Origin: Hydrogenovibrio halophilus DSM 15072 | GTDB lineage: Bacteria > Pseudomonadota > Gammaproteobacteria > Thiomicrospirales > Thiomicrospiraceae | Direction of reading: 5' to 3' | Assembly (NCBI RefSeq): GCF_000384235.1 | Contig: NZ_KB913033.1 | Span: 1,061,164 to 1,125,163 of the forward strand | DNA: 64,000 bases | Part shown: one piece after another, positions 1 to 64,000 of the stretch | Layout: each line of letters starts with the position of its first letter | How positions within the stretch are numbered: position 1 is the first letter of the stretch | The notes under the pieces: model-generated | Databases searched by the model: none | Seen by the model: the letters and a program-made list of their open reading frames with translations, nothing else | What the model was told of the DNA's origin: nothing | Position numbers and translations under genes: made by a program

Positions 1-501
1 GTGGGCGACTCCGGCCAAGGGGACGACGATGTTGCCCACAATCGGGATAAACCAGGCGGGATTGGCCTGCTCGATTTTGAAGTGTTCGAGATGTAGCCAG
101 TGATAAAACACCCAAATGGTGAGCAGCAGGTGCAGGATCGCGGCAAACAGCCATACCCAGAAAGAGGCGAGCATCCAGTCGAATTCGAGCAAAATTTTGC
201 TGACCAGAAGGCCGCTGATGGTCAGAGTCGGTACGAAAAACAGTTTCAGCGGATGGTTGAGTTCCGCCAGCCAGGCCTGTGGGTGTTTCAAGGCCTTGAT
301 GCCGTACAGGGTCAGCAAGCCCACAAAGAGAGCCAGGGTGATCAGAGCCAGTCCGACGGCCACGGGGGCCAGCCAGTTCTGATCAAACAACCAGGTCTGG
401 TGGTTTTTGAGGGTGATCACGGCCAGTGTCAGGCCGCCCAGCCCCATGGTCATGCCAAAAAAAGCGGCAGGAAAATACGCCAGCCGTTGCCAGAAAGACA
501 T
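1..501 (-). CDS. SLAC1/TDT-family anion channel, C-terminus beyond window
   Basis: Reading the minus strand from the ATG at 501 gives an open frame to the window edge, beginning MSFWQRLAYFPAAFFGM. The visible 167 residues hold about five hydrophobic helices and the segment NPAWFIPIVGNIVVPLAG, which is typical of bacterial SLAC1/TehA-type (voltage-dependent anion channel, TDT family) proteins of the inner membrane. Known relatives pass anions or C4-dicarboxylates, or affect tellurite resistance; the substrate here cannot be told. The gene is partial only because the window starts inside it. It carries a one-mismatch copy of the dispersed palindrome at 390-401, read as H-Q-T-W. Confidence 0.75.
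   Translation of the reverse strand, partial: MSFWQRLAYFPAAFFGMTMGLGGLTLAVITLKNHQTWLFDQNWLAPVAVGLALITLALFVGLLTLYGIKALKHPQAWLAELNHPLKLFFVPTLTISGLLVSKILLEFDWMLASFWVWLFAAILHLLLTIWVFYHWLHLEHFKIEQANPAWFIPIVGNIVVPLAGVAH
390..401. repeat. Dispersed palindrome, one mismatch
   Basis: ACCAGGTCTGGT, one mismatch at the centre, inside the SLAC1-family gene. Confidence 0.45.
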
Positions 502-745
502 TGTGCTCTCCCTTTCTCATGTCGGTTACGCAAAGTGTACGAGTTCCATTCGGGTTTGCAATCAGATTGTGTGACAATGGCGTACAAACAACACTGAGAG
601 AGGGGCTGTTTTCGCGGCCGTTGACCTTGGTTTTCGCCATTTCGGCCTCCTAATTGATCCAGCGCAAAGCCGTTTGAAAAATACTCAAAAAATCTCATTT
701 CTTGTGTAAGATGATTGTTTTATTCACGTATGGCTGAACGCAATC

Positions 746-3211
746 ATGGCCACACCTTTGATCCCGGACGAATTACAAGCCGCGATGGGGACGACCCATT
801 TCTTTTTTGTCATGGACGCTCAGGGCCAGTTGACCGAGGTCAGTGACAACATTGAATCGGTGCTGGGCTATGCGAAGGCCGATTTTCTGGGCGCGTACGA
901 CCGCTTTCTGACCCCGAGACCGGAAAACGAACGGGTTGGCCATTTTCTGGAACAGGCCATCAGCGGTCATCCTTCGCCGGCGTTTTCGATTGAAATCTGC
1001 GATGCGTCCGGTCAAAAGCGCTGGTTGCAGGTGCAGTTTTTCCCCAAACCCAATCCGGATGAACACGCGGGTAGGGCATCGGTTCAGGCCGAAGGCTTTG
1101 CCACGGACATCACCGTGTTCAGCCAATTGCTGGAGGAATCTTCGCGTCTGACCCAGCGATTGGAACGGGCACAGCGTCTGGCCAAGGTCGGCATCTGGGA
1201 ATACGACCATGTCGGTGACGACTTTTATTGTTCGCCCGGACTTCATGCCATTCTGGCGGTGTCGCAAGACGATTGCCCGCTGACCATGGACGTGTTTCTG
1301 GAGTTTGTGGACCCGGCCGACCGGCATCAGGTGTCTCAGTTGCTGCATTCGGTGGTGACGGCGTCGCATCCGTTGCGCTCGGAATACCGCCTGCGCCTCA
1401 GGGACGGGCAATTGCGCCATGTGGTGGGCGAAACCGAAACCCTGTTCGATGCCGAAGGCAACCCGCGTTTGACCACGGGCACCTTGCAGGACATTACCGA
1501 TTTGCACCTGACCGAGAAAAAGGTCAGCCACATGCGTTCCCTGCTGGCCGAAACCGAAAGCATTGCCCAGATCGGCTCCTGGGAGTTGGAACTCGACACC
1601 CACCGCCTGCATTATTCCAAAGGCGCTTATTTGATCCACGGATTTGAGGTCGGCCGAGAGGTGGTTCTGGAAGACGTGTTTGCGCAAATGCCGGAAAACG
1701 ACCGCCGCAAAATGCAGGCCGAGATCGTCAAAGCCACCGACACGGGCGAAGAGCGGGAACTGGTTCACGCCATCATCCGTGAGGACGGCACCAAACGCTG
1801 GCTGTTGCAGCGCGGCGTGACCAAATACGATCTGGCCGGAAAGCCGGTGCGACTGGTGGGCACGGTTCAGGACATTACCGAGCGCAAAGTGGCCGAAGAA
1901 GAACTGTATTATCTGGCCCATCACGATGCCCTGACCGGTTTGGCCAACCGCTCGCTGTTTACCGACCTGTTGCATCAGGCCATTGCCGAAAACCAGCGTA
2001 ATCATGGCGCGTTTGCGGTGCTGTTCATTGATCTGGACCATTTCAAGGAAATCAACGATTCATTGGGGCATTCCAAAGGCGACGAAGTGATCAAGCTGGT
2101 CGGTCAGCGCCTGCAGGCACTCAGTCGGGATTCCGACAGCATTGCCCGATTGGGAGGCGACGAATTTGCGTTTCTGGTGCGCGACCTTTATGTGCCCAGC
2201 GGCGCCATTGTGGTGGCGGAAAAGATTCTGGAAGACCTGCATCGGGGGCTGGTGATTGACGGCGAACGGTATTACCTGAGTGCCAGCATCGGCATCAGTC
2301 TGTTTCCCGAAGACGGCGACACCCCCGACCTGTTGATCCGCAATGCCGATGCGGCCATGTATCATGCCAAAGACAATGAGCGCAATACCTATGCGTTCTA
2401 CACCCATGAGATGACGCAGCAGGCGCTGGACCATGTCCAGCTCGACAACCAGTTGCGTCAGGCGCTGGTGCATCATCAGTTTGAGGTCTGGTATCAACCC
2501 AAGTACGATTGCCGGAGTGGTCGGATCGTGGGGTCCGAGGCGTTGATTCGCTGGCAGCACCCGGAAAAAGGGCTGCTGCTGCCCGGAGCCTTTATCGACG
2601 AAGCCGAAAAAACTGACCTGATTGTGGATCTGGGCGAATGGGTGCTGCATCAGGCCTGCGAGCACAATGCCCGCTGGCATCGGATGGGGCTGGCCCCCGG
2701 TCGGGTTTCGGTCAATATTTCGCCCAAGCAACTGGCCAAGGATCGGCTCAAGTCCACTCTGCTCAATGCGCTGGGCACTTACCAATGCGAACCCGACTGG
2801 GTGGAGCTCGAAATCATCGAGCGCTTTGTGATGTCCGACCCCAAACGGACCCTGTGGCTGCTCAACGAAATTCACGAACTGGGCATTGCGCTGTCGATCG
2901 ACGATTTCGGCACCGAATATTCCTCTCTGACCTATCTCAAGCAAATGCCGCTGAGTACCCTGAAAATCGACCGGGCCTTTGTCAAAGACATCCCGGATGA
3001 TCCCAATGACATGGCCATTATTGAAGCCATGTTGGCGCTGGCCGACAAATTTCAGTTGCAGACGGTGGCCGAAGGCGTGGAAACCGAGGAACAGCTGGCA
3101 TTTTTGAAAAACGCCGGGGCGGATGCGTTTCAGGGCTTTTTAAAAAGCCGGGCCGTGCCCGCCGAGCAATTCGAAGCGTTACTGCAGGCTCAAAGGAAGG
3201 ATGCCCCATGA
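746..3211 (+). CDS. PAS-GGDEF-EAL cyclic-di-GMP enzyme
   Basis: An 821-residue cytoplasmic signalling protein without a clear membrane segment. Three PAS/PAC modules fill about residues 15-390, with repeated 'QDIT' ends at their PAC segments. A GGDEF domain follows, with an intact GGDEF at 470-474 and an inhibitory-site RxxD (RDSD) exactly five residues before it. The EAL domain has an intact EAL at 598-600 and also DDFG and AEGVE motifs. Both synthesis and breakdown of cyclic-di-GMP are therefore chemically possible; which dominates cannot be read from sequence. Its stop overlaps the next start as ATGA, so it is probably co-translated with the REC-GGDEF protein. No strong ribosome-binding site precedes the chosen ATG. 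Confidence 0.92.
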   Translation: MATPLIPDELQAAMGTTHFFFVMDAQGQLTEVSDNIESVLGYAKADFLGAYDRFLTPRPENERVGHFLEQAISGHPSPAFSIEICDASGQKRWLQVQFFPKPNPDEHAGRASVQAEGFATDITVFSQLLEESSRLTQRLERAQRLAKVGIWEYDHVGDDFYCSPGLHAILAVSQDDCPLTMDVFLEFVDPADRHQVSQLLHSVVTASHPLRSEYRLRLRDGQLRHVVGETETLFDAEGNPRLTTGTLQDITDLHLTEKKVSHMRSLLAETESIAQIGSWELELDTHRLHYSKGAYLIHGFEVGREVVLEDVFAQMPENDRRKMQAEIVKATDTGEERELVHAIIREDGTKRWLLQRGVTKYDLAGKPVRLVGTVQDITERKVAEEELYYLAHHDALTGLANRSLFTDLLHQAIAENQRNHGAFAVLFIDLDHFKEINDSLGHSKGDEVIKLVGQRLQALSRDSDSIARLGGDEFAFLVRDLYVPSGAIVVAEKILEDLHRGLVIDGERYYLSASIGISLFPEDGDTPDLLIRNADAAMYHAKDNERNTYAFYTHEMTQQALDHVQLDNQLRQALVHHQFEVWYQPKYDCRSGRIVGSEALIRWQHPEKGLLLPGAFIDEAEKTDLIVDLGEWVLHQACEHNARWHRMGLAPGRVSVNISPKQLAKDRLKSTLLNALGTYQCEPDWVELEIIERFVMSDPKRTLWLLNEIHELGIALSIDDFGTEYSSLTYLKQMPLSTLKIDRAFVKDIPDDPNDMAIIEAMLALADKFQLQTVAEGVETEEQLAFLKNAGADAFQGFLKSRAVPAEQFEALLQAQRKDAP

Positions 3212-4452
3212 CCCAAGCCGCATTTTTGATCATTGAAGATCAGGCTTCCATTGCCGGATTACTGAAAAGCGAACTGGCCAGACTGACCGATGCGCCGATT
3301 GAGGTGTGTCATGATATGGCCGAAGCCAGAACGCTGATTGACTCCGGACGTTCGATTGCGGTGTGTCTGACCGGGCTGCAATTGCCGGATTCGCACGAGA
3401 ATGAGATCATTCACCTGCTCAAAGCCCACCACATTCCCACGGTGGTGCTGACCGGGACCTATAAAGAGGCCACCCGTCAGGAAATGTTCGAGCTCAAAGT
3501 GGCCGATTACGTGATCAAGGAGAGCATCGCCTCCATCCGCTATGCCGTACAGATGACGCATCGGCTGTATCACAACGCCCATCGCCATGTGTGGTTGCTG
3601 GGGCACGGTCATCGAAGCAGTGCTCGGCTGCTGGGGATGCTGCGCACCCACCGTTATCAGGTGCGGGCCTATGACTGCACGCGCACCCTGCTGGCCGACC
3701 TCAAAAAAGACCGCCCCAATCTGCTGGTGCTGGACGGCACCCAGACCGAGCCGGGCAATCACACCTTTGACCTGATTAATGCGCTGCGTGAACACTATGT
3801 GCCCAGCCAGTTGCCGATCATTGCCTGCGAAAGCAGCGAGACCATTTCCAATGCGATCAAGCTGATGAAATACGGCGTCAATGACTTTTACAACACCAGC
3901 TTTACCCCTGAAGAGTTCTATGTGCGCGTCAATCAGAACATCGAGCAGGCCGAGGTGTATCACAAGATCGAACGGCTGTCGCAACGCGACAGCCTGACCG
4001 GCCTGTACAACCGGCGCACCTTTTTTGCCAGGGCCGAAGCCCTGCTGGCAGAGATTCGGACCAAAGGGGGCTACTTTTTCGCGCTGATGGCCGACATCGA
4101 CCACTTCAAACAGGTCAATGACAATTACGGTCACCAGAAAGGCGATGACGCCATTGTGTTCATGGCCCAGTGCCTGACCGAGGTGTTTTCCGATGCCCTG
4201 GTGGGACGTTTTGGCGGCGAGGAATTCTGTGTGATCGGCAAAATTCACGACACCCGTGAGGCCGAACAGAGCGCCGAGACCCTGCGCGCCCGGATTGAGG
4301 CCGATTCCAAAGCCGAAACCGGGGTGGCGTTTACCCTGAGTCAGGGCATGACCTTTTCCGCTCAGTCGGTGGACGAAGCGGTGCAGAAAGCCGATGATGC
4401 GCTTTACCGTTCTAAGGAAAACGGGCGCAATCAGGTCAATGCGGTGTTTTGA
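3208..4452 (+). CDS. REC-REC-GGDEF response regulator, diguanylate cyclase
   Basis: A 414-residue protein with two receiver-like domains (about 1-120 and 125-250) and a C-terminal GGDEF domain with an intact active motif in RFGGEEF. The layout recalls PleD. In the first receiver the usual phospho-acceptor aspartate is replaced: the segment reads CLTGLQLPD, with Gly where Asp is expected. The second receiver keeps a candidate Asp in LLVLDGTQ. No RxxD inhibitory site sits five residues before GGEEF, so product inhibition may be absent. The start overlaps the upstream stop (ATGA) and is preceded by a purine-rich AAAGGAAGGA, indicating coupled expression with the PAS-GGDEF-EAL protein. Confidence 0.9.
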   Translation: MTQAAFLIIEDQASIAGLLKSELARLTDAPIEVCHDMAEARTLIDSGRSIAVCLTGLQLPDSHENEIIHLLKAHHIPTVVLTGTYKEATRQEMFELKVADYVIKESIASIRYAVQMTHRLYHNAHRHVWLLGHGHRSSARLLGMLRTHRYQVRAYDCTRTLLADLKKDRPNLLVLDGTQTEPGNHTFDLINALREHYVPSQLPIIACESSETISNAIKLMKYGVNDFYNTSFTPEEFYVRVNQNIEQAEVYHKIERLSQRDSLTGLYNRRTFFARAEALLAEIRTKGGYFFALMADIDHFKQVNDNYGHQKGDDAIVFMAQCLTEVFSDALVGRFGGEEFCVIGKIHDTREAEQSAETLRARIEADSKAETGVAFTLSQGMTFSAQSVDEAVQKADDALYRSKENGRNQVNAVF

Positions 4453-4603
4453 TCCGGACGGATTTTAATCTTTTCATTCTCGGCTGGGAGAATCATTGGC
4501 GCAATTAGGCTTGTGTCGAATCGGCTTTGCCATTACAGTTTGGATTGTGCGACTGTTTTGTAACACGGGCGCAGAAACAACTCCCTAAATTGAGACAGGA
4601 ACC

Positions 4604-5368
4604 ATGACAATTCCGATTGAAACGGTCAAGGCCGGTTGCCAGCAATGCCAGCGTCCGCTGGGGTTTGATTTTACCTTCGCTTTCCAGCCCATTGTCGATG
4701 TCGCGGCCCGGACAGTGTTCGGCTACGAAGCACTGGTGCGCGATCCGGTCGAAAAAAACGCCTGGGCCGTCCTGAAAAAAGTCGATGACAGCAATCGCTA
4801 TGCGTTTGACCAGGCCTGCCGTCAGACCGCGATTGCGTTGGCCGCGGCGCTGAACATGGACAAAATCCTCAGCATCAATTTTCTGCCCAATGCGGTTTAT
4901 GAGCCGGAACACTGTATCCAGAGCACCATTCGAGCCGCGAGAAAACACGATTTCCCGATCGAACAAATCATGTTCGAGATCACCGAATCCGAACGGGTGG
5001 TGGATCAGCAGCATCTGACCAATATTTTTCAATACTATCAGAAGCAGGGTTTCATCACCGCGCTGGACGATTTTGGTGCCGGCCATGCCGGTCTGAACAT
5101 GCTGGCCAATTTTCAGCCCGGTCTGCTCAAAATCGACATGGAGCTGGTGCAGGACGTCAGCCACGACCCGGTCAAGGCTATCATTGCCCGGCATCTGGTG
5201 GCGATGTGCCAGGAAATGAATGTGACGGTGCTGGCCGAAGGCGTGGAAACGCTGGAAGACGTGCGTTTTTATCAAAATCTGGGCGTGACCCTGATGCAAG
5301 GCTACTTTTTTGCCCGACCCGGCATCGAAACCCTGCCCGAACCGGATTTCAGCCAATTGCCATCCTGA
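4604..5368 (+). CDS. Stand-alone EAL domain phosphodiesterase
   Basis: A 254-residue protein that is almost only an EAL domain, predicted to hydrolyse cyclic-di-GMP. Catalytic landmarks are present: GYEALVR, the metal-ligand Asn in INFLPN, the Glu in EITESE, DDFGAG, LKID, AEGVE and QGYFFA. The first 20 residues contain two Cys (GCQQCQ) that could bind a metal or respond to redox state, though this is only inferred. It lies 150 bp after the REC-GGDEF gene on the same strand, with AGGA before the ATG, so it may have its own promoter. With its two neighbours it forms a local cyclic-di-GMP set. Confidence 0.9.
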   Translation: MTIPIETVKAGCQQCQRPLGFDFTFAFQPIVDVAARTVFGYEALVRDPVEKNAWAVLKKVDDSNRYAFDQACRQTAIALAAALNMDKILSINFLPNAVYEPEHCIQSTIRAARKHDFPIEQIMFEITESERVVDQQHLTNIFQYYQKQGFITALDDFGAGHAGLNMLANFQPGLLKIDMELVQDVSHDPVKAIIARHLVAMCQEMNVTVLAEGVETLEDVRFYQNLGVTLMQGYFFARPGIETLPEPDFSQLPS

Positions 5369-5378
5369 GGAAAGACCG

Positions 5379-5494
5379 TGTCATCCTGAGCGAAGCCGAA
5401 GGATCTTCCCATGCCCGCTGTGTGGTCCGACCGCTCCAGCCGCCGACAGACCGAACCGAAGCATAAAGATCCCTCCGCTCCAGTCGGGATGACA
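5379..5494. repeat. REP/MITE-like inverted-repeat element
   Basis: The 116-bp stretch begins TGTCATCC and ends GGATGACA. The outer ~30 bases at each end are imperfect inverted copies, the left arm containing CCTGAGCGAAGCCGAAGGAT and the right arm its diverged complement ending at 5494. A fragment of the same left arm (CATCCTGAGGAAAG) lies just upstream at 5361-5374, overlapping the end of the EAL gene. No coding sequence is evident. It looks like a non-autonomous palindromic intergenic element; similar CATCCTGAGCGAAG sequences are known as intergenic repeats in many bacteria. Confidence 0.55.
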
Positions 5495-5521
5495 GAGAGC
5501 CAGTCGGAATAATAGGCTTTT

Positions 5522-6436
5522 TTACCAGGCCTGGTGATTGTTAACTCGTTCCAACTGCCAGTGGTTTATGGCCCAGTCCCATAATTGGGTCAGGGTTTGA
5601 ATCTCGGACGGTGGCGGGTGATGCAGAAAGCGCAAGGCTTCGCTCAGTGTGGCCAGCGCCTGATCGGTTCGGATCGCCGGTGCCCGGCTTTTTTTGCTCA
5701 GTTTGATGCCTTCCGGGTTCGATGCCAGAGCGTGGTGGGCATAGCGTGGCGGAGTGTGCCCCAGGCTCTGCATGATCGCCAGCTGGGCAAAGCTGCTGGT
5801 GAGCAAATCCTCGCCCCGCACCACTTCGGTGACCTGCATGGCGATGTCGTCCACGGCGCAGGCCAGATGGTAGCCAAAAATGCCATCGGCGCGTTTGACC
5901 ACAAAATCGCCCAGCTCAGTCGGCACATCCAGTGATTGCGGCCCCTGAAGAACGTCGTCAAATGACAAGGTCTCCCGCTCCGGCCGAAAGCGCCAGGCGC
6001 TTTTTTCGGGGGTCATGGCCGTGGGGTCGGGTGCCACGGCCTGATGGCGGCAGAAGCCATCATACAGCCAGGGCGTCTGCGGCTGGCGCTGGCGCAACTG
6101 CTTGCGACTGCAGGCGCACACATACAGCCGTCCGTTGGAATTCAGCCTGGCCAGGGCCTGTCGGTAGGCGTCAAACCGTTCGGACTGATACACCACCGGC
6201 CCATCCCAGACAAAGCCATAGCCCCTCAGTTGACGCAGAATTTCTTCGCTGGCTCCGGTCACCACACGTGGGCCGTCCAGATCGTCGATGCGCAGCCGCC
6301 AGTGGCCATTCTGAGTCCGTGCGTTCAGGTAACTGGCCGTGGCCGCGATCAAAGAGCCGAAATGCAAAGGGCCGCTGGGTGTGGGCGCAAAACGCCCGAT
6401 GGGGCGGGTGGTGGTGTCGGGGGCAGAGGGCGTCAT
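5522..6436 (-). CDS. gluQ: Glutamyl-Q tRNA(Asp) synthetase
   Basis: A 304-residue protein resembling the catalytic half of glutamyl-tRNA synthetase without the anticodon-binding domain. It activates glutamate and attaches it to queuosine at the wobble position of tRNA-Asp. The class I signature is seen in PTPSGPLHFGSL, and the KMSKS-like loop is KLSKKSRA. A zinc site is suggested by the VCACSRK and DGFCRH segments. Length matches the family (about 300). The last codons and the stop are made of the dispersed palindrome (5524-5535), giving the ending H-Q-A-W-stop, so the C-terminus may have been reset by the repeat. Confidence 0.93.
   Translation of the reverse strand: MTPSAPDTTTRPIGRFAPTPSGPLHFGSLIAATASYLNARTQNGHWRLRIDDLDGPRVVTGASEEILRQLRGYGFVWDGPVVYQSERFDAYRQALARLNSNGRLYVCACSRKQLRQRQPQTPWLYDGFCRHQAVAPDPTAMTPEKSAWRFRPERETLSFDDVLQGPQSLDVPTELGDFVVKRADGIFGYHLACAVDDIAMQVTEVVRGEDLLTSSFAQLAIMQSLGHTPPRYAHHALASNPEGIKLSKKSRAPAIRTDQALATLSEALRFLHHPPPSEIQTLTQLWDWAINHWQLERVNNHQAW
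5524..5535. repeat. Dispersed palindrome ACCAGGCCTGGT
   Basis: A perfect copy with a T-run to its left. Its first base completes the gluQ stop codon on the minus strand, and it encodes Q-A-W before that stop. Confidence 0.9.
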
Positions 6437-6535
6437 GCGACTATCTTAGCGGAATTGGGGCCGATTTGAACAGAGGCGTTTGTTCCCGCCAGTGGCTGTG
6501 GCACAATAAACGAATGAAAAAGGAAGGAGGGCCAC

Positions 6536-7096
6536 ATGGGTTCGGAACAAGCCATGGCTGAGACACAATACTGGTTGACGGCCTTGTCATTGACGTCGTG
6601 GTGGGCCTGGGCTCTGTTGGCTCTGGCGCTGGGACTGAGCCTGCGCGGCCTGAAAACCCGCGTGGTGGCATTGTGGCAGTTGTCTGTCTGGCCTTTGCTG
6701 CTTCTGGTGGTGGCGGGGCAGCAATTGGCGGTGGCCGTGCCGGCCGAGATGACTGGCTCCTTTGGGTTATTGCTGGCGATGGCGCTGGCCTGGCTGTTGG
6801 GGTCGGCGGCGGGCATGTTGCTGGTGGCCCGCTTGTCCCTGCACATGGACCCGACCCATCGCCTGATTGAAATGCCGGGCAGCGCTTTTCGCCTGGGCGT
6901 GACCCTGCTGTTGCTCGGGTTCAAGCTGGTGTGGTCCTGGCAGTGGTGGTTGTCGCCGCTCAACGTGACCCAGCCCGGCCTGATCTGGGCCAGTGTGTTT
7001 TTTAATGTGACCCTGATGGGGTTGGTGTTTGGTTGGGCCATGACGTTTTATCTGCGCCTGCGCCATCTGCAAAAATATGGACCGGACGATGAATAA
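6536..7096 (+). CDS. Integral membrane protein of unknown function
   Basis: A 186-residue, strongly hydrophobic protein with about five predicted membrane helices and a short charged C-terminus (HLQKYGPDDE). No catalytic or transport motif is recognised. The ATG at 6536 is preceded by a strong AAGGAGGG at good spacing, which favours it over the in-frame ATG at 6554. Its end overlaps the start of the YaiI-type gene in ATGAATAA, so the two are probably translated together. The function is not known to me. Confidence 0.75.
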   Translation: MGSEQAMAETQYWLTALSLTSWWAWALLALALGLSLRGLKTRVVALWQLSVWPLLLLVVAGQQLAVAVPAEMTGSFGLLLAMALAWLLGSAAGMLLVARLSLHMDPTHRLIEMPGSAFRLGVTLLLLGFKLVWSWQWWLSPLNVTQPGLIWASVFFNVTLMGLVFGWAMTFYLRLRHLQKYGPDDE

Positions 7097-7556
7097 TACC
7101 ATTTGGGTGGACGCCGATGCCTGCCCGGCGGCGATGAAACAGATTCTGTTCAAGGCCGCAAAACGCACGCAGATTCCGGTGTGCCTGCTGGCCAATCACC
7201 CTCTGGCGGTGCCCAACAGCCATTACATTGATTTCATTCAGGTGCCACAGGGCATCGATGCGGCCGATCATGTGATTGTGCAGAAGGTTCGGGCGTCGGA
7301 TCTGGTGATCACGGCCGACATTCCATTGGCCTCGGAAGTGATTGCCAAAGGGGCGCTGGCGCTGAACCCGCGCGGTCAGCTTTATACCGAAGACAACATC
7401 GCCCAGCGTTTGCGGGTGCGCAATGAGTTGGAACAGTTACGCGCCAGTGGCATTCAGACCGGCGGTCCGCCGCCGCTGAACCAGAAAGACAAACAGACCT
7501 TTGCCAGCGCGTTGGAGAAATACCTGATCAAGGCATTGCGCGGGACAGGTGCCTAA
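7089..7556 (+). CDS. yaiI: YaiI/YqxD family (UPF0178) protein
   Basis: A 155-residue protein starting MNNTIWVDADACPAAMK. The VDADACP segment marks the UPF0178 family, which has a PIN-like/NYN-related fold with conserved acidic residues, so a nuclease role is suspected but not proven. Other family features are the segment VITADIPLA and the basic GGPPPLNQKDK near the C-terminus. The ATG at 7089 is preferred over an in-frame ATG at 7077 because family members begin directly before TIWVDADAC; it overlaps the upstream stop. It converges with the PEBP-like gene, with a 9-bp gap. Confidence 0.88.
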   Translation: MNNTIWVDADACPAAMKQILFKAAKRTQIPVCLLANHPLAVPNSHYIDFIQVPQGIDAADHVIVQKVRASDLVITADIPLASEVIAKGALALNPRGQLYTEDNIAQRLRVRNELEQLRASGIQTGGPPPLNQKDKQTFASALEKYLIKALRGTGA

Positions 7557-7565
7557 CGGACAACG

Positions 7566-8114
7566 TCAGTATTTGCCCAGTTCCAGTACCTGTTCGCCAA
7601 AGGATTCGACGTTTTTGCCATCAAAATGCACCGCTTTCAGGGTGACATAGTATTCGTGGCCCTTGCCGCCGGAGCAGGGCGGCATGTAAGCACCGGCCTT
7701 GTCACGTTTGGGATTGCGATGCGGTTCAAGAATGATGACGCCTTTGGGCAGGCGGAAAGTATGCCCACTCACTTTGGGCAGTTTCAGAAAGGGTTCATTG
7801 GGGGTGACGGTAAAGCCCATGCGCCCGTGGCCACCATGGTTCATTGGCTCGTGGTCGCGGTCACTGTATTCGGCAATCACCATATTGACCTGTCTGGGCA
7901 GGTTGCGTATCCGAATTTCCGGGGTGGCGGGCATGACGCCGCCGAAACGCTGGCATTGCTGGCCGTCGGGAATGGTTTCACCATCCCAGCCATATTCACT
8001 GATTTCGGCCTGCCATTTGACCGGTTCTTCGGCCACGGAGGCGGTGCTTAAGCTGCCCAGAAACAGGCCCAGAACAAACAGAAAAGGCCGAAGCCGTGAA
8101 GCGGTCGCAATCAT
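7566..8114 (-). CDS. Secreted PEBP-like (YbhB/YbcL type) protein
   Basis: A 182-residue protein with an N-terminal signal peptide (MIATASRLRPFLFVLGLFLG, cut near SVAEE), so probably periplasmic. The later part resembles phosphatidylethanolamine-binding proteins: YSDRDH takes the place of the usual DPDAP segment, and PPCSGGKGHEYYVTLKAVHF matches the family's C-terminal pocket segment. The ligand is unknown. The start at 8114 has AAAAAGGAAACCC in front and gives a proper signal peptide; the open frame reaches 8183, but that extension is unlikely to be translated. The family assignment is moderate. Confidence 0.6.
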   Translation of the reverse strand: MIATASRLRPFLFVLGLFLGSLSTASVAEEPVKWQAEISEYGWDGETIPDGQQCQRFGGVMPATPEIRIRNLPRQVNMVIAEYSDRDHEPMNHGGHGRMGFTVTPNEPFLKLPKVSGHTFRLPKGVIILEPHRNPKRDKAGAYMPPCSGGKGHEYYVTLKAVHFDGKNVESFGEQVLELGKY

Positions 8115-8213
8115 TGGGTTTCCTTTTTGTTTCTCACTGACGCCATTCTGGCAGCGAGTGCTGTGATGGATAAGCAAATTCAATTCGCATTCTAATTTGT
8201 TTGATGGGGACGG

Positions 8214-9368
8214 TCAATTTCCCACCGAATGAAATCCCGGCAGCATCCACAGGTGACTGAACCAGCGAAACTGACCGTCGTCCGTCTGCTGGGTGCAGGC
8301 ATAGCGGTTGCGCGGCGGCGGGAGCGGGCGGGATTGCGTCATGGTGACGCTTTGGGCATAGTCCCAGTTCAAGGTCAGTGAATCGCCCTGTTGATTGAAG
8401 CATTGCAGGCGGTTCTGTTCGGCCTGGGTCATGGCGCTGTGAAAGGTCAGGGTCAGGCTGGGAGGGTTTTGTTCGACCAGGGTGTCGGCCGGCGTCAGGG
8501 TTTTGACCGGCAGGGGCCGGGTGTGGGTGATCAAACCAAAACGCTCCATGCCGCCAAACTCGGTATTGACCGGAAAGCGCAGCAAGGCCCCGCGATCGCT
8601 CTGGGCGTTGATGGCCCCGGAATGCTGGCTGACCCCGACATAGCCCATGTCCCGAATGGTCTGTTTCACGGCCAGCGAGTATTCGCCATAGGGATAGGCC
8701 AACAGCTTTGGCGGCGGTTCGGGCAGATGTTCCGTCAGCAGGGTCTGGGCGGTGTCGATGTCGTTTTTAAGGCGTTTTGACCAGGCCTGGTGGGTTTCGT
8801 CCGGGGTGCGCACCATGGTGTCGTGGGTATGACCGTGGTTGGCGATTTCAAAACCGGCGGCCTGCATTTCCGCCAGCTGCGCCCAGGTCATGTGCGAACG
8901 GTAATTTTGTTCAACCGGCTGGGTGTTGGCAAACACGGTCATGGCCCAGCCGCGCTTCTGCAAGGCCGGAAATGCGTAGGTGTAGACGCTGCGATAGGCG
9001 TCATCGGCGGTCAGGACCAGCGTTTTCTCCGGCAGAGCCTCCCCGTTTTCAAAGGCCTGGAGCACTTTGCCCAGAGTGCGCAGTTCAACCCCCTGCTCTT
9101 CCAGATAATCGAGCTGGCGTTCAAATTGCTCGGGGCGGATGCTGGTGCTGGCCGGCGTGTCGTCGGCAAAATGATGGTACACCAGCACCACCGCATGGGA
9201 TGAGCCATCGGTTTTGGCTGCGCCGGGGGATTCGGCCAATGGCGAAGACATGGCAAACAGCGCTGCCGGAGCCAGCCCTAACAGACTCAGTCCACAAAAA
9301 CGGAAAAACCGAAGGCTGAAAAAGCGGGTGACAAGACGTTTGAGCGAAAAAATCGTTGTGGTCGACAT
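8214..9368 (-). CDS. Polysaccharide deacetylase family protein
   Basis: A 384-residue exported protein with a hydrophobic N-terminus and a NodB-type deacetylase domain at about residues 60-280. Motifs seen are VLVYHHF near the domain start, LTADDAYRS (metal and catalytic Asp) and NHGHTHD (metal His), as in PgaB-like poly-N-acetylglucosamine deacetylases. A beta-rich C-terminal domain of about 100 residues follows. The ATG at 9368 has GGAGG seven bases upstream. It could edit a surface polysaccharide, fitting the neighbouring cyclic-di-GMP genes, though that link is inference. The dispersed palindrome at 8780-8791 encodes H-Q-A-W-S-K just after the NHGHTHD segment. Confidence 0.85.
   Translation of the reverse strand: MSTTTIFSLKRLVTRFFSLRFFRFCGLSLLGLAPAALFAMSSPLAESPGAAKTDGSSHAVVLVYHHFADDTPASTSIRPEQFERQLDYLEEQGVELRTLGKVLQAFENGEALPEKTLVLTADDAYRSVYTYAFPALQKRGWAMTVFANTQPVEQNYRSHMTWAQLAEMQAAGFEIANHGHTHDTMVRTPDETHQAWSKRLKNDIDTAQTLLTEHLPEPPPKLLAYPYGEYSLAVKQTIRDMGYVGVSQHSGAINAQSDRGALLRFPVNTEFGGMERFGLITHTRPLPVKTLTPADTLVEQNPPSLTLTFHSAMTQAEQNRLQCFNQQGDSLTLNWDYAQSVTMTQSRPLPPPRNRYACTQQTDDGQFRWFSHLWMLPGFHSVGN
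8780..8791. repeat. Dispersed palindrome ACCAGGCCTGGT
   Basis: A perfect copy within the deacetylase gene, preceded by TTTTG and read in frame as Q-A-W. Confidence 0.9.
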
Positions 9369-9491
9369 GGGGTCCTCCATGGATGGAGATCGGAGCAATT
9401 TCCGGGGCATGACAACTTCCCTGTTCATCCGTATGATATTGAATACTTTGAGTCCTTGGACTCACTTTATCAGGGTTGAAAGGAAAAAAGT

Positions 9492-10397
9492 GTGAAACAT
9501 GACGCGGGGCCATGGCAGACAGATGACATCGCAGCGACGGAAGTGGCGGCGTTCTGGCGTTTTCATGGCCAGTCGGCCCCGGAAGACCCCCTGGTATTGA
9601 GTTGGTCTCAGGTTTCAGCTCAGGCCGCTGAGCCTCGCCCGGTGCAATTGTGTCTGACCCATTCAGGGCAGACTCTTCAGGCGCAAATTCCTTCGTCTCA
9701 ATGGCCCTCGTCTGTGCTGCAAACCGGCCTGAACCGCCTGTTGGGGCAGCGCCAGCCGGTCATGGTCGCGCTGGAAGCCTTGCGGATTCTGGCAAGGGAT
9801 CAGGGCGTGACCCTGGACTGGCCCACGCCGCAACGACTGCGTCTGTGGCCAATGCCCACGCCATTCGAAGCCGGGGTGCGTGCCATTGTCAGCCAGCAGA
9901 TCAGCGTCAAAGCGGCCATGGCGATTCGAACCCGTTTGCTGGAAACCATGCCTTCGATTGATGGCGTTTGCACCTTTGCGCCATTGGCACTGCAACGGAT
10001 GTCGGTGAGCGAATACCGTGCCTGCGGCCTGTCGGCAAGCAAGGCGCGGGCGTTGCAGGCCCTGGCAGCTTCCGAGATTTTGCCCTGTGACTGGCAACCG
10101 GGGGCCTTAAGCGAGGCGCAGGCTGTGGAGATCACCCGTGATTTGATGGCCTTGCCCGGCATTGGTCCTTGGACGGCGCAATACGCGCTGGTGCGCGGAT
10201 TCGAATACGCGGACGCCGATCTGTCCGGCGATCAGGGCGTGCGTCTGGGTCTGCAACAATGGCGAAAACGGGCGGGCGACACGGCACCGGATCTGCCCAG
10301 TGTGTCTGAGGCAGGGCACTGGCTACAGGCGTTGGCTCCTTATCGCACTCAGGCCGCTGCGTTTCTGTGGTGGCTGGCTTCGGGGGACGCCGCATGA
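9492..10397 (+). CDS. AlkA-like HhH-GPD DNA glycosylase
   Basis: A 301-residue base-excision enzyme resembling DNA-3-methyladenine glycosylase II. The helix-hairpin-helix is in MALPGIGPWTAQYALVRG, followed about 15 residues later by the expected catalytic Asp in DLSGDQGVRLGL. The segment IVSQQISVKAA is also typical of the family. It would remove alkylated purines from DNA. The start at 9492 (after the 9368 divergent gene) uses GTG (GTGAAACATGAC), with GAAAGGAAAAA in front. Its stop overlaps the tsaC start as ATGA, so the pair is probably an operon. Codon use matches its neighbours. Confidence 0.87.
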   Translation: MKHDAGPWQTDDIAATEVAAFWRFHGQSAPEDPLVLSWSQVSAQAAEPRPVQLCLTHSGQTLQAQIPSSQWPSSVLQTGLNRLLGQRQPVMVALEALRILARDQGVTLDWPTPQRLRLWPMPTPFEAGVRAIVSQQISVKAAMAIRTRLLETMPSIDGVCTFAPLALQRMSVSEYRACGLSASKARALQALAASEILPCDWQPGALSEAQAVEITRDLMALPGIGPWTAQYALVRGFEYADADLSGDQGVRLGLQQWRKRAGDTAPDLPSVSEAGHWLQALAPYRTQAAAFLWWLASGDAA

Positions 10398-10978
10398 AGC
10401 GCATGAACCCCGTCAATCCCATCAGCGTCGATCAGGCCGTTGCCCAACTCAAGGCCGGAAAGGTGGTGGCCTGTCCGACCGAATCGGTGTACGGCCTGGG
10501 TTGCGATCCGTTTGATCGTCAGGCCTTTGACCGCCTGTTGGCGCTCAAGCAGCGGCCTTTGGAAAAAGGCGTGATTCTGATTGCCGCCGATGTGGAGCAG
10601 GTCGCGGCGCTGACCTGCCTTTTTGACCAGGCCTGGTCAAAAACGGTGCTGCAAAGCTGGGAAAGGCCTTTGAAACCCGGACAAAGCGCCACCACCTGGA
10701 TTCTGCCAGCCAGTGACCGGGTGCCGGACTGGGTCACGGGCGGGCGCGAGACGCTGGCGGTACGGGTCAGTCAGCACCCGGTGGTACAGGCGCTGTGCCG
10801 GGGATTTGGCGGGGCGTTGGTCTCCACCAGCGCCAACCTGTCGGGCCAACCGCCGATTCGAGAACTCGAAACTCTGGCCGAAACCTTTCCACAAGTGGAT
10901 GTGGTGGCGGGGGAATTGGGTCAGGCCGAACAGCCCTCTCAAATCTGGTGTGCCCAGAGCCTGACCCGGTTGCGCTGA
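10394..10978 (+). CDS. tsaC: Threonylcarbamoyl-AMP synthase
   Basis: A 194-residue YrdC/Sua5 family enzyme. It makes threonylcarbamoyl-AMP from threonine, bicarbonate and ATP for the t6A37 modification of ANN-decoding tRNAs. Family landmarks are VVACPTESVYGLGCDP, LALKQRP..KGVILIA, LAVRVSQHPVVQALC and LVSTSANLSGQPP. The start overlaps the glycosylase stop (ATGA). A perfect dispersed palindrome (10626-10637) encodes F-D-Q-A-W-S-K at about residues 77-83. In E. coli TsaC this stretch is a poorly conserved linker, and the protein here is only slightly longer, so the repeat appears accommodated in a surface loop. Confidence 0.93.
   Translation: MKRMNPVNPISVDQAVAQLKAGKVVACPTESVYGLGCDPFDRQAFDRLLALKQRPLEKGVILIAADVEQVAALTCLFDQAWSKTVLQSWERPLKPGQSATTWILPASDRVPDWVTGGRETLAVRVSQHPVVQALCRGFGGALVSTSANLSGQPPIRELETLAETFPQVDVVAGELGQAEQPSQIWCAQSLTRLR
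10626..10637. repeat. Dispersed palindrome ACCAGGCCTGGT with TTTT/AAAA flanks
   Basis: A perfect copy flanked by TTTTG on the left and CAAAA on the right, so the full palindrome spans about 22 bp (10621-10642). It is read in tsaC as F-D-Q-A-W-S-K. Confidence 0.92.
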
Positions 10979-10981
10979 AAC

Positions 10982-11812
10982 TCAGTTGGACGAGCGTTCG
11001 GCCTTGGCTTTTTCGTACAAAGGCATCACTCTCTTGGCGTATTTTTTCAGGTCCTTGATGCGGCTTTCATGCGCCGGGTGGGTGCTCAGAAACTCCGGCG
11101 GCGCGTCTTTGGACAATTTGAGCATCTTTTCCCAAACCCGCACCGCGCCATAGGGATCAAACCCGGCGCGGGCCGCCAGTTCCACGCCCATGCGATCGGC
11201 CTCGGTTTCGTGGGTGCGGCTGTTGGGCAAAATAAAGGTGGTTTGCACCACCATGTTTGAGGCATCCAATGCCGGGCCCTGAACGCCGCCCAGAATCTGC
11301 AACGCGGCCAGACCCACCTGACCGAGCATGGCCTGGGAGGCGCGTTCCCGACCGTGTTCGCGCAAGGCATGCGCCATTTCATGGCCCATGATCGCGGCGA
11401 TTTCGTCTTCGGTCAGTGCCAGTGTGTCAATGATGCCACTGTAAAAGGCGATCTTGCCGCCGGGCATGCACCAGGCATTGAGCTGGTCGGAGTCAATGTA
11501 ATTGACCTCCCAGTCCCATGCGGGGGCGTCTTCGCGGTAAATGTCGGTGTGCGGCACCAGACGCTCGGCAATGGCGCGCAGTTGCGCCACCCGCTTGGGA
11601 TCGGTGTTGAGCTGGCCTTCTTTTTCGGCCTCTTTGAGCACATCGCTGTAAGCTTTTCTGGCCCCTTCGGTCATCTCGTTCTGGGACACCAGCAGCATCT
11701 GCTCGCGCTCGATGCCGACGGCGCCTTGCTGTGTGGTGGTTGAGCAGGCTCCCAGGCTCAGAATCAGGGAGACGACCAGACCGGTGCGGGACAAAAAATG
11801 GAACGGGTTCAT
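10982..11812 (-). CDS. M48 family metalloprotease lipoprotein
   Basis: A 276-residue lipoprotein with a signal peptide ending in the lipobox LGAC, then a peptidase M48 domain. Zinc ligands are in GHEMAHALREH, and the third ligand is in the later ETEADRMG segment. This is the periplasmic/outer-membrane group that includes LoiP and YcaL of E. coli, which act in outer-membrane protein quality control. It converges on tsaC with a 3-bp gap. The ATG at 11812 begins a proper signal sequence, MNPFHFLSRTGLVVSL. The precise substrates cannot be inferred. Confidence 0.9.
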   Translation of the reverse strand: MNPFHFLSRTGLVVSLILSLGACSTTTQQGAVGIEREQMLLVSQNEMTEGARKAYSDVLKEAEKEGQLNTDPKRVAQLRAIAERLVPHTDIYREDAPAWDWEVNYIDSDQLNAWCMPGGKIAFYSGIIDTLALTEDEIAAIMGHEMAHALREHGRERASQAMLGQVGLAALQILGGVQGPALDASNMVVQTTFILPNSRTHETEADRMGVELAARAGFDPYGAVRVWEKMLKLSKDAPPEFLSTHPAHESRIKDLKKYAKRVMPLYEKAKAERSSN

Positions 11813-11883
11813 TGACAGTCAGCCCTCTTGGCGATCATGATTATGAGATCATTTTAAGGCAGGGCCGCCGCTTTTTCTATTAA

Positions 11884-13232
<1,349 letters not shown>

Positions 13233-13342
13233 AGCAAGTCGGGACGTGTCAACCGGTTTTCCAGTTTTGTCGGAAGCGTCCTCAGCGCGCCTTCTTTGTG
13301 ACGAAGTTCAGACAGGCCTGAAAGTTGTGTATGACAAAGCCA

Positions 13343-13367
13343 GGCAGCGCTGCCCCCAGTTTTTTTA
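13343..13367 (+). terminator. Possible Rho-independent terminator after hslR
   Basis: GGCAGCGCTGCC is a perfect inverted repeat followed within five bases by a run of seven T. The hairpin would have only a short loop, so efficiency is uncertain. The rest of the 13233-13444 gap holds no gene. Confidence 0.35.
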
Positions 13368-13444
13368 TTGACAATAGAGCAAATGAACGCTGTGATAGAA
13401 TTCTTGCTCAGGCTCATGTTTTTTTATAAAAATGAGTTTTGACT

Positions 13445-13663
13445 ATGAAAACATTAACGCTTCAAGTAAACGACGAAGTCAGTGATAAGTTTCTGTGGCT
13501 GCTGACGCATTTTTCACCCAATGAAATTGCCATTCTGGATACCGAAGACGGACTGGATGACGATGCTTTCCTGAGACGTGATCCGCAAATGGTCGAGAGT
13601 CTCAAGCAAGCCAGAAATGAGCCCGAGAGCAACGGGGTTTCCCTGGAAGAACTGGACTGGTAA
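13445..13663 (+). CDS. Putative antitoxin of a type II pair
   Basis: A 72-residue acidic protein starting MKTLTLQVNDEVSDKFLWLL. The N-terminus resembles a short beta strand plus helix suited to DNA binding, and the C-terminal half is acidic and probably disordered (SLEELDW at the end), as is usual for antitoxins that wrap the toxin. I do not place it in a named antitoxin family. The stop overlaps the toxin start (TAATG), the standard toxin-antitoxin arrangement, which is the main support for the call. The ATG at 13445 is chosen over an in-frame TTG at 13439. Confidence 0.7.
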   Translation: MKTLTLQVNDEVSDKFLWLLTHFSPNEIAILDTEDGLDDDAFLRRDPQMVESLKQARNEPESNGVSLEELDW

Positions 13664-13923
13664 TGTACCGGCTGATTTTTATGAGCCAGGCGCAGAAAGA
13701 CACCAGAAAACTGTCTGCATCGGGCTTGAAACCCAAGGCGATGACGCTGCTTTCGGTCATTGAAAAAGACCCGTTTGCTTATCCGCCTGCTTATGAGTTT
13801 CTGAAAGGCGACCTGAAAGGGTTGATCAGTGGTCGAATCAATAAACAGCACCGATTGGTCTATGAGGTGTTTGAGAAAGAAAAGGTCATTAAAATTTACC
13901 GCATGTGGACGCATTACCAGTAA
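13663..13923 (+). CDS. Txe/YoeB-type mRNA interferase toxin
   Basis: An 86-residue RelE-superfamily protein that would cleave mRNA on the ribosome. The C-terminal half has the family pattern: LKGDLKGLISGRINKQHRLV, then YEVFEKEKVIKIYRMWTHYQ, with the catalytic-type Arg/His and the terminal W-x-H-Y. It begins one base before the antitoxin stop is complete, so translation is coupled. It is one of three type II toxin-antitoxin modules in this window. YoeB itself is another Txe-type toxin at 36170-36433, and the two are clearly different proteins. Confidence 0.82.
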   Translation: MYRLIFMSQAQKDTRKLSASGLKPKAMTLLSVIEKDPFAYPPAYEFLKGDLKGLISGRINKQHRLVYEVFEKEKVIKIYRMWTHYQ

Positions 13924-14061
13924 TGAAAAAAGCGGTGCCAGTGCGCGAACCATTTTGACGAATCCCGTAACCATTGCGATTTGCCTTCTTCTGAAACCAC
14001 AGTCGAGCTAAAAATCCCCGTCACAATTGCGTAGGTTTTGTGCGAAGCCTGACATCGGTTC

Positions 14062-14070
14062 TGGTATAAT
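14062..14070 (+). promoter_or_regulatory. Extended -10 promoter for the polyene operon
   Basis: TGGTATAAT gives a perfect -10 box preceded by the TG of an extended -10 element, about 32 bases before the ACP ATG at 14102. No good -35 box is seen at 16-18 bp, which is acceptable for an extended -10 promoter. It probably drives the rightward 14.1-19.9 kb genes. Confidence 0.55.
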
Positions 14071-14101
14071 CCGACCGCTTTAAATTAACCGAGGCTTGCC
14101 T

Positions 14102-14362
14102 ATGACTCCCTTACAATCGGAATTGGCGCAAATGATCATTGACGCCGTCAATCTTGAAGACGTGACGCTGGAGGAGATCGATCCCAATGCGGCCATTTTC
14201 AATGACGGTCTGGGACTGGATTCCATCGATGCGTTGGAAATTTCTCTGGAATTGAACAAACGTTATGGCATCAAAATCAAAGCCGGCGATAAAAATGTCG
14301 GCGACGTGTTTGCGTCCATTGCCTCGCTGGCGGATTATGTGGACGCCCACCGCAGCCAATAA
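14102..14362 (+). CDS. Acyl carrier protein
   Basis: An 86-residue ACP with the phosphopantetheine attachment serine in GLGLDSIDALEISLEL. It would carry the growing polyene chain as a thioester in the cytoplasm. It opens the rightward arm of the pigment cluster and precedes the adenylation-dehydratase gene by 12 bp. Aryl polyene clusters commonly have two ACPs; only this one is in the window. The ATG at 14102 is used, since the longer frame would need the upstream TTG at 14096. It resembles ApeE/ApeF-type carrier proteins, but I cannot say which. Confidence 0.92.
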   Translation: MTPLQSELAQMIIDAVNLEDVTLEEIDPNAAIFNDGLGLDSIDALEISLELNKRYGIKIKAGDKNVGDVFASIASLADYVDAHRSQ

Positions 14363-14374
14363 GCCGTTGGTGCT

Positions 14375-16060
14375 GTGAGCGTGAGTCATGCACCCCCTTC
14401 TTCCGACATGATTGCAGAGCACTTGCATCAAGCGTTGTGCGCTCACACGGTGCTGTTTCGTTGTTTTGACCAGGCCTGGTCAAAAAACCGGTTGTTGGCT
14501 CTGGCCCATCAGGTGGCGCAGGCGCTTCCGGACAATATGGCGGTGATCAATCTGGCACAGCATCGCCCGACCTTTTTTGTGACGCTGCTGGCCGCGGCCC
14601 TGAAAAAAGTGCCCGTGGTTTTGCCGCCCAATACGGCGCCCGAGACTTTGAGCACACTGGCGCAGACACTGGCGGACACGCACGGTCTGAACACGCTGAC
14701 GGTGGAGGACGACCGTTTTGCGCCGGTGATGTCTACGCAGCCGGGGGCCGCAAGCCTGACCCGAAAACAGGCCGAAAGCGTGTTGGCGCAGGAAATCTGG
14801 CTGTATACCTCCGGTTCGACCGGGCAGCCCAAACGGGTGGTGAAAACCTGGGGCCAGATGCTGACGCTGGCCCGCCAGGCGCTGGTCAATCTGCCCGGGA
14901 CTGATGCCGAAACGACGCTGGTGGCGACGGTGCCCAGCCAGCATATGTTTGGTCTGGAAACCACGGTTTTCTGGCCGTTCGTGTCGCAGTGGCAGGTCTG
15001 GGCGGACCAGCCGTTTTTTGCCGAAGACATTGCCGAGCGGATGCAGCAAACCGCTTGCACAAGCTGGCTGGTGTCGACCCCGCTGCATTTAAGCAAGCTG
15101 GCGCAGTTTGATACGGTATGGCCGACGGCGTTTGAGCGGGTCCTTTCCGCCACCGCGCCTTTGACTCAGACGCTGGCCGATCAGGTGAGCCGCCGCTTTG
15201 GCGTCCGCGTCTGCGAAGTGTATGGCAGCACCGAAACCGCCTCCATTGCCTGGCGTGAGCGCGAACGGGAAGCTCCCTGGCGTTTGTATGACGGCAATCG
15301 GTTGCAGCCACAGGCCGAAGGCATGACGGTGGAGATCGGTCCTTTGCAGGCCTCCTTTGTTTTGCAGGATCGTCTGCAGTCGCTGGATGCGCATCATTTT
15401 GCGTGGCTTGGGCGGGAGCAGGACCTGGTGAAAGTGGCCGGAAAACGCACCTCTCTGGCGTACCTCAATGAGCGCCTGAAGGCGCTGGACGGGGTCAGGG
15501 ACGGCGTGTTTCTGCTGCCTTCGGTCGGTGAACGCCTGACGGCGCTGGTGGTCTCAGATCGGTCGGCGTCGGAAATCAAGCAGGCGCTGGCCAGGAGCCT
15601 GGATCCGGTGTTTGTGCCGCGCCCTCTGCTGAAAGTGGCCAGCCTGCCCCGCAATGAATTGGGAAAAATTCAATATGAGCGTCTGAAAGCACAGGTGAAT
15701 GCGCTGATGTCAGATAAAGATGACGAAAATCCGCTGTCCTGGTCGTTTGCCATTTCGGCCGGGCATCCGGCGATGCCGGGGCATTTTCCGGGGCATCCGG
15801 TGGTGCCGGGCGCACTGTTGCTGGCGCAGGTGGAAAAATATCTGGTCCGTGAATGGCCGCAGGGCTTTCTGGCCGAGGTGCCGGAAACCAAATTTCTGCA
15901 AACCGTGTTGCCGGACACCACGGTCACTGTCACGCTGACGGCGGAAAACCGGGAAACCCATCGCGTGGGCCGATTTGAAATGGTGCTGGCAGACACGGGC
16001 CGACCCTGTGTTCGCGGCAGACTGATCTGGCAGTGCCACTCACCGGTTCACCCACTATGA
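14375..16060 (+). CDS. Adenylation (AMP-ligase) - dehydratase fusion
   Basis: A 561-residue fusion. Residues ~20-445 form an AMP-binding acyl/aryl ligase with the P-loop-like YTSGSTGQPKRVVKTW near residue 145 and the EVYGSTE motif later. Residues ~455-555 form a hot-dog dehydratase with HPAMPGHFPGHPVVPG near 463, like FabA/FabZ or ApeI. In aryl polyene pathways the ligase (ApeH-like) loads the aromatic starter on ACP and ApeI-like dehydratase removes water in each cycle; here both are one polypeptide. The start is GTG at 14375. The palindrome at 14469-14480 encodes C-F-D-Q-A-W-S-K near residues 30-37, before the catalytic core. Confidence 0.85.
   Translation: MSVSHAPPSSDMIAEHLHQALCAHTVLFRCFDQAWSKNRLLALAHQVAQALPDNMAVINLAQHRPTFFVTLLAAALKKVPVVLPPNTAPETLSTLAQTLADTHGLNTLTVEDDRFAPVMSTQPGAASLTRKQAESVLAQEIWLYTSGSTGQPKRVVKTWGQMLTLARQALVNLPGTDAETTLVATVPSQHMFGLETTVFWPFVSQWQVWADQPFFAEDIAERMQQTACTSWLVSTPLHLSKLAQFDTVWPTAFERVLSATAPLTQTLADQVSRRFGVRVCEVYGSTETASIAWREREREAPWRLYDGNRLQPQAEGMTVEIGPLQASFVLQDRLQSLDAHHFAWLGREQDLVKVAGKRTSLAYLNERLKALDGVRDGVFLLPSVGERLTALVVSDRSASEIKQALARSLDPVFVPRPLLKVASLPRNELGKIQYERLKAQVNALMSDKDDENPLSWSFAISAGHPAMPGHFPGHPVVPGALLLAQVEKYLVREWPQGFLAEVPETKFLQTVLPDTTVTVTLTAENRETHRVGRFEMVLADTGRPCVRGRLIWQCHSPVHPL
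14469..14480. repeat. Dispersed palindrome ACCAGGCCTGGT with TTTT/AAAA flanks
   Basis: A perfect copy with TTTTG on the left and CAAAA on the right, near the 5' end of the ligase-dehydratase gene, read F-D-Q-A-W-S-K. Confidence 0.92.
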
Positions 16061-16078
16061 GGTTCGTTTGAGGAAGCC

Positions 16079-17005
16079 ATGTCGCAGAATTGGACCGAGC
16101 AAAAAGAGCGTAGCAATCGTTTCTGGCTGACGCTGATCCGACGTCTGGCACTGACGCTGCCCAGGTGGCTAGTCAAACCGCTGCTGTATCCGATTGTGGC
16201 GTTTTATTGGCTGATTTCACCCTTACAACGTCAAGCTTCGCGCCATTATCTGTCACGAGTGTTGGCGCAGCCGGTTCGTCCCTGGCATACCTATCGACAT
16301 TTTCTGTGGTTTGCGATCACCATTCTAGATCGGGTCTATTTTCTGACTGGGCGCTGGTCAGCTTTCGATGTGTCTTATGAACACCTGGCAGAATACAAAG
16401 CGGCCACCCGCAAAACAGCACATTTGCTTCTGGGCGCGCACTTTGGCAGTCTTGACGCAACGCGTACCCTATCCCAAGACCGGCACGACCGTCCGATCAA
16501 GGTGGTGTTGAAGGTGGACCAGAACGCGCAACTGGTGGCGCTGTTGAACGAACTCAATCCGGGGATGGAAAACAACGTTCTGCCCTATCGCGGCATGGAA
16601 ACCATTTTTGATATTTATCAGACGCTGCAGGACGGGCAATCGGTGGCGATGCTGAAGGACCGCCCGGTGGGAGACGAAACCACTGTGCCGGTCACGTTTT
16701 TCGGCGACACTTTGTGCCTGCCGATTTCCGGTTTCAAGCTGGCCAAACGTTTTCGGATTCCCTGTATGGTGTTTTTTGGCCGTTATCAGGGCGGCAACCG
16801 CTATCGGGTCAGCAGTGAGATACTTCCGTTTACGCCGGACATGAGCCTGCAGCAGATGGCGCAACTGTATATGGACAAGGTGGCCGAACAATGTCAGCAG
16901 GCACCTTACAATTGGTTTAACTTTTACCCTTACTGGTCTGGCCCGTGTTCGGACACGGACGCCAACGCCATGTCGGTGAAGGGGTCACTTGAGGAAAGGC
17001 CGTGA
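16079..17005 (+). CDS. LpxL/HtrB-type acyltransferase
   Basis: A 308-residue membrane-associated lysophospholipid/lipid A acyltransferase-like protein. A hydrophobic N-terminal segment (LVKPLLYPIVAFYWLIS) precedes the acyltransferase domain, whose HX4D/E catalytic motif is HFGSLD. The later MLKDRPVG and NWFNFYPYW segments are typical. Aryl polyene clusters carry such a gene, thought to move the polyene chain to a lipid or glycolipid acceptor in the membrane. It follows the ligase gene by 18 bp and overlaps the LolA-like gene by 4 bp, so it is within the operon. The acceptor is not known. Confidence 0.83.
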   Translation: MSQNWTEQKERSNRFWLTLIRRLALTLPRWLVKPLLYPIVAFYWLISPLQRQASRHYLSRVLAQPVRPWHTYRHFLWFAITILDRVYFLTGRWSAFDVSYEHLAEYKAATRKTAHLLLGAHFGSLDATRTLSQDRHDRPIKVVLKVDQNAQLVALLNELNPGMENNVLPYRGMETIFDIYQTLQDGQSVAMLKDRPVGDETTVPVTFFGDTLCLPISGFKLAKRFRIPCMVFFGRYQGGNRYRVSSEILPFTPDMSLQQMAQLYMDKVAEQCQQAPYNWFNFYPYWSGPCSDTDANAMSVKGSLEERP

Positions 17006-17598
17006 GTTGTTTGCGACGATGGGTCACATCCATTTCGGGCTTGGTGTTTGGGCTGCTTTGGGTGAGCTCTGTGTTCAGTGAGGCACCCAACTCCCTGACG
17101 GGATTGCTCGCGCATTGGCCGGAACCGAACGACGTTACCGCATTTGAAGAAATCCGTTATGATCATCTGCTGGACCTCTCTACCCGCTATCAGGGAGAAT
17201 TGCGTTATCAGGGAGCCGATTGGGTATCGATGCATTACCATGCGCCAGTGGAAGGTTTCTGGCAATTGAAAAACGGCCAGTTTGAACTGGTGTTTCCGGG
17301 TCAGTCGCTGTCACGACCTCTGGCTCAGATGCCGGAAGTTGCGGCCATGATTCGCCCTATGCAATTTTTGCTCTCCGGTCAGTTGGAAGCGGTCAGGCAA
17401 GACTTTGACGTCAGCTACACCGACATGGCAGAAACGACGCGCTGGCAACTGCTTCTGACGGCAAAAACCGTTCTGACCACCGGCCCGCGCCGAATCACCA
17501 TCCACGGTCACTGGCCTGAGGGGGCACCGCCCCGGGTGACGACTGTGCGGATCGACATGACCAGCGGGGACTGGCGCAAGCTGGTGCTGAACCCATGA
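17002..17598 (+). CDS. LolA-like lipoprotein carrier protein
   Basis: A 198-residue exported protein with a signal-peptide-like N-terminus (WVTSISGLVFGLLWVSSVF). The rest resembles the LolA/LolB fold: a beta-rich core with RYQGELRYQGADWVSMHY and GQFELVFPG. In aryl polyene clusters a LolA-like protein is encoded beside the MMPL exporter and is thought to shuttle the hydrophobic product across the periplasm. The GTG start overlaps the acyltransferase stop by 4 bp, and the gene overlaps the MMPL gene by 4 bp, so translation is coupled on both sides. The assignment rests on context and weak similarity. Confidence 0.7.
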   Translation: MSCLRRWVTSISGLVFGLLWVSSVFSEAPNSLTGLLAHWPEPNDVTAFEEIRYDHLLDLSTRYQGELRYQGADWVSMHYHAPVEGFWQLKNGQFELVFPGQSLSRPLAQMPEVAAMIRPMQFLLSGQLEAVRQDFDVSYTDMAETTRWQLLLTAKTVLTTGPRRITIHGHWPEGAPPRVTTVRIDMTSGDWRKLVLNP

Positions 17599-19862
17599 CC
17601 ACGCGCCTGAGCCGACGCCGTTGGCTGGGCGCTTTGCTCTGGGTCGGGTTTCTGGGGCTCTGGGCCTTGATCAGTTTGCCGTCGCTCAGTCTGCACACGC
17701 ATTTCAGTGGGTTCTTTCCCCAGCCAAGCGATCCGGCGCAAGCCACCAAGTGGTCGGCGCTGTCGCATTTGGCGGAAGCGAGTTCTGAGCCTGGGCCCCT
17801 GATGGTGTCGATACGTTTGCCTGACAGTGTGTCCGCTCAGGCTGCCGCGAAATTGAGCCGTCACATTGCGACCCCGAAAAATCACCAGGCCTGGTTAAAA
17901 TCGGTTCAGAACCGGCTACAACCCTTGTCAGACTGGCTGGATCATCCCTTGCGCGAACAGCGCTTTCTGCTGACCGACTTTCACCCGGAAATGTTGACGG
18001 CGTCGCTGGAAACCCTCTGGCAGCGCTGGCAGGCCGGTTTTGTGCTCAACAAGCCTCTGGCCCTGTCGGACCCGCAAAACCAATGGCTTTCGTATCTGCA
18101 GCAGGGCCTGTCCACGCCTTCGTTGGCCGTGGACGCTGGCGTGTGGCAAATCACAAGCGGAGAGGCGCGCCAACTGTTGCTGTTGTTGACAGTCAGCAAA
18201 GACGGGATCGATCAGGTCCAGCCCTGGTTGAGGCAGGCGGTTTCCCGGCATCTGTCGCCTCGGCAGGCGGAAAAAACCGAGGTGCGCGTTTCCAATGCGG
18301 CCTGGATTGCCCAGCAGGCACAAGCCGGGATTCAGCAACGGGTGCAATGGGTGTCCCTGACGGCGCTGACATTGATTTTCGGATTTCTGCTGGCGGTGTT
18401 TCGCCGAGGTCGCCCACTTGTGGCGACGCTGTTGCCTGTGGCCAGTGCGGTGCTGGTCGGGCTGTTGGCAGTCAATGCCGTGTTTGCCCAGGTGTCGATG
18501 CTGACGCTGGCGTTTGGCATGGTGCTGGTCGGGGTCAGTATGGATTACCCTTTGCATTTGTGGGCCGCGGCCAAACGGGGCCATGTCCGCCATGCCCGGC
18601 GCCTGGTCGCCATCGGCGGCGTGACCTCGGTGTTGGGCTTTGCCGCGCTCTGGTGGACGGCCGTTCCGGGCATACAGCAAATCGCGGTGTTCAGCGCCGC
18701 CGGACTGGTGGCCGCCTTGATCACCAGCTTCCTGAGCGTACCTTCGGCATCGAACGCGTCCAATCCCCCGCTGATATGGCCAGCCCGGAATCGCAAGCGT
18801 CTGGTGCTGGGCACACTGGCGCTGGCAGGGATCTGGGGCACATTGCTGGCGCTGCCCACCGTCTGGCAAGACGATTTGCGCAGCATGAGCCCGGTCCCTG
18901 AATCCCTGTTGCAGCAGGATGGACAGCTTCGATCCGCGTTCCATTTGCCGGAAGCGGCGGCGTTTTTATTGGTGACGGCCGATACCACCGAAGACCTGTT
19001 GCAAAAACAGGAAAGCCTGCAACCGGGGTTGGCGCGATTGCAAGCCGATCAGGCCTTGCAGGGTCGGACCATGCTGGCCGACTGGTTGCCCAGCCAGCAG
19101 CGCCAGCGACAACGCCAAAACGCCTTGCCCGATGCGTCGTCCCTGCAGCAGGCCTGGTCAAAAGCGGACACGCCGTTCAAGCCCCATCATGCCCAAGGCC
19201 TGATTCAGGCAATCGACCGCAGTCGACAAATGCCAGCGCTCACGCTTGAGCGCTTTCGGTCATTGGCCCTACCCTGGCAGAAAGTCATGCTGGACAAGCT
19301 CCATTGGCAGGCGGGCGACAGGCATTTCGGGGTGATTCTGGTGCAGGACGCGAAAGCGGAGGCGCTGCAAAGCTGGGCGCAAACGCAGTCCGACGTGCTG
19401 TGGGTGCAACAGAGCACATTGGTGAGCGAACAATTGACCCATTTGCGCGAACAGTTGCTGGTCGGTTTGCTGGCGCTGGTGGCCGCGATGTTATTGGGGT
19501 TGAGCCTGTATTGGCGTTCTTTTTACCAGGCCTGGTCACTTTTGCTGCCAATCGGGCTGGGTCTGGGCCTGGCCTGGGTGGGATTGTCGCTGTTGGGGCC
19601 CGTCAGTGTGTTTCACCTCATGGCCAGTCTGCTGGTGGTGGCGATTGGCGTGGATTACAGCCTGTTTCTGAATCAGGCGCAAACCGATCCCACTCAGCGC
19701 TTTTCGGTGCATGTGACCCTGACCACCAGCCTGATCGCGTTTGGCGGGTTGTTGTTCACCGACGTTGCCCTGCTGATGTCGATGGGCCTGAGCGTGGTGC
19801 TGGGGGTGCTTTTGACCTATGTCAGCGCCCGACTGCTGTTCAGCGCGCGTCCATCATCGTGA
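17595..19862 (+). CDS. MMPL/RND-type exporter
   Basis: A 755-residue inner-membrane protein with the MMPL layout: one N-terminal helix, a periplasmic domain, five helices (about 250-395), a second periplasmic domain and a final helix group (about 620-750). GVSMDYPLHLW and GVDYSLFLNQ are the paired Asp-containing transmembrane motifs used for proton coupling. It should export the polyene or its lipid form. Three copies of the dispersed palindrome lie in this one gene, two perfect (17884, 19525) and one with a mismatch (19147), giving H-Q-A-W-L-K, Y-Q-A-W-S and Q-Q-A-W-S-K. It overlaps the convergent flavoprotein gene by 23 bp. Confidence 0.88.
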   Translation: MTTRLSRRRWLGALLWVGFLGLWALISLPSLSLHTHFSGFFPQPSDPAQATKWSALSHLAEASSEPGPLMVSIRLPDSVSAQAAAKLSRHIATPKNHQAWLKSVQNRLQPLSDWLDHPLREQRFLLTDFHPEMLTASLETLWQRWQAGFVLNKPLALSDPQNQWLSYLQQGLSTPSLAVDAGVWQITSGEARQLLLLLTVSKDGIDQVQPWLRQAVSRHLSPRQAEKTEVRVSNAAWIAQQAQAGIQQRVQWVSLTALTLIFGFLLAVFRRGRPLVATLLPVASAVLVGLLAVNAVFAQVSMLTLAFGMVLVGVSMDYPLHLWAAAKRGHVRHARRLVAIGGVTSVLGFAALWWTAVPGIQQIAVFSAAGLVAALITSFLSVPSASNASNPPLIWPARNRKRLVLGTLALAGIWGTLLALPTVWQDDLRSMSPVPESLLQQDGQLRSAFHLPEAAAFLLVTADTTEDLLQKQESLQPGLARLQADQALQGRTMLADWLPSQQRQRQRQNALPDASSLQQAWSKADTPFKPHHAQGLIQAIDRSRQMPALTLERFRSLALPWQKVMLDKLHWQAGDRHFGVILVQDAKAEALQSWAQTQSDVLWVQQSTLVSEQLTHLREQLLVGLLALVAAMLLGLSLYWRSFYQAWSLLLPIGLGLGLAWVGLSLLGPVSVFHLMASLLVVAIGVDYSLFLNQAQTDPTQRFSVHVTLTTSLIAFGGLLFTDVALLMSMGLSVVLGVLLTYVSARLLFSARPSS
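17884..17895. repeat. Dispersed palindrome ACCAGGCCTGGT
   Basis: A perfect copy in the first periplasmic domain of the MMPL protein, followed by TAAAA and read H-Q-A-W-L-K. Confidence 0.9.
19147..19158. repeat. Dispersed palindrome, one mismatch
   Basis: AGCAGGCCTGGT followed by CAAAA in the second periplasmic domain of the MMPL protein, read Q-A-W-S-K like the perfect copies. Probably a decayed member. Confidence 0.6.
19525..19536. repeat. Dispersed palindrome ACCAGGCCTGGT
   Basis: A perfect copy preceded by TTTTT in the loop between C-terminal helices of the MMPL protein, read Y-Q-A-W-S. Confidence 0.9.
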
Positions 19863-21063
19863 TCAGGGTGTCGATGGCGTGGTCCGGTTGTTTGACGAAA
19901 AAGTTTTTGGGATTCCAGACATAGCCGCTGAGCACGGAGGTGATCGCTTTTTTGATCTGTTCGTCTTTTTCTGCGGCAAAAAAGATGCGCTGCAAACGCC
20001 CGTCATACCAGGCATTGACAAAGCTGCGGAACACCTCAATGCCGCGCATCATATAATCCTCGTAATCGGTTTGCCAGTTCACGTCCCGGCCTTGCAGTTC
20101 GGCCCCGATCAGGTCGGCGGCTTTGGCCCCGCTTTCCAGCGCCAGGGTCACGCCAGAACTGAACACCGGGTCGAGAAATTCCGACGCATTGCCCGCCAGC
20201 ACAAAATGCTTTCCGTACAATTGTTTGACCGCAGCGGAATAGCCGCTCAGGCTGTTGACGTCATTGAGGGGCCGTGCGTTGCGATAGCGCGCGCGTGCCT
20301 GTGGGTTGTCTTCAATGATCCGCTCCCAGAACTCGGATTCGTTCAGGCCAAACGACTGAAAATAGTCTTCGGTGCAGACGATCCCCACCGAGGTGACGCC
20401 GTCATTAAACGGAATGTTCCAAATCCAGGCCCGGTTGTGGTCATGAATGTCGACGTAGATGTAGCCGTCGGTGCCGTCGGTGGGGCGCCGGTCGTTTTCC
20501 ACCCGGCGAAAAGTGGCCCGGCGCATGGCCAGTCCCGGTTCCGCCTCCAGCTCCAGCAGGCGCGGCAACACCCGGCCGTAACCGGAAGCATCGATGACTT
20601 TCTGCGCGTGCCAGCATGAGGTGGCACCGTCATGGTGTTTGACGTCAATGGTCCCGGCATCCGGGTCATAGCCGATCACTTCGGCCTGATATTCGACGTC
20701 TGCGCCCAGCGATTCGGCGGCTTTGAGCAGTTCGTGGTCGAACCGTTCGCGCTTGACCTGAAAGGAGGAGTCGAAAGGCTCACCCAGGTTGTTGTCAAAG
20801 TGGAACACTTCGCAATGCTCACCGTCATCAAAGGCCACACCGCCTTTGTATTGGAAGTCGGCGGCTTCAATGGTTTCAAGCAGTCCGGCCTCGGCCAGCA
20901 ACTGATTGCAGCGCGGCAGCAGGGATTCGCCAATCACAAAACGCGGGAACGTCTGGCGTTCCACCAGTTTCACGTGAAACCCCGCCTGCACCAGTTTGGC
21001 GGCGGCAATCGATCCGGCCGGGCCACCGCCGATGATAAACACATCACAGCGTTTTTCAGACAT
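19840..21063 (-). CDS. Halogenase-like FAD-dependent oxidoreductase
   Basis: A 407-residue flavoprotein. The N-terminal dinucleotide fold has IIGGGPAGSIAAA (residues 11-23). The flavin-dependent halogenase motif WxWxIP is present as WIWNIP at 213-218, and a candidate catalytic Lys lies at 73 (QYKGG). Such enzymes install chlorine or bromine on aromatic rings; halogenated aryl polyenes (xanthomonadins, some flexirubins) are known, so it could halogenate the aryl head group. Related non-halogenating oxidoreductases share the fold, so the activity is not certain. It lies alone on the minus strand, convergent with the MMPL gene and divergent from the ABC exporter. Confidence 0.75.
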   Translation of the reverse strand: MSEKRCDVFIIGGGPAGSIAAAKLVQAGFHVKLVERQTFPRFVIGESLLPRCNQLLAEAGLLETIEAADFQYKGGVAFDDGEHCEVFHFDNNLGEPFDSSFQVKRERFDHELLKAAESLGADVEYQAEVIGYDPDAGTIDVKHHDGATSCWHAQKVIDASGYGRVLPRLLELEAEPGLAMRRATFRRVENDRRPTDGTDGYIYVDIHDHNRAWIWNIPFNDGVTSVGIVCTEDYFQSFGLNESEFWERIIEDNPQARARYRNARPLNDVNSLSGYSAAVKQLYGKHFVLAGNASEFLDPVFSSGVTLALESGAKAADLIGAELQGRDVNWQTDYEDYMMRGIEVFRSFVNAWYDGRLQRIFFAAEKDEQIKKAITSVLSGYVWNPKNFFVKQPDHAIDTLITMMDAR

Positions 21064-21190
21064 AAACGAAGCATTTCCAAATAAAAATAATGCGGCATTT
21101 TAGCAAACAAACGCACGGATCGATTGTGTTTTTATGCGCAGTATGCGAAAGTTTTCCCTCCCAAAACCGGCTCAAACAGGACGCAGACGA

Positions 21191-22192
21191 ATGCCCGATT
21201 CCTATGCCATTGAGGTGCAGGCGCTCAGTTATGATTACCCGCGAAAACGTGATGCACTGGTGGACGTGTCGTTTGACCTGGTGAAAGGTCAGGCGTTGGG
21301 GTTGCTGGGGGTCAATGGCGCGGGCAAAAGCACCTTGATCCAGTGTCTGACCGGGCAGTTGCGACCCACGTCGGGAGACGTTGCCATAATGGGCCAGCGT
21401 TTTGACACGTCACGCCAAGGCATTCTGTCGCAATTGGCGCTGGTACCCCAGGGCGAAGCGTTTTATCCTCGGTTGACGGTGAGTGAAAACCTGCGGTTTT
21501 TTGCCCGTTTGCGCCCGGACCTGCCCGACTTCAATGAACGGGTGAATGAATCCCTTGATGTGTGTCAGCTGAACAATCAGCAAACGGTTCTGGCGGCGCG
21601 CCTGTCCGGTGGCTTAAAACGGCGTTTGAATCTGGCCATCGGTTTGGTCAACCGCCCTAGCCTGTTGCTGTTGGACGAGCCGACGGTGGGCATTGATCCG
21701 ATTTCGAAGGACGCGATTCTGGGGGTATTGGAATCGCTGAAAACCAAAGGCATGACTCTGGTGTACACCTCGCATCAGTTGGCGGAAGTGGAACGGCTGT
21801 GCGATCAGCTGGTGGTATTGGATCGGGGAAAAACCGTGTTTCAAGGCACGGTGGCGGCTTTGACCAAGGCGCAGGGGCACAGGTTTGAAGCCAGAATCAA
21901 CCAGGCCTGGTCAAAAGTGACCCGCAAGCGCCCCGAAATCGCCAAATGGTTGCAACAATGGTCTTTGCAGACGCAGGACGGATGGGTGCAGGGGCAGTTG
22001 CCAGCCGAGTGCGATCTTGCGGCTTTCACGGGCAGATTTTTGCAACAGCTTCAAGCTTGCCCGGAGGTGATTCTACAGCAACACAGTGTCCAACCTTTGA
22101 GCATGGAAGCGGCGTTTTTTGAATTGTTGGGCGAATCGCATACGGCGCTGGCCCAATGCCTGATCCATGAGTCGGAGTCAAGTCATGTTTAA
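21191..22192 (+). CDS. ABC transporter ATP-binding protein
   Basis: A 333-residue ATPase: Walker A in LGVNGAGKSTLI, ABC signature LSGGLKRRLNLA, Walker B LLLLDEPTVGID and the switch His in YTSHQLAEVE. A C-terminal extension of about 100 residues follows the nucleotide-binding domain. It pairs with the overlapping permease gene, forming an ABC-2 type exporter. Flexirubin-type clusters carry such an exporter. The start at 21191 is chosen because the upstream frame to 21134 lacks conserved sequence; an AGGACG precedes at modest strength. A perfect palindrome (21900-21911) encodes N-Q-A-W-S-K in the extension, outside the ATPase core. Confidence 0.87.
   Translation: MPDSYAIEVQALSYDYPRKRDALVDVSFDLVKGQALGLLGVNGAGKSTLIQCLTGQLRPTSGDVAIMGQRFDTSRQGILSQLALVPQGEAFYPRLTVSENLRFFARLRPDLPDFNERVNESLDVCQLNNQQTVLAARLSGGLKRRLNLAIGLVNRPSLLLLDEPTVGIDPISKDAILGVLESLKTKGMTLVYTSHQLAEVERLCDQLVVLDRGKTVFQGTVAALTKAQGHRFEARINQAWSKVTRKRPEIAKWLQQWSLQTQDGWVQGQLPAECDLAAFTGRFLQQLQACPEVILQQHSVQPLSMEAAFFELLGESHTALAQCLIHESESSHV
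21900..21911. repeat. Dispersed palindrome ACCAGGCCTGGT
   Basis: A perfect copy followed by CAAAA, in the C-terminal extension of the ABC ATPase, read N-Q-A-W-S-K. Confidence 0.9.
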
Positions 22193-23408
22193 AGCGCTTT
22201 TGCTCAAGGAGTTTCGGCTGTTGCTGCGCGATCCTTATGCGCTCGCGGTCTTGTTTGTGATGCCGGTGGTGTTTGTTTTGATCATGGCCTTGAGTCTGCA
22301 AACCGCGTTTTCGGACAAGTCATCGGGCCAGAAACAGGTTGATCAACTGGGGATTGTGCTGTTGGCCGATCCGGACATACCCAAAGACTGGCAGGCGGTG
22401 TTTGCCCATCTGGAAAACTTTTCGGTGACGGTATCGGCTGAAACGGCCAACCACCGAATGGTGGCAGAAAAACAGGTGCTCACGGGGGGAAAAATGGCGA
22501 TGGTGACGCTTCCCAAAGCCTTGATCGATGCGTTGTCAAAGGGGCAGAAAATTGAGACGCCTTTGTCGTTGGCATTTGCGCCCACCGCGCCACCTGCGAT
22601 GCGGGCCTTGCTCAAAGCCAGTCTGATGCGAATTCTGGTGGAAAAGAAAATCGCAGTGACCTTTCAACGTACATCACCGGTTGCCGCCGCATCGGATTCG
22701 GTGCCGGAATCGAATCTGTCGGCGTTTCTGGGGAAATCGGTGATCACGGAATCGACATTGGGGCAAACCTCCGTGACCACAACACCCTCATCGGTGCAGC
22801 AGAGCGTGCCCGCCTGGCTGGTGTTTGCCATGTTTTTTATTGTGATTCCGCTTTCCGCCACCTTGTTGATTGAGATTTCACAGGGCACACTGGCGCGTTT
22901 GCATACCTACCCGTTTCATTCCGGCTGGCTGTTGCTGGGCAAGCTGTTGCCGTTTATGGGGGTGAATCTGATACAAACCGCGTTGATGTTTGCCACCGGA
23001 CTCTGGCTGGTGCCCTTGCTGGGCGGAGAAAGCCTGACACTGGGCCAGCAGGCGATCTGGCTGGTGCCGGTGGCGCTGTCGGTGAGCTTGACCGCCATCG
23101 CACTGGCGTTGTTGATTTCGGTGCTGGCGCGTACGCATGAACAGGCGACCACGCTGGGCGGGGTGCTCAATCTGTTGATGGGGGCGGTCGGCGGGGTGAT
23201 GGTGCCGACCTTTGTGATGCCCGAAACCATGCAGACGTTGGCCGCTTTCTCGCCCATGAATTGGGGACTGGAAGCGTTTTTGTCTGTGACCTTGCGTCAG
23301 GGCGGCTGGGCTGAAATCTGGCACTGGCTGGCGCAATTGGTCGGATTTGCATTGGTATTGCTGGGAGTGGCCAGTTGGCGATTGCACAAACGTCTGCTTG
23401 GCGAATAA
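22185..23408 (+). CDS. ABC-2 type transporter permease
   Basis: A 407-residue inner-membrane permease. One N-terminal helix (ALAVLFVMPVVFVLIMAL) is followed by an extracytoplasmic domain of about 200 residues, then five helices toward the C-terminus. This is the ABC2_membrane_3 layout found in exporters. The ATG at 22185 overlaps the ATPase stop (ATGTTTAA), so the subunits are translated together; an in-frame ATG at 22167 is also possible. The substrate is probably the pigment or a precursor, judged by context only. Confidence 0.85.
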   Translation: MFKALLLKEFRLLLRDPYALAVLFVMPVVFVLIMALSLQTAFSDKSSGQKQVDQLGIVLLADPDIPKDWQAVFAHLENFSVTVSAETANHRMVAEKQVLTGGKMAMVTLPKALIDALSKGQKIETPLSLAFAPTAPPAMRALLKASLMRILVEKKIAVTFQRTSPVAAASDSVPESNLSAFLGKSVITESTLGQTSVTTTPSSVQQSVPAWLVFAMFFIVIPLSATLLIEISQGTLARLHTYPFHSGWLLLGKLLPFMGVNLIQTALMFATGLWLVPLLGGESLTLGQQAIWLVPVALSVSLTAIALALLISVLARTHEQATTLGGVLNLLMGAVGGVMVPTFVMPETMQTLAAFSPMNWGLEAFLSVTLRQGGWAEIWHWLAQLVGFALVLLGVASWRLHKRLLGE

Positions 23409-23411
23409 ATG

Positions 23412-23423
23412 ACCAGGCCTGGT
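23412..23423. repeat. Dispersed palindrome between convergent genes
   Basis: A perfect copy, extended to ATGACCAGGCCTGGTCAT, in the 33-bp gap between the ABC permease and the BtrH-like gene, where it could act as a terminator for both strands. Confidence 0.9.
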
Positions 23424-23441
23424 CATTTTGGTGTTCTGCGG

Positions 23442-24452
23442 TCAGCGGAATTTGGCCATCTGGTTGTAAATTTCGAGTTCGTCATCGGCCAATTGACGCA
23501 GCAAATCGGCAGCCTCTTTGAGGCTGTGATCGCCGCGTTCTTTGCTCAGCCGGGCACAGATCAAAGCAAATTCCCGCCACTGATCGCCCAGATCAATAAA
23601 CCGTTGTGCCCAGTCCTGGCACTCGGATCGGTTCAGAATGTCGCCCGCTTCCTGTAGAAAAGCCGCGTACATATAGCGAAACCCGGCCCCGCCAGTCCCG
23701 ATTTCTTCCTGCATTCGGACGATGTGTCCCAAAAAAAGCTGGCGATAGCGTTTGCGGTCTTCCGCCAGTTTTTCAATCCGTTTGGCCACCATTTTCATGC
23801 CGCCCACGCCGGAGATGGGGGTGAGGTTGCGCTTGCCATTGGCCTTGCCGGTAAAGCGAATCGCTTTGGGCAACAGGCGTTCAAAATCGATGCGTTCGGG
23901 CACCGACTCAAAGTAGTAAAGCCGCCCTTTGGGGGCCAGCGCGCCCTTGGCAAAACGGGCCTGATTCAGTGAGTCGGCATCGGTGGTGACGGTGTGCGAA
24001 AACACCGGATCGCTGATCTGGTAGTGGGTCTGACCTTGTTCGTCCTGTTCTTTGCCAAACACCAGCAAATTGTGGGCATTGAAGTGAAAGCGCATTTCCT
24101 GTGGAAAATAAGGCAGAAAGAACACCGAGGTTTGCAATCCGACCAGTGTGCCCTCATCCAGTTTCCGGTCGAGAAAGGCCTGACCTTCGGCGTCGTTGCG
24201 AAAGGTTTTGAATCGGATTTTGAGTCCGGGAATGCGCCAGGAAAGCATTTTCAGAATCAGTCTGGGCGGCATGCGATAAGCCATCAGCGGCAGGCCGTTG
24301 ATTTTGACAAACGGCAGGTAGGCATAGGTCAGGCCACTGGCCAGACCGAATGCCATGGGTTCGGACACGTCCAATCCATGATGACGAAACAGCGCGGAAG
24401 CGGCCCCGGTTTCACAATGGGCGGCTTGTTGATGGTCAAAATTGTCAATCAT
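23442..24452 (-). CDS. BtrH-like acyltransferase domain protein
   Basis: A 336-residue protein with a BtrH N-terminal type domain. A Cys at residue 13 (AHCETGAASALFRHHG) and the segment MRFHFNAHNLLVFGK, followed by the ISDPVF segment, match the family pattern. BtrH of butirosin synthesis moves an acyl group from an acyl carrier protein to an alcohol or amine. Flexirubin-type clusters, where an aryl polyene acid is esterified with a dialkylresorcinol, contain related proteins. Ester formation is therefore a reasonable guess here. It ends the leftward operon and overlaps the upstream small gene by 8 bp. Confidence 0.72.
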   Translation of the reverse strand: MIDNFDHQQAAHCETGAASALFRHHGLDVSEPMAFGLASGLTYAYLPFVKINGLPLMAYRMPPRLILKMLSWRIPGLKIRFKTFRNDAEGQAFLDRKLDEGTLVGLQTSVFFLPYFPQEMRFHFNAHNLLVFGKEQDEQGQTHYQISDPVFSHTVTTDADSLNQARFAKGALAPKGRLYYFESVPERIDFERLLPKAIRFTGKANGKRNLTPISGVGGMKMVAKRIEKLAEDRKRYRQLFLGHIVRMQEEIGTGGAGFRYMYAAFLQEAGDILNRSECQDWAQRFIDLGDQWREFALICARLSKERGDHSLKEAADLLRQLADDELEIYNQMAKFR

Positions 24453-24870
24453 GCGTGGGGTCTTTGTCTTTGAGGGGTGGCAATTGCATCAATTCGTCAG
24501 GCGACAGGCCCAGAACGCGGGCATAGCGTTCACGCTGTCTGTCGGAGAGTCTGGCGAAACGCTTGGGATCAAAATGGCGGCGTACCTGCCATTGAAACCG
24601 ACCCATGGCCTGCGCCAGCATGGGCAGATCCAGTCGCTGTTGATACATGTGATACTCCAGTGGGGAGGTTTCGCCGACGTGCGCGCGAGCCAGTGCGTCC
24701 TGTGCCAGCTGGGCAATCTCATCCACCGCCTGTTTCAAGGCGTCGATTTCGGCTTCCCAGCCCTGGGTCGGCGTCGGCGTCAGCTTGCCATCCGAGTCCT
24801 GAGCGTACAGCACTTTGGTTTCGCCTTCGTAGATGGCGTCCGCCTGCTGCGGTACGGCGTCTTTTTTCAT
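24445..24870 (-). CDS. Small protein of unknown function in the pigment operon
   Basis: A 141-residue, charged and mostly helical protein starting MKKDAVPQQADAIYEG. No domain is recognised. The last third (RLSDRQRERYARVLGLSPDELMQLP) looks like a helical bundle. The ATG at 24870 overlaps the darB stop by 4 bp, and its own end overlaps the BtrH-like start, so it is tightly coupled to both. It may be an accessory factor for condensation or ester formation, but this is only suggested by position. Confidence 0.6.
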   Translation of the reverse strand: MKKDAVPQQADAIYEGETKVLYAQDSDGKLTPTPTQGWEAEIDALKQAVDEIAQLAQDALARAHVGETSPLEYHMYQQRLDLPMLAQAMGRFQWQVRRHFDPKRFARLSDRQRERYARVLGLSPDELMQLPPLKDKDPTHD

Positions 24871-26033
24871 TGGTCGTCGGCCTCCGTTTCGACCGCTTCC
24901 AGTAACATGAACCCGCTGGAGAAGCGTCCGCTTTCGGGCACAAAGCACAGAATGGTCTCGCCTGCGGTCAATGGGCGCGTGCGTATGAATTCATCCAGCA
25001 TAATAAAAATCGAGGCCGAGCCGGTATTGCCTTTGGTGGTGAGGTTGGTGAACCATTTGTGATCGGGGATCGAAAAGTGCATCTCATCCAGTGCCCGGGC
25101 CACTTTGTCATAAAAATACATGGATGAAATGTGGGGCAGAAAATGGTCCACCTGATCGGGCGTCAGTCCGGTTTCGTCAATGATGCGGCTCAGGGTTTCG
25201 GTCACCGCCAGCGGTACAATGTGCTCATTGAGCTGTTTGACGTTCTGCTTGATGCTGAGCACGCTCTGATCAAGTAGGGTGTCGGATGAAACCTGTCGCC
25301 AGCCGGTGAGGGTGCTGTCGTCATTCTGTAGAGCCCCGGCAAACATGCAGGCCGGTTGCTGATTGGCAAAGGAATAGGTTTTGATCCAGCGGATACGCAG
25401 ATTGGTCTGGCCGTGTTGCGGTGTCGGTTGCAGGCACATGGCTCCGGCCCCGTCAGACAGCATCCAACGCAAAAAATCCTTTTCAAAACCGATTTCCGGG
25501 CGATCTGCCAGCGCTGCCAGTTTGGCCGCGCTTTCCGCCGTAAAGGTCTGTGACTGCAACAAGGTGGAAGCGGTTTCCGAGCCGGTGGCCACCGCCTGCG
25601 TGGCGTCACCGGATTTGACCGCCAGATAAGCGTATTTCAACGCCATCAGGCCACTGATACAGATGCTGCTGGTGGACACGGTTTCGCAGGGCGGGGTTTG
25701 CAGTTGACCATGCACCATCACCGCATGGCCGGGAGCCAGCTGATCGGCCAAAGTGGTGCCGCAGGCAATCAGGTCAATGCGTTGCATCGCAGAGGGGTCA
25801 GAGAACAGATTGCGAATGGCTTCGGCGGTCAACTCGGCATTGGTGTGGGTATAGGCACCGGTGTCGGGGTCGATCACATAGTATCGGCTTTTGATGCCGT
25901 TATTGCGCAAAATCAAACGCCTGGCACGGGAAGGCTTGCCTTGAATCTGTCCCAGTACCGACTCAATCCGCTCATTGTCCACCGGGTCATTGGGCAGGGC
26001 GCTGGCGGTATGGGTAATATAGACCGGCTTCAT
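24867..26033 (-). CDS. darB: Dialkylresorcinol ketosynthase (DarB/KASIII-like)
   Basis: A 388-residue KASIII-family protein. The nucleophilic Cys is in TSSICISGLMALK (about residue 125), a candidate His in LPHISSMYFYDK and an Asn in TKGNTGSAS. DarB condenses a beta-ketoacyl thioester with a second acyl chain, giving the precursor that DarA aromatises to a dialkylresorcinol. The neighbour directly upstream is DarA-like, supporting this over an ordinary FabH. The start at 26033 forms an ATGA overlap with the darA stop and gives MKPVYITHTASALPND, typical for the family; an ATG two codons upstream (26039) is possible. Confidence 0.82.
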   Translation of the reverse strand: MKPVYITHTASALPNDPVDNERIESVLGQIQGKPSRARRLILRNNGIKSRYYVIDPDTGAYTHTNAELTAEAIRNLFSDPSAMQRIDLIACGTTLADQLAPGHAVMVHGQLQTPPCETVSTSSICISGLMALKYAYLAVKSGDATQAVATGSETASTLLQSQTFTAESAAKLAALADRPEIGFEKDFLRWMLSDGAGAMCLQPTPQHGQTNLRIRWIKTYSFANQQPACMFAGALQNDDSTLTGWRQVSSDTLLDQSVLSIKQNVKQLNEHIVPLAVTETLSRIIDETGLTPDQVDHFLPHISSMYFYDKVARALDEMHFSIPDHKWFTNLTTKGNTGSASIFIMLDEFIRTRPLTAGETILCFVPESGRFSSGFMLLEAVETEADDQ

Positions 26034-26977
26034 CGACATGGGAACGCCTTCATCCGCGCATTGTCCGAGCCGGAAGGCGCTTCGAAATCCTGTTTCATTC
26101 GGGTCAGTTTTTTCTGTAACAGGGGGCGAAGCAATCGCTTGAGCAACATGGTCAGTGGCACCACGGTGACAATCATCGTGATCAAAAACAGCACATAGAC
26201 CACCAGAACCGGCTTGCGTTGCCAGCTGCCGGGTGGGCCGACCTTGCGGATCAGTTTGCCCCAGATGGCAAAGCTGCGAGCCCCGATTTTTTCAGATTGC
26301 AACAGGCCTGGATTGGCTTCAACGGCCTGTAAACCGTGCAGAATCGAGCTTTGAGGTGGGCGGTTTTCTCTGGCAAACCAATCGGCAATGGCGTGGCCAA
26401 AGCGTTGGCTGCAACGTATGTCCTGATCCGAAATCCCGGCATCCGGCAGGCCGAATACGCCCTGTTTTTTGCCGGTCAACAACCAGCGTGGCGTGGTGAC
26501 AAAGGTGGCGAGGCTGTGGCCCTGATCGGTCAGGACCACGTTATCAATGTGTCGGGCCTGCAAGGCTTCCAGCATGGATTGCATTTTGAGGTGTGCCTGC
26601 CCCCACATATTGCGACATCCCACCACCGTGATCACTGGCGTGTCTTTAAGCCAGTTCTGGGCTTGTTTGGATTGCAGGAAAGCGGTGGTGGGCAAAGACG
26701 GCGACAAAAACCAGGGTTGGTAACCCAGAATCACCAAATCAAATGGACCCTGCGTTTCAATGAGTCGGTTTGGCGGTGGGTCCAGTGCCACAGATTCCGG
26801 AAACACATCAAAAAAATCCAGAAAGCGCCAGGGAAAGGCAAAAGAACGGGTCGATTCCAATGCCACCCGCGTTACTTTCACCCGGTCAGACTCGGCCAAA
26901 GGATGCTCGATCTGATTGAGAATCTGCGCCAGTTGACCGGTCTGGCTGTAGCCGACGATGAGGATCTTAAACGCCAT
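26030..26977 (-). CDS. darA: Dialkylresorcinol condensing enzyme DarA-like
   Basis: A 315-residue protein beginning MAFKILIVGYSQTGQLAQIL, a flavodoxin-like strand-loop start typical of DarA. A hydrophobic region with one or two helices lies near residues 245-280. DarA acts with DarB to cyclise and aromatise the condensed chain into a 2,5-dialkylresorcinol, the alcohol half of flexirubin pigments. The gene overlaps darB (ATGA). Together they show that this polyene cluster also makes a resorcinol. A weak, two-mismatch palindrome-like site at 26301-26312 is probably chance. I am fairly sure of the family, less of the substrate chain length. Confidence 0.75.
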   Translation of the reverse strand: MAFKILIVGYSQTGQLAQILNQIEHPLAESDRVKVTRVALESTRSFAFPWRFLDFFDVFPESVALDPPPNRLIETQGPFDLVILGYQPWFLSPSLPTTAFLQSKQAQNWLKDTPVITVVGCRNMWGQAHLKMQSMLEALQARHIDNVVLTDQGHSLATFVTTPRWLLTGKKQGVFGLPDAGISDQDIRCSQRFGHAIADWFARENRPPQSSILHGLQAVEANPGLLQSEKIGARSFAIWGKLIRKVGPPGSWQRKPVLVVYVLFLITMIVTVVPLTMLLKRLLRPLLQKKLTRMKQDFEAPSGSDNARMKAFPCR

Positions 26978-27048
26978 GGGCGGAACTCGGTTTGACTGTG
27001 TGATGAAATTGCGCGTATTTTATCGAAAATGGTGGGGCGAAACAGCGG

Positions 27049-27801
27049 TTATTTGCTCGGATCATAGACATTCGGGCGTTTGTAGAGTGATTTCACCAGG
27101 CCTGGTAAAAAGAACCCTTTTCGAACGAGTTTGCCAGCCACCATCAGGGTGATATGGCTGATGTCAAAACCGGGGCGGAAATGGCTGGCCCGCCGGGTTT
27201 CCGGGTAATGAGAGGCAATGGGCACAAACACCAGATCATAGCCTTTTTGCGCGGCATTGATCAGCACTTCGCTTTCAAACACAAATCCGGACGGGCCTTT
27301 ATGATCGTAATCCAGCTGGCGCAACAGGCTGGCCGGATACAACCGAAACCCGGACTGAGAGTCGGCAATGGGTTTGCCGGCGGCCCAGCTCACCCAGAAA
27401 TCGGCTATTTTATTGGCAACCTGACGGGCACGAGGGGCGTTTTCCCGATTGGTCAATCTCGCCGCAATCACAAAGTGCTCCGGGAAGCGGTCGAAGGCCT
27501 GGTTCAAAAGCGGAATATTGGCCGGATCATGCTGGCCGTCGCCGTCCAGTGTGATCACCCGTTCGTAGCCCTGCTCCAGGGCATATTGAAAACCGGTCAA
27601 CAGAGCCTGAGCCTTACCGGCATTTTGTGGGTGTTCCAACAGGGTCACCCGGGTTTTTCGTACGCATTCTGCTGTGTCGTCCTCACTGGCATCATTGACC
27701 ACGATGACCGACGAGGTCTGAGCCAGCGCCTGATCAATCACGGTCTCAATCGTAGCCGCTTCATTATAGGCCGGGATCACAATGCAAAAAGAAGCAGACA
27801 T
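27049..27801 (-). CDS. Family 2 glycosyltransferase
   Basis: A 250-residue GT2 protein with a GT-A fold: VIPAYNEAATIETV at the start, VVNDASEDDT, and the metal-binding DGDGQHDP segment, as in dolichol-phosphate-mannose-synthase-like enzymes. A DSQSGFRLYP acceptor segment follows. No large membrane domain is present. Aryl polyene clusters often contain a GT2, perhaps acting on the lipid acceptor. The sequence near the C-terminus carries a perfect palindrome (27095-27106), read L-P-G-L-V-K-S, within the last 25 residues. The gap to darA is 71 bp. Confidence 0.85.
   Translation of the reverse strand: MSASFCIVIPAYNEAATIETVIDQALAQTSSVIVVNDASEDDTAECVRKTRVTLLEHPQNAGKAQALLTGFQYALEQGYERVITLDGDGQHDPANIPLLNQAFDRFPEHFVIAARLTNRENAPRARQVANKIADFWVSWAAGKPIADSQSGFRLYPASLLRQLDYDHKGPSGFVFESEVLINAAQKGYDLVFVPIASHYPETRRASHFRPGFDISHITLMVAGKLVRKGFFLPGLVKSLYKRPNVYDPSK
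27095..27106. repeat. Dispersed palindrome ACCAGGCCTGGT
   Basis: A perfect copy followed by AAAAA near the 3' end of the GT2 gene, read on the minus strand as L-P-G-L-V-K. Confidence 0.9.
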
Positions 27802-27810
27802 GAAGAAACC

Positions 27811-28434
27811 TTAAGAAATTTTTTTGAGCATACGTGGGTGATTGAGCCAGCGACTCAAGGTGGCACCGGTATGATACCAGTGATAAAGCAACGCTTCGAT
27901 CAGAAAAGGCTTGCTCAACGGCAACAAGTCCGTTTCGGCCGCGATTAAATGCGTTTCAAAGCCGAGCGCGTTGGCCATGGCCCCACATCTGGCCAGGTGA
28001 TAGCGGTTGGAGACCAGCCGTATTTGCAATGGCCTGTCATCGTTCTGAAAGACTGAGCGCAATTGCTTTAAATTTTCCAAGGTGTTGCGAGAACGGTCTT
28101 CAAGATGAATGCACGGTTCGATTGCGGGAACCATGTTCATGAGAAAATGGGCTCCGGCTTGTGCTTCGCTGATGGCTTGCGGTGCATTGGGTCCGCCCAA
28201 GAGCCAAACAGTCTGTTCGGGCGTGCTTTGCCAAAGCGCCAAAGCTCTGGTCAGTCGTTGCTGGTAATCTGCATCCGGTTGTTGTTCGATTAACTGCTTG
28301 CCTGGCACCACAATCGGCAGTGGCCTGTCGCAATGAGATGGAAAACGACGTGAAGCGCGGTAGGTTTTTGTCAGGCAATAGAGGTAGGAGAGTCCCAGCG
28401 TGATCACAATCAAAACCAGAGTGACCAGGAGCAT
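27811..28434 (-). CDS. YdcF/DUF218-family membrane-anchored protein
   Basis: A 207-residue protein with an N-terminal membrane helix (LLVTLVLIVITLGLSYLY), then a DUF218 domain: IVVPGKQL, WLLGGPN, LEDRSRNTLENL and VSNRYHLAR. This family includes SanA/YdcF/ElyC proteins of the envelope, with roles in envelope integrity that are not biochemically clear. The start is uncertain: ATG at 28434 places the helix at the N-terminus, while a GTG at 28488 would add 18 residues. It lies 9 bp before the GT2 gene and shares the operon. Confidence 0.75.
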   Translation of the reverse strand: MLLVTLVLIVITLGLSYLYCLTKTYRASRRFPSHCDRPLPIVVPGKQLIEQQPDADYQQRLTRALALWQSTPEQTVWLLGGPNAPQAISEAQAGAHFLMNMVPAIEPCIHLEDRSRNTLENLKQLRSVFQNDDRPLQIRLVSNRYHLARCGAMANALGFETHLIAAETDLLPLSKPFLIEALLYHWYHTGATLSRWLNHPRMLKKIS

Positions 28435-28494
28435 GAACACGCCGTCCCGATCCACCCCGGTTTGATCAACGCTGGATGTGAGTCTCACTCTGAA

Positions 28495-28893
28495 TCAGAG
28501 GCCGCTCAGTTGAACCTGAATGCGATTGTTCAGGTTTTGGACCCAGCTGTTGTAGTTTTTGTGGATGGTGTTTTTCTGCGGATCGTAATCCAGATCCACA
28601 CTGGACTGGTACACAATGCTGTATTCTTTGGCCGAATACGGAATGGACACAATGGCCTGATGCGTGCGCAAATTCAAAGTGCCCTGCAAGGCATTGTTGT
28701 CTTTTTCTGTAATGATCCAGCCCAGTCCAACGCCAGCCTGCTTGATCGCTTCTTTGACTTCTTCAGCGGATGACACCTGAGCAGGTACCGGTTGGGATTC
28801 CATGTTCTGAATGTGGGCACCACGGCATGCAGACAGAGCCAGTCCGGTCATAACCAGAAAACCGACAAAAAAAGATTTTCTCAAAGGGCGCAT
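28495..28893 (-). CDS. Small lipoprotein, unknown function
   Basis: A 132-residue protein with a signal peptide ending in the lipobox LSAC, so likely anchored in a membrane. The mature part has short beta strands (ALQGTLNLRTHQAIVSIPYS and SIVYQSSVDLDYDPQKNTIH) and ends with NYNSWVQNLNNRIQVQL. I recognise this as a widespread conserved hypothetical lipoprotein type but know no function. It has TAGGAGAAACCT before the ATG. It may help transport or anchor the pigment, judged only by its place in the operon. Confidence 0.75.
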   Translation of the reverse strand: MRPLRKSFFVGFLVMTGLALSACRGAHIQNMESQPVPAQVSSAEEVKEAIKQAGVGLGWIITEKDNNALQGTLNLRTHQAIVSIPYSAKEYSIVYQSSVDLDYDPQKNTIHKNYNSWVQNLNNRIQVQLSGL

Positions 28894-28937
28894 AGGTTTC
28901 TCCTATCAGGTTGGGTTAAAACGTGTTTCGTTTGGTT

Positions 28938-29495
28938 TTAAAGATTTCCCATTCGGGCTTTGTCAACGGGCGTCTGAAGCCACAGGGTGGCGTCTTCGGC
29001 ATTGGCTTCCACTGTGCGTCCGAGAACCGAACAGGAACTTTTGTAACCGGCAAACATGCCGCCACCAGAATGGCGACCCAAGTCGGCTTCGGCAAGTTTG
29101 TCTCCGTCCTTGTACAAAGTCAGGTGGATCTGGGTGAACTTTCGGTGCCCGATAAAAGGGTTGCCTTCACTGATGATCTGATCGTAGCGTGCGGCCAACT
29201 GATAGCCTTTTTCGGTTTGATCAAAGTCGGTCGTGGTTTGAACGGTAATGCCTTTTTCTGCCGCTTTTTGCGTTAAAAGTTCTGGGAATTGCGTCTGCAG
29301 TTCACATTCATTCAAGGCCGCCTGACTGATGTGAGGGCCTGACTGGATGTCTGTAACACGTGCTATGGTGATGGTTTGAATGGCATCCGTGGTGGCCGGT
29401 TCGGCATTTTGCAACCGGACATTCTGATCACCGCCGCCACAAGCGGTCAAGAAAAGCGTTGAAGACAGTAAAGCGAAGGCAGATAAAAAACGCAT
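28938..29495 (-). CDS. Lipoprotein, unknown function
   Basis: A 185-residue protein with a signal peptide and the lipobox LTAC followed by GGGDQN. The mature part contains two Cys (NECELQ, SSCSVLG) that may pair in the periplasm, and a Gly-rich GRHSGGGMFAGYKS segment. No domain is recognised. The ATG at 29495 has AAGGAAA upstream and gives the proper signal sequence; a longer frame to 29516 is less likely. It is the second lipoprotein in a row within the pigment operon. Confidence 0.72.
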   Translation of the reverse strand: MRFLSAFALLSSTLFLTACGGGDQNVRLQNAEPATTDAIQTITIARVTDIQSGPHISQAALNECELQTQFPELLTQKAAEKGITVQTTTDFDQTEKGYQLAARYDQIISEGNPFIGHRKFTQIHLTLYKDGDKLAEADLGRHSGGGMFAGYKSSCSVLGRTVEANAEDATLWLQTPVDKARMGNL

Positions 29496-29590
29496 AAATG
29501 GGATTTCCTTAAACATTCGAATTTGTGATTATTTTCGTCAAGTTATTTTAATGCAAAATGCGCAGCCGTCAACAGCTGTGGATGCGTTTT

Positions 29591-30328
29591 TCAGGCCATG
29601 CCGCCGTTGATCTGAAAAACCTGACGGGTGATGTAGTGGCTCTTGTCGCTGGTAAGAAAGCCGACCATGTGGGCAACGTCTTCCGGCTTTCCGGCACGTT
29701 TCATGGGGACCAGTGCTTTGGTTTGCTCGGGCGGAAAGGCGTCTTCGCTCATGTCACCTTCGATGATGCCGGGGGCGATGGCGTTGACCGTAATGCCGCG
29801 TGAGGCCAGTTCCAGTGCCAGGGATTTCGTGGCTCCGATCAGCCCGGCCTTGGCGGCGGCGTAGTTGGTCTGGCCGCGATTGCCGGTGATGCCGGCAATG
29901 GAAGCGATGTTGATGATGCGCCCCCAGCGAGTTCGGATCATGGGCAGCAACAAGGGATGGGTCACATGAAAGAACCCATTGAGCGAGACGTCCATCACGG
30001 TGTGCCATTGTTCCGCACTCATGCCCGCCATGGGGGCGTCGTCGTGCAGGCCCGCGTTGTTGACCAGCACCTGAATCGGTCCGGCTTCCAACAGGGTTTC
30101 CACCCCGGATTGCGTGGCCTCGGCGTCGGTCAGATCAAACGCGATGGCTTCGGCCAGAGTGGCACCGTTTTCGGTGTTCAGGGTTTGGGCCAGTGCCTGG
30201 GCGTTTTCCAATCGCCGGTTGGCATGCAGATACACAAAAAATCCCTGCTCGACCAGTTCCCGGGCAATCGCCTGTCCGAGATCGCCACTGGCTCCGGTAA
30301 TCAACGCACGTTTTTTTTCCTGGGTCAT
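29591..30328 (-). CDS. 3-ketoacyl-ACP reductase (FabG/ApeQ-like)
   Basis: A 245-residue short-chain dehydrogenase. The NADP-binding TGASGDLGQAIA is near the N-terminus, NNAG follows, and the catalytic Ser-Tyr-Lys are in NIASIAGITG and NYAAAKAGL. It should reduce the beta-keto group on ACP in each elongation round. The start at 30328 (MTQEKKRAL) overlaps the dehydratase stop by 4 bp. Placed beside dehydratase and ketosynthase genes it forms the elongation cassette of an aryl polyene cluster. Confidence 0.93.
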   Translation of the reverse strand: MTQEKKRALITGASGDLGQAIARELVEQGFFVYLHANRRLENAQALAQTLNTENGATLAEAIAFDLTDAEATQSGVETLLEAGPIQVLVNNAGLHDDAPMAGMSAEQWHTVMDVSLNGFFHVTHPLLLPMIRTRWGRIINIASIAGITGNRGQTNYAAAKAGLIGATKSLALELASRGITVNAIAPGIIEGDMSEDAFPPEQTKALVPMKRAGKPEDVAHMVGFLTSDKSHYITRQVFQINGGMA

Positions 30329-30786
30329 GATGCGGCTTCCTTGTGTTCGTCTGGATTCAGGACCAACACCTGGCCCTGGCAATAGATCCGGTCACTGTCG
30401 TCTGAAAGCCTGAATTGATACAGGGCGGACTGGTCCTGAATCGCCAGTGGTTGAGCGTGTCCAGTCAGGGGGGCGCTGACAGGCGGATCGCTACTGAATT
30501 GGATTTTTTTCAAGCGAGCAATGTAACCTGGGCTGGGGGAACCCGGTTCCTCTGCCTGTGTTTGAGCGAGCAGGGCCTGATGCAGGGCACAGGCCTGGGC
30601 CCCGTATTCAATCAGGGCGCTGTTGGGCAGGTCGCCGTTTTCAGCCAGCGGATGATCCTTGTCCAAATGCGTTCGGGTATGACAGGTCAATTGCTGCGCA
30701 TCCCAGTCGCTGACGGTTTCCCAAAAACACATTGGCCCACTGTGCGGAATCAGAGTTTCCAGTGTCTGACGATCAATCGGTTTCAT
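30325..30786 (-). CDS. 3-hydroxyacyl-ACP dehydratase (ApeP-like)
   Basis: A 153-residue hot-dog protein starting MKPIDRQTLETLIPHSGPM. LIPHSGPMCF and the helix LPNSALIEYGAQACALHQ resemble ApeP/FabZ-like dehydratases of aryl polyene clusters. In the E. coli-type pathway ApeP pairs with ApeI; here the ApeI-like partner is the C-terminal domain of the 14.4 kb fusion. The frame extends far upstream, but the ATG at 30786 matches family starts and overlaps the chain-length-factor gene by 14 bp. Confidence 0.82.
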   Translation of the reverse strand: MKPIDRQTLETLIPHSGPMCFWETVSDWDAQQLTCHTRTHLDKDHPLAENGDLPNSALIEYGAQACALHQALLAQTQAEEPGSPSPGYIARLKKIQFSSDPPVSAPLTGHAQPLAIQDQSALYQFRLSDDSDRIYCQGQVLVLNPDEHKEAAS

Positions 30787-31570
30787 GTTCTGCTCCGGGT
30801 TGGAGGTGAACAGACAGGTGTAAGTCGGGAGAAAGCGGGTAGGTGAAAGACGCCGTTTTCTGTCTGGCCAGCGCTTGCAGTAAAGGCAAAATTTGTGCCG
30901 CCTGATTGGCCCCGAACCACTCGGATTCGGGCGATGGCTGGCTGCCCGGCTTGACTTGCATTTCCAGCGTGGCCAGCGCATTCGCAGCAGGCTGGATACT
31001 CAGCACCAGCCCGGCCCCGAACGGCACAATATCGGGCTGATGGTTTTCAATGATCGGGTCAATCGGCAGGTCATACAGAATCAGCATGGCGTGCGGTTCC
31101 ACCTCTTCCAACTGGCTGAAGGTTTCCAGCAGACTGTTGCCCAGTTGGTATTCACCGGCTGACAGGGCCGAGGCCGCTTTCTGGTTGCGTTGACCGATCA
31201 TCCAGTAACCTGCGGGGGCGTTGTGGACAGAGTTATGGAAGTGGATGGGCGAAACCATGGGCTCATCGGACAGAATGGCCTGGGTCATTTTGGCGGAAAT
31301 GGCGGTGTCGCCATCGACACAGGCAAACACAGCGGGCAACTGGCTGCGTGCTTGCGGGGACAGATGCCGACAGGTGTCTTCGGCGGTACGCAGAGCCAGC
31401 TTGATGGTGTCGGTGGTGCGGCGTCGTTCGTTGGCCGGCAGAAATTGAGGGCTGTAGCGGCTTAGTGGTTCGTCCTGATAAGGTTGCACACCCTGCAATA
31501 CTGGCAGGGCGTGCTCCCAACCTTCCAAGCCCGGAGCTTGAAGACCGATGGTTTGCAGGTAGACTTTCAT
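30773..31570 (-). CDS. Ketosynthase-like chain length factor (ApeC-like)
   Basis: A 265-residue protein resembling the N-terminal half of a beta-ketoacyl synthase but lacking an active-site Cys. The segment PIHFHNSVHNAPAGYWMIG is typical of the chain-length-factor partner found in aryl polyene clusters. It would form a heterodimer with the catalytic KAS directly upstream, with which it overlaps by 4 bp, and help set the polyene length. The call rests on length, missing Cys and context. Confidence 0.8.
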   Translation of the reverse strand: MKVYLQTIGLQAPGLEGWEHALPVLQGVQPYQDEPLSRYSPQFLPANERRRTTDTIKLALRTAEDTCRHLSPQARSQLPAVFACVDGDTAISAKMTQAILSDEPMVSPIHFHNSVHNAPAGYWMIGQRNQKAASALSAGEYQLGNSLLETFSQLEEVEPHAMLILYDLPIDPIIENHQPDIVPFGAGLVLSIQPAANALATLEMQVKPGSQPSPESEWFGANQAAQILPLLQALARQKTASFTYPLSPDLHLSVHLQPGAEHETD

Positions 31571-32772
31571 TGCAAGGCCTCCCTGCGCGAAAAGATCAGT
31601 GACGCATTATTGCCGCCAAAGCCAAAAGAGTTGGTCATGCAATGACGGACGCGATGCGCTGTCGGTGTCCGTACCGGGGCGAGGTCCAGTTCGGGGTCCA
31701 GTGTGTCCAGATTCTGATTGGGCCAGAGGGCTTGCTCTGTCAAAGCGTATTGGCAGAAAATGGCCTCGACAATGCCGGCGGCCCCGAGGGTATGGCCAGT
31801 AAAACCCTTGGTGGAGCTGTGGGCGGGAATCGAGGCTCCGAACAGGTGACGCAGAGCCTTGGCTTCGGCCAGATCGTTGCTGGGGGTGCCGGTGCCGTGC
31901 AAATTGATGTAATCGATGTCATCGGTTTCCAGTTGCGCACGTCGCAATGCGGCCTGCATCGCCAGCACCGCGCCCTGCCCTTCCGGGTGCGGGGCTGAAA
32001 TGTGGTGGGCATCACTGCTTTCACCGAAACCGGTCAAGACCACGTCTGCGTCTGCATTGGAATCGGGTTTTTCCAACAGCATGAAACCGCCCGCTTCGCC
32101 GATGTTGATCCCGTCCCGGTTGGCGTCCAGTGGTTTGACCGGCGAGGCACTGATCAGACCAAGCGCGTTAAAACCGTGCAGGGTGGTCAGGCACAGGGTA
32201 TCGACCCCACCGACGACCACGGCGTCCACAAAGTCGTGTGCCAGCCAGCGCTGGGCCGTGGCAAACACCTTGGCCGAGGAAGAGCAGGCGGTGGAGATGA
32301 CCACGCGCGGCCCTTGGGTGCCCAGCACCTGAGCGCAGAAATCGGCCAGCGCGTTCATTCTGTGGGTTTGAGGATAATGGTAATTCGGGTCAAATTCGCC
32401 GGTTTCGGCTTTTTTCTGCAGGGTCTGCTCGGTGGACAGAATGCCCGAAGTGCTGGTGCCCAGTGCCACACCGACCCGGTGGGCACCGTATCGGCTGATG
32501 GCCGCCTGGGCCGATTGGACAAAGTCATCCGTGTGCAGCGCCAGCCAGGCCAGTTGATGATTGCGACAATGCCAGTCTTTGAGCGCGCTGGGCAGGACGA
32601 CCTCGGCAATGGCTTCGATTTCGCCAAAGGTCGCGTCCAGCTTGGGCGTCAGGGTATTCAGCCCCGGGCGCAATCCGCTCTGGCTGTGGATCAGCGCGTT
32701 CAGGTTGGCCGCATGGCCTTGGCCCAGAGCCGTGACCAGGCTGGAGGCGGTGATGTGCGGAAATACATTCAT
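31567..32772 (-). CDS. Beta-ketoacyl-ACP synthase (ApeO-like)
   Basis: A 401-residue KASII-type condensing enzyme with a complete triad: Cys163 in STACSSSA, His292 in HGTGTPSND and His327 in KGFTGHTLGAAG. It extends the ACP-bound chain with malonyl units. The ATG at 32772 is chosen since family members begin near here; a longer frame to 32820 exists. It overlaps the chain-length-factor gene by 4 bp and leads the elongation cassette. Only one complete KAS of this type is in the window, while many aryl polyene loci carry two or three. Confidence 0.92.
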   Translation of the reverse strand: MNVFPHITASSLVTALGQGHAANLNALIHSQSGLRPGLNTLTPKLDATFGEIEAIAEVVLPSALKDWHCRNHQLAWLALHTDDFVQSAQAAISRYGAHRVGVALGTSTSGILSTEQTLQKKAETGEFDPNYHYPQTHRMNALADFCAQVLGTQGPRVVISTACSSSAKVFATAQRWLAHDFVDAVVVGGVDTLCLTTLHGFNALGLISASPVKPLDANRDGINIGEAGGFMLLEKPDSNADADVVLTGFGESSDAHHISAPHPEGQGAVLAMQAALRRAQLETDDIDYINLHGTGTPSNDLAEAKALRHLFGASIPAHSSTKGFTGHTLGAAGIVEAIFCQYALTEQALWPNQNLDTLDPELDLAPVRTPTAHRVRHCMTNSFGFGGNNASLIFSRREALQ

Positions 32773-32820
32773 GTTGCGTATTATAGACGAGCGGTTACGT
32801 GTTTTCGATGAGGGTTTCAT

Positions 32821-33324
32821 TCAATGCGGCGGATTTTTCCACAACAGCGTCGGCGGGGCCTGAAGCAGCTGTTGGACAAAAGGCCAAAAGCGTTCATTTT
32901 GTTTTTCGGGAAAGCGTTTTTGTCGCCAGCAGAATTCCAGTCGAAACCAGAAACCGATGACGATCAGACAGCCGGCAAGGAAAAGACTTTCGCTGAACAG
33001 ACTGTGTTCAAGCCGTCCGCTGTGAGTCAGGCACATCAGGCCGAGTTTGGTCGCGAGCATCAGGCTGAGCAGGCCCACCCAAACCCAGGTCACCAGCCGG
33101 GTGTACCGACGTTCGGCCTGAGTGAGTGACGGGTTCATCCATTGAGCAAAACGGGTGATCATGGGCATGTTGTGGGGGCGCAGACTCAGGGTGAATCCCA
33201 GCCATACCGGCAACAGGACGATCAGGCTCAGGCCGGAACGCCAGCTCTGCCAGTCGTCGGGCAGCCACATGCCGAGGCCGATGATCAGGGCAACCATCAG
33301 TAATGCCGGAATCAGCCTGGTCAT
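32821..33324 (-). CDS. Four-helix membrane protein of the polyene cluster
   Basis: A 167-residue protein with about four membrane helices, including PALLMVALIIGLGMWLP and LSLIVLLPVWLGFTLSL. Size and layout resemble the COG4648-type membrane proteins found in aryl polyene clusters, a call made mainly on context. The ATG at 33324 shares a base with the MipA-like stop, so translation is coupled. It is followed 48 bp later by the KAS gene. Confidence 0.65.
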   Translation of the reverse strand: MTRLIPALLMVALIIGLGMWLPDDWQSWRSGLSLIVLLPVWLGFTLSLRPHNMPMITRFAQWMNPSLTQAERRYTRLVTWVWVGLLSLMLATKLGLMCLTHSGRLEHSLFSESLFLAGCLIVIGFWFRLEFCWRQKRFPEKQNERFWPFVQQLLQAPPTLLWKNPPH

Positions 33325-34169
33325 TATTCCAGTCCCTGGACGGTTTCGTCAGACTGGTAAAAATTCCAGGTGAGGCCCATGCCGAAGGTGACGGCGTTGT
33401 GGGTGTCCACCAGTGGGCTGTCCTCAATCACCGCTGGGGACAAATCCCGCCAGATCACAAAGCCGCCGACCCAGAGATCCTGAACGTGCCAGTTGAAACT
33501 GGCGCCGTAGGCCAGACTGGCCAGGCCGCCATCGGCCTGATAGGTGGGACGTCCCGGGCGTGCATCCTGGGTACTGACGCCGTAAAAATAGGCGTTGTTG
33601 CTCTGACTGGCAAATTCGGCGCGGGCGCTCAGGGTCAGTTTCAGGCGGTCTTTGCCCGGAAGATTGCGCCGAAAATAATAATACAGTCCCGGCGATGTGC
33701 GCCAACCCTGGGTCGAGACCTGTGAAAAATCGGTGGCCAGAATGCCATACACTGGCCATTCCAATTTCAGTTCATTGAGATCATGCTGGTACAGGCGGTA
33801 TTTGAAAACCGGGCCGATGCCCAGTGTCGCATCAAGATCGTCCATGCCTTCGCGTGCCTCGTTGTCATCGCTGGCCACCGGGATCGAGCCGGTGGCGCTG
33901 AGGTCGAGTTCGGCCCGTCCCCATTTTTGAAGGGGCTTTTTGACTTCCCGCTGGTCAATCTGAAAGTCGTCGCCCCGATAGGTGATATAGGGAAAGGGCA
34001 CCACCAGCGTGTTGGACTGGTCTGAGCCGGGGTAATCCGGGTAGTGGATAAACGAAGGGCCCAAACCGAACTCCCATTTGGGCAGGGTTTGTTGGGCGAC
34101 ACTGGTGTGGGCAAACAGCAATGAGATTCCCACGGATATGAGCGTTATGATCGGCTGGGGTCTGGGCAT
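33324..34169 (-). CDS. MipA/OmpV family outer membrane protein
   Basis: A 281-residue outer-membrane beta-barrel with signal peptide (ITLISVGISLLFAHTSVAQ). The mature start WEFGLGPSFIHYPDYPGSDQ and the ending TFGMGLTWNFYQSDETVQ fit MipA/OmpV. Known members act as scaffolds for murein enzymes or as porin-like proteins; here it may serve the surface-exposed pigment. The start at 34169 is the first of the leftward operon, and a decayed palindrome copy lies immediately upstream (34171-34182), inside the leader. It overlaps the next gene by one base. Confidence 0.82.
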   Translation of the reverse strand: MPRPQPIITLISVGISLLFAHTSVAQQTLPKWEFGLGPSFIHYPDYPGSDQSNTLVVPFPYITYRGDDFQIDQREVKKPLQKWGRAELDLSATGSIPVASDDNEAREGMDDLDATLGIGPVFKYRLYQHDLNELKLEWPVYGILATDFSQVSTQGWRTSPGLYYYFRRNLPGKDRLKLTLSARAEFASQSNNAYFYGVSTQDARPGRPTYQADGGLASLAYGASFNWHVQDLWVGGFVIWRDLSPAVIEDSPLVDTHNAVTFGMGLTWNFYQSDETVQGLE

Positions 34170-34170
34170 A

Positions 34171-34182
34171 AGCAGGCCTGGT
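34171..34182. repeat. Dispersed palindrome, one mismatch
   Basis: AGCAGGCCTGGT followed by AAAAAA, between the MipA-like start and the DUF389 gene, in the presumed leader of the leftward pigment operon. Confidence 0.6.
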
Positions 34183-34271
34183 AAAAAATGGGTTGAGAGG
34201 GTCTGTATTTTACGCATGCGCGGCTGGAAATGGCATAATGTGATACCAAGTGTATTTGACCGGAGCGACTT

Positions 34272-36164
34272 TTGCCAGTGACCACCCTCATTTATGACGC
34301 CGCACAGAAAGAAACTTTTGACGCCGACATTTTGCCTGAGCTGGAAGCCTTTCTGGGAGAGAACCACGACCTCAAAACGCTGGCCTACGAAGGCCAGTCT
34401 CTCACGGACTGGTCGCCGCAAGGCGAGGTCTGGTGCTGGTTGGGCGATGAGGCCCTGTATGATTTGATTCCATTGGCGGTAAAACAGGGCTGGACGCTGG
34501 GGTTTTTGCCGCATCCGGAGATGACGCGGTCTCTGCGCGCGTTTCGGGTGGCAGAAGATTTGCCTGACGCTCTGGAAGCGCTGTCGGAGGAGACCGAGCC
34601 GTTTGCCACCGATTTAATGTATTGCAATGACTCGCTGGTGTTGGGCTCGGTGATGATTGGCCACCCCAATATCATGAAACCGGCGTCACTGGTGGATGAG
34701 AGCCTGTGGTGCAAGCTGAAAAACCTGCTGGTGATGACAGCCAATATCAGCAAAAACTGTCTGCTGCCGTTCAAATGCAAAACCGCCAAAGACACCGAAA
34801 TCAGTACCGCGGCTTTGGGCGTGACCCTGGTCTATCGGCCCGGCAACAGCGAGTTCACCAAACGCGTGGTGGGCGAAACCGAAAAAGACGAGCCCATGTT
34901 GCATGCGGTGATTCTGGCCCCCACCAGCATTGTGCAGGTGCTGCATTTTCTGTTTACCAAAGTGCTGCCGCGCTACGTGCAGGCCAAACAGACGTTGCCG
35001 GAGTATGTGGGCTATGTCAAAACCCAGTCGATGGACATCAACGGCAGCGATGACATCCAGTACAGTGTCGATGGCGAAACCCTGCATGCGGACAAGGTGG
35101 CGGTACGTGTCGAGGCCGATGTGCTGTCGGTGCGCAATGCGAAATTGCCGGAAAAAGACACCAGCAAGGAGTTAAAGGAAACGGTCAAGATTCAGCGTCT
35201 GCCCAAGGGGCAGGCGGTCAAGGAACTGATCAACCGACGCCTGCCTTGGATTCACCACGCCGATCAGGAAGAGGTGCGTGAGACTTTTGTCACCCTGAAG
35301 GAGAACGCCCAGACCAGTGAATCCTATCTGGTGTTGATGATTCTGGCGTCCTTGCTGGGCACCGTCGGTCTGTTTGCCAATTCCGCGCCGGTGATCATCG
35401 GGGCGATGATTCTGGCACCGTTGATGTCGCCGATCATTTCGTTTTCCATGGGCGTGTTGCGCCAGAATTCGGATTTGATTGTGACCAGTGGCAAAACGCT
35501 GGTGGCCGGTGTCGGGGTCAGTTTGCTGTTTGGCACCCTCCTGACCCTGTTGATTCCGTTGCAGGTGATCAACAGCGAAATCGGCGCGCGTTTGAGCCCC
35601 AATCTGCTCGATCTGGGCGTGGCGATTCTCTCCGGCATTGCCGGGGCCTATGCCAGTGCGCGGCATGAAGTGGCCAAAAGTCTGGCCGGGGTCGCGATTG
35701 CGGTCGCGCTGGTGCCACCTCTGGCCGTGGCCGCCATTGGCATTGGCTGGTGGGACTGGCAGGTCTTCTGGGGCGCGTTTTTGCTGTTTGTGACCAACCT
35801 GGTGGGCATTGTGCTGGCGGCTTCGGCCACCTTTCTGCTACTGGGTTTCAGCGCCTTCCATATTGCCAAAAAAGGCTTGATTCTGTCGCTGGGCGTGGCC
35901 GCCGTGGTCAGCATTCCGCTGGTGTTTGCGTTCGGGTCCCTGGTGCAGGAACAAAAAGTGGTCTACACCCTGGAAGGCATGAAACTGGAAGGCGTGGAAC
36001 TGCGAGATGTGCGCATTCGCAGCAATGACCCACTGGTGATTTCATCGCGGCTGTTGTCGGATCAGGCCTTGAGCGTGCAGGAAGTGGACGCGGTCAAGGC
36101 CGCGATTGAAACGCGACTGAATCAATCGGTGCAACTGGAAGCCACCACCGCGGTGATTCGCTAA
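34272..36164 (+). CDS. TIGR00341/DUF389 membrane protein
   Basis: A 630-residue protein. The first ~300 residues are soluble and look like a diacylglycerol-kinase-type catalytic domain joined to a DUF389 unit. The C-terminal half is DUF389, with several helices and the repeated pattern SAPVIIGAMILAPLMSPIIS. The function of the family is not established. The start is TTG at 34272, supported by GGAG six bases upstream; a GTG two codons later is too far from it. It diverges from the pigment operon and converges on yoeB with a 5-bp gap. Confidence 0.83.
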   Translation: MPVTTLIYDAAQKETFDADILPELEAFLGENHDLKTLAYEGQSLTDWSPQGEVWCWLGDEALYDLIPLAVKQGWTLGFLPHPEMTRSLRAFRVAEDLPDALEALSEETEPFATDLMYCNDSLVLGSVMIGHPNIMKPASLVDESLWCKLKNLLVMTANISKNCLLPFKCKTAKDTEISTAALGVTLVYRPGNSEFTKRVVGETEKDEPMLHAVILAPTSIVQVLHFLFTKVLPRYVQAKQTLPEYVGYVKTQSMDINGSDDIQYSVDGETLHADKVAVRVEADVLSVRNAKLPEKDTSKELKETVKIQRLPKGQAVKELINRRLPWIHHADQEEVRETFVTLKENAQTSESYLVLMILASLLGTVGLFANSAPVIIGAMILAPLMSPIISFSMGVLRQNSDLIVTSGKTLVAGVGVSLLFGTLLTLLIPLQVINSEIGARLSPNLLDLGVAILSGIAGAYASARHEVAKSLAGVAIAVALVPPLAVAAIGIGWWDWQVFWGAFLLFVTNLVGIVLAASATFLLLGFSAFHIAKKGLILSLGVAAVVSIPLVFAFGSLVQEQKVVYTLEGMKLEGVELRDVRIRSNDPLVISSRLLSDQALSVQEVDAVKAAIETRLNQSVQLEATTAVIR

Positions 36165-36169
36165 CGTCT

Positions 36170-36433
36170 TTAATAGTGATAGCGACAGGCGATGATGGTG
36201 AGTTGTCGATCGTCCACAGCGTAGACCAGACGGTGACTGGCGTCGATGCGTCTGGACCAGAAACCGCTTAAGTTCTCCTTGAGGGGTTCGGGTTTGCCAA
36301 TGCCTTCAAACGGGGTGCGCAGGGTGGCACGAATGAGTTTGTTGATGCGTTTTAACGTTTTCCTGTCCTGACTTTGCCAATATTCATAATCGCTCCAGGC
36401 ACGTTCTGTCCAGGAGAGAATCTCAATCGACAT
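36170..36433 (-). CDS. yoeB: YoeB mRNA interferase toxin
   Basis: An 87-residue Txe/YoeB toxin. It cleaves mRNA on the ribosome near start codons when YefM is degraded. LSWTERAWSDYEYWQSQDRK at the start, then GKPEPLKENLSGFWSRRI and the ending HRLVYAV..IIACRYHY match YoeB, including the catalytic Glu, Arg and His region. The ATG at 36433 overlaps the yefM stop by 11 bp. Confidence 0.93.
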   Translation of the reverse strand: MSIEILSWTERAWSDYEYWQSQDRKTLKRINKLIRATLRTPFEGIGKPEPLKENLSGFWSRRIDASHRLVYAVDDRQLTIIACRYHY

Positions 36434-36680
36434 CGATCAAGCCTTTTTCCTCCGTCTTGCCTGAACGGTATTGTTCAATCGACGTTTTTAAATGCGATGC
36501 GTTCCCGGGCGAACTTAATAAGTGAACCGTTTCCATCAAACTGTCGAAGTAGTCCTGTGACATCACGATGGCATTGTCGGCATCGCGACGGGTAATCAGG
36601 GTGTAATCGGCATTATCGACCACGCCATCCAATACGGCTTTCAAGCTGTTTCTTGCGTCTGTGTAGCTGACCACTTGCAT
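36423..36680 (-). CDS. yefM: YefM antitoxin
   Basis: An 85-residue Phd/YefM antitoxin: VVSYTDARNSLKAVLDGVVD, then LITRRDADNAIVMSQDYFDS, followed by a charged, disordered tail that neutralises YoeB. The N-terminal dimer binds its own operator; a TGTACA core lies 44 bp before the start (36724-36729), as in the E. coli yefM promoter. It forms an operon with yoeB. Confidence 0.93.
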   Translation of the reverse strand: MQVVSYTDARNSLKAVLDGVVDNADYTLITRRDADNAIVMSQDYFDSLMETVHLLSSPGNASHLKTSIEQYRSGKTEEKGLIDVD

Positions 36681-36723
36681 GGTTGTGTCTCCAATGAAAA
36701 AAGTGTGCTTTTATTTTAAAACA

Positions 36724-36729
36724 TGTACA
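36724..36729. promoter_or_regulatory. Putative YefM operator core
   Basis: TGTACA in an AT-rich stretch upstream of yefM matches the core hexamer bound by E. coli YefM. It is a single copy with no exact second hexamer nearby. Confidence 0.4.
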
Positions 36730-36772
36730 TTTAATTGTCCATGTCTGGCTGTATTGAAACATTTCAGACAAT

Positions 36773-36795
36773 AAAAAACCCGCTTGCGCGGGTTT
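36773..36795 (-). terminator. Rho-independent terminator after phosphoribulokinase
   Basis: Read leftward, stem AAACCCGC / GCGGGTTT with a four-base loop ends in TTTTTT, a strong intrinsic terminator 47 bp after the phosphoribulokinase stop. It also shields yefM. Confidence 0.8.
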
Positions 36796-36811
36796 GAAAA
36801 TCTTCAAAAAC

Positions 36812-36823
36812 ACCAGGCCTGGT
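36812..36823. repeat. Dispersed palindrome ACCAGGCCTGGT
   Basis: A perfect copy in AAAAACACCAGGCCTGGTG then CTTTTT, between the phosphoribulokinase stop and its terminator. Confidence 0.9.
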
Positions 36824-36841
36824 GCTTTTTCATCTTGTTGT

Positions 36842-37777
36842 TTACTGCTTGGCCATGGCTGCGCGTTTGCGCTCGACCAGGTTGTGGATGATGGGGGACA
36901 TCATCAGATCCATGGCCTGGATCATGTGCTGACCGCCACAGACCAGGGTTTCCTCATTCTGCAGGAAGGCACCGGGAATTTCGTTTTTGACCGCTTCCAG
37001 ATCGATGTCCTGGTGACGCACGTGGCAGATGATCAGGGAATCTTCCGGTTTGGGGCCTTCCGGTGCGTCCTCGGAGATGGTGGAGAACGGATCGGAGGTG
37101 TCGATCAGCGGCACCCGGTGGAAGTTGATGTGGGTGCGGTGGAACTGGGGCACGATGGTTTCGATGTAATCGGGCATGCGCTCCAGAATCACATCACGGA
37201 CCTGTTCGACCGAATAAGGGCGTTCGGAGGTGTCGCGGTAGATTTTCTGCATCCATTCGATGTTGATCGAAGGGGCGACCCCAATGCCCAGATCCACATA
37301 CTGAGCCACATCGTGCATGCCTTCTTCCGGACCGTGATCTTTACGTTTGACCATGCCGTGCAGACCTTCATAGAACAACACGTCCGTGCCTTCTGGAATC
37401 GGTTCCCAAGGGGTGAATTCGCCCGGGTTCAGATCGGTGCCCAAGCGCGCATTGTGCTCTTTGGCTTCGTCTTCGCTGTGGATGTAATAACGACGCTTTC
37501 CGGTCGCGGATTCCTTGTATTCCTTGAACAGCGCTTCCAGTTCATTGAACAGGTTGGCGTGCTCGGAAAAGTGGGTCAGTACCGGACCGCCGCTTTCCTT
37601 GGATTCGGCCACGCGTTTTTTCATTTCCACGCGCGGGAACTTGTGGTAGCTGTCGCCTTCGACAATCGCGACTTTCAGACTTTCACGGTCGAAGATTTTT
37701 TCGACGGCGCGCTTGACGAACGATGTGCCGGCACCGGAAGATCCGGTAACGGTAACAATAGGATGTTCTACTGACAT
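36842..37777 (-). CDS. prk: Phosphoribulokinase
   Basis: A 311-residue bacterial-type phosphoribulokinase. The P-loop is GSSGAGTS near the N-terminus, and family segments include EGDSYHKF, HFSEHANLF, LFYEGLHGM and GGQHMIQ. It phosphorylates ribulose 5-phosphate to ribulose 1,5-bisphosphate, the Calvin-cycle step before RuBisCO. PrkB-like proteins occur in heterotrophs such as E. coli, so without RuBisCO nearby this does not prove CO2 fixation. It stands alone between a palindrome-bearing leader and a terminator, so it is a single-gene unit. Confidence 0.92.
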   Translation of the reverse strand: MSVEHPIVTVTGSSGAGTSFVKRAVEKIFDRESLKVAIVEGDSYHKFPRVEMKKRVAESKESGGPVLTHFSEHANLFNELEALFKEYKESATGKRRYYIHSEDEAKEHNARLGTDLNPGEFTPWEPIPEGTDVLFYEGLHGMVKRKDHGPEEGMHDVAQYVDLGIGVAPSINIEWMQKIYRDTSERPYSVEQVRDVILERMPDYIETIVPQFHRTHINFHRVPLIDTSDPFSTISEDAPEGPKPEDSLIICHVRHQDIDLEAVKNEIPGAFLQNEETLVCGGQHMIQAMDLMMSPIIHNLVERKRAAMAKQ

Positions 37778-37898
37778 AGATTGTCTCCTTCAATTGATCA
37801 CAAGCGATAAAGGGAGCCTTTACAACTTGTGTGGTGTTGCCACCATGCTTAGTTTTAAAAATTCGGTAAATGCGTGCCCGGTTTCTATCTCCGTTTTC

Positions 37899-37910
37899 AC
37901 CAGGCCTGGT
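37899..37910. repeat. Dispersed palindrome ACCAGGCCTGGT with TTTT/AAAA flanks
   Basis: A perfect copy with TTTTC on the left and CAAAA on the right, in the 236-bp gap between gyrB and the phosphoribulokinase start. No gene is seen in the rest of this gap. Confidence 0.92.
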
Positions 37911-38013
37911 CAAAATGGCGTCTATTTAATCGGATTTTGGCCTGAGGTGCAATTTTCATTTTTATGACAAGGACTTATCGGCCCTGTTCATCGGTGTGGC
38001 CCCGTGTTTCGGG

Positions 38014-40494
<2,481 letters not shown>

Positions 40495-40625
40495 TCAGAA
40501 AATGGAAGTCAGCCAGCGCCGATTGAAACGTGATGCACCGAATTCTTCCAATCGCGCGATTTTACCACAAATGCTGCCCATTTGTAGGGAGATTCGCATA
40601 CACGGTTATGGGTGAAGGGAGGGGG

Positions 40626-41708
40626 TTAAGAGGCCGTACGCATTGGCAGACAGGGCTTCTGCTCGGCCTGCTTGAATTGTTTTTGCATGGCGGCGCGGCG
40701 CTTTTGTGCCTGGACGTATTCGGCTGGCTGCGGTTGAATCAGATACAGAAAATCGCCTTTTTCAAACGTCTGTTCATCGGCCTGAGCAAGCCAGCCGTGA
40801 GCCTGTTCCGGTTCAATCCGCACCGGGCTGATGACCGCGATCCTGAGTTGGGGGGCACGCTGGGCGAGTGCGGCGACGGTGCCCAGAAATTCGTCACTGT
40901 GGAAGGCGCCGTTCAAATGCAGAATTTGGGCATCTGGATGGTCACGTTTGGCGTTTAAGAGGCTTTCGGCCATGGTGTTGTCACGCAGCAATTGGGCCTG
41001 GTAGCTTTGCCGTTGGCGTTGGGTCACGTCTGTTTTCTTGGGGGACGTGGATTCGCCATGGGCTTGCCCGGTAACAAACTCGAAAAATCTGGGCTGGTAG
41101 CCAGGTGGGTCATAAAATGGGTTCTGTGCCACCCAGTCCCGCTGGTTCGGGGGCAGGCGGTTCAAGTAGTCCGGGCCATGCCGACCCACGCAACGCACAA
41201 TCCTGCCCGGGGCATTGGCTGCCACCACGGGCAGAAAATGGCGCTTGGCAAATTCGATCATCGGGCGATAGCTGCCGGTGTAATTGGGCCAGGCGTCGGT
41301 TTCGTCGGTCAGGGTTTTTTCGCCGATCTGACTTTCCAGATAGCGTTCGATCACGGCCTGGTCATCGCGCTCAAACTGTTCCAGACTCAGAATCTGATTG
41401 GGGTGTTGCGCAAACAGCGCGGCCTGCAACTGGGCCTGCAGCAGATGCGAGGCCTGATTGCCGTGGTATTCCCCCACAAAAATGACGTCTGCGTGGGCCA
41501 GCTTTTTGACCAGGCCTGGTAAGTTTGTGGGCTCGCGGGTGTCACGATCGATCAGATGGTAGTCGTAAAGATGGGTCAGAGGCGCGAACTGGGCAGGGGG
41601 ATTCTGAGCAACCGAATCGCTTTGGGACGACGGAAACTGGCTGCAGCCACTGAGGCCAGCCAGCGCAGTCAGCGCCAGCGTGAAAAAGAATGGCTGTTCA
41701 GTTTTCAT
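40626..41708 (-). CDS. ChaN-family haem-binding lipoprotein
   Basis: A 360-residue lipoprotein with the lipobox LSGC after a hydrophobic signal. The ChaN-like domain is shown by FVGEYHGNQASHLLQ and LSLEQFERDDQAV, with the NGAFHSDEF segment later. Relatives bind haem and appear in iron-uptake loci. The ATG at 41708 overlaps the SYLF gene by 11 bp, so the two are co-translated. A perfect palindrome (41509-41520) encodes L-P-G-L-V-K between the lipidated N-terminus and the domain, in a stretch likely to be linker. The ending is rich in charged residues. Confidence 0.8.
   Translation of the reverse strand: MKTEQPFFFTLALTALAGLSGCSQFPSSQSDSVAQNPPAQFAPLTHLYDYHLIDRDTREPTNLPGLVKKLAHADVIFVGEYHGNQASHLLQAQLQAALFAQHPNQILSLEQFERDDQAVIERYLESQIGEKTLTDETDAWPNYTGSYRPMIEFAKRHFLPVVAANAPGRIVRCVGRHGPDYLNRLPPNQRDWVAQNPFYDPPGYQPRFFEFVTGQAHGESTSPKKTDVTQRQRQSYQAQLLRDNTMAESLLNAKRDHPDAQILHLNGAFHSDEFLGTVAALAQRAPQLRIAVISPVRIEPEQAHGWLAQADEQTFEKGDFLYLIQPQPAEYVQAQKRRAAMQKQFKQAEQKPCLPMRTAS
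41509..41520. repeat. Dispersed palindrome ACCAGGCCTGGT
   Basis: A perfect copy preceded by TTTTTG in the ChaN-like gene, read as L-P-G-L-V-K-K on the minus strand. Confidence 0.9.
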
Positions 41709-42345
41709 CCGGGAAATCGGAGCCGTGGGGGTTGGCTTCGCGGTACGCCGGTTGGCGCTGGTCCACCACCGCCTTAGGGATGAACGTGAATTTTTGCCCA
41801 CTGACGACGGCTTCGTACATCAGCCCGCCTCGAGCGATGATGAAGGTGGCCATGCCTTTGTAATAGCCGCCTTTGTTGACGGCGTTGTTCTGTCCGCCGC
41901 TGGCGCTGGCATTGGGACCGCGGGTGGTCGCTTCCGCCGAGGCCGATGCGGTGATGACCGTGGCGCTGGCCTGAGCCCCGAATTCATAGGTACCTTGGGT
42001 AAATCGGTCATAGTCTTCCTTGTTTTCAAAAAAGATGACCTGACTGTAGGCCTGGCCGCCCAGCTGAAAGCCGAATGTGGTTTGGGTCACGGTGACATCC
42101 CCGGTGTATTTGTGGTCCTTAAATACCCGGCCTTCCCCGTAGGCACCGCCCACAAACACCACGCCGGCTTTGCCGATTTTGGGGAAAACGGCATAACCAT
42201 AAGCGGTTTCAAAGTAAGGTTTGGCGGCTTTGGCGTCCAGAAACATCTTGATGGTGTCCCGGTATTCGTCGGCATGCGCCAGCGGTGCCAACAACATCAG
42301 AGCCATAAGCAACGTGCGAAAAAAGGTATGTTTCAGGAAAGTCAT
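41698..42345 (-). CDS. SYLF/YSC84 domain secreted protein
   Basis: A 215-residue protein with a signal peptide (TLLMALMLLAPLAHA) and a SYLF/YSC84 domain: YGYAVFPKIGKAGVVFVGG, YGEGRVF and VTQTTFGFQLGGQAYSQVIFF. SYLF domains bind lipids in eukaryotes; bacterial members are periplasmic or outer-membrane associated with unclear roles. A low-complexity Ala/Ser stretch lies in the second half (ASASAEATTRGPNASASGG). It overlaps the ChaN-like gene and diverges from the rhodanese gene. Confidence 0.85.
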   Translation of the reverse strand: MTFLKHTFFRTLLMALMLLAPLAHADEYRDTIKMFLDAKAAKPYFETAYGYAVFPKIGKAGVVFVGGAYGEGRVFKDHKYTGDVTVTQTTFGFQLGGQAYSQVIFFENKEDYDRFTQGTYEFGAQASATVITASASAEATTRGPNASASGGQNNAVNKGGYYKGMATFIIARGGLMYEAVVSGQKFTFIPKAVVDQRQPAYREANPHGSDFPDEN

Positions 42346-42503
42346 GCAAACGTCCTTGAATAGAGTCTTGACCAGCGAAAACCCTATTCTACCGCAAAAG
42401 GGTCATCAAGCGGAAGCCGCTCGCAAAGCGAGGCATGAGCCGAAGCCGGACCCGCTTCGAACTTGCCGCAAAGGCAGCGTAACGGCTTGGTTTTCATCGG
42501 TTT

Positions 42504-42532
42504 TTGACAATTATTGCAGGGTTTGCTAAGTT
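42504..42532 (+). promoter_or_regulatory. Sigma70-type promoter for the rhodanese gene
   Basis: TTGACA (42504-42509) and TAAGTT (42527-42532) are separated by 17 bp, about 70 bp before the rhodanese ATG. The rest of the 42346-42600 gap shows only imperfect inverted repeats around 42415-42485 and no gene. Confidence 0.55.
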
Positions 42533-42600
42533 CAAAGAAGACCTGAACCGAAAGGCTCTCTCAATTGTCGGGATCACATTTGGGTCAAAAGGGGGTTGTC

Positions 42601-43257
42601 ATGTTCTACAAATCCAGCATCTTAAGCGCTTGTTTTCTGGCGCTGACACTCAGTCAAACCGCCATGGCGGAAGAGTTGAAAGTCAAAATCACGCCGAAGC
42701 TTAGCCAAATCAGTGTCCAGCACAACGGCGAGCCGGTCACAATCCAACTCAATCAGGACCAAAGCAACACCATCGACAAGGATTACGCGTTGACGTCGCG
42801 TGCCTGTCCGCCTTTCTGCATTCAGCCGATCAAGATCGCACCCGGCGTGACCACGATTGGCGAACGAGAAATGCTCGACTTTCTGCAACGAAAATCGGAC
42901 GGTGACAGTTCGATTGTGGTCATCGATTCGCGCACGCCTGACTGGGTGGCGAAAGGCACCATTCCCGGCTCAATCAATCTGCCCTGGACCAAACTGCATC
43001 CCGAAGCCAGCGGTTACACGGCTTTTGAAGTGGAGGGCATTTTAAACTCGCGGTTTGATGTCAAGAAGGAGGCAGGAATCTGGGATTTTTCCGAGGCCAA
43101 AACCTTGGTGCTTTTCTGTAATGGGCCTTGGTGCGCGCAGTCGCCCACCAATATCAAAGCCTTGGTGAATTTAGGTTATCCTGCCCACAAACTGTTCTGG
43201 TATCGAGGCGGAATGCAGGCCTGGCAATCCATGGGCTTGACCACCGTCAAACCCTGA
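42601..43257 (+). CDS. Exported rhodanese-domain protein
   Basis: A 218-residue protein with a signal peptide (SSILSACFLALTLSQTAMA), so periplasmic. A rhodanese domain covers about residues 85-215, with the active-site Cys in VLFCNGPWCAQS; a second Cys is five residues later. A further CPPFC pair lies before the domain. It may transfer sulfane sulfur or act as a thiol oxidoreductase. A GGGGG run lies six bases before the ATG. The frame is open to 42565, but the upstream part is not a signal sequence. It converges on the RND pump gene. Confidence 0.83.
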   Translation: MFYKSSILSACFLALTLSQTAMAEELKVKITPKLSQISVQHNGEPVTIQLNQDQSNTIDKDYALTSRACPPFCIQPIKIAPGVTTIGEREMLDFLQRKSDGDSSIVVIDSRTPDWVAKGTIPGSINLPWTKLHPEASGYTAFEVEGILNSRFDVKKEAGIWDFSEAKTLVLFCNGPWCAQSPTNIKALVNLGYPAHKLFWYRGGMQAWQSMGLTTVKP

Positions 43258-43278
43258 AAAAAACCACATCAGTCAAAC

Positions 43279-43308
43279 CCCGTTTTCACCAAGCCTGGTG
43301 AAAACGGG
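43279..43308. terminator. Palindrome-derived bidirectional terminator
   Basis: A one-mismatch palindrome copy (ACCAAGCCTGGT, 43288-43299) extended by CCGTTTTC on the left and GAAAACGG on the right, giving a 13-bp arm between the convergent rhodanese and RND genes. A hairpin is likely; the T-rich flank on either strand could permit termination. Confidence 0.55.
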
Positions 43309-43324
43309 TGTCCAGCCGTGTCTG

Positions 43325-46300
43325 CTAGCTTTGAAATCGCCGGTGCCAGGCTTCCCGTGTCTGTTGGACGATTTGGAAGAACACGGGGATAAAGAAGATG
43401 GCGATGAGAATCAGGGCGAGCATGCCGCCGATGATGGTCAGGCCCACGTAAAAGCGGCTGGTCGCGCCTGCGCCGGTGGCAAACAGCAAGGGCATCACGC
43501 CCAGAATGAAGGACAGCGATGTCATCATCACCGGTCGAAAGCGCAGTTTGGCTGCGCTGAGAGCGGCGTCTGCAATGCTCAGACCGTTTTCTTTGCTGCG
43601 CTCCTTGCTGGCGAATTCGACCATTAAAATCGCGTTTTTGCTGGCAATGCCAATCAGCAGCACCATGCCGATCTGGGTATACAGGTTGTTGGTAAAGCCG
43701 GGCATGAGTTTGAGCGCCAGCAGTGCGCCCCAGAAGGCAATGACGACGGTGGCGATGATGGCAATGGGCAGGCTCCAGCTTTCGTATTGCGCCACCAGAA
43801 ACAGGTAGGCAAACAGGGTGGCGAGGGCAAAGATGATCAGAACCAGTTCGTTGGCTTTGAGGGCTTGCAGGGTGTTGCCGGTCCATTCGATGAAATAGCC
43901 CTCGGGCAAGGTCTCTTTCGCCAGCCGGTCCATGACGTCCACCGTCTGGATTTCACTGATGCCGGTTTTGGGCGTGATTTGCAAGTCGGCACTGCGCACC
44001 AGATTGTAACGGTTGATGCTGGACGGCCCGATTTCGGGCACCACTTCCAGCAGGGCGCTGGCGGGGACCAGATCGCCATTCCGAGAGCGGATTTTCAACC
44101 GTTTTATGTCATCGATCTGGTTGCGGTTGTCGGCATTGGCCTGTACTTGCACCTGATAATTGCGTCCTTTCAGTGTGAAGTCGTTGACGTATTCGCTGCC
44201 CAGTTGCGTGGCCAGGGTCTGATAAATCTGTTGCGGGCTCACGCCCAGCATTTGCGCCCTGTCGCGGAAGATGCGCACCTGGTATTGGGGCGTGGTGGCG
44301 CTGAAGGTGGTTTTGGCGCGTTCGATTGCGTCAGATTGATTGGCTTGATAGACCAGCCCGCGCAGGGTTTGCGCCATGGCCTGCACCGATTCGCCGCTTA
44401 AATCCTGCAGTTGCGCGCTCATGTCGCCGCTGAGCCCCAGCCCGTTGATCGCAGGCGGCGGGAAGGCAAAGGCGTTGGCCTCAGGCATGGATTCGAGCGA
44501 TTGATTGATCTGGCCCAGAATGCGATACCATTGGGTGTCTTCGCTGGTGCGTTCGCTCCAGTCGTCGAGAATCGCGATCATAAAAGCGCTGTTGGCCGCC
44601 AGCCCGGAGAAGAGGCTGTAGCCGGACACGGCGATGACATCGCTGATGCCGTCAATGGGTTTGAGGGTGTCGGTGACCGTTTTTGTAAAGTCCTCAGTGC
44701 GCGCCAGAGAAGCGCCGTCGGGCAACTGCACATTGATCATCAAAGCACCGCGGTCTTCGGGCGGGATGAAGCCGCCGGGCACGGTTTGAAACAGCCAGAC
44801 CGTGGCCGCGGCAAACAGCACAAACACGCCGAGCACGGTTTTGGGAAAGCGCAAAAGCGTGCCGATGCTGCTCACATAGCCATTGCGCACCTTGTCCAGT
44901 GCCCGGCCAAACGGCCGTGTCGGCGACAGTCTGGCCAGGGCGGAGGCCGCTTTGCTCCCGGTTGGGCGCAATAACAGGGCGCACAGCGCCGGAGACAGGG
45001 TCAGAGCGGTGAGAGAAGACAGAATCACCGCAAACGACAGGGTGGTGGCAAACTGGCGGTACAATTCGCCGGTGATGCCCGGCATAAAAGTAATGGGCAC
45101 AAACACCGCCAGCAAGACCAGAGTGGTCGCAATCACCGGCGCGGTCATCTGGCGCATGCTCTCGATGGTGATCCGCTTGCGGTCCAGTGCGTCGCTGTCG
45201 GCCTGATCAATCAGGCGCTGGGTGTTTTCGACCACAATGATCGCGTCATCCACCACGATGCCAATCGCCAGAATCAGCGCAAACAAGGTGATCATGTTCA
45301 GGTTGAAGCCAAAGGCAAAGAGCACGCCCATCACCCCGATCAAGGCAATCGGAATCGCCGTGGCCGGGATCAGGGTGGCGCGCCAGTCGCCCAGAAACAG
45401 CCAGGTCACCAGCACCACCAGTGAGAAGGTCATGGCCAGGGTTTTGACCACCTCCTGCACCGAAGCGCGCACCGACTCGGTGGTGTCATAGAGGATGTCG
45501 TAGCTGAGACCGTCGGGCATACGCTTGCCCTGGCGTGCCATTTCGGCATAAACCGCATCGGCCACTTCAATCGCGTTGGCACCGGGGGTTTGAAACACCG
45601 CCAGAGTGGCCGAGGCCTGGTTGTTCAAACGTGCATTGGCCAGATAGGATTTGGAGCCCAATCCCACTTCGGCCACGTCTTTCAGGCGTACCAGACCGCC
45701 TTCGGAGCTGGCGCGCAGCACAATCTGCTCAAAGGCTTCGGCATCGTTCAAGCGGCCATCGGCTTTCAGGGTGTATTGAAACGCCGGTGCTTCGCCTTGC
45801 GCGGTGCTTGAATCGGCAAACGGTGGGCCGCCGATGGTGCCGGCACTGGTCTGAATGTTCTGGCGGCGAATGGCCGTGACCACCTCCGAGCTGCTCAGAT
45901 TGTGCGCTTCGAGTTTGAGCGGGTCCAGCCAGATGCGCATGGCGTAGTCGTTCTGGCTGAGCTGTTGGGCATTGCCGACGCCGGGCACCCGTGACAGGGG
46001 TTGCTCCAGATTGCGCGCGGTGTAGTTGTTCAGAAACAGGGCGTCATAGCGTTCCTCGGGTGAGAACACGTTGATCACCATCAGCATGTTGCCGCTTTGT
46101 TTCTCGGTGGTAATGCCCTGTCGGGTCACCGCTTCGGGCAGCTTTGGGTGGGCCAGTGCCACCCGGTTCTGCACCTGCACCGCCGCCATGTCCGGGTCGG
46201 TGCCGACTTCAAAAGTGATGGTCAGTTGGTAATGGCCGTTATTGCTGCTTTGTGAGGACATATACAGCATCTTGTCGATGCCATTGACCTGCTCTTCAAT

Positions 46301-46495
46301 CGGGATCGCCACGGTTTCGGCCAGGGTCTCGGCGTCCGCCCCCGGGTAGTGGGTGGACACCTGCACCTGGGGCGGCGCGATATTGGGGTACTCGTTGATT
46401 GGCAGGGCCTTGAGCGCAATGCTGCCTGCCAGAACCACCACAATGGCCATGACAAACGCGAATTTGGGGCGGTGCACAAAAAAGGCTGAAAACAT
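43325..46495 (-). CDS. RND (HAE1) multidrug efflux pump, AcrB-like
   Basis: A 1056-residue inner-membrane antiporter with the AcrB layout: two six-helix bundles and two large periplasmic loops. The proton-relay Asp pair is in GIVVDDAIIVVENT of helix 4. The N-terminal MFSAFFVHRPKFAFV and the NEYPNIAPPQV segment are typical. It would work with the adaptor encoded just upstream (3-bp gap) and a TolC-type channel, which is not in the window. Substrates cannot be told. The pair forms part of the block between gyrB and recF. Confidence 0.95.
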   Translation of the reverse strand: MFSAFFVHRPKFAFVMAIVVVLAGSIALKALPINEYPNIAPPQVQVSTHYPGADAETLAETVAIPIEEQVNGIDKMLYMSSQSSNNGHYQLTITFEVGTDPDMAAVQVQNRVALAHPKLPEAVTRQGITTEKQSGNMLMVINVFSPEERYDALFLNNYTARNLEQPLSRVPGVGNAQQLSQNDYAMRIWLDPLKLEAHNLSSSEVVTAIRRQNIQTSAGTIGGPPFADSSTAQGEAPAFQYTLKADGRLNDAEAFEQIVLRASSEGGLVRLKDVAEVGLGSKSYLANARLNNQASATLAVFQTPGANAIEVADAVYAEMARQGKRMPDGLSYDILYDTTESVRASVQEVVKTLAMTFSLVVLVTWLFLGDWRATLIPATAIPIALIGVMGVLFAFGFNLNMITLFALILAIGIVVDDAIIVVENTQRLIDQADSDALDRKRITIESMRQMTAPVIATTLVLLAVFVPITFMPGITGELYRQFATTLSFAVILSSLTALTLSPALCALLLRPTGSKAASALARLSPTRPFGRALDKVRNGYVSSIGTLLRFPKTVLGVFVLFAAATVWLFQTVPGGFIPPEDRGALMINVQLPDGASLARTEDFTKTVTDTLKPIDGISDVIAVSGYSLFSGLAANSAFMIAILDDWSERTSEDTQWYRILGQINQSLESMPEANAFAFPPPAINGLGLSGDMSAQLQDLSGESVQAMAQTLRGLVYQANQSDAIERAKTTFSATTPQYQVRIFRDRAQMLGVSPQQIYQTLATQLGSEYVNDFTLKGRNYQVQVQANADNRNQIDDIKRLKIRSRNGDLVPASALLEVVPEIGPSSINRYNLVRSADLQITPKTGISEIQTVDVMDRLAKETLPEGYFIEWTGNTLQALKANELVLIIFALATLFAYLFLVAQYESWSLPIAIIATVVIAFWGALLALKLMPGFTNNLYTQIGMVLLIGIASKNAILMVEFASKERSKENGLSIADAALSAAKLRFRPVMMTSLSFILGVMPLLFATGAGATSRFYVGLTIIGGMLALILIAIFFIPVFFQIVQQTREAWHRRFQS

Positions 46496-46498
46496 GCG

Positions 46499-47668
46499 CT
46501 AGCGCTCCTCAGCCAGATGCGGCGTCACCGTCTGTTGGGGCGAGACTTTCTGCAGACCCTGGGTGATCACGCGCTCGCCTTCCTTCAGCCCGGCTTTGAC
46601 CACCCATTGATGGGCAAAGGATTCGCCCAGAGTCAGACGGCGTTCTTCGACCTGATCCCGGTCATTGACCACCAGCACAAACGCGCCGTTGCGATCTTTT
46701 TGCACCGCCTGCTGCGGTACCATGATTTCCGGGTCGTCACGGGTCTGTTCTATCACCACGGTCACAAACTGACCGGGCAGAAGCTGGTGATCGGGATTGG
46801 CAAAACGGGCCCGGATTTTGATGCTGTCGGTCTGGGGATCGACTTCATTGCCCAGAAATGTGAATTTCCCGTTGTGGTCATACTGGCTGCCATCGGACAG
46901 GGTCAGTCGCGGTTCCGGGCTGTCGGCCAGCGCCGCCTGCAAAGATTGTTCGCCCAGATTCAAATCACGGCGAAATGGCAAAAGCGCGCGTTCGCTGATC
47001 TCCAGACTCACATAAATCGGGTCGAGTTGATGCACGCTTGCCAGGGTGCCGCTGGCCGGGTTGACCAGATTGCCCCGGGTGTAATGGCTGATGCCAATCA
47101 CGCCGTCAATCGGGCTTTGAATGTCGGTGTAACCCAGTTGGCGCTCGGCGTTTTCCACCGCCGCCTGGGCCAGTTGCACCTGCGCTTTGGCCGAAATGCT
47201 GGCGGCTTCGGCCTGATCCAGCTCGGCCTGGGAAATCAGGTCTTTGCGGACCATGTTCTGTTTGCGTCGGAAATCGGCGTCGGCATTCTGACGTTGGGCC
47301 TTGGCTTGTAACAGCTGCGCCTGCGCCTCTTTGAGCGCGGTTTGATAGGAGGCCTGCTCAATCTGGAACAGCGACTGGCCTGCTTTGACCGTTTCGCCCT
47401 CTGCAAACAGGCGTGCCTGCAAAAAGCCTTCGATGCGAGCGCGCAAGGCCACGGATTCGATCGGTTCGACCCGCCCGAGCAGGCGGTGCGTTTGAGAGGG
47501 GGCGGAAGATTGCACTGCGACCACGGTCACCGCGGTCTTGTCCTGGTTTTCAGCCTGGGCGGGCGTCACAACCCCCATTATTCCGGCCATGCCCAGAACC
47601 CAAACCACCAGGCCTGGTAAAAAAGACGATTGACCAGCCAGAGTGACGCCAGAAAAACGACAGGACAT
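46499..47668 (-). CDS. RND adaptor (membrane fusion protein), AcrA-like
   Basis: A 389-residue periplasmic adaptor. The order is a signal/anchor segment, RVEPIESVALRARIEGFLQ at the lipoyl motif, a coiled coil with AQAQLLQAKAQRQNADADFR, the returning lipoyl half GNLVNPASGTLASVH, then beta-barrel and membrane-proximal domains. It bridges the RND pump and an outer-membrane channel. The ATG at 47668 has AAGGAG upstream. A palindrome (47607-47618) codes for L-P-G-L-V within the hydrophobic leader, where such residues are tolerated. Confidence 0.92.
   Translation of the reverse strand: MSCRFSGVTLAGQSSFLPGLVVWVLGMAGIMGVVTPAQAENQDKTAVTVVAVQSSAPSQTHRLLGRVEPIESVALRARIEGFLQARLFAEGETVKAGQSLFQIEQASYQTALKEAQAQLLQAKAQRQNADADFRRKQNMVRKDLISQAELDQAEAASISAKAQVQLAQAAVENAERQLGYTDIQSPIDGVIGISHYTRGNLVNPASGTLASVHQLDPIYVSLEISERALLPFRRDLNLGEQSLQAALADSPEPRLTLSDGSQYDHNGKFTFLGNEVDPQTDSIKIRARFANPDHQLLPGQFVTVVIEQTRDDPEIMVPQQAVQKDRNGAFVLVVNDRDQVEERRLTLGESFAHQWVVKAGLKEGERVITQGLQKVSPQQTVTPHLAEER
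47607..47618. repeat. Dispersed palindrome ACCAGGCCTGGT
   Basis: A perfect copy followed by AAAAAA in the adaptor gene's signal region, read L-P-G-L-V on the minus strand. Confidence 0.9.
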
Positions 47669-47845
47669 GGCAACTCCTTCAGAGCATGAACGATGGCAAT
47701 GGATCCATTCTAATCCAGTTTTCAGCCAGAGACCACACATCCATGTGACATTTGTGTCACACAGTGGCTTCGGCTGCCGGAGGGGCTTTCAGTTAGGTTT
47801 TTTGGGGGGTGTTGAAGGGTCGGATGGAAAACGTTAAGAGCCAGG

Positions 47846-48130
47846 TTAAGAAGCCAGTTTAAAACGCAAGCCCATGGCATCAATGACTTTGTAGACGGTT
47901 TCAAATCTGGGGTGTTTGCCAGCTCCGAACGATTTGTAAAGGCTGTGATACCCCAGCCCCGTTTTTTCCGACAGGGTTTTCATTCCTTCAGAGCGTGCGA
48001 CCACATTCAGCGCATCGATAAAAAACGCTGGGTCGTTTTCATCCAGAGCGGCCTGTAAGTAAGCTTTGACCTCTTCAGGGGTGCTGAGATAGTCACTGAC
48101 ATCAAACCGATCACTTGTTGTCTGGGTCAT
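47846..48130 (-). CDS. HTH antitoxin (addiction module antidote type)
   Basis: A 94-residue protein of the 'addiction module antidote' type. VARSEGMKTLSEKTGLGYHS and LYKSFGAGKHPRFETVYKVI form an Xre-like helix-turn-helix, and the N-terminus (VSDYLSTPEEVKAYLQAAL) fits the family. It would bind and neutralise the toxin from the overlapping upstream gene and repress their promoter. A palindrome near the toxin start is a candidate operator. The gene overlaps the toxin by 20 bp. Confidence 0.85.
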   Translation of the reverse strand: MTQTTSDRFDVSDYLSTPEEVKAYLQAALDENDPAFFIDALNVVARSEGMKTLSEKTGLGYHSLYKSFGAGKHPRFETVYKVIDAMGLRFKLAS

Positions 48131-48407
48131 GTTTTAACCATCCTTTGATTTTTTTAATGTCTTTCGATTGATTGGGTTTGGAGCCAGCAATCAATAGTAA
48201 AACCAGTTCACTTTCTTCTTGTTTGTAGTAAACACGCCAGCCCTGACCCACATCAATGCGTAATTCGTAAAGCTGCCCTTCCAGGTTTTTGTGGTCGCCC
48301 CGGTTGCCTTGTTCCAAGCGCCGTAATCGCGTTAGCACGCGTGCCTTAGCGACCGGATCTTTTATGGCGCTTAGGCTTTCATCAAAAGGGCAACGTTCGC
48401 CCAGCAA
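48111..48407 (-). CDS. RelE/ParE-family (HigB-like) toxin
   Basis: A 98-residue killer protein of the RelE/ParE superfamily (Gp49-like group): RVLTRLRRLEQGNRGDHKNL, then LYELRIDVGQGWRVYYKQEE and LLIAGSKPNQSKDIKKIK. No ATG start is in frame: the first usable codon is TTG at 48407, and the frame upstream runs to a stop at 48435-48437. An ATG at 48434-48436 is in another frame and meets a stop after three codons, so the start is unclear or the gene has lost its start by an indel. Confidence 0.7.
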   Translation of the reverse strand: MLGERCPFDESLSAIKDPVAKARVLTRLRRLEQGNRGDHKNLEGQLYELRIDVGQGWRVYYKQEESELVLLLIAGSKPNQSKDIKKIKGWLKHDPDNK

Positions 48408-48434
48408 AAACTTTTTAATCAGCCTACTTGAACA

Positions 48435-48450
48435 TTATCCATTTGGATAA
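48435..48450. promoter_or_regulatory. Inverted repeat, putative toxin-antitoxin operator
   Basis: TTATCCATTTGGATAA is an inverted repeat of two 7-bp arms with a 2-bp spacer, just upstream of the toxin coding frame, a usual place for autoregulation by an HTH antitoxin. Confidence 0.5.
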
Positions 48451-48537
48451 ATCTTAACGCTTAAGCAACTTAAATACAAAAAATTCTTAGCGAAATCGTC
48501 AGGCTGATCTGCCAAGCCCCTGTTGATGTTAATCCGT

Positions 48538-49650
48538 TCAAGTTCGTGGTTTAGGTTGGGCCGGTTGCAGTTGTCCGTTTTCAATGGTCCAGGCTTGCAC
48601 GTCGTTTCCGCTGCGGGCGCTGTCGGGGATCAGGTTGAGGCTGGTGGTGGTCAGGAGCGATTGTATGCCCAGTTCCTGCAGCAGATTCAGCAGGGTGAGG
48701 CGGTGGTGGGCGTCCAGTTCGGCGGGCAGGTCGTCAATGAGCATGATCACTGTCTGCCCGCTTTGCTGCTCATACAATGCCGCTTGTGCCAGCAGCAGGG
48801 CGCAGACAAACAGTTTCTGCTGACCGCGTGACAGGGCCATCTGGGCGTCCATTTTGTCAAAACGGAAACGGATGTCGGCGCGATGGGCACCGTATTGGGT
48901 AAACCCTTGTTTGAGGTCTTTGTCCAGATGCGAGGTCAGGGCCTGTTCAAAATCGGGTTGCGCCTGGGGCCAGCCCGGACGGAAACTGACACTGGGCGGG
49001 GCGCTGAGCTCCGGCATCAGAGCGCGGCAATAGGTTTCCAGAAACGGGGTCAGGTCATGGAGGTAGGTCTGGCGCAGGGCGTGGAGCTGTTGGTTGGCGG
49101 CGATCAGTTGCGCGTCCCAGAGTTGCACCTGATCCGCTGGCAATTGTTGGCGCAGGGCCCGGTTGCGTTGTTTGAGCGCACGCTGATACAACCGCCAGTG
49201 CTGCATGAAGTCGGTTTGGGCATGAAAGCAGCCCCAGTCCAGATAATGGCGTCGGGCTTTGGGGCCTTCTTCCAGCAGCCGGTGGCTTTCCGGGGTGAGC
49301 AGCTGAACCGGGAGGGTGGCGGCCATCTGCGCCTGAGTACGGACGTTTTCGCCGTTCATGCGCACACTGAGTTGCCCGTCCAGCTGGCGGCTGAGCCCCA
49401 GACGGTGACGGTGTTCGCCCTGCTCGACTTCACAGAAAATGACCAGGCCTGGTTGCTGGTGCCGGATCAACTGGCGTGGTTGGGCGGTGCGAAACGAGCG
49501 CCCGGAAGCCAGTGCCCACAGGGCTTCGATCACCGCGGTTTTGCCCGCGGCATTGTCCCCGGCAAGCAGATTGATGCCGGGACCGAAGCTCAGGCTGGCC
49601 TGTTCGATGTTGCGGAATTGTTGCAGTTGAAGTTGAACCAGTCGGGACAA
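48538..49650 (-). CDS. recF: DNA replication and repair protein RecF
   Basis: A 370-residue SMC-like ATPase: Walker A in LLAGDNAAGKTAVIEAL, signature near LSRGQQKLFVCALLLAQ and Walker B in MLIDDLPAELD. It helps load RecA at gaps through RecOR. It reads in the dnaA-dnaN-recF order, 18 bp after dnaN. A perfect palindrome (49442-49453) encodes Q-P-G-L-V-I near residue 67, in the peripheral part of the N-terminal lobe, where family sequences vary. The neighbour downstream is a toxin-antitoxin pair rather than gyrB. Confidence 0.96.
   Translation of the reverse strand: MSRLVQLQLQQFRNIEQASLSFGPGINLLAGDNAAGKTAVIEALWALASGRSFRTAQPRQLIRHQQPGLVIFCEVEQGEHRHRLGLSRQLDGQLSVRMNGENVRTQAQMAATLPVQLLTPESHRLLEEGPKARRHYLDWGCFHAQTDFMQHWRLYQRALKQRNRALRQQLPADQVQLWDAQLIAANQQLHALRQTYLHDLTPFLETYCRALMPELSAPPSVSFRPGWPQAQPDFEQALTSHLDKDLKQGFTQYGAHRADIRFRFDKMDAQMALSRGQQKLFVCALLLAQAALYEQQSGQTVIMLIDDLPAELDAHHRLTLLNLLQELGIQSLLTTTSLNLIPDSARSGNDVQAWTIENGQLQPAQPKPRT
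49442..49453. repeat. Dispersed palindrome ACCAGGCCTGGT
   Basis: A perfect copy inside recF, read Q-P-G-L-V on the minus strand. Confidence 0.9.
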
Positions 49651-49668
49651 AGTGTCGCCTTGTCGGCG

Positions 49669-50775
49669 CTATAGCCGCATCGGCATGATCACATGCTGAC
49701 AATGACAACCATCGGTTTCGACTTCGATCATGCAACTGCTGTTGGCGTCTTTCATGTGCAAGGTGACCTGCTCATCGTGCATGGCATTGATCACGTCCAG
49801 CAGGTAGTTGACGTTGAAGCCGATTTCCATTTCCGGCCCCTGATAATCCAGGGTCATGTCTTCGTGTGATTCGTCCTGTTCCGAGTTTTGGGTGTGAACC
49901 GCAATCAGATTGGGCTTGAGCGCCAGGCGGATGCCTTTGAATTTGTCGTTGGACAAGATGGCGGCGCGTTGCAGCAGGCTGCGCAACAGTTCGCGCTGGG
50001 CGGTGGCCAGCTGATCGTTGTGCTGGGGCAGGACCCGTTTGTAATCGGGGAAGCGCCCGTCCACCAGTTTGCAGGTAAAGACGGTGTCTTCCATCTGGAC
50101 GGTCAGGTAATTTTTGGCCAGAGCAAACGCCACCAGGGTTTCGTCATCGCTGATGAGTTTCTGCAGTTCCATCACCCCTTTGCGCGGCAGAATCGCCTGG
50201 GTCGCGGTCAGACCTTCGGTTTCGAGCTGGGTGGTGCAGGTCGATAGGCGGTGGCCGTCGGTGGCGACCACTCGCAGGGTCTGGTCGCTGATGTCGAACA
50301 GCATTCCGTTCAGGTAAAAGCGCACATCCTGATGGGCCATGGCAAAGGCGCTGTTTGAAATCAGCTGCTTGAGCTGGTGCTGCTGCAGCGAAAAGGACAA
50401 TTCGGTCTGGGTCAGATCAATGGTGGGGAAGTCTTCCGCCGGCAAAGTGGACAGTTTGAAGCGTGAGCGTCCGGCGGTCAGTTGACAGCGGGTCTGCTCA
50501 AAATCCAGTGTGACCAGTACCCCGTCAGGCAGAGAGCGCACAATGCTGATCAGCTTCATCGCCGGCAGAGTGGTGTTGAAATCGCCATCGCTGGTTTCGA
50601 TCTCGGTGGTGGCCCGGGTTTCGATTTCCAGATCCGATGCGGTGATGGTCAGGGTATTTTGGGTAATCTGAAACAACAGATTGGCCAGCACCGGCATGGT
50701 CTGGCGTTTTTCGACCACGCCACCGACGGTTTGCAGGGCCGAAAGCAGATTTTCGCGGGATAGTGAGAATTTCAT
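49669..50775 (-). CDS. dnaN: DNA polymerase III beta clamp
   Basis: A 368-residue sliding clamp, MKFSLSRENLLSALQTVGGV at the start and a typical C-terminus CQHVIMPMRL. Three clamp folds of about 120 residues fill the length, as in gammaproteobacteria. It tethers polymerase III to DNA. The ATG at 50775 is chosen over one two codons upstream, since the family starts MKF. The 124-bp gap to dnaA holds AT-rich promoter-like sequence. Confidence 0.98.
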   Translation of the reverse strand: MKFSLSRENLLSALQTVGGVVEKRQTMPVLANLLFQITQNTLTITASDLEIETRATTEIETSDGDFNTTLPAMKLISIVRSLPDGVLVTLDFEQTRCQLTAGRSRFKLSTLPAEDFPTIDLTQTELSFSLQQHQLKQLISNSAFAMAHQDVRFYLNGMLFDISDQTLRVVATDGHRLSTCTTQLETEGLTATQAILPRKGVMELQKLISDDETLVAFALAKNYLTVQMEDTVFTCKLVDGRFPDYKRVLPQHNDQLATAQRELLRSLLQRAAILSNDKFKGIRLALKPNLIAVHTQNSEQDESHEDMTLDYQGPEMEIGFNVNYLLDVINAMHDEQVTLHMKDANSSCMIEVETDGCHCQHVIMPMRL

Positions 50776-50899
50776 GAGCAATACCTTTGGTGCTTAATTA
50801 GGTGCGTTATGAATCGTAATTTTGCCATCATTATGCCAAGATTTGGACTTGGCGGCTATAGGTTCTTGATGAATTTTCAAAGACCTGCAAGCGGTGCGC

Positions 50900-52348
50900 T
50901 TAATTGGTGATGATTCGGATCAATGTTTGCCAGTCTTCGCCCAGTTGGTGATCGGTTTCGGTCAGTTCCTTGATCTTTTTGACCGCATGCATCACCGTGG
51001 TGTGATCGCGTCCGCCAAAGGCATCGCCGATTTCCGGCAGGCTGTGATGGGTCAGTTCCTTGGCAATGGCCATCGCCATCTGGCGCGGTCGAGCAATGTT
51101 GCGGGTGCGACGCTTGGACAGAACGTCGGCGACCCGGATTTTGTAATAATCGGCCACGGTTTTCTGAATGTTTTCCAGCGTCACCATTTTCTGTTGCAGC
51201 GCCAGCAGGTCTTTGAGCGCTTCTTTGGCCAGGGTGACGGTGATGCTTTGCTGGGTAAACTGGGCAAAAGCGCCGACCCGTTTGAGCGCGCCTTCCAGAT
51301 CCCGCACATTGCCGCGCAGGCGTTTGGCAATGAAAAAGGCCACATCGTCGGAGAGCAGAAAACCGAATTCGTGGGCCTTTTTCATCAGAATGGCCACGCG
51401 CATTTCAAACTCCGGCGGCTCAACCGCAATGGTCAGCCCCCAGCCAAAGCGCGATTTCAGTCGATCTTCCAGCCCGTCCACTTCCTTGGGAAAGCGGTCA
51501 CTGGTCAGAATCACCTGTTTGTTGCCTTCCAGCAAGGTGTTAAAGGTATGAAAAAATTCTTCCTGCGATTGTTCTTTGTTGGCAAAAAACTGAATGTCAT
51601 CGATCAGCAGGGCGTCCAGCGAGCGGTAAAAGCGCTTGAAAGATTCGATTTTCTTGTGGCGCAGCGCATTGACCATGTCGGCCACAAACCGCTCGGAGTG
51701 TAGATAGACCACCCGCGCCTGGGGGTTGCGTTTCATCAGCTGATTGCCGATGGCGTGCATCAGGTGGGTTTTGCCCAGACCGACGCCGCCGTAAATGAAA
51801 AACGGGTTGTAGCCGCCGCCCGGATTGTCGGCCACCTGGTGCGCGGCGGCGGCGGCCAGTTGGTTGGCCTTGCCTTCGACAAACGTCTCAAACGTGAAAT
51901 GGGTGTTGAGGTTGTGTTTGATCCCCGAGGCCTGTTGGCTGGCCTCGTCCGGGTCCGGAACGTTCTGGTAGCTGTTTGGGTGCGATGCGTTTGACGTGGA
52001 TTGCGTGTCAGAGGGCGAAGTGCTGTGAGAAAAATCCGACAAGGGGCCAGGACCCTGCTGCGCATGCGGGCGTGTGGGGTCGACTTCTTCAATGCGGTCA
52101 ATCGCATAATCGCCGATTTCAAGGGACACCTTAGGGGTATTGGCCGGGGCCACCTGATGCACGGCCTGCTGAATCTGGTCAATGAGTTTGTCATTGACCC
52201 AGTCGTAGATGAAACCGGAGGGCGCGATCAGGCGCAGGGTCTGGTCTGACTCGACCGCTTCCAGCGGACGAATCCAGGTCAGGAACTGAACATTGCTGAG
52301 TCCGGATTCCAGATGTTTCAGTGCTTGGGGCCACAAAACCGTGCTCAA
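50900..52348 (-). CDS. dnaA: Chromosomal replication initiator DnaA
   Basis: A 482-residue DnaA. Domain I starts [18 protein letters not shown]. The AAA+ core has Walker [17 protein letters not shown], Walker [10 protein letters not shown] and the sensor segments. Domain IV has the DnaA-box-binding [20 protein letters not shown] and [11 protein letters not shown]. The start is TTG at 52348 with GAGGTG seven bases upstream; the long frame reaching 52423 would extend past the normal N-terminus. Domain II is Ser/Asn/Gln-rich and poorly conserved. DnaA boxes lie upstream, so it is probably autoregulated. Confidence 0.97.
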
Positions 52349-52485
52349 GAGGTCACCTCGGTGGATTGAAATTCTGTCTGAGTTGCTGGTCGCCTGCGAA
52401 TGAAAGCCAGACCTGGCTCCCACCGGCTGGGCGGCTAGCGAAACGAAATTATACGGGCGAACGCCAGCGAAACCTAGAGGGGGTC

Positions 52486-52518
52486 TGTGGATAAGTTGGG
52501 GATAAAGTCTGTGGATAA
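52486..52518. other. DnaA box cluster, candidate oriC / dnaA regulatory region
   Basis: Two perfect DnaA boxes (TGTGGATAA at 52486-52494 and 52510-52518, the complement of TTATCCACA) and one with a mismatch between them (TGGGGATAA, 52497-52505), all in one orientation. An AT-rich stretch with A/T runs follows (52536-52600) and could be the unwinding element. The 52349-52648 gap holds no gene and no GATC site. It could be oriC or only the dnaA promoter. Confidence 0.65.
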
Positions 52519-52648
52519 ACTCAGAATGGTGTCAGTTAAGTCGTTGAAAAAACGTCACTCTTTACACAATCGAAAATTCCTTTATAAAAAAACTTCATCC
52601 AAGGCATTGGGGAAATCGAAACGCTTGCTGGCAACGCCATCGGCCTGA

Positions 52649-53443
52649 CTAAAACCAGAACATTTTGATGGCCAGAATGATCAACAGCAGTGCAAACACG
52701 CGCTTGAGGATTTTGACCGGCAGTTTGTGGGTCAGGGTCGCGCCAACGGGCGCGGTAAAAAAACTGGCGGCGACAATGCCCAGAAAGGCCGGCCAGTAAA
52801 TGTAGCCAGTGGCAAAGGCTGGCAAGTCCGGCGTCTGAAATCCGCTGAGCATGAAACCCAGAGTGCCGGCCGCCGCGATGGGCAGGCTCAAGGCAGAAGA
52901 AGTGGCAATGGCTTCGGGCATGCGCACGTTGTGCCACATCATATAAGGGGTGTTCAGGGCGCCGCCGCCGATGCCCACCAGGGATGAGAGGCTGCCAATC
53001 ACGGAACCGGCGCTGAAGCGGCCCAGCTTTCCGGGCATCTCGCGGTGGGGGTTGGGTTGCAGGTCCAACAGCAGTTTGATCGCAATTGCCAATTCGATCA
53101 GCGCAAACACTTTGGCCAGAACGGAAGCATTCATAAAATGGGCCAGCCAGCCGCCTAGTAACCCGCCCAGAAAAATGCCCGGTGCCAGAGAGCGGAACAG
53201 GTCCCAGCGCACCGCGTCATGTTGCTGGTGTTTGCGCACCGAGGCGGCCGAGGTGATGAAAATGGTGGCCAGAGAGGTGCCGATGGCAAGGTGCACAATA
53301 TAGTCTGTGTCCAAAAACCAGACAAAGGCCGAGGTGAGAATGGGGACAATGATCAAGCCACCACCGATGCCCAGCAGTCCGGCAAAAAAGCCAGCCACGG
53401 CCCCCGTCAGCAAATAGACACCCAATTCCATCAAAAATTCCAT
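52649..53443 (-). CDS. TSUP family (TauE/SafE-like) membrane transporter
   Basis: A 264-residue protein with about eight membrane helices and the repeated TSUP motif: GFFAGLLGIGGGLIIVP near the start and SSLVGIGGGALNTPYMMW in the second half. Members move sulfite, sulfoacetate or other organosulfur anions. The substrate here is unknown. It lies to the right of the DnaA boxes and reads toward them. It opens the accessory block between dnaA and rpmH. Confidence 0.9.
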   Translation of the reverse strand: MEFLMELGVYLLTGAVAGFFAGLLGIGGGLIIVPILTSAFVWFLDTDYIVHLAIGTSLATIFITSAASVRKHQQHDAVRWDLFRSLAPGIFLGGLLGGWLAHFMNASVLAKVFALIELAIAIKLLLDLQPNPHREMPGKLGRFSAGSVIGSLSSLVGIGGGALNTPYMMWHNVRMPEAIATSSALSLPIAAAGTLGFMLSGFQTPDLPAFATGYIYWPAFLGIVAASFFTAPVGATLTHKLPVKILKRVFALLLIILAIKMFWF

Positions 53444-53591
53444 GATCCTGCCCTTGTCCCCATTAATTCGTCTCTTCGGAAAAAATCATCGCGGTCATTG
53501 TACCTGAGCCCTCCCACAAACGTTTAAGCAAAAAAGCTGGTGTTTTGCGATAATGACCGCATTTTTCATCATGAAATAAAAAGGAAAGGCA

Positions 53592-54479
53592 ATGAAGAGC
53601 TTGAAATGGAGTGTGGCCATTGGGGTGTTTGCTCTGCTGCAAAATGCCCAGGCAGCGGTGGTTGAAGTATTGCCGGGGCAGTTCAGTCCGCAAACCAAGC
53701 CGTTGACGGTGCTCAGTCTGAAAACCCAGTTTGCCGATTACGGCGGTTTTTACAATAGTGGCCAAAGCAGCGATTCGGTTGCGTTGCAGGACACAGAGCT
53801 GAAAGTGTCGCTGACCCATTTTAATCGTTTTCAAGGCGTACCGGTTTTGGGCGTGTTGTCGGCCGGTGGCAGCGAAACCCGGAGAGAAAAGCCGTCAAAA
53901 GCCAATAACCAGGGTCTGGACGATATTCAAGTGGCCGGTGGATTCTGGCCCTGGGTGAGCCAGGATCGTCGTCATCATCTGGGGCTGGCACTGGCGGCCA
54001 GCCTGCCGACCGGGCAATATGATCAGGACGAAGCGGTCAATACGGGCCATAACCGTTACCGCTTTCTGGGGATCGTCAATCTCAAGCTGACGCTGCACCC
54101 GAACTGGGTCTGGGAAACCTACGGTATGTATGAACGACAGACCGACTCTACGGACGCCCGCTATGGATCTTATGACGGCACCAACCGCTATGATCCGAGC
54201 GGGTCGGTGACAACGTATCTCAGCTATAAATCGGATCAGCATTGGCAGGTGTATGTGGGGCTGGAAGAAAGTCTGGGGGGCGAAAGCACGTTCGAAGCCG
54301 ACAATGGTGCCGTAAAAGTGACCACCGACGCTCAGGACGATACCCGCATGTCGGTCGGCGGGCGTTTGCCACTCAGTCGCAGCACCCTGCTCTCTCTGCG
54401 CTACAGCCAGACTGTGCGGATGCAGACCGGTTATCGTCAGAATGCGCAATGGATACTCGGCATCAGTCAGGTACTTTAA
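53592..54479 (+). CDS. Outer membrane beta-barrel, MetA-pathway-like
   Basis: A 295-residue protein with a signal peptide (SLKWSVAIGVFALLQNAQA) followed by alternating beta strands, such as HHLGLALAASLPTGQYDQD and WQVYVGLEESLGGE, ending in NAQWILGISQVL with the usual C-terminal strand. It resembles the SphA/MetA-pathway 'phenol degradation' outer-membrane group. The substrate is unknown; the group is named from a catabolic locus, but members are widespread. AAAGGAAAGG precedes the start. Confidence 0.7.
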   Translation: MKSLKWSVAIGVFALLQNAQAAVVEVLPGQFSPQTKPLTVLSLKTQFADYGGFYNSGQSSDSVALQDTELKVSLTHFNRFQGVPVLGVLSAGGSETRREKPSKANNQGLDDIQVAGGFWPWVSQDRRHHLGLALAASLPTGQYDQDEAVNTGHNRYRFLGIVNLKLTLHPNWVWETYGMYERQTDSTDARYGSYDGTNRYDPSGSVTTYLSYKSDQHWQVYVGLEESLGGESTFEADNGAVKVTTDAQDDTRMSVGGRLPLSRSTLLSLRYSQTVRMQTGYRQNAQWILGISQVL

Positions 54480-54492
54480 GGATCGCAAAAAC

Positions 54493-54792
54493 GTGTCAAC
54501 TTTTTCCCAACAGGTGTATGCACTGGTCGCCCGGATTCCGCCGGGCAAGGTGACCACCTACAAGGCGCTGGCCCAAGCGCTTGATAGCCGTGCCTATCAG
54601 GCCATCGGTCAGGCCTTGCACCGTAATCCCACACCCGAGACGGTGCCCTGCCACCGTGTGGTCAAAGCCAATGGGGCGTTGGGCGGGTATGCGTGGGGCG
54701 TCAGCCGGAAAAAGGCGCTGCTGGAAAGCGAAGGCGTGCCTTTTTTGAATGGCCATCAAGTGGACCTGAAAACAGGTTATTTTCAGGTCTGA
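54493..54792 (+). CDS. Alkyltransferase-like (ATL/MGMT) protein
   Basis: A 99-residue protein with the MGMT C-terminal fold: VARIPPGKVTTYKALAQAL, then the PCHRV segment with the alkyl-accepting Cys, and GALGGYAWGVSRKKALLESE. It lacks the N-terminal half of Ogt/Ada. Short proteins of this kind with PCHR keep the Cys, unlike ATLs with PWHR, so direct repair is possible. The start is taken as GTG at 54493 (AAGGA ten bases before); an ATG at 54442 would overlap the barrel gene. Confidence 0.82.
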   Translation: MSTFSQQVYALVARIPPGKVTTYKALAQALDSRAYQAIGQALHRNPTPETVPCHRVVKANGALGGYAWGVSRKKALLESEGVPFLNGHQVDLKTGYFQV

Positions 54793-55091
54793 TGGGTGGC
54801 TGAAGTCTTGGAACGCGCTGGTTTTACCCTCTCTTTCCTCGGGTGTGGGATGTCGCCCTTCTTTTTTTATTAAGCTTTTCTGTCTGATTCTTTTCTGTTT
54901 TATGCTCTTTGACGGGTGGGTTTTTTGATCTGTGCCCGGTCCCCTTGCAGGCCTTCAAATCGTTGGTTTGAAAATGTGATCTTTTAAGGTGTTACACTGA
55001 AGGTCTGTTGTGACCGTCAATGAGCGGAACAGCATTGTTTTGTGCGTCAGCGTTTTCTCGATCAAGACAATCAGGAGTTCGTCACTGCATT
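54793..55091. other. 299-bp gap without a gene
   Basis: The first half is pyrimidine-rich on the plus strand with T-runs (54861-54867). A weak promoter-like pair (TTGAAA at 54968, TACACT at 54993, 19-bp spacing) lies before the metallopeptidase gene. No DnaA box or repeat copy is seen. Confidence 0.4.
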
Positions 55092-56057
55092 ATGAAAGCC
55101 TTTGCGAATCCGGTTGGTGCCGGCACCTTATGGTTTCACAGTCTGACAACGGCGGGCGGCACGCCGGTGGCTTACGACCCCCAGGCGCGGGCTTTTTTGC
55201 CCATGCGGCCTTTTTGTGCCAACCGTGAAATCATTGGTTGCAATTGGATTGCGCCCGAAGAAGGGGCTTTCTGTCGCGCCTGCGCCATGACGGCGCTGGC
55301 TCCGGACCCTGACATTCCCAACGCAATGGCCAATTGGGCGGAAACCGAAGCGGCCAAACGTTGGGTGATTGACAATCTGGGCCGCTGGCTCTGGTTCAGA
55401 CCGGAAGACCCCGGCACAAGACCGGCTTTTCACATGCTCGCCGACGGAAATACGATCGCGGGGATGGGGCATGGCGATGGCATCGTTACCATCAGTGTGA
55501 CCGAAGCAGACCCGGTGGTGCGAGTGACACGCAGAGAGGCTCTGGATGAGCCTTTTCGGACCATGATCGGGCACATGCGTCATGAAATTGCGCACATGCT
55601 TTGGTGGCGACTGAGTTTGCGTGAGGATTTTCTGATCGCTTTTCGTGAAATGTTTGGCGATGAGCGAACTGATTATATGTCCGCGCTTCAAAAACACTAC
55701 GGGCAAGGCCCACCCCAGGATTGGGAGTTGTTTTACCTCACTTCCTACGCCTCTTCCCACCCGCACGAAGACTGGGCAGAAACAGCCGCACATCTTCTGC
55801 ATCTAACCGACATCACAGACAGTGCGGTGGCCACCGACCTGATGTCCCCCGAAATGCCCGGCCATCACTGGGATCCCTACTCAGAGCCAGATACTGAAAG
55901 GCTGGTCCATGTCGCCGCCACGCTCGCAACTCGGATCAACCACATCAACCGTTCTATGGGATTGTCGGACATTTACCCCTTTGTGCTTTCAGAGGCGGCC
56001 CACCGTAAGCTTGCGTTTGTGCACGGTTGGTTGCGTCGAGGCGCTCAAGGGCTTTGA
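55092..56057 (+). CDS. Zinc-ribbon M-type metallopeptidase
   Basis: A 321-residue protein with a zinc-ribbon-like N-terminus (Cys at 42, 50, 61 and 64; RPFCANR and FCRACAM) and a metallopeptidase core with HEIAH at 164-168 in MIGHMRHEIAHMLWW. A later EDWAETAAHLLHL segment may supply the third ligand. It matches the 'putative zinc-binding metallopeptidase' (Peptidase_Mx) type, often encoded beside ATP-grasp ligases. No signal peptide is seen, so it should act in the cytoplasm. The ATG at 55092 is preferred; the frame starts at 55020 but begins without conserved sequence. Confidence 0.82.
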   Translation: MKAFANPVGAGTLWFHSLTTAGGTPVAYDPQARAFLPMRPFCANREIIGCNWIAPEEGAFCRACAMTALAPDPDIPNAMANWAETEAAKRWVIDNLGRWLWFRPEDPGTRPAFHMLADGNTIAGMGHGDGIVTISVTEADPVVRVTRREALDEPFRTMIGHMRHEIAHMLWWRLSLREDFLIAFREMFGDERTDYMSALQKHYGQGPPQDWELFYLTSYASSHPHEDWAETAAHLLHLTDITDSAVATDLMSPEMPGHHWDPYSEPDTERLVHVAATLATRINHINRSMGLSDIYPFVLSEAAHRKLAFVHGWLRRGAQGL

Positions 56058-56133
56058 GCACATTATCCAGCACGCTTTCTCAATGCCATCAGTGTTTTTT
56101 GCGCGCGCTTCACTTACCAGGAGGATCATTAAG

Positions 56134-57456
56134 ATGTCGAACTCATCAAAATTGAAAATGTCACAAGAAGCCTTGCCCCAAAACGTCATGTCTTGGCGCG
56201 ATCCAAAAATGGATTCGGTAAAAGGGACCGAAACCCCCAAGGATCCGAACAAAGGGTACATCGCTCTTTTAGGGTGGAGCCTCAACGCCATCAAAGCCGC
56301 GCAAAAGTTTGATCGCCGTTATGTTGTGGTTGCCCCGGAATGGGCGGAGGATTTTTGTACCGCAAACAATATCCCTTATATGGCCTGGGATTTTCTCCGC
56401 TTGAATGAAAGGTCGGTGGAGATTGCCCAAAAGCTCAAAGCAGAAGGCGTCGATGTGGCCATTCCGCTTTTCGAAGAAACCGTGGAATGGTCGGGTGCGA
56501 TCAATTCCGTCCTGCTCGATAACCCGCGCATGTTTGGGCAGTCGATTCTCTTCCGCGACAAAGCGCTGATGAAGCGTCGTGCCCAGCTTGGCGGGATTCG
56601 AGTCGGGATCTTTGAGGAAGCCCACGAGAAAGAAGACGTGGTCCGCTTTATGAAGCGTGTCAACCAGACGCTGCTCAAGCTTGATGGTGATCCGGACGAT
56701 CCGATTCACGTCAAAGCCTTCGACAAAGCCGGTTGTTTGGGTCACAGGATGATCCGTACGTTGGAAGAAATTGATCTGATTCCGGATGAAGAATACCCTT
56801 TGCTGATGGAAAGCCACCTGGATGGCTGGGAATTTGCGGTCGAGGCCTGGATTCACGACGGCAAAATCCAGTTTCTCAATATCTCCGAGTATGTGACGCT
56901 GGGTTACTCGGTATTTGTGCCCGCCACCAAAGAGCTGGAGAGCTGGCGTAATGCGATTACCCAGCAGATCGAGAAGCTGATCAAGACGTTTGATATTAAG
57001 TTTGGTTTGATCCACCCAGAGTACTTCGTCACCGCTGACGGCGAAATGTATTTCGGCGAAGTCGCCTATCGCCCGCCCGGGTTTAAGGCGTTTGAATTGA
57101 TTGAACGGGCTTACGGCTTCAGTGCTTACCAGGCTTCCATGCTGGTGTTTGACCCCAAGAGCACCAAAGAAGAAGTGGCGGCCTTCTTCCCGCGCGAAGT
57201 GGTGGATGCGAAAGGCTATGCCGGTTGTTTTGGTGTCTATCCACGCCGTCGCGTGGTCAGCAAGCTGGAAATGCCCAAGGAGTGTGTGGATCACCCTTAT
57301 TTTGAATCACACGAACTGGTCGCGCCAGCAGAAGAGACCGTGCCTGATCGGTCGGCTTTCGGCACCCACTGGGGGCTGGTTTTCTTCTTTGGTGACGATC
57401 CCATCAAAATGCGTGACCTGTTGAAAGCTCAGGAAGACTTGGACTTCTACGTTTAG
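56134..57456 (+). CDS. ATP-grasp ligase
   Basis: A 440-residue ATP-grasp enzyme. After a leader of about 45 residues, YIALLGWSLNAIKAAQKF begins the pre-ATP-grasp domain, followed by the ATP-grasp fold: RDKALMKRRAQLGGIR, SHLDGWEFAVEAWIHDG and the metal-binding GEMYFGEVAYRPPGF. Such enzymes join a carboxylate to an amine or thiol through an acyl-phosphate. The substrate is unknown. AGGAGG lies 10 bp before the ATG at 56134. It follows the metallopeptidase gene by 76 bp on the same strand. This resembles amino-acid ligases rather than any housekeeping ATP-grasp. Confidence 0.87.
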   Translation: MSNSSKLKMSQEALPQNVMSWRDPKMDSVKGTETPKDPNKGYIALLGWSLNAIKAAQKFDRRYVVVAPEWAEDFCTANNIPYMAWDFLRLNERSVEIAQKLKAEGVDVAIPLFEETVEWSGAINSVLLDNPRMFGQSILFRDKALMKRRAQLGGIRVGIFEEAHEKEDVVRFMKRVNQTLLKLDGDPDDPIHVKAFDKAGCLGHRMIRTLEEIDLIPDEEYPLLMESHLDGWEFAVEAWIHDGKIQFLNISEYVTLGYSVFVPATKELESWRNAITQQIEKLIKTFDIKFGLIHPEYFVTADGEMYFGEVAYRPPGFKAFELIERAYGFSAYQASMLVFDPKSTKEEVAAFFPREVVDAKGYAGCFGVYPRRRVVSKLEMPKECVDHPYFESHELVAPAEETVPDRSAFGTHWGLVFFFGDDPIKMRDLLKAQEDLDFYV

Positions 57457-57500
57457 CGTAGAGAATGAAGAACGTTTTGGGCTAGCTTTGGAACGATCAT

Positions 57501-57520
57501 AACGGGCTTTAAGGCCCGTT
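57501..57520 (+). terminator. Hairpin after the ATP-grasp gene
   Basis: AACGGGC / GCCCGTT stem with a six-base loop, followed by only a few T (TTCT), so a weak or attenuating terminator. Confidence 0.45.
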
Positions 57521-57645
57521 TCTATGAATGCAAAGCGCTGCTTAGACAGGAAGCTTAAGCTCGAAGCGTCCATGTTTTTCATTCATTGCGAGATGAAACA
57601 GACATAATACCAGGCGTTATATTCACAGTTTAGAAGAGATTGCCA

Positions 57646-59643
57646 ATGACCACGGATAACGTGCACGTGAACGGTGCCCAGGTTCAAGCCATGGAAGACG
57701 CACTGACCGCAGCGATCGCAAAATTGCAGCATGCCACCGGTTTTGCCAAAGTGACTCATCAGTCAGAGGTGCTGGAAATGGCGGCTTGGGTGATGCAGCA
57801 ACCCGAAGGGGTGCCGGCACTTTATCGGCTGGCACCGGCTATGGATGCAGCGGGCCTGTTTGAAGGAACGGACTGGGCAGAGCCGGAGCGATTGCAACCA
57901 GGCCTGGTGGTCAGTACCTTGCAGACAGGGGCCAAAGAGACGGTGGTGCTGGATGCGTTAAGCCATCTGCGATTGCTGGCCATTGTTGAAGGCGTGCATC
58001 GTCACCCAGGCATCTCTGCCGAGCAGGCCGAGAAGTTCCTGACGCAGGTGTTGGCACTCAACGTCAACCAGCTGTTTGGCGCAGCAGATGAAACGATGCG
58101 TGTGCGTTTGGGCGATCTGGGTGCGGTCGTCAATCAGGTATTTCAGTTTTTGTTGAGTCACATCGGCTTTGAGAACATTCTGGGGCGTTTGATCGATGAA
58201 ATATGGCGCATTCTTGCTCAGCGCCCCATTCAAACCGCGCACATCAAGATGATGGTGACGCAAGTTTCCATTACTCTGGCGCAGGGCGCAGGGGATATTG
58301 GCGAAGTCCGGCTGGGGGCCGACCGCTTGACCAGCGCGTTGTTTGGGCCAACCCAAGGCTGTCTTGACGATCCGGGGATTGAGGCTTACCTGGGACGTCT
58401 GGCGTCCATGGATTTGCCAAGCCTGCAGCAGGAAGCCAGTGGCTTTGCCCGGGCCATGCACGATGTGGGTCTGGTGTCGGATTACCATGCCATCTTTTTG
58501 CGCTTTGCATTGCAAAATGATCGCCAACTCATTGCCGATGCGCTTGGCCTCAGCAGCACCGGGATGGATGCGATTCGCAGTTATCAGGCTCTGGTTTACC
58601 AGCTGATCGATGAAGCGATTTATCCGGAAACGGCACAGGCCGTTTATGGTCTGGCCATGCTGCTGGAGCGGGGCATTCTCTATTCGTCTCCGATTGCGCC
58701 GGCTCTTTGGCGCCAGATTGGGCTGGAGTTGAGCGAGCCGACAAGCCGCCTCTTGAAATCCGTGTTTGGCGAGGCAAAACCTCCGCGTGTGCATCTGCTG
58801 GCCGGGGTGGTTTCGCTGATTGGTCAGCCCCTGGGGGTTGGACAGGGCAATAACCCAACCTGTCAGTCGGCACGTGCCATCTCAATGTGGTCCTATAATG
58901 ACCCGGATTATTTGTTGCACTTGATTGCCCAGGCGGCTCGGTTTGATGGTCTGTCCATGCATTTTGAAGGCAGGCTGATTGCCTCGGCGGAATTGGCCGA
59001 TCACTCGGGGCCAATGCTGTCACTGGACACCGATCCGGTCTCCGTTGTTTTGGTGCCCCATCTTGATCGTGTGTACAACGAAATGGGACGCCTGTGTATT
59101 GGGCGGGGCGAAGATCCGCATCGTTGGATCAATCCCGAATTTCATGGCTGGTGGGTCGGGCGCGAATTCTGGATTGCGGTCGACATCGCCACCGGTCAAC
59201 TGTGTGATTATCACCAATACCTCAGCGCGTTCTATACTTATTATCATCCCTACTACAATGGCAACCAGCCGCTGATACACCCTCAGCCAGCGGGGATTGC
59301 GATCACCGACAGCAGCGCCCGATTTGTGGGCTGGCACGCCATCACCCTCATTCGGGTGTCGTTGGATCAGGAAGAAGTCATGCGTGTGTATTTCTTTAAC
59401 CCGAACAATGACAGCGGACAGGACTGGGGCAATGGCGTGATGGTGTCTACCCAGGGACATGGCGAGCGTTTCGGTGAAGCTTCTTTGCCTTTTGCGCAAC
59501 TGGCTTCGCGCTTATACATTTTTCATGCGGATCCTTCGGTGGTCCACAGCCAGCTGGCCCCCCCTGATGAAGAGATTCAACAAATCAAAGCCCTGGCCGT
59601 AAACAGTTGGGCGGCGGATCGCACTTCGGTTGAGGGGGGCTAG
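57646..59643 (+). CDS. Large papain-like cysteine-peptidase protein
   Basis: A 665-residue protein I cannot place in a named family. The C-terminal 280 residues look like a papain/transglutaminase-fold domain: Cys406 in NNPTCQSARAISMWSY, His564 in FVGWHAITLIRVSL and Asn585 in YFFNPNNDSGQDWG would make a Cys-His-Asn triad. The N-terminal 400 residues are mostly helical, with no motif that I recognise. No signal peptide is seen. A perfect palindrome (57897-57908) encodes Q-P-G-L-V-V near residue 85. The ATG at 57646 is used. It follows the ATP-grasp gene after a hairpin and may be part of the same system. Confidence 0.7.
   Translation: MTTDNVHVNGAQVQAMEDALTAAIAKLQHATGFAKVTHQSEVLEMAAWVMQQPEGVPALYRLAPAMDAAGLFEGTDWAEPERLQPGLVVSTLQTGAKETVVLDALSHLRLLAIVEGVHRHPGISAEQAEKFLTQVLALNVNQLFGAADETMRVRLGDLGAVVNQVFQFLLSHIGFENILGRLIDEIWRILAQRPIQTAHIKMMVTQVSITLAQGAGDIGEVRLGADRLTSALFGPTQGCLDDPGIEAYLGRLASMDLPSLQQEASGFARAMHDVGLVSDYHAIFLRFALQNDRQLIADALGLSSTGMDAIRSYQALVYQLIDEAIYPETAQAVYGLAMLLERGILYSSPIAPALWRQIGLELSEPTSRLLKSVFGEAKPPRVHLLAGVVSLIGQPLGVGQGNNPTCQSARAISMWSYNDPDYLLHLIAQAARFDGLSMHFEGRLIASAELADHSGPMLSLDTDPVSVVLVPHLDRVYNEMGRLCIGRGEDPHRWINPEFHGWWVGREFWIAVDIATGQLCDYHQYLSAFYTYYHPYYNGNQPLIHPQPAGIAITDSSARFVGWHAITLIRVSLDQEEVMRVYFFNPNNDSGQDWGNGVMVSTQGHGERFGEASLPFAQLASRLYIFHADPSVVHSQLAPPDEEIQQIKALAVNSWAADRTSVEGG
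57897..57908. repeat. Dispersed palindrome ACCAGGCCTGGT
   Basis: A perfect copy in the N-terminal region of the cysteine-peptidase-like gene, read Q-P-G-L-V-V, without the usual A/T-run flanks. Confidence 0.88.
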
Positions 59644-59714
59644 ATTTTATTATGGTTCTGAGTGGGTTGAATGGTTCGAACACACCCCTGAGAGCCAAGC
59701 CAGGATGAAAAATC

Positions 59715-59726
59715 ACCAGGCCTGGT
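59715..59726. repeat. Dispersed palindrome ACCAGGCCTGGT
   Basis: A perfect copy extended to ATCACCAGGCCTGGTGAT, 72 bp after the cysteine-peptidase-like gene and just upstream of the rpmH promoter; it may end transcription from the left. Confidence 0.9.
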
Positions 59727-59735
59727 GATAAAGTC

Positions 59736-59764
59736 TTGTTTTAGCGTGGCTTATTCCTTATAAT
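59736..59764 (+). promoter_or_regulatory. Sigma70 promoter of rpmH
   Basis: TTGTTT (59736-59741) and a perfect TATAAT (59759-59764) with a 17-bp spacer, about 100 bp before the rpmH start. Confidence 0.7.
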
Positions 59765-59866
59765 GCTGCGTTCTTTAGCACATTCCAGAAAAACGGCGGA
59801 CGGCAACAAGAATGTCCGACCGGTTTTCTGCGCTTCAATCTGGTTACAGCAACAAGGAATTCAATC

Positions 59867-60001
59867 ATGAAACGTACATTTCAACCCAGCGTTCTAAAGC
59901 GTGCCCGCACTCATGGTTTCCGTGCCCGTATGGCGACCAAGAACGGTCGTAAAATCATTGCCGCACGTCGTGCCAAAGGCCGCAAGCGTCTGACGCCTTA
60001 A
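59867..60001 (+). CDS. rpmH: 50S ribosomal protein L34
   Basis: A 44-residue L34, [20 protein letters not shown] at the start and [11 protein letters not shown] at the end, very basic as expected. It is too short for routine ORF listing but unmistakable. It is part of the 50S subunit. AAGGAA lies upstream. It is followed 14 bp later by rnpA in the standard order. Confidence 0.98.
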
Positions 60002-60015
60002 TCTTTCCGGCCGGT

Positions 60016-60501
60016 TTGAATTCATTGGCTGCTTCAGACAATGAAACGCGACCCCGCGCCACCGATTCCGGTGTGTCGTCCCAGGCCGTCTGGCCAGAGA
60101 CACCGGAACTTTCCAGCAATGCCTTCCCCAAAACCTTTCGCCTGACGACGCCGGCCGATTACCGTGCGGTGTTTGCCGATGCCACCAAATTTGCCAATCG
60201 ACACTGGACACTGATTGTCCGTCCCAATGCCTGTGCTTACCCGCGTCTGGGCTTGGCGCTGTCCAAAAAGCAGTTGCCCAAAGCCGTGTGCCGTAACCGG
60301 GCAAAAAGATTGGCCCGTGAGGCATTTCGTCAACAAAAAACCGCTTTGAGCGGGTATGATATTGTGGTTTTGGGTCGGCGCGGCATGACAGAAGTCGACA
60401 ACGCGACCCTGAGACAGAGTTTTGAACATCTGGTGCGCAAAATCCGGCGCAGTGGCCTGAAAGACGCCGCACCTGTCAAACAATCGAACCCGATGGAATA
60501 A
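60016..60501 (+). CDS. rnpA: Ribonuclease P protein component
   Basis: The open frame gives 161 residues. The conserved RnpA part starts at FPKTFRLTTPADYRAVF (about residue 37) and includes RLGLALSKKQLPKAVCRNRAKRLAREAFR, the RNR motif that contacts pre-tRNA. It assists the RNA subunit in 5' maturation of tRNA. The first 36 residues are polar and not conserved; the start may be TTG at 60016 or GTG at 60073. The usual short yidD gene, often found between rnpA and yidC, is not present; yidC follows 18 bp later. Confidence 0.92.
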   Translation: MNSLAASDNETRPRATDSGVSSQAVWPETPELSSNAFPKTFRLTTPADYRAVFADATKFANRHWTLIVRPNACAYPRLGLALSKKQLPKAVCRNRAKRLAREAFRQQKTALSGYDIVVLGRRGMTEVDNATLRQSFEHLVRKIRRSGLKDAAPVKQSNPME

Positions 60502-60519
60502 CACCCAGGAAATAACCGC

Positions 60520-62214
60520 ATGAATATGAGAACCTTTTGGTGGCTTGCGCTCGCTTTTACCCTGTTGTGGCTATGGATGGAATGGGCCAAGTTTCAGCAT
60601 GCCCAAAGTCTGCCAACCCAGACGCAGAGCCAGTCGCAAACCACTCAGGCACAGGCCGATTCGCCAGACGCTCCTCAGGGATCGGCGTCAACGGATGCGC
60701 CGCTGGATGTGCCTACGGCCAATGATCAGGCCACCGATCAGCCGCAGGACGTGCCCACGGCTCAGGAAGAAATTGCCAAGGCCCAGCGTATCCATGTCAA
60801 AACCGATGTGCTGGATCTGACTCTGGATACCCAGGGTGGGGACATTCGAGAAGTGTTTCTGCAGGAGTATGCGGCTTCCAATGACCGCGACAAGCCGTTC
60901 CAGCTGATGGGCGATTCCGGGCAAATGATGTATGTGGCCCAGAACGGTCTGGCCACGCAATCGGGTGCCAATCTGCCCGCGCCGACCCACCGTTCGGTCT
61001 ATCAGGCCAAGCAGACCCGTTACGAGATGCAGGGCGATTCGCTCGATGTGCCCATGACGTGGGAGCAGGACGGGATCAAAGTCACCAAAACCTACCATTT
61101 CACCCGTGGCGAATATGTGGTGGACGTCAGTTATCAGGTTGAAAACAACTCTCAGCAGGAATGGGCCGGCAGCCTCTATTCTCAGCTCAAACGCAACAAA
61201 TACGACCCGGATCACAGTGCCTTGATGTACACCTACACCGGCCCGGCCTTGTACGACGGCAATGCCGAAGACCGGTTTGTGAAGCATTCGTTTGACGATC
61301 TGGAAAGCGCGAAAATCGAAGGCAAACAAGTCAACGGTGGCTGGGCCGCCATGATTCAGCATTATTTCATGTCTGCCGTGATTCCGGATCAGGACGCGCA
61401 GAACCGCTTTTTCGCCAAGCCGGTGGGCAATGGCGAATACGTGGCCGGTGTGGTCGAACCCATGTCCAAACTGGCACCGGGCGAGACGGCCACTCTGAAC
61501 ACCGAGCTTTATATGGGGCCGATCATCCAAAAACGTCTGGAAGACATTGCGCCGGGCCTGGAAATGACGGTGGACTATGGCATCTTTACCCTGATTTCCG
61601 AGCCGATTTTCTGGGTGCTGGACAAAATCCACTCGCTGGTCGGCAACTGGGGTTGGTCGATCATTATCCTGACCATTCTGATCAAGCTGCTGTTTTACAA
61701 GCTGTCGGAAACCTCGTACCGCTCGATGGCCAAGCTGAAAAAATTCCAGCCCAAGCTCAAGCAGCTGAAAGAAAACTACGGCGACGACAAAGCGCTGTTC
61801 CAGCAGAAAATGATGAAGCTCTACAAGGAAGAGAAAATCAATCCGCTGGGCGGCTGTCTGCCGATTCTGGTGCAGATGCCGGTGTTCATCGCACTCTACT
61901 GGGTACTGCTGTATTCGGCGGAAATGCGTCAGGCTCCGTGGATTCTGTGGATCGATGACCTGTCCACCAAAGATCCCTACTTTATCCTGCCGATCCTGAT
62001 GGGGATTTCCATGTGGGTGCAGCAAAAACTGAATCCGTCGGCGATGATGGACGAAATGCAGCAGAAGGTGATGAAAGCCCTGCCGTTCATTTTCACCGTC
62101 TTCTTTATGTTCTTCCCCGCCGGTCTGGTTCTGTACTGGGTGGTGAACAACATCCTGTCGGTGGCGCAGCAGTGGTACATCACCCGCAAGATCGAAGCCG
62201 GCGAAGAAAAATAG
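60520..62214 (+). CDS. yidC: Membrane protein insertase YidC
   Basis: A 564-residue insertase with one N-terminal helix, a large periplasmic domain (about 60-340) and five helices in the conserved C-terminal region (KLLFYKLSETSYRSMAKLKK, GCLPILVQMPVFIALYWVL). It inserts membrane proteins with or without SecYEG. A Gln/Asp/Pro-rich linker follows the first helix. It is in the standard rpmH-rnpA-yidC order. Confidence 0.97.
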   Translation: MNMRTFWWLALAFTLLWLWMEWAKFQHAQSLPTQTQSQSQTTQAQADSPDAPQGSASTDAPLDVPTANDQATDQPQDVPTAQEEIAKAQRIHVKTDVLDLTLDTQGGDIREVFLQEYAASNDRDKPFQLMGDSGQMMYVAQNGLATQSGANLPAPTHRSVYQAKQTRYEMQGDSLDVPMTWEQDGIKVTKTYHFTRGEYVVDVSYQVENNSQQEWAGSLYSQLKRNKYDPDHSALMYTYTGPALYDGNAEDRFVKHSFDDLESAKIEGKQVNGGWAAMIQHYFMSAVIPDQDAQNRFFAKPVGNGEYVAGVVEPMSKLAPGETATLNTELYMGPIIQKRLEDIAPGLEMTVDYGIFTLISEPIFWVLDKIHSLVGNWGWSIIILTILIKLLFYKLSETSYRSMAKLKKFQPKLKQLKENYGDDKALFQQKMMKLYKEEKINPLGGCLPILVQMPVFIALYWVLLYSAEMRQAPWILWIDDLSTKDPYFILPILMGISMWVQQKLNPSAMMDEMQQKVMKALPFIFTVFFMFFPAGLVLYWVVNNILSVAQQWYITRKIEAGEEK

Positions 62215-62224
62215 AGGATTTGCG

Positions 62225-62566
62225 ATGCAACTGACTTACGAGAAACCCGGAAAAGACCACCCGATGTTCGGTCGGGTGGATTTCATTGTCGCCGATGGCA
62301 CCACGCCGCTTTGCTACAAGGTCGGTGACCATTATCTGCCACTGGAAACCTCTGCCGGGAGCACCAGCGCCGCGCAGGATTCCGCCAAGGCCGCCGAGTC
62401 GGTCAAAACGCGGGATCTGTTTGTGCTGTCGTTCAAGATCAATGACGAAGACGAGGAAATGACCTTTACCTCGAAAAAGAAGCTCGACAAAGCCCGCGAC
62501 GCCCTGAGCGCCAAGCCGTTTGTCAGTGACTTTGACGTCAAAACCTATCGCGTGCTGGCGGAGTAG
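62225..62566 (+). CDS. Small conserved-looking protein, unknown function
   Basis: A 113-residue acidic protein. The first half has beta-strand-like VDFIVADGTTPLCYKVGDHY; the end has DEEMTFTSKKKLDKARDALS and FDVKTYRVLAE. It lies between yidC and mnmE, 10 bp after the former, with GAGGATTTGCG before the ATG. No domain is recognised. Its codon use matches its neighbours, so it is probably real. It may be co-transcribed with yidC and ends before an intrinsic terminator. Confidence 0.7.
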   Translation: MQLTYEKPGKDHPMFGRVDFIVADGTTPLCYKVGDHYLPLETSAGSTSAAQDSAKAAESVKTRDLFVLSFKINDEDEEMTFTSKKKLDKARDALSAKPFVSDFDVKTYRVLAE

Positions 62567-62593
62567 GCATGAGCCTGGCCAAGCGCATTGATC

Positions 62594-62616
62594 AACGCCC
62601 GTTACGGGCGTTTTTT
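62594..62616 (+). terminator. Rho-independent terminator before mnmE
   Basis: AACGCCCG / CGGGCGTT stem with a three-base loop followed by a T-run, 27 bp after the small gene. It ends the rpmH-yidC unit. Confidence 0.85.
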
Positions 62617-62639
62617 GTCTCTGTCACCGGCGGTCCGGC

Positions 62640-64000
62640 ATGAGCGATCCCCTGTTTATGTCCGCTCAGACCGAGACCATCGCCGCTCTGGCCACGCCGC
62701 CGGGTCGCGGTGGGGTCGGCATTGTCCGGGTCTCGGGCCCGCAAAGCCGTGCCATTGCCCAGGCCATGCTGGGGCAGTGTCCGCCACCACGCTATGCTCA
62801 TTTCGGCCCTTTTTACGGCAAAGACGGCACGGTGCTGGATCAAGGCATCGCACTGTTCTTTGAAGGCCCGCATTCGTTTACCGGCGAAGACGTGATCGAA
62901 TTTCAGGGCCACGGCGGCCCGGTGGTGATGCAGTGGCTGTTGAATCGGGCCGTGACACTGGGCGCACGTCTGGCCGATCCGGGCGAGTTTTCCCAACAGG
63001 CGTTTTTGAATGACAAGCTGGATCTGGCTCAAGCCGAAGCCATTGCCGATCTGATCGATGCCAGCTCGGATCAGGCCGCGCGTTCGGCCCTACGCTCGCT
63101 GCAGGGCGAATTTTCCAACCGCATTCACACCCTGGTGGAGCAGTTGATCGCCCTGCGCATTTATGTGGAAGCCGCGATCGATTTCCCCGACGAGGAAATC
63201 GACTTTTTGAGCGACGGCAAGGTCGCGGCCGATCTGGCCGAAATCGAATCACAGTTGGCTTTCGTGCTGGCCAGTGCCCGTCAGGGTGCGATGCTGCGCG
63301 AAGGGCTGTCGGTGGTGATACTGGGACGGCCCAATGCGGGCAAATCCAGTCTGCTCAATGCCTTGTCGGGCCGCGAATCGGCGATTGTGACCGACATTGC
63401 CGGCACCACGCGCGACATTGTTAAAGAAGAAATTGTGATCGATGGCCTGCCATTGCATGTGCTCGACACCGCCGGGCTGCGCGAGGCCACCGATGCGGTG
63501 GAGAAAATCGGGATCGAGCGCGCCTGGGCGGCACTGGATCAGGCCGACCACGTGCTGGTGATGGTTCAGGGCGGGGAGGCGATGGCCGAAGAAGACCGTC
63601 GCATTCTGGCGCAACTGCCGCGCGGCATGCCGGTGACCCTGATCCACAATAAGATCGATCTGATGGAACAATCACCAGGCCTGGTCAAAAATGACGCCTC
63701 GGAACAGGCGCAAAGCGGTGTCGAAACCGAAATCTGGCTCTCGGCCAAACACGGGATCGGTCTGGACCTGCTCACCGCACATTTAAAAGACCGGATGGGC
63801 CTGCTCCAGACCAGCGAAGGCGTGGTCATGGCCCGAGAACGCCATTTGCAGGCCCTGCAGGCCGCGCAAAGCCATCTGGAACAGGGCCGGGTGCAATTGC
63901 ACGATTTCGCCGCCGGCGAACTGCTGGCCGAAGACCTGCGTCAGGCTCAACAGGCGCTGTCGTCCATCACCGGCGAATTCACCTCCGACGACCTGCTGGG
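62640..64000 (+). CDS. mnmE: tRNA modification GTPase MnmE, truncated by window edge
   Basis: The visible 453 residues of a protein usually about 450-455 long lack the end. The start matches the family ([22 protein letters not shown]), the GTPase has [19 protein letters not shown] and DTAGLR, and the N-terminal tetrahydrofolate-binding part precedes it. With MnmG it makes 5-carboxymethylaminomethyl at wobble uridine 34. The palindrome at 63674-63685 encodes S-P-G-L-V-K, between the NKID motif and the SAK motif of the GTPase, in a loop that varies in the family. Confidence 0.95.
63674..63685. repeat. Dispersed palindrome ACCAGGCCTGGT
   Basis: A perfect copy followed by CAAAA in mnmE, read S-P-G-L-V-K in frame, lying between G4 and G5 motifs. 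Confidence 0.9.

What the first reader, a model, noticed from the sequence alone, without database searches (positions are those of the whole stretch)
5524..63685. Highly iterated 12-bp palindrome ACCAGGCCTGGT across the window
Seventeen perfect copies (5524, 8780, 10626, 14469, 17884, 19525, 21900, 23412, 27095, 36812, 37899, 41509, 47607, 49442, 57897, 59715, 63674) and four with one mismatch (390, 19147, 34171, 43288). A given 12-mer is expected about 0.004 times in 64 kb, so this is enriched several thousand-fold. Many copies have TTTT 1-2 bases to the left and/or AAAA 1-2 bases to the right, extending the symmetry to about 22 bp. Copies lie both between and inside conserved genes, as with the cyanobacterial HIP1 palindrome, but the sequence is different. 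The role could be protein binding, DNA uptake, methylation or mutational bias; none is shown here.
Basis: partly seen in the sequence, partly recalled or inferred. Interest (0 to 1): 0.88.

Follow-up and report, generated by a model that had tools for sequence, protein, structure and literature searches.

The report
Genome-wide palindrome with species dialects
A sulfur-oxidising bacterium and most of its family carry hundreds of copies of one short mirror-image DNA word, spelled slightly differently in each species and even turned one-sided in one lineage, so some unidentified genome-wide recognition system, perhaps one that lets cells take up their own kind's DNA, appears to keep it there.

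Summary
ACCAGGCCTGGT occurs 17 times in the window and 515 times in the 2.36-Mb chromosome, about 2,400 times chance. The full site is about 22 bp: an A/T tract one helical turn from the centre on each side of the palindrome, inside genes as well as between them.

The family is Thiomicrospiraceae (two relatives identified by exact genome length). Its core, CAGGCCTG, is present 400-1,133 times in about 60% of 59 genomes, with species dialects. One genome instead has 1,025 copies of ACCGGCCGGT. One Hydrogenovibrio clade has replaced the palindrome with an asymmetric 19-mer, AAAATCTRCCAGGYTGGGG. Several lineages have none. Copies stay intact between relatives at about 80% identity, and turn over beyond that.

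C5-cytosine and PF01555 N4/N6 methyltransferases are absent from the window's genome and most high-copy relatives, so the methylation model of cyanobacterial HIP1 fits poorly. Dialects, one-base shifts, loss of symmetry, A/T flanks and inverted pairs resemble DNA-uptake sequences. But six high-copy genomes lack PilT, and motif-free relatives have it.

Best reading (0.42): a self-recognition sequence spread by uptake-like molecular drive. Main rival: a chromosome-wide binding protein. I found no earlier report.

The parts
5519..5540 (.). 22-bp site, perfect ACCAGGCCTGGT core at 5524-5535, at the 3' end of an ORF (tRNA-synt_1c family)
8775..8796 (.). 22-bp site, core 8780-8791, inside ORF 8214-9428(-), a polysaccharide deacetylase-like gene; intact in G005 although its flanks differ
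10621..10642 (.). 22-bp site, core 10626-10637, inside the Sua5/YciO/YrdC-family gene; intact in G005
14464..14485 (.). 22-bp site, core 14469-14480, inside ORF 14375-16060(+)
17879..17900 (.). 22-bp site, core 17884-17895, inside ORF 17595-19862(+)
19520..19541 (.). 22-bp site, core 19525-19536, second copy in the same ORF
21895..21916 (.). 22-bp site, core 21900-21911, inside an ABC-transporter ATPase gene
23407..23428 (.). 22-bp site, core 23412-23423, between two convergent genes
27090..27111 (.). 22-bp site, core 27095-27106; aligned core CAGGCCTG kept in G002 and G010 with different outer bases
36807..36828 (.). 22-bp site, core 36812-36823, just beyond the 3' end of the phosphoribulokinase/uridine kinase-family gene 36842-37777(-); intact in G005
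37894..37915 (.). 22-bp site, core 37899-37910, downstream of gyrB; intact in G005
41504..41525 (.). 22-bp site, core 41509-41520, inside the ChaN-family gene; the only alignable perfect copy that is not intact in G005
47602..47623 (.). 22-bp site, core 47607-47618, near the start of an RND adaptor gene
49437..49458 (.). 22-bp site, core 49442-49453, inside recF-like gene 48538-49650(-); intact in G005
57892..57913 (.). 22-bp site, core 57897-57908, inside ORF 57640-59643(+)
59710..59731 (.). 22-bp site, core 59715-59726, between convergent ORFs
63669..63690 (.). 22-bp site, core 63674-63685; intact in G005
390..401 (.). one-mismatch copy ACCAGGTCTGGT; the aligned copy in G005 is perfect
19147..19158 (.). 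one-mismatch copy AGCAGGCCTGGT
34171..34182 (.). one-mismatch copy AGCAGGCCTGGT
43288..43299 (.). one-mismatch copy ACCAAGCCTGGT in a longer hairpin; the aligned copy in G005 is perfect

Best explanation
The palindrome is the local dialect of a family-wide self-DNA recognition sequence that works like the uptake sequences of Neisseriaceae (DUS) and Pasteurellaceae (USS). A receptor, inferred to be a minor pilin or another envelope DNA-binding protein, prefers the 22-bp site. DNA carrying the site is then favoured in import and homologous recombination, so copies accumulate and are restored by molecular drive wherever the gene tolerates them. When the receptor's specificity drifts, the drive rewrites all copies, which gives dialects. 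Shown: genome-wide abundance, 22-bp anatomy, dialects, a palindromic-to-asymmetric shift, conservation above matched null, turnover at greater distance, losses, ComEC in nearly all genomes. Inferred: receptor, preferential uptake, drive.
For: 515 copies here; 400-1,133 core copies in most of the family, reversed control 0-36. A shared core with species-specific outer bases is the DUS dialect pattern. One clade has the asymmetric AAAATCTRCCAGGYTGGGG; a single base (C or T) separates two sister groups across all sampled copies, and at one alignable locus palindrome and asymmetric form are exchanged. A/T tracts flank the core as in USS. Asymmetric copies form inverted pairs near gene ends as DUS do. 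Copies lie in and between genes, 5 times denser between. Conservation above null at about 80% identity, P 1e-5 to 1e-7. Even spacing in this genome, P = 0.0002. ComEC in 55 of 59 genomes and PilT/PilU in this one.
Against: PilT is not found in six genomes with 840-1,128 core copies, among them the complete T. cyclica genome, while motif-free relatives have both PilT and ComEC. No palindromic uptake sequence is known to me. No receptor was identified, and no competence in this family was found in the papers searched. Even spacing is absent in Thiomicrorhabdus-like (g3) and Thiomicrospira genomes. Several sampled Thiomicrospira genomes have no intergenic copies, an unusual pattern for DUS.
Confidence: 0.42

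Rival explanations
1. The site is bound by a dedicated chromosome-wide DNA-binding protein (nucleoid-associated, condensin-loading or insulating) that needs one site every few kilobases. Two subunits read the two half-sites and contact the A/T minor grooves one turn away.
For: Dyad symmetry with A/T tracts centred 9-11 bp from the centre on both sides; avoidance of gaps under 1 kb and even spacing in G000 and G005; conservation, including in genomes without PilT (G002 and G010, 20 of 22 against 0.66 expected, P 0.007); no dependence on the methyltransferases searched.
Against: No origin or terminus bias was seen (100 of 515 copies in 0-517 kb, P 0.18). The en-bloc shift to an asymmetric site is hard for a homodimer. 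Orthologous sites are nearly all replaced at 65-75% identity. The motif is absent from whole lineages. Spacing is random in the other genera.
Confidence: 0.25
2. A HIP-type element: a solitary DNA methyltransferase recognising an internal sequence such as AGGCCT or GGCC, together with methyl-directed repair, creates and keeps the sites as a by-product.
For: Palindromic, highly iterated, inside and between genes, replaced by other palindromes in some relatives (ACCGGCCGGT), as described for cyanobacterial HIPs.
Against: No PF00145 C5 methyltransferase in G000, G005, G014 or any Thiomicrospira sampled. No PF01555 N4/N6 methyltransferase in G000 or most high-copy genomes. It does not explain A/T flanks or the asymmetric dialects. 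Other methyltransferase classes (PF02384, PF02086, PF07669) were not searched.
Confidence: 0.12
3. A dispersed repeat of the REP/RAYT type or a transcription terminator family.
For: Intergenic copies are enriched and many form hairpins, e.g. AAAACGCCCAGGCCTGGGCGTTTTT. A weak Y1-transposase-like gene lies in this genome.
Against: About 69% of sampled copies lie within called ORFs. Only about 22 bp is shared, with no longer element around it. Copies deep inside genes have the same flanks.
Confidence: 0.05
4. Neutral context-dependent mutation or codon and peptide bias that happens to favour CAGGCCTG.
For: Intragenic copies prefer two of the three reading frames.
Against: Copies are also intergenic and palindromic to 12 bp or more; control 8-mers of like composition occur at 1 per 31-56 kb against 1 per 2.8 kb; conservation above null; spacing more even than random in this genome.
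Confidence: 0.04

Closest known systems
DNA uptake sequence (DUS) of Neisseriaceae
   Same: Hundreds to thousands of short copies, species dialects around a constant core, single-base dialect changes, location in permissive parts of the core genome, conservation of the sites, inverted pairs acting as terminators (PMC3630211, PMC2397512).
   Different: DUS is non-palindromic and 10-12 bp with no A/T flanks; here most dialects are palindromic and about 22 bp. Receptor (ComP) and uptake are demonstrated only for DUS. Some carriers here lack PilT.
Uptake signal sequence (USS) of Pasteurellaceae
   Same: Short core plus A/T-rich segments about one helical turn apart, two subclade dialects, abundant inside and between genes (PMC1626085, PMC12616744).
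   Different: USS is one-sided and asymmetric; here A/T tracts are on both sides of a palindrome, except in the asymmetric Hydrogenovibrio clade, where the A tract is on one side only.
HIP1 and alternate HIPs of cyanobacteria
   Same: Highly iterated palindrome, replaced by other palindromes in some relatives, inside genes (PMC4390886).
   Different: Different sequence (GCGATCGC); HIPs go with methyltransferases for embedded sites, which are absent here in the two classes searched; asymmetric dialects are not part of that description.
Chromosome-organising palindromes (Noc, SlmA, MatP and ParB sites; from my own knowledge)
   Same: Dyad sites of 12-16 bp spread over the chromosome.
   Different: Those number tens and are confined to or excluded from macrodomains; here there are hundreds of copies with no regional bias seen, and dialect switching.

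Membership tests
DUS/USS uptake sequence | Strong genome-wide over-representation of a short sequence | tested here: met
   515 copies against 0.21 expected; core 400-1,133 copies in most of the family
DUS/USS uptake sequence | Dialects between related species around a conserved core | tested here: met
   Per-genome logos; a C/T dialect difference at one position between G004 and G001/G011
DUS/USS uptake sequence | Competence channel ComEC in carriers | tested here: met
   55 of 59 genomes, including G000 with an 881-aa open frame; also present in motif-free genomes, so not discriminating
DUS/USS uptake sequence | Type IV pilus retraction ATPase PilT in carriers | tested here: not met
   Over-cut-off TIGR01420 match lacking in G002, G010, G016, G023, G056 and G060, all with 840-1,128 core copies
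DUS/USS uptake sequence | A/T-rich flanks (USS) | tested here: met
   Met in g1, g4 and most g3 genomes, also in intragenic copies; not in Thiomicrospira (g6)
DUS/USS uptake sequence | Sites conserved more than surrounding sequence | tested here: met
   11 of 13 intact against 0.19 expected, G000 to G005
DUS/USS uptake sequence | Spacing more even than random | tested here: inconclusive
   Yes in G000 and pooled g1 (P 0.0002 and about 0.005), no in g3 and g6
DUS/USS uptake sequence | Preferential binding and uptake of DNA with the sequence | not testable with these tools
   Needs a transformation or uptake experiment
DUS/USS uptake sequence | A specific receptor (ComP or ComN-like minor pilin) | tested here: inconclusive
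HIP (cyanobacterial type) | Highly iterated palindrome inside and between genes | tested here: met
HIP (cyanobacterial type) | Methyltransferase specific for an embedded site in carrier genomes | tested here: not met
   PF00145 and PF01555 absent from G000 and most high-copy genomes; other classes untested
Macrodomain site (MatP, Noc or SlmA type) | Regional restriction along the origin-terminus axis | tested here: not met
   0-517 kb holds 100 of 515, P 0.18; per-50-kb counts 7-12
Chi/KOPS-type polar motif | Orientation bias by replichore | tested here: not met
   Palindromic here; for the asymmetric dialect 72 of 127 plus-strand copies lie in one half, P 0.16
REP/BIME | Extragenic location | tested here: not met
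   345 of 500 sampled sites lie in called ORFs

The most novel reading that the evidence does not exclude
A genome-wide signature system that is neither methylation-based nor dependent on retractile type IV pili: an unknown DNA-binding or drive system of Thiomicrospiraceae whose recognition site moves between palindromic and asymmetric forms and rewrites hundreds of loci when its specificity changes.
Probability: 0.33. Interest if true: 0.92.

Novelty: new variant of a known kind. Interest (0 to 1): 0.82.

Why it matters
To my knowledge sequence-specific uptake is established in only two bacterial families. If this is uptake, it is a third, independent origin, the first with a palindromic signal, and a natural series (palindrome to half-palindrome to one-base dialects) that shows how a whole genome's signal is rewritten. 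If it is not uptake, an unknown chromosome-wide recognition system exists in free-living, cultivable sulfur oxidisers. Either way the family gives gains, losses and dialects in close relatives, so the old question of drive against selection for iterated sequences becomes directly testable.

Tried and rejected
(1) Dcm/Vsr repair on the embedded CCWGG sites: no C5 methyltransferase in this genome. (2) Methyltransferase-linked HIP model: also no PF01555 enzyme. (3) A viral origin: only 7 IMG/VR contigs hold TTTTNACCAGGCCTGGT, one copy each, about what chance gives in a collection of that size (the comparison is my estimate). (4) FimT/GspH as uptake receptor: PF12019 hit only three genomes, which lack the motif; the one locus I read (G019) is a type II secretion cluster. 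(5) Known Rfam RNA: none in the window. (7) Naming the organism with a gyrB scan of genome contigs: only distant relatives returned. (9) A helical-period signal in site spacing: none. (10) Other frequent motifs in motif-free genomes G065, G059, G019, G069, G064 and G017: none comparable. (11) Literature: no hit for the 12-mer or the 8-mer, and no report of natural transformation in these genera found.
Full report
OBSERVATION. The window is part of a single 2,356,686-bp chromosome with 515 perfect copies and none of the reversed control. Base composition predicts 0.21. The logo of 48 copies is [AT][AT][AT]T N ACCAGGCCTGGT N A[AT][AT][AT], about 22 bp, with little shared outside it. The A/T flanks are nearly as strong in copies at least 90 bp inside long ORFs (73-81% A/T at the three best positions, background 40%) as between genes, so they are part of the motif.

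ORGANISM. Two relatives can be named by exact length: G016 (1,932,455 bp) is Thiomicrospira cyclica ALM1 (PMC4891895), and G009 (2,453,259 bp) is Hydrogenovibrio crunogenus SP-41 (PMC6501319). Genus g6 is Thiomicrospira. Genus g3 is probably Thiomicrorhabdus (inference).

FAMILY-WIDE TRAIT WITH DIALECTS. The 12-mer is at 0 in some genomes of the same genus and 93-515 in others, up to 660 elsewhere in the family, and at most 1 in genomes of the same class outside it. The 8-bp core CAGGCCTG is present 400-1,133 times in about 60% of 59 family genomes, with reversed controls at 0-36. Logos from samples of the genomes (mostly 40-150 kb each) show a constant core and drifting outer bases: -1 is C in most, C or G in T. 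cyclica and relatives, often A in G022 and G026; -2 is A here, A/G/C in G009, G002 and G010; A/T flanks are present in Hydrogenovibrio and most g3 genomes and absent in Thiomicrospira. G032 has 1,025 copies of ACCGGCCGGT, which its family relatives have 0-14 times.

FROM PALINDROME TO ASYMMETRIC SITE. The clade G004, G001, G011 has no palindrome excess worth the name (9-14 core copies) but carries AAAATCTRCCAGGYTGGGG, with Y = T in G001 and G011 (338 and 287 exact 15-mer cores on both strands) and Y = C in G004. Outside the 10-base search seed the left-hand positions are mostly more than 90% conserved, so this is a real 19-mer. Its left half matches the half-site of H. crunogenus (AAAAAY..CCAGG); the right half has lost the symmetry. 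At one alignable locus the palindrome in G009 stands opposite the asymmetric site in G011. On a gyrB tree this clade is nested among palindrome carriers. Another clade (G064, G069, G059, G013, G019) has no motif and includes G032 with its new one. Two sister lineages differing by one base across all sampled copies is the pattern known for DUS dialects (PMC3630211).

MAINTENANCE AND TURNOVER. Between G000 and G005 (80% identity) 11 of 13 core sites are intact against 19% of GC-matched 8-mers (P 5e-7); between G003 and G006 5 of 5 against 9%; between G002 and G010 (94%) 20 of 22 against 66%. At 70-73% identity most sites are replaced. So copies are kept actively but are gained and lost on longer time scales.

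DISTRIBUTION. Of 500 sampled sites 345 lie in called ORFs; density is 0.19 per kb in ORFs and 0.91 per kb between them (gene calls are naive longest-ORF calls). Four Thiomicrospira genomes have no intergenic copies among 77 sites. Among Thiomicrospira the contrast between genomes without PilT (0 of 68) and G027 plus G033 with PilT (9 of 33) is P 2e-5, but it was noticed after the fact and G031, which has PilT, is 0 of 9. In this genome the first 100 copies are more even than random (CV 0.73, P 0.0002; 5 gaps under 1 kb against 17 expected) and show no regional bias (P 0.18). Pooled Hydrogenovibrio shows the same avoidance; g3 and Thiomicrospira do not. The asymmetric dialect shows no significant replichore strand bias (72 of 127, P 0.16).

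MECHANISM. Methylation was tested first because ACCAGGCCTGGT contains two CCWGG sites, AGGCCT and GGCC. PF00145 is absent from G000, G005, G014 and all Thiomicrospira sampled. PF01555 is absent from G000 and most high-copy genomes. Other classes were not searched. DNA uptake was tested next: ComEC is in 55 of 59 genomes; PilT and PilU are in G000. But six genomes with 840-1,128 core copies have no true PilT, and motif-free G059, G019, G013 and G065 have it. This weakens a simple DUS-like model. It can be rescued only if PilT was lost recently (possible for G002 and G010, which are 94% identical) or if uptake does not need it.

WHY I STILL RANK UPTAKE-LIKE DRIVE FIRST. Rewriting hundreds of sites in step with a change of specificity, including loss of dyad symmetry, is what molecular drive does in DUS and USS. 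It is hard for selection on each site of a structural protein, and a homodimer would not favour an asymmetric site. A/T segments next to the core are a feature of USS (PMC1626085), inverted pairs at gene ends of DUS (PMC2397512; seen here), and conservation in permissive places of both. Confidence is only 0.42, because the receptor, competence and uptake are all unshown and the PilT test went the wrong way. A chromosome-wide binding protein is the main rival (0.25).

MEMBERSHIP. It works like an uptake sequence in distribution and evolution. It is not filed as a DUS or USS, since one expected component was tested and not met in several carriers and the defining experiment has not been done. 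It is not filed as a HIP, since the associated methyltransferase was tested in two classes and not found.

LIMITS.

Noticed in passing
G002, G010, G016, G023, G056, G060: True PilT/PilU appear to be missing from several Thiomicrospiraceae genomes, including the complete T. cyclica ALM1, although ComEC is kept.
   Followed up: partly
window 13214-34184: A block of about 21 kb with acyl-carrier-protein synthase, AMP-ligase-like and HAE3-like transporter genes (aryl-polyene-like by inference) is absent at this locus in close relative G005, but its 26-27 kb part aligns with G002 and G010; it carries the palindrome at normal density, so it looks ancestral and lost in G005.
   Followed up: partly
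G030: Only 74 core copies (control 20) in a clade whose other members have 650-900: possibly a genome caught while losing or switching the motif.
   Followed up: no
G016, G023, G031, G056: Core copies lie only inside called ORFs (77 of 77), unlike the carriers of the other genera.
   Followed up: partly
L027:833-1903 (about G000:143483-144553): A 356-aa weak Y1/IS200-type transposase-like gene beside pilin-like genes; it contains one copy of the palindrome.
   Followed up: partly
L335:2494-3069, L026:2061-2769: Non-coding repeats that translate as CHPERSRRI / VILSEAEGSPK-type strings occur several times around the pilin-like cluster of this genome.
   Followed up: no
L118 (G001:C1:1-20000), near base 213 of the contig: A tandem array of about 36-bp units (cgccgcccgaaggggtaaggcgagaaacgaagcact) next to an asymmetric site.
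   Followed up: no
L121-L123, L265-L266 (G004 stretches): Two long direct-repeat arrays with 26-28 copies that look like CRISPR arrays.
   Followed up: no
G000, G004, G011: No cluster of type II secretion pseudopilins was found in these genomes, although most other genomes of that search have one.
   Followed up: no
window 38014-52423: gyrB is separated from the dnaA-, dnaN- and recF-like genes by an RND efflux operon and other genes, unlike the common dnaA-dnaN-recF-gyrB order.
   Followed up: no
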